NCBI GenBank assembly: GCA_032622095.1 | Contig: CP136066.1 | Location: 3,371,784-3,435,783 of the forward strand | DNA length: 64,000 nucleotides | Origin: Siphonodentalium dalli | Taxonomy: Eukaryota; Mollusca; Scaphopoda; Gadilida; Siphonodentaliidae | Direction of reading: 5' to 3' | Part shown: positions 1 through 64,000 of the stretch, one piece after another | How the letters are laid out: each line of letters opens with the position of its first letter | Position numbering within the stretch: the first letter of the stretch is position 1 | Notes under the pieces: model-generated | The model's database searches: none | What the model was told of the DNA's origin: nothing | What the model saw: the letters and a program-made list of their open reading frames with translations, nothing else | Translations under genes and position numbers: made by a program

Positions 1-23
1 TGTTAAAAAAAGATTTTTTTTAG

Positions 24-92
24 GCCAATGCATTCTCTTATATATGCGAGGCGACCTATGGTCGACTCGCATATATAAGAGAATGCATTGGC
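24..92. repeat. Near-perfect 69-bp palindrome (hairpin or cruciform; possible foldback/MITE-like element)
   Basis: The arm at 24-50 is the exact reverse complement of 66-92 (27 of 27 bases). After one mismatch (51 against 65) a second stem pairs 52-56 (cgacc) with 60-64 (ggtcg), leaving a three-base tat loop. The outer arms carry an AT-rich tatatatgcgag core. It is preceded by an A-tract and a T-tract (5-11 and 14-21) that could also pair. No transposase lies nearby. It could be a miniature foldback element, an extruding cruciform or a transcribed hairpin; the sequence does not decide between them. No target-site duplication was evident. Confidence 0.85.
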
Positions 93-1060
93 ACAGGGTA
101 TAACTGAAACTATCACAATGTGGTCAAGGAGCCGGTTCCAATGATATCCATATTTGTATGGTTCTATTGAGACAGACCGAAGATATTTTAGGCTGTTGAA
201 GCTTTATTTGGCCGGTTTTGGCCGGTTTGTTGGGTAAAGGGTTAAATGATACGTGAAATGAGTTCCTGTAGAAGGAGGCGGACTTGGTCCTGCTCTTCAA
301 AATCACACCCATGTTGACTGTATATTCCTAAGTTGTATTGTGTGGGGAAAAACATGTTCAATGTTATTTATGTATTTGTTAATGGGTGCTCGTACAGTGC
401 GGGCATGGACAAATATCCTACGTTCAGCTTTAAAGTAAACTTTATTGTTTCGACGAACGCGATTTTTAACTGTTGCTGCTATCATCAACAGCGACAATTG
501 TACGCTAGTGTAAAAACCAAACGTGGATTAGAATGCCGGTTCTTGGTGGTTATCCATGCACTATTATTCTCCCGAATAGCGAGCATGTCAGCTATAAGGT
601 TTTTTTCCGCTGGTGTTGGACTGTTTATGCATGTGCAGCTCATCACGTGTATCAGATTATGGTAGCACGCTGATGTCGAACTTGACAATGACAGACATTC
701 CGGCTGACCATGACACCTAAGGATATCAATATACGGGCATTTATTTAAGTAAATTCCTAACGTATTTTATTTCGTAAGTGCTCGACAGACATGTTGCCAA
801 CAAGAGTGGGATTATATATCAGATATGATAGTCTTCAAATAATTGACATTCCAGACTGAGTGACCACCGGCCACTGTATGGACGTCGCTATATACCGGTA
901 GAGTCAGCCGCAAGAGAAACATAATGGTATGTTGTGTTGGGGCCGCGCCCATTCAATAAACCCTTCATCAAATAATTGGCGAGTAAAGCTAGAGAGAATC
1001 ACGTAATGTTTACTTTCGGCGCGTTGGCGGAAGTCGTCAATCACGTCCGCGGCCGAATGC
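93..1060. other. Unannotated intergenic stretch, no recognisable gene
   Basis: Only short open frames occur here: 333-665 on the plus strand (110 codons), and 124-312, 303-497 and 485-688 on the minus strand. Their translations have no motif or domain I recognise and they overlap one another on opposite strands, as chance frames do. A small direct duplication (two ggccggttt copies) lies near 210-230. The sequence becomes more GC-rich from about 1010, and a 64-codon plus-strand frame (976-1170) crosses that part without recognisable homology. I see no RNA gene. Confidence 0.6.
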
Positions 1061-1081
1061 GTCCCGTGATGATGACGGGAC
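1061..1081. repeat. Short perfect hairpin
   Basis: gtcccgt at 1061-1067 is the exact reverse complement of acgggac at 1075-1081, with a gatgatg loop. A second small inverted repeat, cggtc and gaccg, lies at 1090-1101. Both are in a locally GC-rich patch. Function unknown; stems this short can arise by chance. Confidence 0.55.
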
Positions 1082-1177
1082 CTAATTCGCGGTCACGACC
1101 GACCATCGTCAGCCGACTAAACAAACATCGTGTTGTTTTTGGGAGACCCTCACCTAACACAAATAATTAGCCACTGC

Positions 1178-1575
1178 GCCGACCCTGATGTGGCGCTTCC
1201 ATCACCGCTACTCCCACTCTGACATAAAGGTTTCTAGATTCCATCACGGCTACTCCGGCCGGGACACCGCGCTTCAAAATTTCAACACGGCTTATCCGAC
1301 CCTGACACCGCGCTTCTGGATTTCAACACGGCTTATACGACCCTGACACCGCCTTTCTGGATTTCAACACGGCTTATCCGACCCTGACACCGCGCTTCTG
1401 GATTTCAACACGGCTACTCTGGCCCCGACACCGCGCTTCAAAATTTCAACACGGCTTATCCGACCCTGACACCGCGCTTCTGGATTTCAACACGGCTTAT
1501 CCGACCCTGACACCGCGCTTCTGGATTTCAACACGGCGCATTTAGATTCCATTATGGCTGCTCCGACTATCCAGC
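1178..1575. repeat. 41-bp minisatellite, about 9-10 copies, degenerate at both ends
   Basis: The motif ttcaacacggct recurs at 1281, 1322, 1363, 1404, 1445, 1486 and 1527, exactly 41 bp apart. Each is followed by a cgaccctgacaccgcgcttc block. The copies at 1404 and near 1239 carry a different middle (ctactctggcc or ctactccggcc). Flanking copies near 1197 and 1550 are more diverged (ttccatcaccgctactcc, ttccattatggctgctcc), typical of mutating array edges. A period of 41 is not a multiple of three, so no coding role is suggested. Confidence 0.9.
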
Positions 1576-1819
1576 CCCTGCTACTGTGATTGTGTGCCAC
1601 AGTCATGTGGTAGCAAGTCACTGGTGTAATTTTAGGTTTCAAGTAGAAACAGCGTTTCGATAAATTAATTTTGGCAAATTTGTCGCTCGACCCAAATTTG
1701 ATGTGGCCAAAATGTTTGCCAAGTAATTTTTTGTTTGCCAAATTTCAACATGATTTGCCAAATTTAGTTTAGGGTATATAATTGTGGAAATTTAAGGAAA
1801 ATCAAATGCTTTCGTCTTT
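1576..1819. other. Intergenic, AT-rich, no gene
   Basis: The motif tttgccaa recurs several times between about 1690 and 1765 without a fixed period. An 84-codon minus-strand frame (1487-1741) overlaps the 41-bp minisatellite and shows no domain, so it is not called as a gene. Confidence 0.5.
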
Positions 1820-2360
1820 GGTATATCATGCAAAATATAACCGCATACACAGTTAAAATGAGCTAGTAATTAAGCAATCGAGTATTATTAGTATATATAT
1901 ATATATAAAAGTAGCAATATATATCTAAGAGACACCATATCATTGCGTTTAATATTACTAGACCATTATAAAGTATATGTCATCACAACAATCATAGCAC
2001 AAATATTATTCCATCCTGTATCTTAGTTGGCAACAAAGCCGAGCCAATCAATCAATCACTCACTTACAATTCACACTCGATTGGATTAACGGGATTAACC
2101 TGTTGTCTTATACTCACTGGTCACAATACACAGTGCTGCACCATATTCCAAACCATTTCATCGAATACAATAGCATTTATTTTGTTTATTTTAGACCGCT
2201 CATCTACATTCTGTGTATCTGTATATAGCATTGTTCATGTACATGTTACCAAGATTCACGATCGCATTGAATGATCGAGAAATCAAATGACAGGCTACAA
2301 TCGCTTTGGTTGGATTGTTGTCACATCAGATATACTTTGTAATTTTCCAAGAGTCGACCA
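1820..2360. repeat. Dispersed repeat, copy A (partner at 2925-3330)
   Basis: Segments here recur in the same order and orientation in copy B. Examples are the block around gacaccatatcattgcgttt (1931), ccattataaagtat (about 1965), gttggcaacaaagccgagc (about 2027), and the block from cacgatcgcattgaatgatcg to gatatactttgtaattttcc (about 2257-2350). Copy A holds an extra central segment (about 2065-2250) that copy B lacks. The copies differ by scattered substitutions and indels. The family is not recognised; no terminal repeats or coding capacity are visible. Confidence 0.75.
1892..1907. repeat. (TA)8 microsatellite
   Basis: Eight uninterrupted TA dinucleotides inside dispersed-repeat copy A. 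Copy B has a shorter TA run near 3007-3017, so the tract has changed length between copies. Confidence 0.8.
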
Positions 2361-2610
2361 CCAGAACACGATATTTCTTGTACTCGTTCACAATACCAGT
2401 TATTTGTTGTGTTGGTAAGTTGATGCACATGACACCAACATGACTGTTATTAAACCCACATTGTGGTTTATATATGCGTGTTTTATTCTCTGATAAGATA
2501 TGTGAGCAAAAAGATCAGCGGGAGAAAACTAGAAATACTTCACATAATGCACAATATATACATCGACCACCGGGTTTCGTCTCATACAGCTCGATGACTT
2601 CCATACATGG
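2361..2610. other. Intergenic, no gene
   Basis: Unique-looking AT-rich sequence between copy A and the trinucleotide tract. A plus-strand frame starting at 2474 becomes His-rich only because it runs into the tract; I do not regard it as a gene. Confidence 0.45.
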
Positions 2611-2834
2611 CCATCTTCATCATCACAATTACCATGTTCATCATCATCGCAATCATCATTTTCATCATCATTATCGTCCATCGTTGTCGCCTGAACATCA
2701 TCGTCATCACAACCATGTTCGCCCTCTTCCTCGTGATGAGCATCATGTTCGTCATCATCGTCATCGCCATTGTGATCATGTATTATAATTGTCATAATCA
2801 ACATAAAAAAACTCAGCATCGTCGTCATCATCAC
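2611..2834. repeat. Imperfect ATC/GAT trinucleotide repeat tract
   Basis: The tract is dominated by tcatca, catcat and tcgtcat triplets with interruptions. All phases therefore stay open and give low-complexity proteins: His-rich and hydrophobic Ile/Met/Val-rich on the plus strand, and Asp/Glu/His-rich or Met-rich on the minus strand. That several frames on both strands are open at once is the signature of a trinucleotide repeat rather than of a gene. A real acidic or His-rich exon cannot be excluded, but no splice or start context supports one. Confidence 0.8.
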
Positions 2835-2924
2835 TGCGCTCCAAAATACACCTTTATTCTATTTTGAATCCCGATATATATCGCAATAGGTCGACATATA
2901 ACATAACTACCGTTTTACAAGCAT

Positions 2925-3330
2925 TAGTATGTCATACAAACTATAACTGCAAACACAAAGCACGGGCCCCGTACATAAACGGTGTCATTTGTATCATCAT
3001 AATTTTGTATATATATAACAGTAGCAATAAATATCTAAGCGACACCAGAACATTGCGTTTAATATTACCATAGACCATTATAAAGTATTTGTCACCACAT
3101 CAATCATAGCACATTGTGATGCTATATATGTCCACCTCCAGTTCCACATATTAGTGGACGGAGAAAATAAAGAATTGAATTGAGTTGGCAACAAAGCCGA
3201 GCGACCAATCAATCACTCCCTCACCAGTTTCACGATCGCATTCAATGACCGAGTAATCAAATGACAGGTTACAATCGCTTTGATTGGATTGTTGTCACAT
3301 CAGATATACTTTGTAATTTTCCCAGTGTAG
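2925..3330. repeat. Dispersed repeat, copy B (partner at 1820-2360)
   Basis: It matches copy A through catacaaactataactgc (2933), gcgacaccagaacattgcgt (about 3039), ggcaacaaagccgagcgacc (about 3186) and gatatactttgtaattttcc (about 3301). It lacks the middle of copy A and carries instead a segment of about 65 bp (about 3117-3183) with a retroposon-like tail. The order and orientation of the shared blocks are the same, implying a direct duplication followed by divergence. Confidence 0.75.
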
Positions 3331-3351
3331 ACGGTGTCATTTGTATCATCA
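2979..3351. repeat. 21-bp exact direct repeat bracketing most of copy B
   Basis: The 21-bp sequence starting acggtgtcatttgtatca occurs at 2979-2999 and, identically, at 3331-3351. It is absent from copy A. The two occurrences enclose 331 bp. This could be the edge of a tandem duplication or a remnant of a rearrangement; it is too long for a typical target-site duplication. Confidence 0.7.
3117..3183 (+). mobile_element. Candidate retroposon 3' tail fragment inside copy B
   Basis: Copy A is interrupted in copy B, just before the shared gttggcaacaaag block, by a segment with a small stem (tccac at about 3130, gtgga at about 3155) that ends in aataaagaattgaattga. Short A/T-rich tandem tails of the ttgaa type are common at the 3' ends of non-LTR elements and SINEs in invertebrates. 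No coding sequence is present and the 5' edge is uncertain, so the identification is tentative. Confidence 0.35.
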
Positions 3352-3879
3352 GAATGTTGGACTCGGAAACGGAATGTCCGGACAATTCATATTGCGTTAT
3401 ATTAACATGAAACTATTAAAACTTCATACACTGCTTTATCTTCGTTGTAATCATCAAACTAACATAGCACCACACACATTTCAGAGTTATATATTTCCAT
3501 GGCAACAGCTCTAGATTTTGTTCCCATGATCTAGAACTGCTATCTTACCCGACCGTTAACTCAAAAGATTAACCGCCACAAATGAAACGATATAAAATGT
3601 ACCGAGAAATATAAAAAACAAAACACGTATTTCCTGCGTTATGTTGACGAAACCATCAGCGTATGTATATTTTGAAATACATCTTATCAAACTTGGATTT
3701 TGAAAAAAACGTTGTCCGTTTAAGTTATTGTTCACACTTGCGACGTACTGTTCAATAAATACATCCCACTGTAATTTTGTGTTATGCATTACCTCCCTTC
3801 GACGGTCCACTTTAACAACCCGACGACAAATATAACATCCACTGCGTTCAACAACTCGATCGGTATAATTATTCACTTG
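3352..3879. other. Intergenic with one unrecognised minus-strand open frame (3556-3903)
   Basis: A 115-codon frame on the minus strand has a CYIC motif followed by basic residues and a hydrophobic C-terminal stretch (VLFFIFLGTFYIVSFVAVNL). The Cys pair could be a broken zinc-binding fragment, but no second Cys/His pair follows at a normal spacing. The hydrophobic end would be compatible with one membrane segment. I cannot assign it, and its N-terminus overlaps the 28-bp duplication at 3880, which weakens a coding interpretation. The rest of the stretch shows nothing I recognise. Confidence 0.35.
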
Positions 3880-3935
3880 GATTATAAGCCATGGTAATTT
3901 CAAGGCGGATTATGAGCCATGGTAATTTCAAGGCT
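3880..3935. repeat. 28-bp tandem duplication
   Basis: Two adjacent 28-bp copies start at 3880 and 3908 (agccatggtaatttcaaggc in each), differing by a single base (ataagcc versus atgagcc). It abuts the start of the 23-bp minisatellite. Confidence 0.85.
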
Positions 3936-5219
3936 AGACGTATAGATACTAACATGTTAGACGTGTAGGTACTAACATGCTATACGTATAAGTACTAACA
4001 AGGTAAACGTATAGGCACTAACATGGTAAACGTATAGGTACTAACATGTTAGACGTATAGGTACTAACATGCTAGACGTATAGGTACTAACATGGTAAAC
4101 GTATAGGCACTAACATGGTAAACGTATATGTACTAACATGCTAGACGTATAGGTACTAACATGCTAGACGTATATGTACTAACATGATAGCCGTGTAGGC
4201 ACTAACATGCTAGACGTATATGTACTAATATGCTAGGTGTACATGTACTAACATGCTAGACGTATAGGTACTAACATGGTAAACGTATAGGTACTAACAT
4301 GCTAGACGTATAGGTACTAACATGCTATACGTAAATTTACTAACATGGTAAACGTATATGTACTAACATGCTAGACGCACACGTACTAACATGCTAGACG
4401 TATATGTACTAACATGCTAGACGTATAGGTAATAACATGCTAGACGTATAGGTAATAACATGATAGACGTATATGTACTAACATGCTAGACGTATATGTA
4501 CTAACATGCTAGACGTATATGTACTAACATGTTTGCCGTATAGGTACTAACATGTTTGCCGTATAGGTAATAACATGCTAGACATATAGGTACTAACATG
4601 TTAGACGTATAGGTAATAACATGCTAGACGTATAGGTGCTAACATGTTTGCCGTATAGGTAATAGCATGCTAGACGTATAGGTACTAACATGCTAGACGT
4701 ATAGGCACTAACATGCTAGACGTATATGTGCTAACATGTTTGCCGTATAGGTAATAACATGCTAGACGTATAGGTACTAACATGCTATACGTATAGGTAA
4801 TAACATGCTAGACGTATAGGTAATAGCATGCTAGACGTATAGGTACTAACATGCTAGACGTATAGGCACTGACATGCTAGACGTATATTTACTAACATGC
4901 TATACGTGTATGTACTAACATGCTAGACGTATAGGTACTAACATGGTAAACGTATATGTACTAACATGCTAGACGTATAGGTACTAACCAGCTAGACGTA
5001 AAGGTACTAACATGGTACACGTATAGGCACTAACATGGTAAACGTATAGGTACTAACATGCTAGACGGATATGTACTAACATGCTAGACGTACATGTACT
5101 AACATGCTAGACGTATATGTACTAACATGCTAGACGTATAGATACTAACATGCTATACGTATATGTACTAATATGCTAGACATATATGTACTAACATGCT
5201 AGACGTATAGGTACTAACA
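3931..5219. repeat. 23-bp minisatellite, about 56 units
   Basis: The unit is approximately ctagacgtataggtac followed by taacatg. The gacg core sits at 3937 in the first unit and 5202 in the last, a distance of 1,265 bp or exactly 55 periods, so there is no net length drift. Recurrent variants are ctagac/ttagac/ggtaaac/tttgcc, tagg/tatg, and tact/taat/cact. The prime period is not divisible by three and no long frame exists, so this is non-coding. It ends abruptly a few dozen bases before the 5' break of a LINE fragment. Confidence 0.95.
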
Positions 5220-5270
5220 TTGGTCAGAGTTATTGACCTTGTTGAACCTGTGTTGATATATTTAAATTAA

Positions 5271-5705
5271 TGTCGATGTTATAATTCGACCATCTGGCAC
5301 CTACATTGGCTGCCGATTAGACGAAGGGTTAAATTCAAAGTGCTGTTAATCATGTTTAAGGCCAAGTGTGGAATGGCACCGGAATACATCACATATCTGT
5401 TGATTGAACATGCGCCATTAAAAGACTTGGAATTTAGTTGTTGTCCCTTTCACAAGAATCGCGTCCATATCAGACCGTGTGTTTTAGTTATGCCGGACCC
5501 ACTGCGGAGTGCACTGCCGATAGAGCTGAGGGCAGAAGTGTTTGTCGATGACCTCAAGCGGCAACTGAAACATACTTATTCGCTGAACATGTTGGTGCAG
5601 AAGTGGCAACCAAGGCCTGAAATAATTACTCGTTTATCGAACTTGTTACTTCATCAAACTCGTTTTAGTCTTCAGTCTACCAAATATATATTATTTTTTT
5701 TTTGA
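5271..5705 (+). pseudogene. 5'-truncated LINE (non-LTR retrotransposon) reverse-transcriptase ORF, C-terminal fragment
   Basis: Translated from the frame of 5271, the segment reads HLHWLPIRRRVKFKVLL, then MFKAKCGMAPEYITYLL, and later LPIELRAEVFVDDLKRQLK. This succession (LHWLP, hydrophobic helix, a GxAPxYIxxLL-type motif, then LPxELR and FKRQLK-like motifs) is the usual C-terminal tail downstream of the reverse-transcriptase domain in CR1/L2/Jockey-like LINEs. The catalytic palm with its YADD-type motif and the endonuclease are absent, and a stop lies at 5268, so this is a typical dead 5'-truncated copy. FDH, which normally precedes LHWLP by a few residues, appears in another frame at 5285-5293, indicating a short frameshifting deletion. 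The tail ends in FFF over a T-run. The clade is not certain. Confidence 0.8.
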
Positions 5706-5960
5706 GTTTGTTATATTTTATTATTATTTGTATTTTGTTGTTTAATCAGAGCAAGTTTAAACCATATGGTATACGTTGCTAATATCATGAAGATAGTAAT
5801 GTTTTATGACTCATTTTAGCTGGATGTTTTTTTAATTTAGATTGCGATGCCTGTATATATTTATTGTTTAACCACACTGCATATTGTATAATAATTGTAA
5901 GCGTGTTAGAGCGTGTATTTACGCAATATAAAATAAATTAGTATTAATATTAGTATTACA
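5706..5960 (+). mobile_element. Probable 3' UTR and tail of the upstream LINE fragment
   Basis: AT-rich non-coding sequence follows the LINE stop. A canonical AATAAA lies at 5932-5937, followed by a short tandem tail (tagtattaatattagtatta) at about 5939-5959. A polyadenylation signal followed by a short simple repeat is what a non-LTR element 3' end would look like. The exact boundary and any target-site duplication are not resolved. Confidence 0.5.
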
Positions 5961-5964
5961 ATGA

Positions 5965-6225
5965 CACCCGTTACAAAGGAAGGGGAAATCAAATCATATT
6001 CGTGATGTCCCCAGGTGTGCATGTGGTGAGACGGAGACCCCAAATCACTTCTTAATTCAATGTCCCATGTACGCGGAAAGTAGACGAAATCGCTTTTGCG
6101 ATATTCATGCTTTATATACTATAAAGACACTACTCAATGGATCTGATAGCCTTAGCATTTTAGAAAATAAAGCAATTGTTATGGCCGTCCAAACATTTAT
6201 AATACAAACTAAACGGTTTTCATAA
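5965..6225 (+). pseudogene. Second LINE reverse-transcriptase C-terminal fragment (CxCG...H...C zinc-knuckle-like type)
   Basis: The frame opens after a stop at 5962-5964 and ends at TAA 6223-6225. It contains RCACGETETPNHFLIQCPMY from 6013, then AESRRNRF, then LLNGSDSLSILENKAIV and a final FIIQTKRF. The CxCG...HFLxxCPxY...R pattern followed by an LLxGxxxLS..EN..I...FI..TKRF ending is typical of the extreme C-terminus of LINE reverse-transcriptase polyproteins in invertebrates. It differs from the LHWLP type just upstream, so two families are represented. All enzymatic domains are missing and there is no start, so it is a 5'-truncated remnant. Confidence 0.75.
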
Positions 6226-7043
6226 CGTGTCTTTACTCAGAAGACCATGATTGAGTCAAGACGATCCACCCTCCCACATAAATATCTCACTGGGTATACC
6301 GAGAAGTAACATATAACCTAACTAACGTTATCATTATATCATTATAAATATCTTCAATATTTAATATATATACAGTCAGGCAGGACTGGCAGGAACATGA
6401 TGAATCTATAGTTAGACTTAAATATAAATATAAATGTATACAGTCATATTCCAAATCCATACGCATACAGAAGTCTTAATACTACATCAACCAATTTATA
6501 TTTACCTCCTCCCCCATTGGACAGACCCGGGTGACGGAACAAACCGCACCGGGTAATATATGCACCTAAAATCCTCATGACTGGGGTATCACGACAATAC
6601 TGGATATGGCTTTAATTCAGCAACGTTTGCTTTATGCCAAATCCATTTATTCCACCAAATTATGATAAATCATTGTTATATATTCTGTATGACTATTTAT
6701 TTGGAATAATAAAATATGTTTACACCAAACCAAGGGCAGAACACCGATTGAAACCATACAGTCTTTGATGTAGAATGTATATACTGGTGTATTGGCGTGA
6801 TAAACATACATATTATTGTAATCAAATATTGGGATTGTCAGCGGCGTCAGATATATCCAGTAAACCGGATAGACACGAGAGTGGAGAGCGAAAAGAACTG
6901 TCTTCTTCATGCGTGGTTTGCGTGCCTGGAACGATAAAATAATGCGAGGCCATATATCAAGGTACTCCTCGGTAGGAGCCATATCTATGTTAGAGCCCTA
7001 CCCATGTTATAACATCACTTTATTTGTAACTACTGTAAACCAA
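6226..7043. other. Intergenic flank of the giant array; possible LINE 3' UTR; no gene recognised
   Basis: The first part may be 3' untranslated sequence of the LINE fragment ending at 6225; I cannot see its boundary. Short AT-rich runs occur (atataaatataaatgtat near 6423). A 111-codon minus-strand frame (6647-6982) has no recognisable domain. The final bases before 7044 do not resemble the 45-bp unit, so the array edge is abrupt. Confidence 0.5.
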
Positions 7044-7070
7044 AGTATCCACCAGCTCAATCCGCAGTAT
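7044..7070. repeat. Left terminal array unit, truncated
   Basis: agtat at 7044-7048 is followed by a 22-bp unit at 7049-7070 (ccaccag joined directly to ctcaatccgcagtat). It lacks 23 internal bases, including the AT-rich core. Full-length units start at 7071. This marks the array boundary. Confidence 0.85.
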
Positions 7071-7559
7071 CCACCAGCCCAATAATATATATCGTTAACA
7101 CTCAATCCGCAGTATCCGCCAACCCAATAATATATATCGTTAACACTCAATCCGCAGTATCCGCCAGCCCAGTAATATATATCGTTAGCACTCAATACGC
7201 AGTATCCGCCAACCCAGTAATATATATCGTTAACACTCAATCCACAGTATCCGCCAGCCCAATAATATATATCGTTAACACTCAATCCGCAGTATCCGCC
7301 AACCCGATAATATATATCGTTAGCACTCAATCCGCAGTATCCGCCAACCCAGTAATATATATCGTTAACACTCAATCCACAGTATCCGCCAGCCCAATAA
7401 TATATATCGTTAACACTCAATACGCAGTATCCCCCGGCCCAATAATATATATCGTTAACACTCAATCCACATTATCCGCCAACCCAGTAATATATATCGT
7501 TAGCACTCAATACGCAGTATCCGCCAACCCGATAATATATATCGTTAGCACTCAATCCA

Positions 7560-7931
7560 CAGTATCCGCCAACCCAGTAATATATATCGTTAACACTCAA
7601 TCCGCAGTATCCGCCAGCCCAGTAATATATATCGTTAGCACTCAATCCACATTATCCGCCAACCCAGTAATATATATCGTTAACACTCAATCCGCATTAT
7701 CCGCCAGCCCAATAATATATATCGTTAACACTCAATCCGCAGTATCCGCCAACCCAGTAATATATATCGTTAACACTCAATCCGCAGTATCCGCCAGCCC
7801 AGTAATATATATCGTTAGCACTCAATCCACATTATCCGCCAACCCAGTAATATATATCGTTAACACTCAATCCGCATTATCCGCCAGCCCAATAATATAT
7901 ATCGTTAACACTCAATCCGCAGTATCCGCCA
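7560..7931. repeat. Perfect tandem duplication of a 4-unit (180-bp) block
   Basis: Bases 7561-7740 are identical to 7741-7920, including the order of cagtat and cattat units and of caaccc and cagccc units. Identity stops at 7559 versus 7739 and at 7932. Local unequal exchange is the simplest explanation. Confidence 0.9.
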
Positions 7932-9700
7932 GCCCAATAATATATATCGTTAACACTCAATCCACAGTATCCGCCAGCCCAGTAATATATATCGTTAGCA
8001 CTCAATCCGCAGTATCCACCAACCCAATAATATATATCGTTAACACTCAATCCGCAGTATCCGCCAGCCCAATAATATATATCGTTAACACTCAATCCGC
8101 AGTATCCACCAGCCCAGTAATATATATCGTTAACACTCAATACACAGTATCCGCCAACCCAGTAATATATATCGTTAGCACTCAATCCACAGTATCCGCC
8201 AACCCAATAATATATATCGTTAGCACTCAATCCGCAGTATCCGCCAACCCAGTAATATATATCGTTAGCACTCAATCCACAGTATCCACCAGCCCAATAA
8301 TATATATCGTTAGCACTCAATCCGCAGTATCCACCAACCCAATAATATATATCCTTAACACTCAATCCACAGTATCCGCCAACCCAGTAATATATATCGT
8401 TAGCACTCAATCCACAGTATCCGCCAACCCAGTAATATATATCGTTAACACTCAATCCACAGTATCCGCCAACCCAATAATATATATCGTTAGCACTCAA
8501 TCCACAGTATCCGCCAACCCAGTAATATATATCGTTAACACTCAATACGCAGTATCCGCCGGCCCAATAATATATATCGTTAGCACTCAATCCGCAGTAT
8601 CCGCCAACCCAGTAATATATATCGTTAACACTCAATCCGCAGTATCCGCCAGCCCAGTAATATATATCGTTAACACTCAATCCACAGTATCCGCCAGCCC
8701 AGTAATATATATCGTTAGCACTCAATCCACAGTATCCACCAACCCAGTAATATATATCGTTAACACTCAATTCACAGTATCCGCCAACCCAATAATATAT
8801 ATCGTTAACACTCAATCCGCATTATCCGCCAACCCAATAATATATATCGTTAACACTCAATCCACAGTATCCGCCAACCCAGTAATATATATCGTTAACA
8901 CTCAATCCCCAGTATCCGCCAGCCCAATAATATATATCGTTAACACTCAATCCGCAGTATCCGCCAACCCAATAATATATATCGTTAGCACTCAATCCGC
9001 AGTATCCACCAACCCAGTAATATATATCGTTAACACTCAATACGCAGTATCCGCCAACCCAGTAATATATATCGTTAGCACTCAATCCACAGTATCCGCC
9101 AACCCAGTAATATATATCGTTAGCACTCAATCCACATTATCCGCCAACCCAGTAATATATATCGTTAGCACTCAATCCGCAGTATCCGCCAACCCAGTAA
9201 TATATATCGTTAGCACTCAATCCGCATTATCCGCCAACCCAATAATATATATCGTTAGCACTCAATACACAGTATCCGCCAACCCAATAATATATATCGT
9301 TAGCACTCAATCAGCAGTATCCGCCAACCCAATAATATATATCGTTAGCACTCAATCCACAGTATCCGCCAACCCAGTAATATATATCGTTAGCACTCAA
9401 TCCGCAGTATCCGCCAACCCAGTAATATATATCGTTAGCACTCAATCCACAGTATCCGCCAACCCAGTAATATATATCGTTAACACTCAATCCCCAGTAT
9501 CCGCCAACCCAGTAATATATATCGTTAGCACTCAATCCGCATTATCCGCCAACCCAATAATATATATCGTTAGCACTCAATCCGCAGTATCCGCCAACCC
9601 AATAATATATATCGTTAACACTCAATCCGCAGTATCCGCCAACCCAATAATATATATCGTTAACACTCAATCCGCAGTATCCACCAACCCAGTAATATAT

Positions 9701-10690
9701 ATCGTTAGCACTCAATCCGCAGTATCCACCAACCCAGTAATATATATCGTTAGCACACAATCCACAGTATCCACCAACCCAGTAATATATATCGTTAACA
9801 CTCAATACGCAGTATCCGCCAACCCAGTAATATATATCGTTAGCACACAATCCACAGTATCCACCAACCCAGTAATATATATCGTTAGCACTCAATCCGC
9901 AGTATCCACCAACCCAGTAATATATATCGTTAGCACACAATCCACAGTATCCACCAACCCAGTAATATATATCGTTAGCACTCAATCAGCAGTATCCGCC
10001 AACCCAGTAATATATATCGTTAGCACTCAATCCGCAGTATCCACCAACCCAGTAATATATATCGTTAGCACTCAATCAGCAGTATCCGCCAACCCAGTAA
10101 TATATATCGTTAGCACACAATCCACAGTATCCGCCAACCCAATAATATATATCGTTAACACTCAATCCACAGTATCCGCCAACCCAATAATATATATCGT
10201 TAGCACTCAATCCGCAGTATCCACCAACCCAGTAATATATATCGTTAGCACACAATCCACAGTATCCACCAACCCAGTAATATATATCGTTAACACTCAA
10301 TACGCAGTATCCGCCAACCCAGTAATATATATCGTTAGCACACAATCCACAGTATCCACCAACCCAGTAATATATATCGTTAGCACTCAATCCGCAGTAT
10401 CCACCAACCCAGTAATATATATCGTTAGCACACAATCCACAGTATCCACCAACCCAGTAATATATATCGTTAGCACTCAATCAGCAGTATCCGCCAACCC
10501 AGTAATATATATCGTTAGCACTCAATCCGCAGTATCCACCAACCCAGTAATATATATCGTTAGCACTCAATCAGCAGTATCCGCCAACCCAGTAATATAT
10601 ATCGTTAGCACACAATCCACAGTATCCGCCAACCCAATAATATATATCGTTAACACTCAATCCACAGTATCCGCCAACCCAATAATATAT
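9701..10690. repeat. Perfect tandem duplication of an 11-unit (495-bp) block
   Basis: The segment 9701-10195 recurs at 10196-10690, tagged by the rare variant agcacacaatcc (normally agcactcaatcc) in several units and by ccacc and cagcag variants in the same order. The identity ends at about 10696, where taacac replaces tagcac. Confidence 0.85.
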
Positions 10691-13600
10691 ATCGTTAACA
10701 CTCAATCCACAGTATCCGCCAACCCAATACTATATATCGTTAGCACTCAATCCGCATTATCCGCCAGCCCAGTAATATATATCGTTAACACTCAATACAC
10801 AGTATCCGCCAACCCAATAATATATATCGTTAGCACTCAATCCGCATTATCCGCCAACCCAATAATATATATCGTTAGCACTCAATCCGCATTATCCGCC
10901 AACCCAATAATATATATCGTTAGCACTCAATACACAGTATCCGCCAACCCAATAATATATATCGTTAGCACTCAATCCGCAGTATCCGCCAACCCAATAA
11001 TATATATCGTTAGCACTCAATCCGCATTATCCGCCAACCCAATAATATATATCGTTAGCACTCAATCCGCAGTATCCGCCAACCCAGTAATATATATCGT
11101 TAGCACTCAATCCGCAGTATCCGCCAGCCCAATAATATATATCGTTAGCACTCAATACGCAGTATCCGCCAACCCAGTAATATATATCGTTAGCACTCAA
11201 TACACAGTATCCGCCAACCCAATAATATATATCGTTAGCACTCAATACGCATTATCCGCCAACCCAGTAATATATATCGTTAGCACTCAATACGCAGTAT
11301 CCGCCAACCCAGTAATATATATCGTTAACACTCAATCCGCAGTATCCGCCAACCCAGTAATATATATCGTTAGCACTCAATCCACAGTATCCGCCAACCC
11401 AATAATATATATCGTTAGCACTCAATCCACAGTATCCGCCAACCCAGTAATATATATCGTTAGCACTCAATACGCAGTATCCGCCAACCCAGTAATATAT
11501 ATCGTTAACACTCAATACACAGTATCCGCCAACCCAATAATATATATCGTTAGCACTCAATCCACAGTATCCGCCAACCCAGTAATATATATCGTTAGCA
11601 CTCAATACACAGTATCCGCCAACCCAATAATATATATCATTAACACTCAATCAACAGTATCCGCCAACCCAGTAATATATATCGTTAGCACTCAATACAC
11701 AGTATCCGCCAACCCAGTAATATATATCGTTAGCACTCAATACACAGTATCCGCCAACCCAGTAATATATATCGTTAGCACTCAATACGCAGTATCCGCC
11801 AACCCAGTAATATATATCGTTAACACTCAATACGCAGTATCCGCCAACCCAATAATATATATCGTTAACACTCAATCCGCATTATCCGCCAACCCAGTAA
11901 TATATATCGTTAGCACTCAATCCACATTATCCGCCAACCCAATAATATATATCGTTAACACTCAATACGCATTATCCGCCAACCCAATAATATATATCGT
12001 TAGCACTCAATCCACAGTATCCACCAACCCAATAATATATATCGTTAGCACTCAATCCGCATTATCCGCCAACCCAATAATATATATCGTTAGCACTCAA
12101 TCCACAGTATCCGCCAACCCAGTAATATATATCGTTAGCACTCAATCCACATTATCCCCCAACCCAGTAATATATATCGTTAGCACTCAATCCACAGTAT
12201 CCGCCAACCCAGTAATATATATCGTTAGCACTCAATCCACATTATCCGCCAACCCAATAATATATATCGTTAACACTCAATACGCATTATCCGCCAACCC
12301 AATAATATATATCGTTAACACTCAATACGCAGTATCCGCCAACCCAGTAATATATATCGTTAACACTCAATCCGCATTATCCGCCAACCCAATAATATAT
12401 ATCGTTAACACTCAATCCGCAGTATCCGCCAACCCAATAATATATATCGTTAGCACTCAATCCGCATTATCCGCCAACCCAATAATATATATCGTTAACA
12501 CTCAATCCACAGTATCCGCCAACCCAATAATATATATCGTTAGCACTCAATCCACAGTATCCGCCAACCCAGTAATATATATCGTTAGCACTCAATACGC
12601 AGTATCCGCCAACCCAGTAATATATATCGTTAACACTCAATCCGCAGTATCCGCCAACCCAGTAATATATATCGTTAGCACTCAATACACAGTATCCGCC
12701 AACCCAATAATATATATCGTTAGCACTCAATCCACAGTATCCGCCAACCCAGTAATATATATCGTTAGCACTCAATACACAGTATCCGCCAACCCAATAA
12801 TATATATCGTTAGCACTCAATCCACAGTATCCGCCAACCCAATAATATATATCGTTAGCACTCAATCCACAGTATCCGCCAACCCGGTAATATATATCGT
12901 TAGCACTCAATCCGCAGTATCCGCCAACCCAATAATATATATCGTTAGCACTCAATACACAGTATCCGCCAACCCAGTAATATATATCGTTAGCACTCAA
13001 TACGCAGTATCCGCCAACCCAGTAATATATATCGTTAACACTCAATACGCAGTATCCGCCAACCCAATAATATATATCGTTAGCACTCAATCCGCATTAT
13101 CCGCCAACCCAGTAATATATATCGTTAGCACTCAATCAACAGTATCCGCCAACCCAATAATATATATCGTTAGCACTCAATCCGCATTATCCGCCAACCC
13201 AGTAATATATATCGTTAACACTCAATACGCAGTATCCGCCAACCCAATAATATATATCGTTAGCACTCAATCCGCATTATCCGCCAACCCAATAATATAT
13301 ATCGTTAGCACTCAATACACAGTATCCGCCAACCCAATAATATATATCGTTAGCACTCAATCCACAGTATCCACCAACCCAATAATATATATCGTTAACA
13401 CTCAATCCGCAGTATCCGCCAACCCAATAATATATATCGTTAGCACTCAATCCGCAGTATCCGCCAACCCAATAATATATATCGTTAGCACTCAATACAC
13501 AGTATCCGCCAACCCAATAATATATATCGTTAGCACTCAATCCACAGTATCCGCCAACCCAGTAATATATATCGTTAGCACTCAATCCACAGTATCCGCC

Positions 13601-16600
13601 AACCCAGTAATATATATCGTTAGCACTCAATCCGCAGTATCCGCCAGCCCAATAATATATATCGTTAGCACTCAATCCGCATTATCCGCCAACCCAGTAA
13701 TATATATCGTTAGCACTCAATCCACAGTATCCGCCGGCCCAGTAATATATATCGTTAGCACTCAATACACAGTATCCGCCAACCCAATAATATATATCGT
13801 TAGCACTCAATACACAGTATCCGCCAACCCAATAATATATATCGTTAGCACTCAATCCACAGTATCCGCCAGCCCAATAATATATATCGTTAGCACTCAA
13901 TCCGCAGTATCCGCCGGCCCAGTAATATATATCGTTAACACTCAATACGCAGTATCCGCCAACCCAGTAATATATATCGTTAACACTCAATCCACAGTAT
14001 CCGCCAACCCAGTAATATATATCGTTAGCACTCAATCCGCATTATCCGCCAACCCAGTAATATATATCGTTAGCACTCAATACGCATTATCCGCCAACCC
14101 AGTAATATATATCGTTAGCACTCAATCCACAGTATCCGCCAACCCAGTAATATATATCGTTAGCACTCAATCCACAGTATCCGCCAACCCAGTAATATAT
14201 ATCGTTAGCACTCAATCCACAGTATCCGCCAACCTAATAATATATATCGTTAGCACTCAATCCACAGTATCCGCCAACCCAGTAATATATATCGTTAACA
14301 CTCAATCCACAGTATCCGCCAACCCAATAATATATATCGTTAACACTCAATCCGCAGTATCCGCCAACCCAGTAATATATATCGTTAGCACTCAATCCGC
14401 ATTATCCGCCAACCCAGTAATATATATCGTTAGCACTCAATACGCATTATCCGCCAACCCAGTAATATATATCGTTAGCACTCAATCCGCATTATCCGCC
14501 AACCCAGTAATATATATCGTTAGCACTCAATACGCATTATCCGCCAACCCAGTAATATATATCGTTAACACTCAATCCACATTATCCGCCAACCCAATAA
14601 TATATATCGTTAACACTCAATCCCCAGTATCCGCCAGCCCAGTAATATATATCGTTAACACTCAATCCACAGTATCCGCCAACCCAATAATATATATCGT
14701 TAACACTCAATCCGCAGTATCCGCCAACCCAATAATATATATCGTTAGCACTCAATACGCATTATCCGCCAACCCAGTAATATATATCGTTAACACTCAA
14801 TCAGCATTATCCGCCAACCCAGTAATATATATCGTTAGCACTCAATACACAGTATCCGCCAACCCAGTAATATATATCGTTAGCACTCAATCCGCAGTAT
14901 CCGCCAACCCAATAATATATATCGTTAACACTCAATCCACAGTATCCGCCAACCCAGTAATATATATCGTTAACACTCAATCCACAGTATCCGCCAACCC
15001 AATAATATATATCGTTAACACTCAATCCGCAGTATCCGCCAACCCAATAATATATATCGTTAACACTCAATCCACAGTATCCGCCAACCCAGTAATATAT
15101 ATCGTTAACACTCAATCCGCAGTATCCGCCAACCCAATAATATATATCGTTAGCACTCAATCCACAGTATCCGCCAACCCAGTAATATATATCGTTAGCA
15201 CTCAATACACAGTATCCGCCAACCCAATAATATATATCGTTAACACTCAATACGCAGTATCCGCCAACCCAATAATATATATCGTTAACACTCAATCCAC
15301 AGTATCCGCCAACCCAATAATATATATCGTTAACACTCAATCCGCAGTATCCGCCAACCCAATAATATATATCGTTAGCACTCAATCCACAGTATCCGCC
15401 AACCCTATAATATATATCGTTAGCACTCAATACGCAGTATCCGCCAACCCAATAATATATATCGTTAGCACTCAATCCACAGTATCCGCCAACCCAATAA
15501 TATATATCGTTAGCACTCAATACACAGTATCCGCCAACCCAGTAATATATATCGTTAACACTCAATCCACAGTATCCGCCAACCCAATAATATATATCGT
15601 TAGCACTCAATACACAGTATCCGCCAACCCAGTAATATATATCGTTAGCACTCAATCCACAGTATCCGCCAACCCAGTAATATATATCGTTAGCACTCAA
15701 TCCGCATTATCCGCCAACCCAATAATATATATCGTTAGCACTCAATCCACAGTATCCGCCAACCCAATAATATATATCGTTAGCACTCAATCCGCATTAT
15801 CCGCCAACCCAGTAATATATATCGTTAGCACTCAATCCACAGTATCCGCCAACCCAGTAATATATATCGTTAGCACTCAATCCACAGTATCCGCCAACCC
15901 AGTAATATATATCGTTAACACTCAATCCACAGTATCCGCCAACCCAATAATATATATCGTTAGCACTCAATACGCAGTATCCGCCAGCCCAGTAATATAT
16001 ATCGTTAGCACTCAATCCGCAGTATCCGCCAACCCAATAATATATATCGTAAACACTCAATCCGCATTATCCGCCAACCCAATAATATATATCGTTAACA
16101 CTCAATACACAGTATCCGCCAACCCAGTAATATATATCGTTAGCACTCAATCCGCATTATCCGCCAACCCAATAATATATATCGTTAACACTCAATACGC
16201 AGTATCCGCCAACCCAGTAATATATATCGTTAGCACTCAATCCGCATTATCCGCCAACCCAATAATATATATCGTTAACACTCAATACGCAGTATCCGCC
16301 AACCCAGTAATATATATCGTTAGCACTCAATCCACAGTATCCGCCAGCCCAATAATATATATCGTTAACACTCAATCCACAGTATCCGCCAACCCAGTAA
16401 TATATATCGTTAACACTCAATCCGCAGTATCCGCCAACCCAATAATATATATCGTTAACACTCAATCCGCAGTATCCGCCAACCCAGTAATATATATCGT
16501 TATCACTCAATACGCAGTATCCGCCAACCCAGTAATATATATCGTTAGCACTCAATCAGCATTATCCGCCAACCCAGTAATATATATCGTTAGCACTCAA

Positions 16601-17539
16601 TACACAGTATCCGCCAACCCAGTAATATATATCGTTAGCACTCAATCCACAGTATCCGCCAACCCAATAATATATATCGTTAGCACTCAATCCACAGTAT
16701 CCGCCAACCCAATAATATATATCGTTAGCACTCAATCCGCATTATCCGCCAACCCAATAATATATATCGTTAACACTCAATCCGCAGTATCCGCCAACCC
16801 AATAATATATATCGTTAGCACTCAATCCGCAGTATCCGCCAACCCAATAATATATATCGTTAGCACTCAATCCGCAGTATCCGCCAACCCAGTAATATAT
16901 ATCGTTAGCACTCAATACACAGTATCCGCCAACCCAATAATATATATCGTTAGCACTCAATCCGCAGTATCCGCCAACCCAGTAATATATATCGTTAGCA
17001 CTCAATCCGCAGTATCCGCCAACCCAGTAATATATATCGTTAGCACTCAATCCGCAGTATCCGCCAACCCAATAATATATATCGTTAACACTCAATCCGC
17101 AGTATCCGCCAACCCAATAATATATATCGTTAACACTCAATCCACATTATCCGCCAACCCAATAATATATATCGTTAGCACTCAATCCGCATTATCCGCC
17201 AACCCTATAATATATATCGTTAGCACTCAATCCACATTATCCGCCAACCCTATAATATATATCGTTAGCACTCAATCCGCAGTATCCGCCAACCCAATAA
17301 TATATATCGTTAACACTCAATCCGCAGTATCCGCCAACCCAATAATATATATCGTTAACACTCAATCCACATTATCCGCCAACCCAATAATATATATCGT
17401 TAGCACTCAATCCGCATTATCCGCCAACCCTATAATATATATCGTTAGCACTCAATCCACATTATCCGCCAACCCAATAATATATATCGTTAGCACTCAA
17501 TCCGCAGTATCCGCCAACCCAGTAATATATATCGTTAGC

Positions 17540-18370
17540 ACTCAATCCGCAGTATCTCCGCCAACCCAATAATATATATCGTTAACACACAATCCACAGT
17601 ATCCGCCAACCCAATAATATATATCGTTAGCACTCAATCCACAGTATCCGCCAACCCAGTAATATATATCGTTAGCACTCAATCCACAGTATCCGCCAAC
17701 CCAGTAATATATATCGTTAGCACTCAATCCGCAGTATCCGCCAACCCAATAATATATATCGTTAACACTCAATACGCAGTATCCGCCAACCCAGTAATAT
17801 ATATCGTTAGCACTCAATCCGCAGTATCCGCCAACCCAGTAATATATATCGTTAGCACTCAATCTGCATTATCCGCCAGCCCAATGATATATATCGTTAG
17901 CACTCAATACACAGTATCCGCCAACCCAATAATATATATCGTTAGCACTCAATCCACAGTATCCGCCAACCCAGTAATATATATCATTAGCACTCAATCC
18001 GCAGTATCCGCCAACCCAATAATATATATCGTTAGCACTCAATCCACAGTATCCGCCAACCCAGTAATATATATCGTTAGCACTCAATCCGCAGTATCCG
18101 CCAACCCAGTAATATATATCGTTAGCACTCAATCCGCAGTATCCGCCAACCCTATAATATATATCGTTAGCACTCAATCCGCAGTATCCGCCAACCCTAT
18201 AATATATATCGTTAGCACTCAATCCGCAGTATCCGCCAACCCAGTAATATATATCGTTAGCACTCAATCCGCAGTATCTCCGCCAACCCAATAATATATA
18301 TCGTTAACACACAATCCACAGTATCCGCCAACCCAATAATATATATCGTTAACACTCAATCAGCAGTATC
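17540..18370. repeat. Two junctions sharing a 2-bp insertion, 16 units apart
   Basis: Both 17551-17562 and 18273-18284 read agtatctccgcc instead of agtatccgcc, an extra ct or tc. Each is followed by a unit with the rare taacacacaatcc variant. They are 722 bp apart (16 units plus 2 bp). Shared rare variants at both sites imply one ancestral event later copied by block duplication. Each insertion shifts the unit phase and breaks both open frames. Confidence 0.85.
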
Positions 18371-21300
18371 CGCCAACCCAATAATATATATCGTTAGCAC
18401 TCAATCCGCAGTATCCGCCAACCCAGTAATATATATCGTTAGCACTCAATCCGCAGTATCCGCCAACCCTATAATATATATCGTTAGCACTCAATCCGCA
18501 GTATCCGCCAACCCAGTACTATATATCGTTAACACTCAATCCACATTATCCGCCAACCCAATAATATATATCGTTAGCACTCAATCAGCAGTATCCGCCA
18601 ACCCAGTAATATATATCGTTAGCACTCAATCCGCAGTATCCGCCAACCCAGTAATATATATCGTTAGCACTCAATCCGCAGTATCCGCCAACCCAATAAT
18701 ATATATCGTTAACACTCAATCCACAGTATCCGCCAACCCAATAATATATATCGTTAGCACTCAATCCACAGTATCCGCCAACCCAGTAATATATATCGTT
18801 AGCACTCAATCCACATTATCCGCCAACCCAATAATATATATCGTTAGCACTCAATCCGCATTATCCGCCAACCCAGTAATATATATCGTTAGCACTCAAT
18901 CCGCAGTATCCGCCAACCCAATAATATATATCGTTAGCACTCAATCCGCAGTATCCGCCAACCCAGTAATATATATCGTTAACACTCAATCCGCATTATC
19001 CGCCAACCCAATAATATATATCGTTAACACTCAATCCACAGTATCCGCCAACCCAGTAATATATATCGTTAGCACTCAATCCGCATTATCCGCCAACCCA
19101 GTAATATATATCGTTAGCACTCAATCCGCATTATCCGCCAACCCAGTAATATATATCGTTAGCACTCAATACGCAGTATCCGCCAACCCAATAATATATA
19201 TCGTTAGCACTCAATACGCATTATCCGCCAACCCAGTAATATATATCGTTAACACTCAATCCGCATTATCCGCCAACCCAGTAATATATATCGTTAGCAC
19301 TCAATCCGCAGTATCCGCCAACCCAATAATATATATCGTTAGCACTCAATCCGCAGTATCCGCCAACCCAGTAATATATATCGTTAACACTCAATCCGCA
19401 TTATCCGCCAACCCAATAATATATATCGTTAACACTCAATCCACAGTATCCGCCAACCCAGTAATATATATCGTTAGCACTCAATCCGCATTATCCGCCA
19501 ACCCAGTAATATATATCGTTATCACTCAATACGCAGTATCCGCCAACCCAGTAATATATATCGTTAGCACTCAATCCGCAGTATCCGCCAACCCAATAAT
19601 ATATATCGATAGCACTCAATCCGCAGTATCCGCCAACCCAATAATATATATCGATAGCACTCAATCCACAGTATCCGCCAGCCCAATAATATATATCGTT
19701 AACACTCAATACGCATTATCCGCCAACCCAATAATATATATCGTTAGCACTCAATCCGCATTATCCGCCAACCCAATAATATATATAGTTAGCACTCAAT
19801 CCGCAGTATCCGCCAACCTAATAATATATATCGTTAGCACTCAATACACAGTATCCGCCAGCCCAGTAATATATATCGTTAGCACTCAATCCGCATTATC
19901 CGCCAACCCAGTAATATATATCGTTAACACTCAATCCACAGTATCCGCCAACCCAGTAATATATATCGTTAGCACTCAATCCGCATTATCCGCCAACCCA
20001 GTAATATATATCGTTAACACTCAATCCACAGTATCCGCCAACCCAATAATATATATCGTTAGCACTCAATCCACAGTATCCGCCAACCCAATAATATATA
20101 TCGTTAACACTCAATACGCAGTATCCGCCAACCCAATAATATATATCGTTAGCACTCAATCCGCATTATACGCCAACCCAGTAATATATATCGTTAGCAC
20201 TCAATCCACAGTATCCGCCAACCCAGTAATATATATCGTTAGCACTCAATCCACAGTATCCGCCAACCCAATAATATATATCGTTAGCACTCAATCAACA
20301 GTATCCGCCAACCCAGTAATATATATCGTTAGCACTCAATCCGCATTATCCACCAGCCCAGTAATATATATCGTTAGCACTCAATCCGCATTATCCGCCA
20401 ACCCAATAATATATATCGTTAACACTCAATCCGCAGTATCCGCCAACCCAGTAATATATATCGTTAGCACTCAATCCACAGTATCCGCCAACCCAATAAT
20501 ATATATCGTTAACACTCAATCCGCAGTATCCGCCAACCCAGTAATATATATCGTTAACACTCAATACGCAGTATCCGCCAACCCAGTAATATATATCGTT
20601 AGCACTCATTCCACAGTATCCGCCAACCCAGTAATATATATCGTTAGCACTCAATCCGCAGTAGCCGCCAGCCCAATAATATATATCGTTAACACTCAAT
20701 CCGCAGTATCCGCCAACCCAATAATATATATCGTTAGCACTCAATACGCAGTATCCGCCAACCCAGTAATATATATCGTTAGCACTCAATCCACAGTATC
20801 CGCCAACCCAATAATATATATCGTTAGCACTCAATCCACAGTATCCGCCAACCCAGTAATATATATCGTTAACACTCAATCCACAGTATCCGCCAACCCA
20901 GTAATATATATCGTTAACACTCAATCCACAGTATCCGCCAACCCAATAATATATATCGTTAGCACTCATTCCACAGTATCCGCCAACCCAGTAATATATA
21001 TCGTTAGCACTCAATCCACAGTATCCGCCAACCCAGTAATATATATCGTTAGCACTCAATCCGCAGTATCCACCAACCCAGTAATATATATCGTTAGCAC
21101 TCAATCCGCAGTATCCGCCAACCCAGTAATATATATCGTTAGCACTCAATCCGCAGTATCCGCCAACCCAATAATATATATCGTTAGCACTCAATCCGCA
21201 TTATCCGCCAACCCAGTAATATATATCGTTAACACTCAATCCGCATTAGCCGCCAGCCCAATAATATATATCGTTAACACTCAATCCGCAGTATCCGCCA

Positions 21301-23160
21301 ACCCAATAATATATATCGTTAGCACTCAATACGCAGTATCCGCCAACCCAGTAATATATATCGTTAACACTCAATCCACAGTATCCGCCAACCCAATAAT
21401 ATATATCGTTAACACTCAATCCGCAGTATCCGCCAACCCAATAATATATATCGTTAACACTCAATCCGCAGTATCCGCCAACCCAATAATATATATCGTT
21501 AGCACTCAATACGCAGTATCCGCCAACCCAGTAATATATATCGTTAGCACTCAATCCACAGTATCCGCCAACCTAATAATATATATCGTTAGCACTCAAT
21601 CCGCAGTATCCGCCAACCCAATAATATATATCGTTAGCACTCAATCCGCAGTATCCGCCAACCCAATAATATATATCGTTAGCACTCAATCCGCAGTATC
21701 CGCCAACCCAGTAATATATATCGTTAACACTCAATCCACAGTATCCGCCAACCCAATAATATATATCGTTAGCACTCAATCCGCAGTATCCGCCAACCCA
21801 ATAATATATATCGTTAGCACTCAATCCGCAGTATCCGCCAACCCAGTAATATATATCGTTAACACTCAATCCGCAGTATCCGCCAACCCAATAATATATA
21901 TCGTTAACACTCAATCCACATTATCCGCCAACCCAGTAATATATATCGTTAACACTCAATCCGCAGTATCCGCCAACCCAATAATATATATCGTTAGCAC
22001 TCAATCCGCAGTATCCGCCAACCCAGTAATATATATCGTTAACACTCAATCCGCAGTATCCGCCAACCCAATAATATATATCGTTAGCACTCAATCCGCA
22101 GTATCCGCCAACCCAATAATATATATCGTTAGCACTCAATCCGCAGTATCCGCCAACCCAGTAATATATATCGTTAACACTCAATCCGCAGTATCCGCCA
22201 ACCCAATAATATATATCGTTAACACTCAATCCGCAGTATCCGCCAACCCAATAATATATATCGTTAGCACTCAATACGCAGTATCCGCCAACCCAGTAAT
22301 ATATATCGTTAGCACTCAATCCACAGTATCCGCCAACCTAATAATATATATCGTTAGCACTCAATCCGCAGTATCCGCCAACCCAATAATATATATCGTT
22401 AGCACTCAATCCGCAGTATCCGCCAACCCAATAATATATATCGTTAGCACTCAATCCGCAGTATCCGCCAACCCAGTAATATATATCGTTAACACTCAAT
22501 CCACAGTATCCGCCAACCCAATAATATATATCGTTAACACTCAATCCGCAGTATCCGCCAACCCAATAATATATATCGATAACACTCAATCCGCAGTATC
22601 CGCCAACCCAGTAATATATATCGTTAACACTCAATCCGCAGTATCCGCCAACCCAGTAATATATATCGTTAGCACTCAATCCACAGTATCCGCCAACCCA
22701 ATAATATATATCGTTAGCACTCAATACGCAGTATCCGCCAACCCAATAATATATATCGTTAACACTCAATACGCAGTATCCGCCAACCCAATAATATATA
22801 TCGTTAACACTCAATCCGCAGTATCCGCCAACCCAATAATATATATCGTTAACACTCGATCCGCAGTATCCGCCAACCCAATAATATATATCGTTAACAC
22901 TCAATCCGCATTATCCGCCAACCCAATAATATATATCGTTAACACTCAATCCGCATTATCCGCCAACCCAATAATATATATCGTTAGCACTCAATCCGCA
23001 GTATCCGCCAACCCAGTAATATATATCGTTAACACTCAATCCACAGTATCCGCCAACCCAATAATATATATCGTTAGCACTCAATCCGCATTATCCGCCA
23101 ACCCAATAATATATATCGTTAGCACTCAATACGCATTATCCGCCAACCCAGTAATATATA

Positions 23161-23700
23161 TCGTTAGCACTCAATCCACAGTATCCGCCAACCCAATAAT
23201 ATATATCGTTAGCACTCAATCCACAGTATCCGCCAACCCAGTAATATATATCATTAGCACTCAATCCGCATTATCCGCCAACCCAGTAATATATATCGTT
23301 AGCACTCAATCCGCAGTATCCGCCAACCCAGTAATATATATCGTTAACACTCAATCCACAGTATCCGCCAACCCAATAATATATATCGTTAACACTCAAT
23401 CCACAGTATCCGCCAACCCAGTAATATATATCGTTAGCACTCAATCCACAGTATCCGCCAACCCAATAATATATATCGTTAGCACTCAATCCACAGTATC
23501 CGCCAACCCAGTAATATATATCATTAGCACTCAATCCGCATTATCCGCCAACCCAGTAATATATATCGTTAGCACTCAATCCGCAGTATCCGCCAACCCA
23601 GTAATATATATCGTTAACACTCAATCCACAGTATCCGCCAACCCAATAATATATATCGTTAGCACTCAATCCGCAGTATCCGCCAACCCAGTAATATATA
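23161..23700. repeat. Tandem duplication of a 6-unit (270-bp) block
   Basis: The rare tcattagcac variant (normally tcgttagcac) occurs at 23251 and 23521, 270 bp apart. It is flanked by the same succession of cacag, gcatt and gcag units. Confidence 0.8.
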
Positions 23701-25320
23701 TCGTTAGCACTCAATCCGCATTATCCGCCAACCCAATAATATATATCGTTAACACTCAATCCGCAGTATCCGCCAACCCAGTAATATATATCGTTAGCAC
23801 TCAATACACAGTATCCGCCAACCCAATAATATATATCGTTAGCACTCAATACGCAGTATCCGCCAACCCAATAATATATATCGTTAGCACTCAATCCGCA
23901 TTATCCGCCAACCCAGTAATATATATCGTTAGCACTCAATCCGCAGTATCCGCCAACCCAATAATATATATCGTTAGCACTCAATACGCAGTATCCGCCA
24001 ACCCAGTAATATATATCGATAGCACTCAATACGCAGTATCCGCCAACCCAATAATATATATCGTTAGCACTCAATCCGCATTATCCGCCAACCCAATAAT
24101 ATATATCGTTAGCACTCAATCCGCAGTATCCGCCAACCCAATAATATATATCGTTAACACTCGATCCGCAGTATCCGTCAACCCAGTAATATATATCGTT
24201 AGCACTCAATCCACAGTATCCGCCAACCCAATAATATATATCGTTAGCACTCAATCCGCATTATCCGCCAACCCAATAATATATATCGTTAGCACTCAAT
24301 CCGCAGTATCCGCCAACCCAATAATATATATCGTTAGCACTCAATACGCAGTATCCACCAACCCAATAATATATATCGTTAACTCTCAATCCACAGTATC
24401 CGCCAACCCAATAATATATATCGTTAGCACTCAATACGCAGTATCCGCCAACCCAGTAATATATATCGTTAGCACTCAATACGCAGTATCCACCAACCCA
24501 ATAATATATATCGTTAACACTCAATCCGCATTATCCGCCAACCCAATAATATATATCGTTAACACTCAATCCGCAGTATCCGCCAACCCAATAATATATA
24601 TCGTTAGCACTCAATCCGCAGTATCCGCCAACCCAATAATATATATCGTTAGCACTCAATCCGCAGTATCCGCCAACCCAATAATATATATCGTTAGCAC
24701 TCAATCCGCAGTATCCGCCAACCCAATAATATATATCGTTAGCACTCAATCCGCAGTATCCGCCAACCCAATAATATATATCGTTAGCACTCAATCCGCA
24801 GTATCCGCCAACCCAATAATATATATCGTTAACTCTCAATCCACAGTATCCGCCAACCCAATAATATATATCGTTAGCACTCAATCCGCAGTATCCGCCA
24901 ACCCAATAATATATATCGTTAACACTCAATCCGCAGTATCCGCCAACCCAGTAATATATATCGTTAGCACTCAATCCACAGTATCCGCCAACCCAATAAT
25001 ATATATCGTTAGCACTCAATACACAGTATCCGCCAACCCAATAATATATATCGTTAGCACTCAATCCGCAGTATCCGCCAACCCTATAATATATATCGTT
25101 AGCACTCAATCCGCAGTATCCGCCAACCCAATAATATATATCGTTAGCACTCAATCCACAGTATCCGCCAACCCAGTAATATATATCGTTAACACTCAAT
25201 CCACAGTATCCGCCAACCCAGTAATATATATCGTTAGCACTCAATCCACAGTATCCGCCAGCCCAGTAATATATATCGTTAGCACTCAATCCGCATTATC
25301 CGCCAACCCAGTAATATATA

Positions 25321-25680
25321 TCGTTAGCACTCAATCCGCAGTATCCGCCAACCCAGTAATATATATCGTTAGCACTCAATCCCCAGTATCCACCAACCCA
25401 ATAATATATATCGTTAGCACTCAATCCGCATTATCCGCCAGCCCAATAATATATATCGTTAGCACTCAATCCGCAGTATCCGCCAACCCAGTAATATATA
25501 TCGTTAGCACTCAATCCGCATTATCCGCCAACCCAGTAATATATATCGTTAGCACTCAATCCGCAGTATCCGCCAACCCAGTAATATATATCGTTAGCAC
25601 TCAATCCCCAGTATCCACCAACCCAATAATATATATCGTTAGCACTCAATCCGCATTATCCGCCAGCCCAATAATATATA
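25321..25680. repeat. Duplicated 5-unit (225-bp) block
   Basis: The uncommon ccccagtatccaccaac unit occurs at 25381 and 25606, each time followed by an aatccgcattatccgccagc unit. The spacing is five units. Confidence 0.75.
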
Positions 25681-28600
25681 TCGTTAGCACTCAATCCGCA
25701 TTATCCGCCAACCCAGTAATATATATCGTTAGCACTCAATCAGCATTATCCGCCAACCCAATAATATATATCGTTATCACTCAATCCGCATTATCCGCCA
25801 ACCCAGTAATATATATCGTTAACACTCAATCCACAGTATCCGCCAACCCAATAATATATATCGTTATCACTCAATCCGCATTATCCGCCAACCCAGTAAT
25901 ATATATCGTTAGCACTCAATCCACAATATCCGCCAACCCAATAATATATATCGTTAGCACTCAATCCCCAGTATCCGCCAGCCCAGTAATATATATCGTT
26001 AGCACTCAATCCGCATTATCCGCCAACCCAGTAATATATATCGTTAGCACTCAATCCACAGTATCCGCCAACCCAATAATATATATCGTTAGCACTCAAT
26101 CCACAGTATCCGCCAACCCAGTAATATATATCGTTAGCACTCAATCCACAGTATCCGCCAACCCAGTAATATATATCGTTAGCACTCAATCCACAGTATC
26201 CGCCAACCCAATAATATATATCGTTAACACTCAATCCACAGTATCCGCCAACCCAGTAATATATATCGTTAGCACTCAATCCACAGTATCCGCCAACACA
26301 ATAATATATATCGTTAGCACTCAATCCGCAGTATCCGCCAACCTAATAATATATATCGTTAGCACTCAATCCACAGTATCCGCCAGCCCAGTAATATATA
26401 TCGTTAGCACTCAATCCGCAGTATCCGCCAACCCAGTAATATATATCGTTAGCACTCAATCCACAGTATCCGCCAACCCAATAATATATATCGTTAGCAC
26501 TCAATCAGCATTATCCACCAACCCAGTAATATATATCGTTAGCACTCAATCCACATTATCCGCCAACCCAATAATATATATCGTTAGCACTCAATCCGCA
26601 GTATCCACCAACCCAATAATATATATCGTTAGCACTCAATCCGCAGTATCCGCCAACCCAATAATATATATCGTTAACACTCAATCCGCAGTATCCGCCA
26701 GCCCAATAATATATATCGTTAACACTCAATCCACAGTATCCGCCAACCCAGTAATATATATCGTTAGCACTCAATACGCATTATCCGCCAACCCAATAAT
26801 ATATATCGTTAGCACTCAATACACAGTATCCGCCAGCCCAATAATATATATCGTTAGCACTCAATACACAGTATCCGCCAACACAGTAATATATATCGTT
26901 AGCACTCAATACGCAGTATCCGCCAACCCAGTAATATATATCGTTAACACTCAATACGCAGTATCCGCCAACCCAGTAATATATATCGTTAACACTCAAT
27001 CAGCATTATCCACCAACCCAGTAATATATATCGTTAGCACTCAATCCCCAGTATCCGCCAACCCAATAATATATATCGTTAACACTCAATCCGCAGTATC
27101 CGCCAACCCAGTAATATATATCGTTAACACTCAATCAGCATTATCCACCAACCCAGTAATATATATCGTTAGCACTCAATCCCCAGTATCCGCCAACCCA
27201 ATAATATATATCGTTAGCACTCAATCCACAGTATCCGCCAACCCAGTAATATATATCGTTAGCACTCAATCCACAGTATCCGCCAACCCAGTAATATATA
27301 TCGTTAGCACTCAATACGCAGTATCCGCCAACCCAGTAATATATATCGTTAGCACTCAATCCACAGTATCCGCCAACCCAATAATATATATCGTTAGCAC
27401 TCAATACGCAGTATCCGCCAACCCAATAATATATATCGTTAGCACTCAATCCACAGTATCCGCCAACCCAGTAATATATATCGTTAGCACTCAATACGCA
27501 GTATCCGCCAACCCAGTAATATATATCGTTAGCACTCAATCCGCATTATCCGCCAACCCAATAATATATATCGTTAGCACTCAATCCACATTATCCGCCA
27601 ACCCAGTAATATATATCGTTAGCACTCAATACACAGTATCCGCCAACCCAGTAATATATATCGTTAGCACTCAATACACAGTATCCGCCAACCCAGTAAT
27701 ATATATCGTTAGCACTCAATACACAGTATCCGCCAACCCAATAATATATATCGTTAACACTCAATCCACAGTATCCGCCAACCCAGTAATATATATCGTT
27801 AGCACTCAATCCACAGTATCCGCCAACCCAATAATATATATCGTTAGCACTCAATCCGCAGTATCCGCCAACCCAGTAATATATATCGTTAGCACTCAAT
27901 CCACAGTATCCGCCAACCCAGTAATATATATCGTTAGCACTCAATACGCAGTATCCGCCAACCCAGTAATATATATCGTTAGCACTCAATCCGCAGTATC
28001 CGCCAACCCAGTAATATATATCGTTAGCACTCAATACGCAGTATCCGCCAACACAGTAATATATATCGTTAGCACTCAATCCACAGTATCCGCCAACCCA
28101 GTAATATATATCGTTATCACTCAATCCACATTATCCGCCAACCCAATAATATATATCGTTAGCACTCAATCAGCAGTATCCGCCAACCCAATAATATATA
28201 TCGTTAGCACTCAATCCACAGTATCCGCCAACCCAGTAATATATATCGTTAGCACTCAATCCACAGTATCCGCCAACCCAGTAATATATATCGTTAGCAC
28301 TCAATCCACAGTATCCGCCAACCCAGTAATATATATCGTTAGCACTCAATCCGCAGTATCCGCCAACACAGTAATATATATCGTTAGCACTCAATCCACA
28401 GTATCCGCCAACCCAGTAATATATATCGTTAGCACTCAATACACAGTATCCGCCAACCCAATAATATATATCGTTAACACTCAATCCACAGTATCCGCCA
28501 ACCCAGTAATATATATCGTTAACACTCAATACGCATTATCCGCCAACCCAGTAATATATATCGTTAGCACTCAATACACAGTATCCGCCAACCCAGTAAT

Positions 28601-30060
28601 ATATATCGTTAACACTCAATACACAGTATCCGCCAACCCAATAATATATATCGTTAGCACTCAATACACAGTATCCGCCAACCCAGTAATATATATCGTT
28701 AACACTCAATCCGCAGTATCCGCCAACCCAATAATATATATCGTTAGCACTCAATACACAGTATCCGCCAACCCAGTAATATATATCGTTAACACTCAAT
28801 CCGCATTATCCGCCAACCCAATAATATATATCGTTAGCACTCAATCCACAGTATCCGCCAACCCAATAATATATATCGTTAGCACTCAATCCGCAGTATC
28901 CGCCAACCCAATAATATATATCGTTAACACTCAATCCGCAGTATCCGCCAACCCAATAATATATATCGTTAGCACTCAATACGCAGTATCCGCCAACCCA
29001 ATAATATATATCGTTAACACTCAATCCACAGTATCCGCCAACCCAATAATATATATCGTTAGCACTCAATACGCAGTATCCGCCAACCCAATAATATATA
29101 TCGTTAGCACTCAATCCGCAGTATCCGCCAACCCAATAATATATATCGTTAACACTCAATCCGCAGTATCCGCCAACCCAATAATATATATCGTTAGCAC
29201 TCAATACGCAGTATCCGCCAACCCAATAATATATATCGTTAGCACTCAATCCACAGTATCCGCCAACCCAATAATATATATCGTTAGCACTCAATACGCA
29301 TTATCCGCCAACCCAGTAATATATATCGTTAGCACTCAATACGCAGTATCCGCCAACCCAATAATATATATCGTTAGCACTCAATACGCAGTATCCGCCA
29401 ACCCAATAATATATATCGTTAGCACTCAATACGCAGTATCCGCCAACCCAATAATATATATCGTTAGCACTCAATCAGCATTATCCGCCAACCCAGTAAT
29501 ATATATCGTTAGCACTCAATACGCAGTATCCGCCAACCCAGTAATATATATCGTTAGCACTCAATCCACAGTATCCGCCAACCCAGTAATATATATCGTT
29601 AACACTCAATACGCAGTATCCGCCAACCCAATAATATATATCGTTAACACTCAATCAGCATTATCCGCCAACCCAGTAATATATATCGTTAGCACTCAAT
29701 ACACAGTATCCGCCAACCCAATAATATATATCGTTAGCACTCAATCCGCAGTATCCGCCAACCCAGTAATATATATCGTTAGCACTCAATCCACAGTATC
29801 CGCCAACCCAATAATATATATCGTTAGCACTCAATACGCATTATCCGCCAACCCAATAATATATATCGTTAGCACTCAATCCACAGTATCCGCCAGCCCA
29901 GTAATATATATCGTTAGCACTCAATCCACAGTATCCGCCAACCCAATAATATATATCGTTAACACTCAATCAGCATTATCCGCCAACCCAATAATATATA
30001 TCGTTAGCACTCAATCCACAGTATCCGCCAACCCAGTAATATATATCGTTAACACTCAAT

Positions 30061-30465
30061 CCACAGTATCCGCCAACCCAATAATATATATCGTTAGCAC
30101 TCAATCCGCATTATCCGCCAACCCAATAATATATATCGTTAGCACTCAATACGCAGTATCCACCAGCCCAATAATATATATCGTTAACACTCAATCCACA
30201 GTATCCGCCAACCCAATAATATATATCGTTAGCACTCAATCCGCATTATCCGCCAACCCAATAATATATATCGTTAGCACTCAATACGCAGTATCCACCA
30301 GCCCAATAATATATATCGTTAACACTCAATCCACAGTATCCGCCAACCCAATAATATATATCGTTAGCACTCAATCCGCATTATCCGCCAACCCAATAAT
30401 ATATATCGTTAGCACTCAATACGCAGTATCCACCAGCCCAATAATATATATCGTTAACACTCAAT
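30061..30465. repeat. 3-unit (135-bp) higher-order repeat, three identical copies
   Basis: The copies are 30061-30195, 30196-30330 and 30331-30465. Each consists of a ccacagtat unit, a gcattat unit and an acgcagtatccaccagc unit. A related block recurs at about 30691, seven units after 30376. Confidence 0.85.
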
Positions 30466-31020
30466 CCGCAGTATCCGCCAACCCAGTAATATATATCGTT
30501 AGCACTCAATCCGCAGTATCCGCCAGCCCAATAATATATATCGTTAGCACTCAATCCGCAGTATCCGCCAGCCCAATAATATATATCGTTAGCACTCAAT
30601 CCACAGTATCCGCCAACCCAATAATATATATCGTTAACACTCAATCCACAGTATCCGCCAACCCAATAATATATATCGTTAGCACTCAATCCGCATTATC
30701 CGCCAACCCAATAATATATATCGTTAGCACTCAATACGCAGTATCCACCAGCCCAATAATATATATCGTTAACACTCAATCCGCAGTATCCGCCAACCCA
30801 GTAATATATATCGTTAGCACTCAATCCGCAGTATCCGCCAGCCCAATAATATATATCGTTAGCACTCAATCCACAGTATCCGCCAACCCAATAATATATA
30901 TCGTTAGCACTCAATCCGCAGTATCCGCCAACCCAGTAATATATATCGTTAACACTCAATCCGCAGTATCCGCCAACCCAGTAATATATATCGTTAACAC
31001 TCAATCCCCAGTATCCGCCA

Positions 31021-31710
31021 ACCCAGTAATATATATCGTTAGCACTCAATCCACAGTATCCGCCAACCCAATAATATATATCGTTAACACTCAATACACA
31101 GTATCCGCCAACCCAATAATATATATCGTTAACACTCAATCAGCAGTATCCGCCAACCCAGTAATATATATCGTTAGCACTCAATCCACAGTATCCGCCA
31201 ACCCAATAATATATATCGTTAACACTCAATCCGCAGTATCCGCCAACCCAATAATATATATCGTTAACACTCAATCCGCAGTATCCGCCAACCCAGTAAT
31301 ATATATCGTTAGCACTCAATCCGCAGTATCCGCCAACCCAGTAATATATATCGTTAGCACTCAATCCACAGTATCCGCCAACCCAATAATATATATCGTT
31401 AACACTCAATACACAGTATCCGCCAACCCAATAATATATATCGTTAACACTCAATCAGCAGTATCCGCCAACCCAGTAATATATATCGTTAGCACTCAAT
31501 CCACAGTATCCGCCAACCCAATAATATATATCGTTAACACTCAATCCGCAGTATCCGCCAACCCAATAATATATATCGTTAACACTCAATCCGCAGTATC
31601 CGCCAACCCAGTAATATATATCGTTAGCACTCAATCCGCAGTATCCGCCAACCCAGTAATATATATCGTTAGCACTCAATCCACAGTATCCGCCAACCCA
31701 ATAATATATA
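31021..31710. repeat. Tandem duplication of a 7-unit (315-bp) block
   Basis: 31021-31395 matches 31336-31710, including the rare cagcag unit at 31141 and 31456. Identity ends where gttatcac replaces gttaacac at about 31711. Confidence 0.8.
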
Positions 31711-32270
31711 TCGTTATCACTCAATCCGCAGTATCCGCCAGCCCAATAATATATATCGTTATCACTCAATCCGCAGTATCCGCCAACCCAGTAATATATA
31801 TCGTTAGCACTCAATCCACAGTATCCGCCAGCCCAGTAATATATATCGTTAGCACTCAATCCACATTATCCGCCAACCTAATAATATATATCGTTAGCAC
31901 TCAATCCGCAGTATCCGCCAACCCAGTAATATATATCGTTAGCACTCAATACACAGTATCCGCCAACCCAGTAATATATATCGTTAGCACTCAATACGCA
32001 GTATCCGCCAACCCAGTAATATATATCGTTAGCACTCAATACACAGTATCCGCCAACCCAGTAATATATATCGTTAGCACTCAATACACAGTATCCGCCA
32101 ACCCAATAATATATATCGTTAACACTCAATCCGCAGTATCCGCCAACCCAATAATATATATCGTTAGCACTCAATACGCAGTATCCGCCAACCCAGTAAT
32201 ATATATCGTTAGCACTCAATCCGCATTATCCGCCAACCCAATAATATATATCGTTAACACTCAATCCGCA

Positions 32271-35200
32271 TTATCCGCCAACCCAGTAATATATATCGTT
32301 AACACTCAATCCGCAGCATCCACCAGCCCAGTAATATATATCGTTAGCACTCAATCCACAGTATCCGCCAGCCCAATAATATATATCGTTAGCACTCAAT
32401 ACGCAGTATCCGCCAACCCAATAATATATATCGTTAGCACTCAATCCGCAGTATCCGCCAACCCAATAATATATATCGTTAGCACTCAATCCGCAGTATC
32501 CGCCAACCCAGTAATATATATCGTTAGCACTCAATCCACAGTATCCGCCAACCCAGTAATATATATCGTTAACACTCAATCCGCAGTATCCGCCAGCCCA
32601 ATAATATATATCGTTAGCACTCAATCCGCAGTATCCGCCAACCCAGTAATATATATCGTTAACACTCAATCCGCAGTATCCGCCAACCCAATAATATATA
32701 TCGTTAGCACTCAATCCACAGTATCCGCCAACCCAGTAATATATATCGTTAGCACTCAATCCACAGTATCCGCCAACCCAGTAATATATATCGTTAACAC
32801 TCAATCCGCAGTATCCGCCAGCCCAATAATATATATCGTTAGCACTCAATCCGCAGTATCCGCCAACCCAGTAATATATATCGTTAACACTCAATCCGCA
32901 GTATCCGCCAACCCAATAATATATATCGTTAGCACTCAATCCACAGTATCCGCCAACCCAGTAATATATATCGTTAGCACTCAATCCGCAGTATCCGCCA
33001 ACCCAGTAATATATATCGTTAGCACTCAATCCGCAGTATCCGCCAGCCCAATAATATATATCGTTAGCACTCAATCCGCAGTATCCACCAGCCCAGTAAT
33101 ATATATCGTTAGCACTCAATCCACAGTATCCGCCAGCCCAATAATATATATCGTTAACACTCAATCCACAGTATCCGCCAGCCCAGTAATATATATCGTT
33201 AACACTCAATCCGCAGTATCCGCCAAACCAATAATATATATCGTTAACACTCAATCCGCAGTATCCGCCAACCCAATAATATATATCGTTAGCACTCAAT
33301 CCGCATTATCCGCCAGCCCAGTAATATATATCGTTAGCACTCAATACGCAGTATCCGCCAACCCAATAATATATATCGTTAACACTCAATCCGCAGTATC
33401 CGCCAGCCCAGTAATATATATCGTTAACACTCAATCCGCAGTATCCACCAGCCCAATAATATATATCGTTAGCACTCAATCCGCAGTATCCGCCAACCCA
33501 GTAATATATATCGTTAACACTCAATCCACAGTATCCGCCAACCCAATAATATATATCGTTAACACTCCATACGCAGTATCCACCAGCCCAATAATATATA
33601 TCGTTAACACTCAATACGCAGTATCCACCAGCCCAATAATATATATCGTTAACACTCCATCCACAGTATCCACCAACCCAATAATATATATCGTTAGCAC
33701 TCAATCCGCAGTATCCGCCAACCCAGTAATATATATCGTTAACACTCAATACGCAGTATCCGCCAGCCCAATAATATATATCGTTAACACTCAATCCGCA
33801 GTATCCGCCAACCCAGTAATATATATCGTTAGCACTCAATCCGCAGTATCCGCCAACCCAGTAATATATATCGTTAGCACTCAATACGCAGTATCCGCCA
33901 ACCCAATAATATATATCGTTAACACTCAATCCGCAGTATCCGCCAACCCAGTAATATATATCGTTAGCACTCAATCCGCAGTATCCGCCAACCCAATAAT
34001 ATATATCGTTAGCACTCAATCTGCATTATCCGCCAGCCCAATAATATATATCGTTAGCACTCAATACGCAGTATCCACCAGCCCAGTAATATATATCGTT
34101 AGCACTCAATCCGCAGTATCCGCCAGCCCAGTAATATATATCGTTAGCACTCAATACGCAGTATCCGCCAGCCCAGTAATATATATCGTTAGCACTCAAT
34201 CCACAGTATCCACCAACCCAGTAATATATATCGTTAGCACTCAATACGCAGTATCCGCCAACCCAGTAATATATATCGTTAACACTCAATCCACAGTATC
34301 CGCCAACCCAGTAATATATATCGTTAGCACTCAATCCACAGTATCCGCCAACCCAATAATATATATCGTTAACACTCAATACGCAGTATCCGCCAACCCA
34401 ATAATATATATCGTTAGCACTCAATCCACAGTATCCGCCAGCCCAGTAATATATATCGTTAACACTCAATCCGCAGTATCCGCCAACCCAGTAATATATA
34501 TCGTTAGCACTCAATACGCAGTATCCGCCAACCCAATAATATATATCGTTAACACTCAATCCACAGTATCCGCCAACCCAATAATATATATCGTTAACAC
34601 TCAATCCACAGTATCCGCCAACCTAATAATATATATCGTTAACACTCAATCTGCATTATCCGCCAACCCAATAATATATATCGTTAACACTCAATCCGCA
34701 GTATCCGCCAACCCAATAATATATATCGTTAACACTCAATCCACAGTATCCGCCAACCTAATAATATATATCGTTAACACTCAATCTGCATTATCCGCCA
34801 ACCCAGTAATATATATCGTTAACACTCAATCCACAGTATCCACCAGCCCAGTAATATATATCGTTAACACTCAATCCGCAGTATCCGCCAACCCAATAAT
34901 ATATATTGTTAGCACTCAATACGCAGTATCCGCCAACCCAATAATATATATCGTTAGCACTCAATCCACAGTATCCGCCAGCCCAGTAATATATATCGTT
35001 AGCACTCAATCCACAGTATCCGCCAGCCCAATAATATATATCGTTAGCACTCAATCCGCAGTATCCACCAGCCCAGTAATATATATCGTTAACACTCAAT
35101 CCACAGTATCCGCCAGCCCAGTAATATATATCGTTAGCACTCAATCCACAGTATCCGCCAGCCCAGTAATATATATCGTTAACACTCAATCCACGGTATC

Positions 35201-37576
35201 CGCCAGCCCAGTAATATATATCGTTAACACTCAATACGCAGTATCCGCCAACCCAATAATATATATCGTTAGCACTCAATCCACAGTATCCGCCAGCCCA
35301 GTAATATATATCGTTAGCACTCAATCCACAGTATCCGCCAGCCCAATAATATATATCGTTAGCACTCAATCCGCAGTATCCACCAGCCCAGTAATATATA
35401 TCGTTAACACTCAATCCACAGTATCCGCCAGCCCAGTAATATATATCGTTAGCACTCAATCCACAGTATCCGCCAGCCCAGTAATATATATCGTTAACAC
35501 TCAATCCACAGTATCCGCCAGCCCAATAATATATATCGTTAGCACTCAATCCGCAGTATCCGCCAACCCAATAATATATATCGTTAGCACTCAATCCGCA
35601 GTATCCACCAGCCCAGTAATATCGTTAACACTCAATCCACAGTATCCGCCAGCCCAGTAATATATATCGTTAGCACTCAATCCACAGTATCCGCCAGCCC
35701 AGTAATATATATCGTTAACACTCAATCCACAGTATCCGCCAGCCCAATAATATATATCGTTAGCACTCAATCCGCAGTATCCGCCAGCCCAATAATATAT
35801 ATCGTTAACACTCAATACGCAGTATCCGCCTACCCAGTAATATATATCGTTAGCACTCAATCCGCAGTATCCACCAGCCCAATAATATATATCGTTAGCA
35901 CTCAATCCGCAGTATCCACCAGCCCAGTAATATATATCGTTAACACTCAATCCACAGTATCCGCCAGCCCAGTAATATATATCGTTAGCACTCAATCCAC
36001 AGTATCCGCCAGCCCAGTAATATATATCGTTAACACTCAATCCACAGTATCCGCCAGCCCAGTAATATATATCGTTAACACTCAATACGCAGTATCCGCC
36101 AACCCAGTAATATATATCGTTAACACTCAATCCACAGTATCCGCCAACCCAGTAATATATATCGTTAACACTCAATCCACAGTATCCGCCAGCCCAGTAA
36201 TATATATCGTTAACACTCAATCCACAGTATCCACCAGCCCAGTAATATATATCGTTAACACTCAATCCACAGTATCCGCCAGCCCAGTAATATATATCGT
36301 TAGCACTCAATCCACAGTATCCGCCAGCCCAGTAATATATATCGTTAACACTCAATCCACAGTATCCGCCAGCCCAGTAATATATATCGTTAACACTCAA
36401 TACGCAGTATCCGCCAACCCAGTAATATATATCGTTAGCACTCAATCCACAGTATCCGCCAACCCAGTAATATATATCGTTAGCACTCAATACGCAGTAT
36501 CCGCCAACCCAATAATATATATCGTTAGCACTCAATCCACAGTATCCGCCAACCCAGTAATATATATCGTTAGCACTCAATCCGCAGTATCCACCAACCC
36601 AGTAATATATATCGTTAACACTCAATACGCAGTATCCGCCAACCCAGTAATATATATCGTTAGCACTCAATACGCAGTATCCGCCAACCCAATAATATAT
36701 ATCGTTAACACTCAATCCGCAGTATCCGCCAACCCAGTAATATATATCGTTAACACTCAATACGCAGTATCCGCCAACCCAATAATATATATCGTTAACA
36801 CTCAATCCGCAGTATCCGCCAACCCAGTAATATATATCGTTAGCACTCAATCCGCAGTATCCACCAACCCAGTAATATATATCGTTAGCACTCAATCCGC
36901 AGTATCCGCCATCCCAGTAATATATATCGTTAGCACTCAATCCGCAGTATCCACCAGCCCAGTAATATATATCGTTAGCACTCAATCCACAGTATCCGCC
37001 AGCCCAGTAATATATATCGTTAGCACTCAATCCACAGTATCCGCCAGCCCAGTAATATATATCGTTAGCACTCAATCCGCAGTATCCGCCAACCCAATAA
37101 TATATATCGTTAACACTCAATACGCAGTATCCGCCAACCCAGTAATATATATCGTTAGCACTCAATCCGCAGTATCCGCCAACCCAGTAATATATATCGT
37201 TAACACTCAATACGCAGTATCCGCCAACCCAGTAATATATATCGTTAGCACTCAATCCGCAGTATCCGCCAACCCAGTAATATATATCGTTAGCACTCAA
37301 TACGCAGTATCCGCCGGCCCAATAATATATATCGTTAGCACTCAATCCGCAGTATCCGCCAACCCAATAATATATATCGTTAACACTCAATACGCAGTAT
37401 CCGCCAACCCAATAATATATATCGTTAGCACTCAATCCACAGTATCCGCCAGCCCAGTAATATATATCGTTAGCACTCAATCCGCAGTATCCGCCAACCC
37501 AGTAATATATATCGTTAGCACTCAATCCACAGTATCCGCCAACCCAATAATATATATCGTTAGCACTCAATCCGCA
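32271..37576. repeat. Array domain rich in cagccc units and poor in cattat units
   Basis: Across about 118 units I found cattat only near 33304, 34024, 34653 and 34793 before it reappears near 37577; cagccc (position 7 = g) is unusually common. Its sharpest part, 35591-37570, has none in 44 consecutive units, which is why the minus-strand frame stays open there for 659 codons. Elsewhere, for example 40261-42700, nearly half the units carry cattat. A 7-unit block (34951-35265) is repeated almost identically at 35266-35580. This looks like a locally homogenised subfamily. Confidence 0.75.
35611..35630. repeat. Unit with 4-bp deletion in the TA core
   Basis: The core reads taatatcgtt instead of taatatatatcgtt, moving the unit phase from 10 to 6 (mod 45). 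TA-dinucleotide slippage is the obvious mechanism. The same change is found at three other sites. Confidence 0.9.
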
Positions 37577-40500
37577 TTATCCGCCAACCCAATAATATAT
37601 ATCGTTAGCACTCAATCCGCAGTATCCACCAACCCAATAATATATATCGTTAGCACTCAATCCGCAGTATCCGCCAACCCAATAATATATATCGTTAGCA
37701 CTCAATACACAGTATCCGCCAACCCTATAATATATATCGTTAGCACACAATCCGCAGTATCCGCCAACCCAGTAATATATATAGTTAGCACTCAATACAC
37801 AGTATCCGCCAACCCAATAATATATATCGTTAGCACTCAATCCGCATTATCCGCCAACCCAGTAATATATATCGTTAGCACTCAATCCGCATTATCCGCC
37901 AACCCAATAATATATATCGTTAGCACTCAATCAACAGTATCCGCCAACCCAATAATATATATCGTTAGCACTCAATACACAGTATCCGCCAACCCAGTAA
38001 TATATATCGTTAGCACTCAATACGCAGTATCCGCCAACCCAGTAATATATATCGTTAGCACTCAATCCGCATTATCCGCCAACCCAATAATATATATCGT
38101 TAGCACTCAATCCGCATTATCCGCCAACCCAATAATATATATCGTTAGCACTCAATCAACAGTATCCGCCAACCCAATAATATATATCGTTAGCACTCAA
38201 TACGCAGTATCCGCCAACCCAATAATATATATCGTTAACACTCAATACACAGTATCCGCCAACCCAGTAATATATATCGTTAGCACTCAATCCGCAGTAT
38301 CCGCCAACCCAGTAATATATATCGTTAGCACTCAATCCGCAGTATCCGCCAACCCAGTAATATATATCGTTAGCACTCAATCCGCATTATCCGCCAACCC
38401 AGTAATATATATCGTTAGCACTCAATCCACAGTATCCACCAACCCAGTAATATATATCGTTAGCACTCAATACGTATTATCCGCCAACCCAGTAATATAT
38501 ATCGTTAGCACTCAATCCACAGTATCCGCCAACCCAATAATATATATCGTTAGCACTCAATACGCATTATCCGCCAACCCAGTAATATATATCGTTAGCA
38601 CTCAATCCGCATTATCCGCCAACCCAATAATATATATCGTTAACACTCAATCCACAGTATCCACCAGCCCAATAATATATATCGTTAGCACTCAATCCAC
38701 AGTATCCGCCAACCCAGTAATATATATCGTTAACACTCAATCCGCAGTATCCGCCGGCCCAATAATATATATCGTTAGCACTCAATCCGCAGTATCCGCC
38801 AACCCAATAATATATATCGTTAGCACTCAATCCGCAGTATCCGCCAACCCAGTAATATATATCGTTAGCACTCAATCCGCAGTATCCGCCAACCCAATAA
38901 TATATATCGTTAACACTCAATCCGCATTATCCACCAACCCAGTAATATATATCGTTAACACTCAATCCGCAGTATCCGCCAACCCAGTAATATATATCGT
39001 TAGCACTCAATCCGCAGTATCCGCCAACCCAATAATATATATCGTTAGCACTCAATCCGCATTATCCACCAACCCAGTAATATATATCGTTAGCACTCAA
39101 TCCACAGTATCCGCCAACCCAGTAATATATATCGTTAACACTCAATCCACAGTATCCGCCAACCTAATAATATATATCGTTAGCACTCAATCCGCAGTAT
39201 CCGCCAACTCAATAATATATATCGTTAGCACTCAATCCCCAGTATCCGCCAACCCAGTAATATATATCGTTAGCACTCAATCCGCAGTATCCGCCAACCC
39301 AGTAATATATATCGTTAGCACTCAATCCCCAGTATCCACCAGCCCAATAATATATATCGTTAACACTCAATCCGCAGTATCCGCCAACCCAATAATATAT
39401 ATCGTTAGCACTCAATACGCATTATCCGCCAACCCAATAATATATATCGTTAGCACTCAATCCCCAGTATCCGCCAACCCAGTAATATATATCGTTAGCA
39501 CTCAATCCACATTATCCGCCAACCCAGTAATATATATCGTTAACACTCAATACGCAGTATCCGCCAACCCAGTAATATATATCGTTAACACTCAATCCAC
39601 AGTATCCGCCAACCCAATAATATATATCGTTAACACTCAATACGCAGTATCCGACAACCCAGTAATATATATCGTTAACACTCAATCCACAGTATCCGCC
39701 AACCCAGTAATATATATCGTTAGCACTCAATCCACATTATCCGCCAACCCAGTAATATATATCGTTAACACTCAATCCACATTATCCGCCAACCCAATAA
39801 TATATATCGTTAGCACTCAATCCCCAGTATCCGCCAGCCCAGTAATATATATCGTTAGCACTCAATCCACAGTATCCGCCAACCCAGTAATATATATCGT
39901 TAGCACTCAATCCACATTATCCGCCAACCCAGTAATATATATCGTTAGCACTCAATCCGCATTATCCGCCAACCCAGTAATATATATCGTTAGCACTCAA
40001 TACACAGTATCCGCCAACCCAATAATATATATCGTTAACACTCAATACGCAGTATCCGCCAACCCAGTAATATATATCGTTAACACTCAATCCACAGTAT
40101 CCGCCAACCCAGTAATATATATCGTTAGCACTCAATCCGCAGTATCCGCCAACCCAGTAATATATATCGTTAGCACTCAATCCACAGTATCCGCCAACCC
40201 AATAATATATATCGTTAGCACTCAATCCGCAGTATCCGCCAACCCAATAATATATATCGTTAGCACTCAATCCGCATTATCCGCCAACCCAATAATATAT
40301 ATCGTTAGCACTCAATACGCAGTATCCGCCAACCCAGTAATATATATCGTTAGCACTCAATACACAGTATCCGCCAACCCAATAATATATATCGTTAGCA
40401 CTCAATACGCATTATCCGCCAACCCAGTAATATATATCGTTAGCACTCAATCCGCAGTATCCGCCAACCCAGTAATATATATCGTTAGCACTCAATCCCC

Positions 40501-41975
40501 AGTATCCGCCAACCCAGTAATATATATCGTTAGCACTCAATCCACAGTATCCGCCAGCCCAGTAATATATATCGTTAGCACTCAATACGCATTATCCACC
40601 AGCCCAATAATATATATCGTTAGCACTCAATACACAGTATCCGCCAACCCAGTAATATATATCGTTAGCACTCAATCCGCATTATCCGCCAACCCAATAA
40701 TATATATCGTTAACACTCAATCCGCATTATCCGCCAACCCAGTAATATATATCGTTAGCACTCAATACACAGTATCCGCCAACCCAATAATATATATCGT
40801 TAGCACTCAATACGCATTATCCGCCAACCCAATAATATATATCGTTAGCACTCAATACGCAGTATCCGCCAACCCAATAATATATATCGTTAGCACTCAA
40901 TACACAGTATCCGCCAACCCAGTAATATATATCGTTAACACTCAATCCGCAGTATCCGCCAACCCAATAATATATATCGTTAGCACTCAATACGCATTAT
41001 CCGCCAACCCAGTAATATATATCGTTAACACTCAATCCACAGTATCCGCCAACCCAATAATATATATCGTTAACACTCAATCCACATTATCCGCCAACCC
41101 AATAATATATATCGTTAACACTCAATCCACAGTATCCGCCAACCCAATAATATATATCGTTAGCACTCAATCCACAGTATCCGCCAACCCAGTAATATAT
41201 ATCGTTAGCACTCAATCCGCAGTATCCGCCAACCCAGTAATATATATCGTTAACACTCAATCCGCATTATCCGCCAACCCAATAATATATATCGTTAGCA
41301 CTCAATACGCAGTATCCGCCAACCCAATAATATATATCGTTAGCACTCAATCCGCATTATCCGCCAACCCAATAATATATATCGTTAACACTCAATACGC
41401 ATTATCCGCCAACCCAGTAATATATATCGTTAACACTCAATCCACAGTATCCGCCAACCCAGTAATATATATCGTTAACACTCAATCCACAGTATCCGCC
41501 AACCCAATAATATATATCGTTAGCACTCAATCCACAGTATCCGCCAACCCAATAATATATATCGTTAGCACTCAATACGCAGTATCCGCCAACCCAATAA
41601 TATATATCGTTAACACTCAATCCGCAGTATCCGCCAACCCAATAATATATATCGTTAACACTCAATCCACATTATCCGCCAACCCAATAATATATATCGT
41701 TAACACTCAATACGCAGTATCCGCCAACCCAGTAATATATATCGTTAGCACTCAATCCGCAGTATCCGCCAACCCAATAATATATATCGTTAGCACTCAA
41801 TACACAGTATCCGCCAACCCAATAATATATATCGTTAGCACTCAATCCACAGTATCCGCCAACCCAATAATATATATCGTTAACACTCAATCCACAGTAT
41901 CCGCCAACCCAATAATATATATCGTTAGCACTCAATCCACAGTATCCGCCAACCCAGTAATATATATCGTTAGCA

Positions 41976-42350
41976 CTCAATACGTATTATCCGCCAACCC
42001 AGTAATATATATCGTTAACACTCAATCAGCATTATCCGCCAACCCAATAATATATATCGTTAGCACTCAATACGCATTATCCGCCAACCCAATAATATAT
42101 ATCGTTAACACTCAATACGCATTATCCGCCAACCCAATAATATATATCGTTAACACTCAATCAGCATTATCCGCCAACCCAATAATATATATCGTTAGCA
42201 CTCAATACGCATTATCCGCCAACCCAATAATATATATCGTTAGCACTCAATACGCATTATCCGCCAACCCAGTAATATATATCGTTAGCACTCAATACGC
42301 ATTATCCGCCAACCCAATAATATATATCGTTAACACTCAATACGTATTAT
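41976..42350. repeat. Nine consecutive units carrying the cattat/tattat allele
   Basis: Units ending near 41990, 42035, 42080, 42125, 42170, 42215, 42260, 42305 and 42350 all have position 42 = t. The first and last also share the rare tacgtattat variant. This is the longest run of this allele I noticed. Confidence 0.8.
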
Positions 42351-42920
42351 CCGCCAACCCAGTAATATATATCGTTAGCACTCAATCCACAGTATCCGCC
42401 AACCCAATAATATATATCGTTAGCACTCAATCCGCATTATCCGCCAACCCAATAATATATATCGTTAACACTCAATCCACAGTATCCGCCAACCCAGTAA
42501 TATATATCGTTAGCACTCAATCCACAGTATCCGCCAACCCAGTAATATATATCGTTAACACTCAATCCACAGTATCCGCCAGCCCAATAATATATATCGT
42601 TAACACTCAATCCGCATTATCCGCCAACCCAATAATATATATCGTTAACACTCAATCCGCATTATCCGCCAACCCAATAATATATATCGTTAGCACTCAA
42701 TCCACAGTATCCGCCAACCCAGTAATATATATCGTTAACACTCAATCCACAGTATCCGCCAACCCAATAATATATATCGTTAACACTCAATCAGCAGTGT
42801 CCGCCAACCCAATAATATATATCGTTAGCACTCAATCCACAGTATCCGCCAACCCAGTAATATATATCGTTAACACTCAATACACAGTATCCGCCAACCC
42901 AATAATATATATCGTTAGCA

Positions 42921-42935
42921 CTCAATCCGCCAACC
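42921..42935. repeat. 36-bp unit (9-bp internal deletion)
   Basis: aatccgc is joined directly to caaccc, losing agtatccgc. The deleted segment lies between two tccgc copies nine bases apart, so slippage between these micro-repeats explains it. It is the only indel in the array that is a multiple of three. Confidence 0.9.
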
Positions 42936-45900
42936 CAGTAATATATATCGTTAACACTCAATCCACATTATCCGCCAACCCAGTAATATATATCGTTAAC
43001 ACTCAATCCACAGTATCCGCCAACCCAATAATATATATCGTTAGCACTCAATCCGCAGTATCCGCCAACCCAATAATATATATCGTTAACACTCAATCCA
43101 CAGTATCCGCCAACCCAGTAATATATATCGTTAACACTCAATCCGCATTATCCGCCAACCCAATAATATATATCGTTAACACTCAATCCACAGTATCCGC
43201 CAACCCAATAATATATATCGTTAACACTCAATCCGCAGTATCCGCCAACCCAATAATATATATCGTTAACACTCAATCCACAGTATCCGCCAACCCAATA
43301 ATATATATCGTTAACACTCAATCCACAGTATCCGCCAACCCAGTAATATATATCGTTAGCACTCAATCCACAGTATCCGCCAACCCAGTAATATATATCG
43401 TTAGCACTCAATCCGCAGTATCCGCCAACCCAGTAATATATATCGTTAGCACTCAATCCGCAGTATCCGCCAACCCAATAATATATATCGTTAGCACTCA
43501 ATCCGCAGTATCCACCAGCCCAATAATATATATCGTTAACACTCAATCCGCAGTATCCGCCAACCCAGTAATATATATCGTTAGCACTCAATCCACAGTA
43601 TCCGCCAACCCAATAATATATATCGTTAGCACTCAATACACAGTATCCGCCAACCCAATAATATATATCGTTAGCACTCAATACGCATTATCCGCCAGCC
43701 CAGTAATATATATCGTTAGCACTCAATCCACAGTATCCGCCAACCCAATAATATAGATCGTTAACACTCAATCCGCAGTATCCGCCAACCCAATAATATA
43801 TATCGTTAACACTCAATCCGCATTATCCGCCAACCCAATAATATATATCGTTAACACTCAATCCACATTATCCGCCAACCCAATAATATATATCGTTAGC
43901 ACTCAATCCACAGTATCCGCCAACCCAATAATATATATCGTTAGCACTCAATCCGCAGTATCCGCCAACCCAATAATATATATCGTTAACACTCAATCCA
44001 CAGTATCCGCCAACCCAGTAATATATATCGTTAACACTCAATCCACAGTATCCGCCAACCCAATAATATATATCGTTAGCACTCAATCCACAGTATCCGC
44101 CAACCCAATAATATATATCGTTAGCACTCAATCCACATTATCCACCAACCCAGTAATATATATCGTTAGCACTCAATACGCATTATCCGCCAACCCAATA
44201 ATATATATCGTTAGCACTCAATACACAGTATCCGCCAACCCAGTAATATATATCGTTAGCACTCAATCCACAGTATCCGCCAACCCAGTAATATATATCG
44301 TTAGCACTCAATACGCATTATCCGCCAACCCAATAATATATATCGTTAGCACTCAATACGCAGTATCCGCCAACCCAGTAATATATATCGTTAACACTCA
44401 ATACGCAGTATCCGCCAACCCAGTAATATATATCGTTAGCACTCAATCCACAGTATCCGCCAGCCCAATAATATATATCGTTAGCACTCAATCCGCATTA
44501 TCCGCCAACCTAATAATATATATCGTTAGCACTCAATCCGCAGTATCCGCCAACCTAATAATATATATCGTTAGCACTCAATCCACAGTATCCGCCAACC
44601 CAATAATATATATCATTAGCACTCAATCCGCATTATCCGCCAACCCAGTAATATATATCGTTAGCACTCAATCCACATTATCCGCCAACCCAGTAATATA
44701 TATCGTTAGCACTCAATCCACAGTATCCGCCAACCCAATAATATATATCGTTAGCACTCAATCCACAGTATCCGCCAACCCAGTAATATATATCGTTAGC
44801 ACTCAATCCGCATTATCCGCCAACCCAATAATATATATCGTTAACACTCAATCCACAGTATCCGCCAACCCAGTAATATATATCGTTAACACTCAATCAG
44901 CAGTATCCGCCAACCCAATAATATATATCGTTAACACTCAATACGCAGTATCCGCCAACCCAATAATATATATCGTTAGCACTCAATCCGCAGTATCCGC
45001 CAACCCAATAATATATATCGTTAGCACTCAATCCACAGTATCCGCCAACCCAATAATATATATCGTTAGCACTCAATACGCATTATCCGCCAACCCAATA
45101 ATATATATCGTTAGCACTCAATACGCAGTATCCGCCGGCCCAATAATATATATCGTTAACACTCAATCAGCATTATCCGCCAGCCCAGTAATATATATCG
45201 TTAGCACTCAATCCGCAGTATCCGCCAACCCAATAATATATATCGTTAGCACTCAATCCACAGTATCCGCCAACCCAGTAATATATATCGTTAGCACTCA
45301 ATCCACAGTATCCGCCAACCCAATAATATATATCGTTAGCACTCAATCCGCAGTATCCGCCAACCCAATAATATATATCGTTAGCACTCAATCCGCAGTA
45401 TCCGCCAACCCAGTAATATATATCGTTAGCACTCAATCCACAGTATCCACCAACCCAGTAATATATATCGTTAACACTCAATCCGCAGTATCCGCCAACC
45501 CAGTAATATATATCGTTAACACTCAATCCGCAGTATCCGCCAACCCAATAATATATATCGTTAGCACTCAATCCGCAGTATCCGCCAACCCAGTAATATA
45601 TATCGTTAGCACTCAATCCACAGTATCCGCCAACCCAGTAATATATATCGTTAGCACTCAATCCACAGTATCCGCCAACCCAATAATATATATCGTTAGC
45701 ACTCAATCCACAGTATCCGCCAACCCAGTAATATATATCGTTAGCACTCAATCCGCAGTATCCGCCAACCCAATAATATATATCGTTAGCACTCAATCCG
45801 CAGTATCCGCCAACCCAGTAATATATATCGTTAGCACTCAATCCACAGTATCCGCCAACCCAGTAATATATATCGTTAGCACTCAATCCGCAGTATCCGC

Positions 45901-48900
45901 CAACCCAATAATATATATCGTTAGCACTCAATCCGCAGTATCCGCCAACCCAGTAATATATATCGTTAACACTCAATCCGCATTATCCGCCAACCCAGTA
46001 ATATATATCGTTAGCACTCAATCCACAGTATCCACCAACCCAGTAATATATATCGTTAACACTCAATCCGCAGTATCCGCCAACCCAGTAATATATATCG
46101 TTAACACTCAATCCGCATTATCCGCCAACCCAATAATATATATCGTTAGCACTCAATCCGCAGTATCCGCCAACCCAGTAATATATATCGTTAACACTCA
46201 ATACGCATTATCCGCCAACCCAATAATATATATCGTTAGCACTCAATACGCAGTATCCGCCAACCCAGTAATATATATCGTTAGCACTCAATCCGCATTA
46301 TCCGCCAACCCAATAATATATATCGTTAGCACTCAATACGCAGTATCCACCAACCCAATAATATATATCGTTAGCACTCAATCCACAGTATCCGCCAACC
46401 CAGTAATATATATCGTTAACACTCAATACGCAGTATCCGCCAACCCAGTAATATATATCGTTAGCACTCAATCCGCATTATCCGCCAGCCCAATAATATA
46501 TATCGTTAATACTCAATCCACAGTATCCGCCAGCCCAATAATATATATCGTTAGCACTCAATCCACAGTATCCGCCAACCCAGTAATATATATCGTTAAC
46601 ACTCAATCCGCATTATCCGCCAACCCAGTAATATATATCGATAGCACTCAATCCACATTATCCACCAACCCAATAATATATATCGTTAACACTCAATCCA
46701 CAGTATCCGCCAGCCCAATAATATATATCGTTAGCACTCAATCCACAGTATCCACCAACCCAATAATATATATCGTTAACACTCAATCCACAGTATCCGC
46801 CAGCCCAATAATATATATCGTTAGCACTCAATCCACAGTATCCGCCAACCCAGTAATATATATCGTTAACACTCAATCCGCATTATCCGCCAACCCAATA
46901 ATATATATCGTTAGCACTCAATCCGCATTATCCGCCAACCCAGTAATATATATCGTTAGCACTCAATCCACAGTATCCACCAACCCAATAATATATATCG
47001 TTAACACTCAATCCACAGTATCCGCCAACCCAATAATATATATCGTTAGCACTCAATCCACAGTATCCGCCAACCCAGTAATATATATCGTTAACACTCA
47101 ATCCGCATTATCCGCCAACCCAATAATATATATCGTTAGCACTCAATCCGCATTATCCGCCAACCCAGTAATATATATCGTTAACACTCAATACGCATTA
47201 TCCGCCAACCCAATAATATATATCGTTAACACTCAATCCGCATTATCCGCCAACCCAATAATATATATCGTTAACACTCAATCCACAGTATCCGCCAACC
47301 CAGTAATATATATCGTTAACACTCAATACGCATTATCCGCCAACCCAATAATATATATCGTTAACACTCAATCCGCATTATCCGCCAACCCAATAATATA
47401 TATCGTTAACACTCAATCCGCAGTATCCACCAACCCAGTAATATATATCGTTAGCACTCAATACGCAGTATCCGCCAACCCAATAATATATATCGTTAGC
47501 ACTCAATACGCAGTATCCGCCTACCCAGTAATATATATCGTTAGCACTCAATCCGCAGTATCCGCCAACCCAATAATATATATCGTTAGCACTCAATCCG
47601 CAGTATCCGCCAACCCAATAATATATATCGTTAGCACTCAATCCGCAGTATCCGCCAGCCCAGTAATATATATCGTTAGCACTCAATCCGCAGTATCCGC
47701 CAACCCAATAATATATATCGTTAGCACTCAATACGCAGTATCCGCCAACCCAATAATATATATCGTTAACACTCAATCCACAGTATCCGCCAACCCAATA
47801 ATATATATCGTTAACACTCAATCAGCAGTATCCGCCAACCCAATAATATATATCGTTAGCACTCAATACGCAGTATCCGCCAACCCAATAATATATATCG
47901 TTAGCTCTCAATACGCATTATCCGCCAACCCAATAATATATATCGTTAGCACTCAATCCACATTATCCGCCAACCCAGTAATATATATCGTTAGCACTCA
48001 ATCCACAGTATCCGCCAGCCCAGTAATATATATCGTTAACACTCAATCCGCAGTATCCGCCAGCCCAGTAATATATATCGTTAACACTCAATCAGCAGTA
48101 TCCGCCAACCCAGTAATATATATCGTTAACACTCAATCAGCAGTATCCGCCAACCCAATAATATATATCGTTAACACTCAATCCGCAGTATCCGCCAACC
48201 CAATAATATATATCGTTAGCACTCAATCCACAGTATCCACCAGCCCAATAATATATATCGTTAGCACTCAATACGCATTATCCGCCAACCCAATAATATA
48301 TATCGTTAGCACTCAATCAGCATTATCCGCCAACCCAATAATATATATCGTTAGCACTCAATCCACAGTATCCACCAGCCCAATAATATATATCGTTAGC
48401 ACTCAATCCGCATTATCCGCCAACCCAATAATATATATCGTTAGCACTCAATCCGCAGTATCCACCAACCCAGTAATATATATCGTTAACACTCAATCAG
48501 CATTATCCACCAACCCAGTAATATATATCGTTAGCACTCAATCCACAGTATCCGCCAACCCAGTAATATATATCGTTAGCACTCAATCCACAGTATCCGC
48601 CAACCCAGTAATATATATCGTTAACACTCAATCCGCATTATCCGCCAACCCAATAATATATATCGTTAACACTCAATCCGCAGTATCCGCCAACCCAATA
48701 ATATATATCGTTAGCACTCAATCAGCATTATCCGCCAACCCAATAATATATATCGTTAGCACTCAATCCGCATTATCCGCCAACCTAATAATATATATCG
48801 TTAGCACTCAATCCGCAGTATCCGCCAACCCAATAATATATATCGTTAGCACTCAATCCACAGTATCCGCCAACCCAGTAATATATATCGTTAGCACTCA

Positions 48901-51044
48901 ATCCACAGTATCCGCCAGCCCAGTAATATATATCGTTAGCACTCAATCCGCAGTATCCGCCAACCCAATAATATATATCGTTATCACTCAATACGCAGTA
49001 TCCGCCAACCCAATAATATATATCGTTAGCACTCAATCCACAGTATCCACCAACCCAATAATATATATCGTTAACACTCAATACACAGTATCCGCCAACC
49101 CAGTAATATATATCGTTAGCACTCAATCAGCATTATCCGCCAACCCAATAATATATATCGTTAACACTCAATCCGCAGTATCCACCAACCCAATAATATA
49201 TATCGTTAGCACTCAATCCACAGTATCCGCCAACCCAATAATATATATCGTTAGCACTCAATCCACAGTATCCACCAACCCAATAATATATATCGTTAGC
49301 ACTCAATACACAGTATCCGCCAACCCAGTAATATATATCGTTAGCACTCAATCCGCAGTATCCGCCAACCCAGTAATATATATCGTTAGCACTCAATACG
49401 CAGTATCCGCCAACCCAGTAATATATATCGTTAACACTCAATCAGCATTATCCGCCAACCCAATAATATATATCGTTAGCACTCAATCCGCATTATCCGC
49501 CAACCCAGTAATATATATCGTTAGCACTCAATACGCATTATCCGCCAACCCAATAATATATATCGTTAGCACTCAATCCACAGTATCCGCCAACCCAATA
49601 ATATATATCGTTAGCACTCAATACACAGTATCCGCCAACCCAGTAATATATATCGTTAGCACTCAATACGCATTATCCGCCAACCCAATAATATATATCG
49701 TTAGCACTCAATCCGCAGTATCCGCCAACCCAATAATATATATCGTTAGCACTCAATACGCATTATCAGCCAACCCAGTAATATATATCGTTAGCACTCA
49801 ATCCGCAGTATCCGCCAACCCAATAATATATATCGTTAGCACTCAATCCGCATTATCCACCAGCCCAGTAATATATATCGTTAGCACTCAATCCACAGTA
49901 TCCGCCAACCCAATAATATATATCGTTAGCACTCAATCCGCATTATCCACCAGCCCAGTAATATATATCGTTAGCACTCAATCCACAGTATCCGCCAACC
50001 CAGTAATATATATCGTTAGCACTCAATCCGCAGTATCCGCCAACCCAATAATATATATCGTTAACACTCAATCCGCATTATCCGCCAACCCAATAATATA
50101 TATCGTTAGCACTCAATCCACATTATCCGCCAACCCAATAATATATATCGTTAACACTCAATCCGCATTATCCGCCAGCCCAATAATATATATCGTTAGC
50201 ACTCAATCCGCAGTATCCGCCGGCCCAGTAATATATATCGTTAGCACTCAATCCGCAGTATCCGCCAACCCAATAATATATATCGTTAACACTCAATCAG
50301 CATTATCCGCCAGCCCAATAATATATATCGTTAGCACTCAATCCGCAGTATCCGCCAACCCAATAATATATATCGTTAGCACTCAATCCGCAGTATCCGC
50401 CGGCCCAATAATATATATCGTTAACACTCAATCAGCATTATCCGCCAGCCCAATAATATATATCGTTAGCACTCAATACGCAGTATCCGCCAACCCAGTA
50501 ATATATATCGTTAGCACTCAATACGCAGTATCCGCCAACCCAATAATATATATCGTTAGCACTCAATACACAGTATCCACCAACCCAATAATATATATCG
50601 TTAGCACTCAATCCGCATTATCCGCCAACCCAATAATATATATCGTTAGCACTCAATCAGCATTATCCGCCAACCCAATAATATATATCGTTAGCACTCA
50701 ATCCGCATTATCCGCCAACCCAATAATATATATCGTTAACACTCAATCAGCATTATCCGCCAACCCAATAATATATATCGTTAGCACTCAATCCGCAGTA
50801 TCCGCCAACCCAGTAATATATATCGTTAGCACTCAATCCACAGTATCCACCAACCCAATAATATATATCGTTAGCACTCAATACGCAGTATCCGCCAACC
50901 CAGTAATATATATCGTTAACACTCAATCCGCAGTATCCGCCAGCCCAATAATATATATCGTTAACACTCAATCCACAGTATCCGCCAGCCCAGTAATATA
51001 TATCGTTAGCACTCAATCCACAGTATCCGCCAACCCAGTAATAT

Positions 51045-51590
51045 ATATCGTTAACACTAAATCCGCAGTATCCGCCAACCCAATAATATATATCGTTAAC
51101 ACTCAATCCACATTATCCGCCAACCCAATAATATATATCGTTAGCACTCAATCCACAGTATCCGCCAACCCAATAATATATATCGTTAGCACTCAATCCG
51201 CAGTATCCGCCAACCCAATAATATATATCGTTAGCACTCAATCCACAGTATCCGCCAACCCAGTAATATATATCGTTAACACTCAATCCGCAGTATCCGC
51301 CAACTCAGTAATATCGTTAGCACTCAATACACAGTATCCGCCAACCCAGTAATATATATCGTTAACACTCAATCCACATTATCCGCCAACCCAATAATAT
51401 ATATCGTTAGCACTCAATCCACAGTATCCGCCAACCCAATAATATATATCGTTAGCACTCAATACGCAGTATCCGCCAACCCAATAATATATATCGTTAG
51501 CACTCAATCCACAGTATCCGCCAACCCAGTAATATATATCGTTAACACTCAATCCGCAGTATCCGCCAACCCAGTAATATCGTTAGCACT
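51045..51590. repeat. 6-unit block duplicated together with its 4-bp TA-core deletion
   Basis: taatatcgttagcac followed by aatacacag occurs with cgttag at 51315 and at 51581. The spacing of 266 bp is six units minus 4 bp. The preceding units are nearly identical (cacag, gcag, cacag, gcag order). The deletion happened once and was copied. Confidence 0.8.
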
Positions 51591-53095
51591 CAATACACAG
51601 TATCCGCCAACCCAGTAATATATATCGATAGCACTCAATACGCAGTATCCGCCAACCCAATAATATATATCGTTAGCACTCAATACGCAGTATCCGCCAA
51701 CCCAATAATATATATCGTTAGCACTCAATACGCATTATCCGCCAACCCAGTAATATATATCGTTAGCACTCAATCCGCATTATCCACCAGCCCAGTAATA
51801 TATATCGTTAGCACTCAATACGCAGTATCCACCAGCCCAATAATATATATCGTTAACACTCAATACACAGTATCCGCCAACCCAATAATATATATCGTTA
51901 ACACTCAATACGCAGTATCCACCAGCCCAATAATATATATCGTTAGCACTCAATACACAGTATCCGCCAACCCAATAATATATATCGTTAGCACTCAATC
52001 CGCGTTATCCGCCAACCCAGTAATATATATCGTTAACACTCAATACGCAGTATCCACCAGCCCAATAATATATATCGTTAACACTCAATACGCAGTATCC
52101 ACCAGCCCAATAATATATATCGTTAGCACTCAATCCGCAGTATCCGCCAGCCCAATAATATATATCGTTAGCACTCAATCCGCAGTATCCGCCAACCCAA
52201 TAATATATATCGTTAACACTCAATCCGCAGTATCCGCCAGCCCAATAATATATATCGTTAGCACTCAATCCACAGTATCCGCCAACCCAATAATATATAT
52301 CGTTAACACTCAATCCGCAGTATCCGCCAACCCAATAATATATATCGTTAGCACTCAATCCGCATTATCCGCCAACCCAGTAATATATATCGTTAACACT
52401 CAATCCGCAGTATCCGCCAACCCAATAATATATATCGTTAGCACTCAATCCGCAGTATCCGCCAACCCAATAATATATATCGTTAGCACTCAATACCCAG
52501 TATCCGCCAACCCAATAATATATATCGTTAGCACTCAATCCGCATTATCCGCCAGCCCAATAATATATATCGTTAGCACTCAATCCACAGTATCCACCAA
52601 CCCAGTAATATATATCGTTAACACTCAATCCGCAGTATCCGCCAACCCAATAATATATATCGTTAGCACTCAATCCGCAGTATCCGCCAACCCAGTAATA
52701 TATATCGTTAGCACTCAATCCGCAGTATCCACCAACCCAGTAATATATATCGTTAGCACTCAATCCGCATTATCCGCCAACCCAATAATATATATCGTTA
52801 ACACTCAATACGCAGTATCCGCCAACCCAATAATATATATCGTTAGCACTCAATCCGCAGTATCCGCCAACCCAGTAATATATATCGTTAGCACTCAATC
52901 CCCAGTATCCGCCAACCCAGTAATATATATCGTTAGCACTCAATCCGCAGTATCCGCCAACCCAATAATATATATCGTTAACACTCAATACACATTATCC
53001 GCCAACCCAATAATATATATCGTTAACACTCAATCCGCATTATCCGCCAACCCAGTAATATATATCGTTAGCACTCAATCCGCAGTATCCGCCAA

Positions 53096-53115
53096 CCCAA
53101 TAATATCGTTAGCAC
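53096..53115. repeat. Unit with 4-bp deletion in the TA core (last indel in the window)
   Basis: taatatcgttagcac replaces the full core and moves the phase from 34 to 30 (mod 45). From here to 64000 I find no further length change, about 242 units. Confidence 0.85.
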
Positions 53116-55980
53116 TCAATCCGCAGTATCCACCAACCCAGTAATATATATCGTTAACACTCAATCCACAGTATCCGCCAACCCAATAATATATATCGTT
53201 AACACTCAATCCACAGTATCCGCCAACCCAATAATATATATCGTTAACACTCAATCCGCAGTATCCGCCAACCCAATAATATATATCGTTAGCACTCAAT
53301 CAGCAGTATCCGCCAACCCAGTAATATATATCGTTAGCACTCAATCCGCAGTATCCGCCAACCCAATAATATATATCGTTAGCACTCAATACACAGTATC
53401 CGCCAACCCAATAATATATATCGTTAGCACTCAATACGCAGTATCCGCCAACCCAATAATATATATCGTTAGCACTCAATACACAGTATCCGCCAACCCA
53501 ATAATATATATCGTTAGCACTCAATACGCATTATCCGCCAACCCAGTAATATATATCGTTAGCACTCAATCCGCAGTATCCGCCAACCCAATAATATATA
53601 TCGTTAGCACTCAATACACAGTGTCCGCCAACCCAGTAATATATATCGTTAGCACTCAATCCACATTATCCGCCAACCCAGTAATATATATCGTTAGCAC
53701 TCAATACACAGTATCCGCCAACCCAGTAATATATATCGTTAACACTCAATACACAGTATCCGCCAACCCAATAATATATATCGTTAGCACTCAATCCACA
53801 TTATCCGCCAACCCAGTAATATATATCGTTAGCACTCAATCCGCAGTATCCACCAACCCAGTAATATATATCGTTAGCACTCAATCCGCAGTATCCACCA
53901 ACCCAGTAATATATATCGTTAACACTCAATACACAGTGTCCGCCAACCCAGTAATATATATCGTTAGCACTCAATACGCATTATCCGCCAACCCAATAAT
54001 ATATATCGTTAGCACTCAATACACAGTGTCCGCCAACCCAGTAATATATATCGTTAGCACTCAATACGCATTATCCGCCAACCCAGTAATATATATCGTT
54101 AGCACTCAATCCGCAGTATCCACCAACCCAATAATATATATCGTTAGCACTCAATACGCAGTATCCGCCAACCCAATAATATATATCGTTAGCACTCAAT
54201 ACACAGTATCCGCCAACCCAATAATATATATCGTTAACACTCAATACACAGTATCCGCCAACCCAATAATATATATCGTTAGCACTCAATCCACAGTATC
54301 CACCAACCCAATAATATATATCGTTAACACTCAATCCACAGTATCCGCCAACCCAGTAATATATATCGTTATCACTCAATACACAGTATCCGCCAACCCA
54401 GTAATATATATCGTTAGCACTCAATCCACAGTATCCACCAGCCCAGTAATATATATCGTTAACACTCAATACACAGTATCCGCCAACCCGATAATATATA
54501 TCGTTAGCACTCAATCCACAGTATCCACCAACCCAGTAATATATATCGTTAGCACTCAATCCGCATTATCCGCCAACCCAATAATATATATCGTTAACAC
54601 TCAATCCACAGTATCCACCAACCCAGTAATATATATCGTTAGCACTCAATCCGCAGTATCCGCCAACCCAATAATATATATCGTTAGCACTCAATCCACA
54701 GTATCCGCCAACCTAATAATATATATCGTTAGCACTCAATCCACAGTATCCGCCAACCCAGTAATATATATCGTTAACACTCAATCCGCAGTATCCGCCA
54801 ACCCAGTAATATATATCGTTAACACTCAATCCGCATTATCCGCCAACCCAGTAATATATATCGTTAACACTCAATCCCCAGTATCCACCAACCCAGTAAT
54901 ATATATCGTTAGCACTCAATCAGCAGTATCCGCCAACCCAGTAATATATATCGTTAGCACTCAATCCACAGTATCCGCCAACCTAATAATATATATCGTT
55001 AGCACTCAATCCACAGTATCCGCCAACCCAGTAATATATATCGTTAGCACTCAATCCACAGTATCCGCCAACCCAGTAATATATATCGTTAGCACTCAAT
55101 CAGCAGTATCCGCCAACCCAGTAATATATATCGTTAGCACTCAATCCACAGTATCCGCCAACCCAATAATATATATCGTTATCACTCAATCAGCAGTATC
55201 CACCAACCCAATAATATATATCGTTAGCACTCAATCAGCAGTATCCGCCAACCCAGTAATATATATCGTTAGCACTCAATCCGCAGTATCCGCCAACCCA
55301 ATAATATATATCGTTAGCACTCAATCAGCATTATCCGCCAACCCAGTAATATATATCGTTAGCACTCAATCAGCAGTATCCACCAACCCGATAATATATA
55401 TCGTTAACACTCAATCCACATTATCCGCCAACCCAATAATATATATCGTTAACACTCAATCCACAGTATCCGCCAACCCAGTAATATATATCGTTAACAC
55501 TCAATACGCAGTATCCACCAACCCAATAATATATATCGTTAACACTCAATCAGCATTATCCGCCAACCCAATAATATATATCGTTATCACTCAATACACA
55601 GTATCCGCCAACCCAGTAATATATATCGTTAACACTCAATCAGCATTATCCGCCAACCCAGTAATATATATCGTTAGCACTCAATCCGCATTATCCGCCA
55701 ACCCAGTAATATATATCGTTAACACTCAATCCGCAGTATCCGCCAACCCAATAATATATATCGTTAGCACTCAATCCGCAGTATCCGCCAACCCAGTAAT
55801 ATATATCGTTAACACTCAATACACAGTATCCGCCAACCCAATAATATATATCGTTAGCACTCAATCCGCAGTATCCGCCAACCCAGTAATATATATCGTT
55901 AACACTCAATCCGCAGTATCCGCCAACCCAATAATATATATCGTTAGCACTCAATACACAGTATCCGCCAACCCAATAAT

Positions 55981-56130
55981 ATATATCATTAGCACTCAAT
56001 CCGCAGTATCCGCCAACCCAATAATATATATCATTAGCACTCAATCCACATTATCCACCAACCCAATAATATATATCATTAGCACTCAATCCACAGTATC
56101 CGCCAACCCAGTAATATATATCATTAGCAC
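55981..56130. repeat. Four consecutive units with the rare tcatta variant
   Basis: tcattagcac occurs at 55986, 56031, 56076 and 56121, in adjacent units that otherwise differ at positions 3, 12, 39 and 42. The private CpG-loss variant has spread to neighbours without carrying the rest of the unit. Confidence 0.85.
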
Positions 56131-59100
56131 TCAATCCGCATTATCCGCCAACCCAGTAATATATATCGTTAGCACTCAATCCACAGTATCCGCCAACCCA
56201 ATAATATATATCGTTAACACTCAATCCGCATTATCCGCCAACCCAGTAATATATATCGTTAGCACTCAATCCGCATTATCCGCCAACCCAGTAATATATA
56301 TCGTTAGCACTCAATACGCAGTATCCGCCAACCCAATAATATATATCGTTAGCACTCAATCCACAGTATCCGCCAACCCAATAATATATATCGTTAGCAC
56401 TCAATCCGCAGTATCCGCCAACCCAATAATATATATCGTTAACACTCAATCCGCAGTATCCGCCAACCCAGTAATATATATCGTTAGCACTCAATCCACA
56501 GTATCCGCCAACCCAATAATATATATCGTTAGCACTCAATCCGCAGTATCCGCCAACCCAATAATATATATCGTTAACACTCAATCAGCATTATCCGCCA
56601 ACCCAGTAATATATATCGTTAGCACTCAATCCGCAGTATCCGCCAACCCAATAATATATATCGTTAACACTCAATCCACAGTATCCGCCAACCCAATAAT
56701 ATATATCGTTAGCACTCAATCCGCATTATCCGCCAACCCAATAATATATATCGTTAGCACTCAATCAGCAGTATCCGCCAACCCAATAATATATATCGTT
56801 AGCACTCAATCCACAGTATCCACCAACCCAATAATATATATCGTTAGCACTCAATCCACAGTATCCGCCAACCCAGTAATATATATCGTTAGCACTCAAT
56901 CCGCAGTATCCGCCAACCCAATAATATATATCGTTAACACTCAATCCACAGTATCCGCCAACCCAATAATATATATCGTTAGCACTCAATCCGCATTATC
57001 CGCCAACCCAATAATATATATCGTTAGCACTCAATCAGCAGTATCCGCCAACCCAATAATATATATCGTTAACACTCAATCCACAGTATCCGCCAACCCA
57101 ATAATATATATCGTTAGCACTCAATCCACAGTATCCACCAGCCCAATAATATATATCGTTAGCACTCAATCAGCAGTATCCGCCAACCCAGTAATATATA
57201 TCGTTAACACTCAATCCGCATTATCCGCCAACCCAATAATATATATCGTTAGCACTCAATCCGCAGTATCCGCCAACCCAATAATATATATCGTTAACAC
57301 TCAATCCGCAGTATCCGCCAACCCAGTAATATATATCGTTAGCACTCAATACACAGTATCCGCCAACCCAGTAATATATATCGTTAGCACTCAATCCACA
57401 GTATCCGCCAACCCAGTAATATATATCGTTAACACTCAATCCGCAGTATCCGCCAACCCAGTAATATATATCGTTAGCACTCAATCCGCAGTATCCGCCA
57501 ACCCAATAATATATATCGTTAACACTCAATCCACAGTATCCGCCAACCCAATAATATATATCGTTAACACTCAATCCGCATTATCCGCCAGCCCAGTAAT
57601 ATATATCGTTAACACTCAATCCGCAGTATCCGCCAACCCAATAATATATATCGTTAACACTCAATCCACAGTATCCGCCAACCCAATAATATATATCGTT
57701 AACACTCAATCCGCATTATCCGCCAGCCCAGTAATATATATCGTTAACACTCAATCCGCAGTATCCGCCAACCCAATAATATATATCGTTAGCACTCAAT
57801 CCGCAGTATCCACCAACCCAGTAATATATATCGTTAGCACTCAATACACAGTATCCGCCAACCCAGTAATATATATCGTTAGCACTCAATCCACAGTATC
57901 CGCCAACCCAATAATATATATCGTTAACACTCAATCCGCAGTATCCGCCAACCCAGTAATATATATCGTTAGCACTCAATACGCAGTATCCGCCAACCCA
58001 ATAGTATATATCGTTAGCACTCAATCCACAGTATCCGCCAACCCAGTAATATATATCGTTAGCACCCAATCCGCAGTATCCGCCAACCCAGTAATATATT
58101 ACGTTAACACTCAATCCGCAGTATCCGCCAACCCAATAATATATATCGTTAACACTCAATACGCAGTATCCACCAACCCAATAATATATATCGTTAGCAC
58201 TCAATACGCAGTATCCACCAACCCAATAATATATATCGTTAGCACTCAATCCACATTATCCGCCGGCCCAATAATATATATCGTTAACACTCAATCCACA
58301 GTATCCGCCAGCCCAATAATATATATCGTTAGCACTCAATCCACATTATCCGCCAACCCAGTAATATATATCGTTAACACTCAATCCGCAGTATCCGCCA
58401 GCCCAATAATATATATCGTTAACACTCAATCCACATTATCCGCCAACCCAGTAATATATATCGTTAGCACTCAATCCACAGTATCCGCCAACCCAGTAAT
58501 ATATATCGTTAACACTCAATCCGCAGTATCCGCCAGCCCAGTAATATATATCGTTAGCACTCAATCCGCAGTATCCACCAACCCAGTAATATATATCGTT
58601 AGCACTCAATCCGCAGTATCCGCCAACCCAATAGTATATATCGTTAGCACTCAATCCACAGTATCCGCCAACCCAGTAATATATATCGTTAGCACTCAAT
58701 CCACATTATCCGCCAACCCAGTAATATATATCGTTAACACTCAATCCACAGTATCCGCCAGCCCAATAATATATATCGTTAACACTCAATCAGCAGTATC
58801 CGCCAACCCAATAATATATATCGTTAGCACTCAATCCGCAGTATCCGCCAACCCAGTAATATATATCGTTAGCACTCAATCCGCAGTATCCGCCAGCCCA
58901 GTAATATATATCGTTAGCACTCAATCAGCATTATCCACCAGCACAATAATATATATCGTTAGCACTCAATCAGCAGTATCCGCCAACCCAATAATATATA
59001 TCGTTAACACTCAATCAGCAGTATCCGCCAACCCAATAATATATATCGTTAGCACTCAATCCGCAGTATCCGCCAGCCCAATAATATATATCGTTAGCAC

Positions 59101-62100
59101 TCAATCAGCATTATCCACCAGCCCAATAATATATATCGTTAGCACTCAATCCGCAGTATCCGCCAACCCAGTAATATATATCGTTAGCACTCAATCCGCA
59201 GTATCCACCAGCCCAATAATATATATCGTTAGCACTCAATCAGCATTATCCACCAGCACAATAATATATATCGTTAGCACTCAATCCGCAGTATCCGCCA
59301 GCCCAGTAATATATATCGTTAACACTCAATCAGCAGTATCCGCCAACCCAATAATATATATCGTTAGCACTCAATCAGCAGTATCCGCCAACCCAATAAT
59401 ATATATCGTTAGCACTCAATCCGCAGTATCCGCCAACCCAGTAATATATATCGTTAACACTCAATACGCATTACCCGCCAACCCAGTAATATATATCGTT
59501 AACACTCAATCCGCAGTATCCGCCAACCCTATAATATATATCGTTAGCACTCAATCCGCATTATCCGCCAACCCAATAATATATATCGTTAACACTCAAT
59601 CCGCAGTATCCGCCAACCCTATAATATATATCGTTAACACTCAATCCGCAGTATCCGCCAACCCAGTAATATATATCGTTAGCACTCAATCCGCAGTATC
59701 CGCCAACCCAGTAATATATATCGTTAACACTCAATACACAGTATCCGCCAGCCCAATAATATATATCGTTATCACTCAATCCACAGTATCCGCCAACCCA
59801 GTAATATATATCGTTAACACTCAATCCGCAGTATCCGCCAACCCAATAATATATATCGTTAGCACTCAATCCGCAGTATCCGCCAACCCAATAATATATA
59901 TCGTTAGCACTCAATCCACAGTATCCGCCTGCCCAGTAATATATATCGTTAACACTCAATACACAGTATCCGCCAACCCAATAATATATATCGTTAACAC
60001 TCAATCCGCATTATCCGCCAACCCAGTAATATATATCGTTAGCACTCAATCCGCAGTATCCGCCAACCCAATAATATATATCGTTAGCACTCAATCCACA
60101 GTATCCGCCTGCCCAGTAATATATATCGTTAACACTCAATCCCCAGTATCCGCCAGCCCAGTAATATATATCGTTAGCACTCAATCCACAGTATCCGCCA
60201 ACCCAGTAATATATATCGTTAACACTCAATACGCAGTATCCGCCAACCCAGTAATATATATCGTTAACACTCAATCCACAGTATCCGCCAACCCAGTAAT
60301 ATATATCGTTAACACTCAATACGCAGTATCCGCCAACCCAGTAATATATATCGTTAACACTCAATACGCATTATCCGCCAACCCAATAATATATATCGTT
60401 AGCACTCAATCCACAGTATCCGCCAACCCAATAATATATATCGTTAGCACTCAATACACAGTATCCGCCAACCCAGTAATATATATCGTTAGCACTCAAT
60501 CCACAGTATCCGCCAACCCAGTAATATATATCGTTAGCACTCAATCCACAGTATCCGCCAACCCAGTAATATATATCGTTAACACTCAATCCACAGTATC
60601 CGCCAGCCCAATAATATATATCGTTAACACTCAATCCGCAGTATCCGCCAACCTAATAATATATATCGTTAGCACTCAATACGCAGTATCCGCCAACCCA
60701 GTAATATATATCGTTAACACTCAATCCACAGTATCCGCCAGCCCAATAATATATATCGTTAACACTCAATCCGCAGTATCCGCCAACCTAATAATATATA
60801 TCGTTAGCACTCAATACACAGTATCCGCCAACCCAGTAATATATATCGTTAACACTCAATCCGCAGTATCCGCCAACCCAGTAATATATATCGTTAGCAC
60901 TCAATCCACAGTATCCGCCAACCCAGTAATATATATCGTTAGCACTCAATACGCAGTATCCGCCAACCCAATAATATGTATCGTTAGCACTCAATCCGCA
61001 GTATCCGCCAACCCAGTAATATATATCGTTAGCACTCAATCCACAGTATCCGCCAACCTAATAATATATATCGTTAGCACTCAATCCGCAGTATCCGCCA
61101 ACCTAATAATATATATCGTTAACACTCAATCCGCAGTATCCACCAACCCAATAATATATATCGTTAACACTCAATCCGCAGTATCCGCCAGCCCAGTAAT
61201 ATATATCGTTAACACTCAATCCGCAGTATCCGCCAACCCAGTAATATATATCGTTAACACTCAATACGCAGTATCCGCCAACCCAGTAATATATATCGTT
61301 AGCACTCAATACACAGTATCCGCCAACCCAATAATATATATCGTTAACACTCAATCCGCAGTATCCGCCAACCCAATAATATATATCGTTAGCACTCAAT
61401 CAGCATTATCCGCCAACCCAGTAATATATATCGTTAGCACTCAATCCGCAGTATCCACCAGCCCAGTAATATATATCGTTAGCACTCAATCCGCAGTATC
61501 CGCCAACCCAATAATATATATCGTTAGCACTCAATCAGCATTATCCGCCAACCCAGTAATATATATCGTTAGCACTCAATCCGCAGTATCCACCAGCCCA
61601 GTAATATATATCGTTAACACTCAATACGCAGTATCCGCCAACCCAGTAATATATATCGTTAGCACTCAATCCGCATTATCCGCCAACCCAATAATATATA
61701 TCGTTAGCACTCAATCCACAGTATCCACCAGCCCAGTAATATATATCGTTAGCACTCAATCCGCAGTATCCGCCAACCCAATAATATATATCGTTAGCAC
61801 TCAATCCGCAGTATCCGCCAACCCAATAATATATATCGTTAGCACTCAATCCGCAGTATCCGCCAACCCAATAATATATATCGTTAGCACTCAATCCACA
61901 GTATCCGCCAGCCCAATAATATATATCGTTAGCACTCAATCCGCAGTATCCGCCAACCCAGTAATATATATCGTTAACACTCAATCCGCAGTATCCACCA
62001 GCCCAGTAATATATATCGTTAGCACTCAATCCGCAGTATCCGCCAACCCAGTAATATATATCGTTAGCACTCAATACACAGTATCCGCCGGCCCAATAAT

Positions 62101-62160
62101 ATATATCGTTAGCACTCAATCCGCAGTATCCGCCAACCCAGTAATATATATCGTTAGCAC

Positions 62161-62520
62161 TCAATCCACATTATCCGCCAACCCAATAATATATATCGTT
62201 AACACTCAATCCGCAGTATCCACCAACCCAGTAATATATATCGTTAGCACTCAATCCACATTATCCGCCAACCCAATAATATATATCGTTAACACTCAAT
62301 CCGCAGTATCCGCCAACCCAGTAATATATATCGTTAGCACTCAATCCACATTATCCGCCAACCCAATAATATATATCGTTAACACTCAATCCGCAGTATC
62401 CGCCAACCCAGTAATATATATCGTTAGCACTCAATCCACATTATCCGCCAACCCAATAATATATATCGTTAACACTCAATCCGCAGTATCCGCCAACCCA
62501 GTAATATATATCGTTAACAC
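62161..62520. repeat. 2-unit (90-bp) higher-order repeat, four copies
   Basis: An aatccacattatccgcc unit alternates with an aatccgcagtatccgcc unit, starting at 62161, 62251, 62341 and 62431. There is one difference (ccacc in the first copy). It is the cleanest dimer run in the array. Confidence 0.85.
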
Positions 62521-62929
62521 TCAATCCGCAGTATCCGCCAACCCAGTAATATATATCGTTAGCACTCAATACGCAGTATCCGCCAACCCAGTAATATATA
62601 TCGTTAACACTCAATCCGCAGTATCCGCCAACCCAGTAATATATATCGTTATCACTCAATCCGCATTATCCGCCAACCCAATAATATATATCGTTAACAC
62701 TCAATCCACAGTATCCGCCAACCCAATAATATATATCGTTAGCACTCAATACGCAGTATCCGCCAACCCAATAATATATATCGTTAGCACTCAATCCGCA
62801 GTATCCGCCAACCCAATAATATATATCGTTAGCACTCAATCCGCAGTATCCGCCAACCCAATAATATATATCGTTAGCACTCAATACGCAGTATCCGCCA
62901 ACCCAGTAATATATATCGTTAGCACTCAA

Positions 62930-63800
62930 TCCGCAGTATCCACCAGCCCAATAATATATATCGTTAGCACTCAATCCACAGTATCCGCCAGCCCAGTAAT
63001 ATATATCGTTAGCACTCAATCCACAGTATCCGCCAACCCAGTAATATATATCGTTAACACTCAATCCGCATTATCCACCAGCCCAGTAATATATATCGTT
63101 AGCACTCAATACGCAGTATCCGCCAACCCAATAATATATATCGTTAACACTCAATCCACAGTATCCGCCAGCCCAGTAATATATATCGTTAACACTCGAT
63201 CCACAGTATCCGCCAACCCAATAATATATATCGTTAGCACTCGATCAGCAGTATCCGCCAACCCAATAATATATATCGTTAACACTCAATCCGCATTATC
63301 CGCCAGCCCAATAATATATATCGTTAGCACTCAATCCGCAGTATCCGCCAACCCAGTAATATATATCGTTAGCACTCAATACGCAGTATCCGCCAACCCA
63401 GTAATATATATCGTTAGCACTCAATCCACAGTATCCGCCAACCCAATAATATATATCGTTAGCACTCAATCAGCAGTATCCGCCAACCCAATAATATATA
63501 TCGTTAGCACTCAATACGCATTATCCGCCAGCCCAGTAATATATATCGTTAGCACTCAATCCGCAGTATCCACCAGCCCAATAATATATATCGTTAACAC
63601 TCAATCCACAGTATCCGCCAGCCCAGTAATATATATCGTTAGCACTCAATCCACAGTATCCGCCAACCCAGTAATATATATCGTTAACACTCAATCCGCA
63701 TTATCCACCAGCCCAGTAATATATATCGTTAGCACTCAATACGCAGTATCCGCCAACCCAATAATATATATCGTTAACACTCAATCCACAGTATCCGCCA
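62930..63800. repeat. Block of about 5 units repeated 14 units (630 bp) apart
   Basis: The distinctive unit aatccgcattatccaccagc occurs at about 63066 and 63696. It is flanked in both places by the same order of ccaccagc, cagccc and tacgcag units (62930-63170 versus 63560-63800), with few differences. Confidence 0.7.
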
Positions 63801-64000
63801 ACCCAGTAATATATATCGTTAGCACTCAATCCACATTATCCGCCAACCCAGTAATATATATCGTTAACACTCAATCCACAGTATCCGCCAACCCAGTAAT
63901 ATATATCGTTAACACTCAATCCACAGTATCCGCCAACCCAATAATATATATCGTTAACACTCAATCCGCAGTATCCGCCAACCCAGTAATATATATCGTT

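Follow-up and report, generated by a model that had tools for sequence, protein, structure and literature searches.

A 69-kb single-locus minisatellite with unit variation suggestive of gene conversion and local duplication

Tandem arrays are usually attributed to unequal crossing-over, and arrays that separate this process from gene conversion are few because their units are too alike or lie in higher-order repeats. Which processes, then, would keep a pure array of 45-bp units homogeneous at most of its sites and polymorphic at a few? The locus considered here was studied as one haplotype in a window of 64,000 bp (G000:C6:3,371,784-3,435,783) from a 2.23-Gb, nine-contig assembly. Within this window, Tandem Repeats Finder gives a period of 45 from 7056 to 64000, with 1,265.9 copies, 93% matches and 0% indels. 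Continuing 16 kb past the window places the full array at G000:C6 ~3,378,827-3,448,203, a length of 69.4 kb or ~1,542 units, with its right end ~12.4 kb past the window edge at extended coordinate ~76,420. The first-pass annotation had described a long, pure 45-bp array, which is borne out by the copy number and by the lack of other DNA inside; its further statement that the array has no end on the right proves to be an effect of the window edge. The features that define the array are as follows.

7044..7055, + strand: partial first unit AGTATCCACCAG, forming an abrupt left boundary, as read in the sequence
7056..64000, running on to extended coordinate ~76,420 (G000:C6 ~3,448,203), + strand: 45-bp tandem array with consensus CTCAATCCGCAGTATCCGCCAACCCAATAATATATATCGTTAGCA
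35588..35680, + strand: 4-bp deletion in the (AT)n core of a unit, with more at ~51,323, ~51,589, ~53,115 and ~76,150 (the last outside the window)

A unit-by-unit walk through the window and the next 16 kb found 1,538 units in register, 4 indel-bearing units and no foreign insertion. Small indels in the whole array number nine (five of -4, two of +2, one of -9 and one of -1), and the 4-bp deletion recurs in different unit contexts. Base composition does not change along the array: GC is 41%, and the + strand has a GC skew near -0.5 from end to end. Left-edge units are no less clean than mid-array ones, and at the right edge just the last two deviate. Folding of either strand of the unit was no better than that of shuffles; no hairpin was found by this comparison, and a unit driven by hairpin formation was rejected.

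The distribution of the unit in the genome defines the class of the array. Pattern searches of the accessible sequence of the assembly, which reach copies up to about 10% diverged, returned 933 matches for a 65-bp pattern (at most 3 mismatches), all forward and all 933 in the locus. A 30-bp pattern matched 1,534 times genome-wide and 1,534 times at the locus, while 1,536 of the 1,538 matches to a degenerate 26-bp pattern fell there, the other two being possibly chance hits or isolated relatives. No opposite-strand match to the unit was found in these searches of the 2.23-Gb assembly. Because the patterns match essentially only here and in one orientation, the array is one single-locus minisatellite and not a chromosome-wide or centromere-type satellite; its 45-bp unit lies inside the class range of about 9-100 bp, with essentially all matches at one locus. 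A genome-wide or centromeric satellite was rejected, the unit not being spread over many loci or several chromosomes by pattern search. Such a satellite had been implied in the first-pass annotation by its suggestion of CENP-A ChIP and FISH; against it stand the unique locus, its place on a 233-Mb contig whose end is 3.4 Mb away, and the abundance of unrelated minisatellites in the genome. The accompanying remark that no known satellite family was recognised is in keeping with a literature text search using four words of the unit, in which no publication with a match was found.

Among the scored genome matches, the 314 bp to the left and the ~920 bp to the right of the array have no second copy. 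Beyond these unique flanks lie fragments of dispersed repeats and LINE pieces, the left one ending near 6,730. A repeat internal to a transposon, for example in a Helitron-like element, was likewise rejected, since by the scored matches the adjoining flanks do not come from a dispersed element. Further out on the left, a dispersed repeat present in dozens of copies has its end at 6,230 to ~6,730, and the short open stretches at 5271-5705 and 5965-6225 look by eye like C-terminal ends of LINE reverse transcriptases; a Pfam search of both gave nothing above cut-off. Window positions 1-250 (also L025 ~7,440-7,800) hold a dispersed repeat whose 69-bp palindrome, GCCAATGCATTCTCTTATATATGCGAG..., is near-perfect; at least 40 copies of 98-100% identity are spread over all nine contigs. 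This repeat has spread recently, and related copies lie on both sides of the 45-bp array.

The array belongs to a kind that is common in this genome and is set apart by its length. Sampled pieces are rich in unrelated minisatellites, which occupy about 15% of the sampled bases overall: tandem repeats with a period of at least 10 make up 16% of bases in 20 random 4.5-kb pieces, 9% in 40 random 600-bp pieces and 18% in 20 pieces near the locus, with units of 23, 37, 43, 46, 52, 55, 57 and 73 bp, among others. Most minisatellites that were measured are 1-4 kb long: those followed come to about 1.1 to 1.7 kb, and two extend past 3.5-4 kb; the 45-bp array is at least ten times as long as most other minisatellites sampled. 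Two further minisatellites lie in the window itself, an unrelated one with a 23-bp unit (3933-5220, 56 copies) and one with a 41-bp unit (1232-1537, 7.5 copies). Elsewhere, a 23-bp minisatellite at L122 (G000:C5 ~9,999,860-10,001,425) has 68 copies with 99% identity and is far more homogeneous than the 45-bp array, a contrast useful for turnover rates. An array with a 1,357-bp unit fills the entire 4.5-kb sample L061 (G000:C9:110,000,000-110,004,499). Transfer RNA genes also occur in tandem. In one amplified array, at G000:C8:185,996,000-186,051,000, more than 30 equal-scoring copies follow at intervals of ~1,511 bp; other groups lie at C4:190.3 Mb and, spaced ~1.3 kb apart, at C4:252.64 Mb.

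A period of 45 corresponds to 15 codons, and one forward frame, QSAVSANPIIYIVST, remains open in stretches of 3,519, 5,799, 2,722, 2,531 and 3,643+ codons, which would be compatible with a giant repetitive protein. This sole open forward frame is interrupted by the 4-bp deletions in the (AT)n core. However, in 90% of trials with a dinucleotide-shuffled unit a forward frame was open as well, the common variants at all seven polymorphic sites of the unit alter the encoded residue, and eight of the nine indels, with lengths not divisible by three, shift the frame. The lone Pfam match is weak and below its family's cut-off, and no credible domain was recognized. A protein-coding repeat exon was rejected for want of purifying selection on the frame, with neither frame-preserving indels as a rule nor a synonymous excess, and the giant protein is scarcely credible.

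Classical minisatellites are single-locus arrays with interspersed variant units, and variation inside the 45-bp array has this form. Seven sites of the unit (7, 9, 12, 18, 22, 27 and 43) are bi-allelic with minor-allele frequencies of 12-47%; the remaining 38 are nearly fixed, with every variant under 5% and 0.53% variants per base. The earlier description of the unit was incomplete in this respect, as the division into seven bi-allelic and 38 nearly fixed sites adds structure that it did not include. The 253 distinct unit types follow one another in near-random order, and allele frequencies are broadly alike along the 69 kb, sites 18 and 22 varying most. The seven sites are almost in linkage equilibrium even inside 45 bp. 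Mean r2 within units is 0.024 at distances up to 5 bp, 0.003 (0.0028) at 6-15 bp and 0.0015 beyond, with a chance level of 0.00065. Of all pairs, 18-22 (r=0.26) and 9-12 (r=-0.20) are linked most strongly. Short-distance linkage is uneven, 7-12 and 22-27 being near zero despite these two. Neighbouring units are weakly similar (same-site r2 of 0.010 at lags of 1-3 units, 0.0024 at lag 10), and this similarity fades over ~10 units.

Recent duplication in the array is local. Exact runs of at least five units number 11, every one at a lag of no more than 45 units; their lengths range from 5 to 30 units and their lags from 3 to 45, and runs never reach five when the units are shuffled. The longest, found at lag 45, covers 30 units and 1,416 bp, and the next longest is under 500 bp. 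No long block recurring at a distance was found in the array by the exact-run search. Two examples of local duplication are:

9711..10650, + strand: a recent local duplication in which 10 successive units recur unchanged 11 units further on
17541..18310, + strand: twin units with a +2 (TC) insertion, 722 bp apart, the footprint of a local 16-unit block duplication

A higher-order repeat or rolling-circle amplification was rejected, given that there are no long-range periodic copies and that autocorrelation fades by ~10 units. Isolated changes inside the recent duplicates were sought and none was found, in a search without the power to reveal conversion directly.

Could the alleles look shuffled with no exchange at all? 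Were the seven sites mutation hot spots that flip in place, near linkage equilibrium and uniform allele frequencies over 69 kb would be expected, and a 4-bp deletion that reappears in several unlike contexts would fit as well. The closest pairs of sites, 2-4 bp apart, are nevertheless significantly linked (chi2 15, 58 and 107), and the linkage fades with distance as it would under exchange. Hot spots alone are disfavoured because recurrent mutation would by itself give no distance-fading linkage. Moreover, two of the seven sites are C/A and G/T transversions, and the 30-unit exact duplicate contains 0 changes in 210 site comparisons. Flipping in place is therefore an improbable source of the pattern.

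Tandem arrays are a known weak spot of assemblies, and part of the array could in principle be an assembly or base-calling artefact, with a wrong length or context-dependent noise. Noise, however, would leave no 30-unit exact duplicate, and the variants lie at seven sites instead of occurring everywhere. Because of the linkage pattern and the exact runs, the latter of which do not arise in shuffles, the variation is read as real sequence. The longest exact internal repeats are short enough, at 1,416 bp and then less than 500 bp, that ordinary long reads could place every unit. An artefact is on these grounds quite improbable.

The first-pass annotation had proposed rapid turnover by unequal exchange, and the local duplications it presupposes are real, as the exact runs of 5-30 units attest; what does not hold in simulation is that block duplication and deletion alone could suffice. 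Unequal crossing-over as the single process that built and homogenised the array accounts for the recent local block duplications, and the ~10-unit decay of neighbour similarity matches about one round of small-block duplication. Its consequences were followed in simulated arrays of 1,538 units, which started as two haplotypes in complete linkage and were kept at constant size, for a few parameter sets with two replicates each. Block duplication and deletion at mean block sizes of 3, 10, 45 and 150 units either left linkage high, or made neighbouring units strongly correlated and created distant runs in numbers from hundreds to thousands, or eliminated the polymorphism. From linked haplotypes, r2 at up to 5 bp was 0.1-0.9, in contrast to the observed 0.024; the other outcomes compare with an observed neighbour correlation of 0.010 and an observed count of 0 long-range runs. 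These block-only simulations cover part of the parameter ranges and starting states, and within that scope they make unequal crossing-over alone an unlikely explanation.

A second process that mixes alleles at sub-unit scale across the array fits better than block turnover alone in these models. Short-tract copying with donors drawn from the whole array reached the observed linkage at roughly 10-30 events per unit, and restricting donors to at most 100 units produced excess regional differentiation. When local duplication of about four units was included as well, the run counts, the neighbour correlation and the variance among regions all came near those observed. One such simulation combined array-wide conversion at 20 per unit and a tract of 20 bp with local duplication at 20 copies per unit and a mean block of 4. 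One of its two replicates gave linkage of 0.022 / 0.0013 / 0.0013 versus the observed 0.024 / 0.0028 / 0.0015, and neighbour r2 of 0.0104 at lag 1 and 0.0108 at lag 3 (observed 0.0104 and 0.0104). The same replicate had 11 near and 0 far runs, the observed tally in this comparison being 9 and 0. In the second replicate, short-range linkage was lower, at 0.008. The simulations thus favour array-wide gene conversion, short of proof; the conversion step is deduced from them, and some other process that mixes alleles could lead to identical statistics.

Taken together, the locus is a non-coding single-locus minisatellite of exceptional length that probably evolves by gene conversion and local duplication. 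In this model, small blocks of units would be duplicated or deleted locally, and short tracts would frequently be copied between far-apart units, that is, by gene conversion. The partners in this copying might be sister chromatids or homologues aligned out of register, with synthesis-dependent strand annealing as one possible route. Acting together, the two processes would keep most sites homogeneous and leave a few old polymorphisms scattered along the array. No organismal function is proposed for the array, and parsimony favours its having none.

Human hypervariable minisatellites are far shorter than the 45-bp array (about 1,540 units, 69 kb). Those of the MS32, MS205 and CEB1 type resemble it in occupying a single locus, in their units of 9-100 bp, in their interspersed variants and in being non-coding; they differ in having GC-rich units, whereas the unit here is AT-mixed (41% GC). 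For the autosomal MS32, MS205 and CEB1, mutation has been proposed to proceed through gene conversion of the synthesis-dependent strand annealing type (PMC2599865). Mutants of MSY1, on the human Y, show length changes of 1-3 units and isometric switches of unit type, explained by sister-chromatid conversion through synthesis-dependent strand annealing (PMC2599865). MSY1 would thus share with the 45-bp array both inferred processes, small length change and unit switching by conversion. It is built of 48-118 units of 25 bp with a predicted hairpin and variants in blocks, whereas the 45-bp array has no hairpin, 1,540 units and interspersed variants. Satellites of the alpha type are similar to the array in being long, pure and head-to-tail with homogenised units; in contrast to them, the array has one locus, one orientation, a short unit, no higher-order repeat and a position near a contig end. 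Overall, the locus fits the known minisatellite picture of MSY1, MS32, MS205 and CEB1 at much larger size.

For annotation, the locus shows why caution is needed: what looks like a 57-kb 'satellite' with open frames of 5,800 codons can be one local non-coding minisatellite. A bolder and more tentative reading is that short-tract conversion across the array is extreme, such that on a ~10 bp scale polymorphisms are already near linkage equilibrium, and that the array might serve as a natural recombination recorder separating conversion from unequal crossover. With ~1,540 units, each bearing seven independent markers, in one contiguous haplotype, it gives direct statistical access to how fast the two processes run relative to each other.
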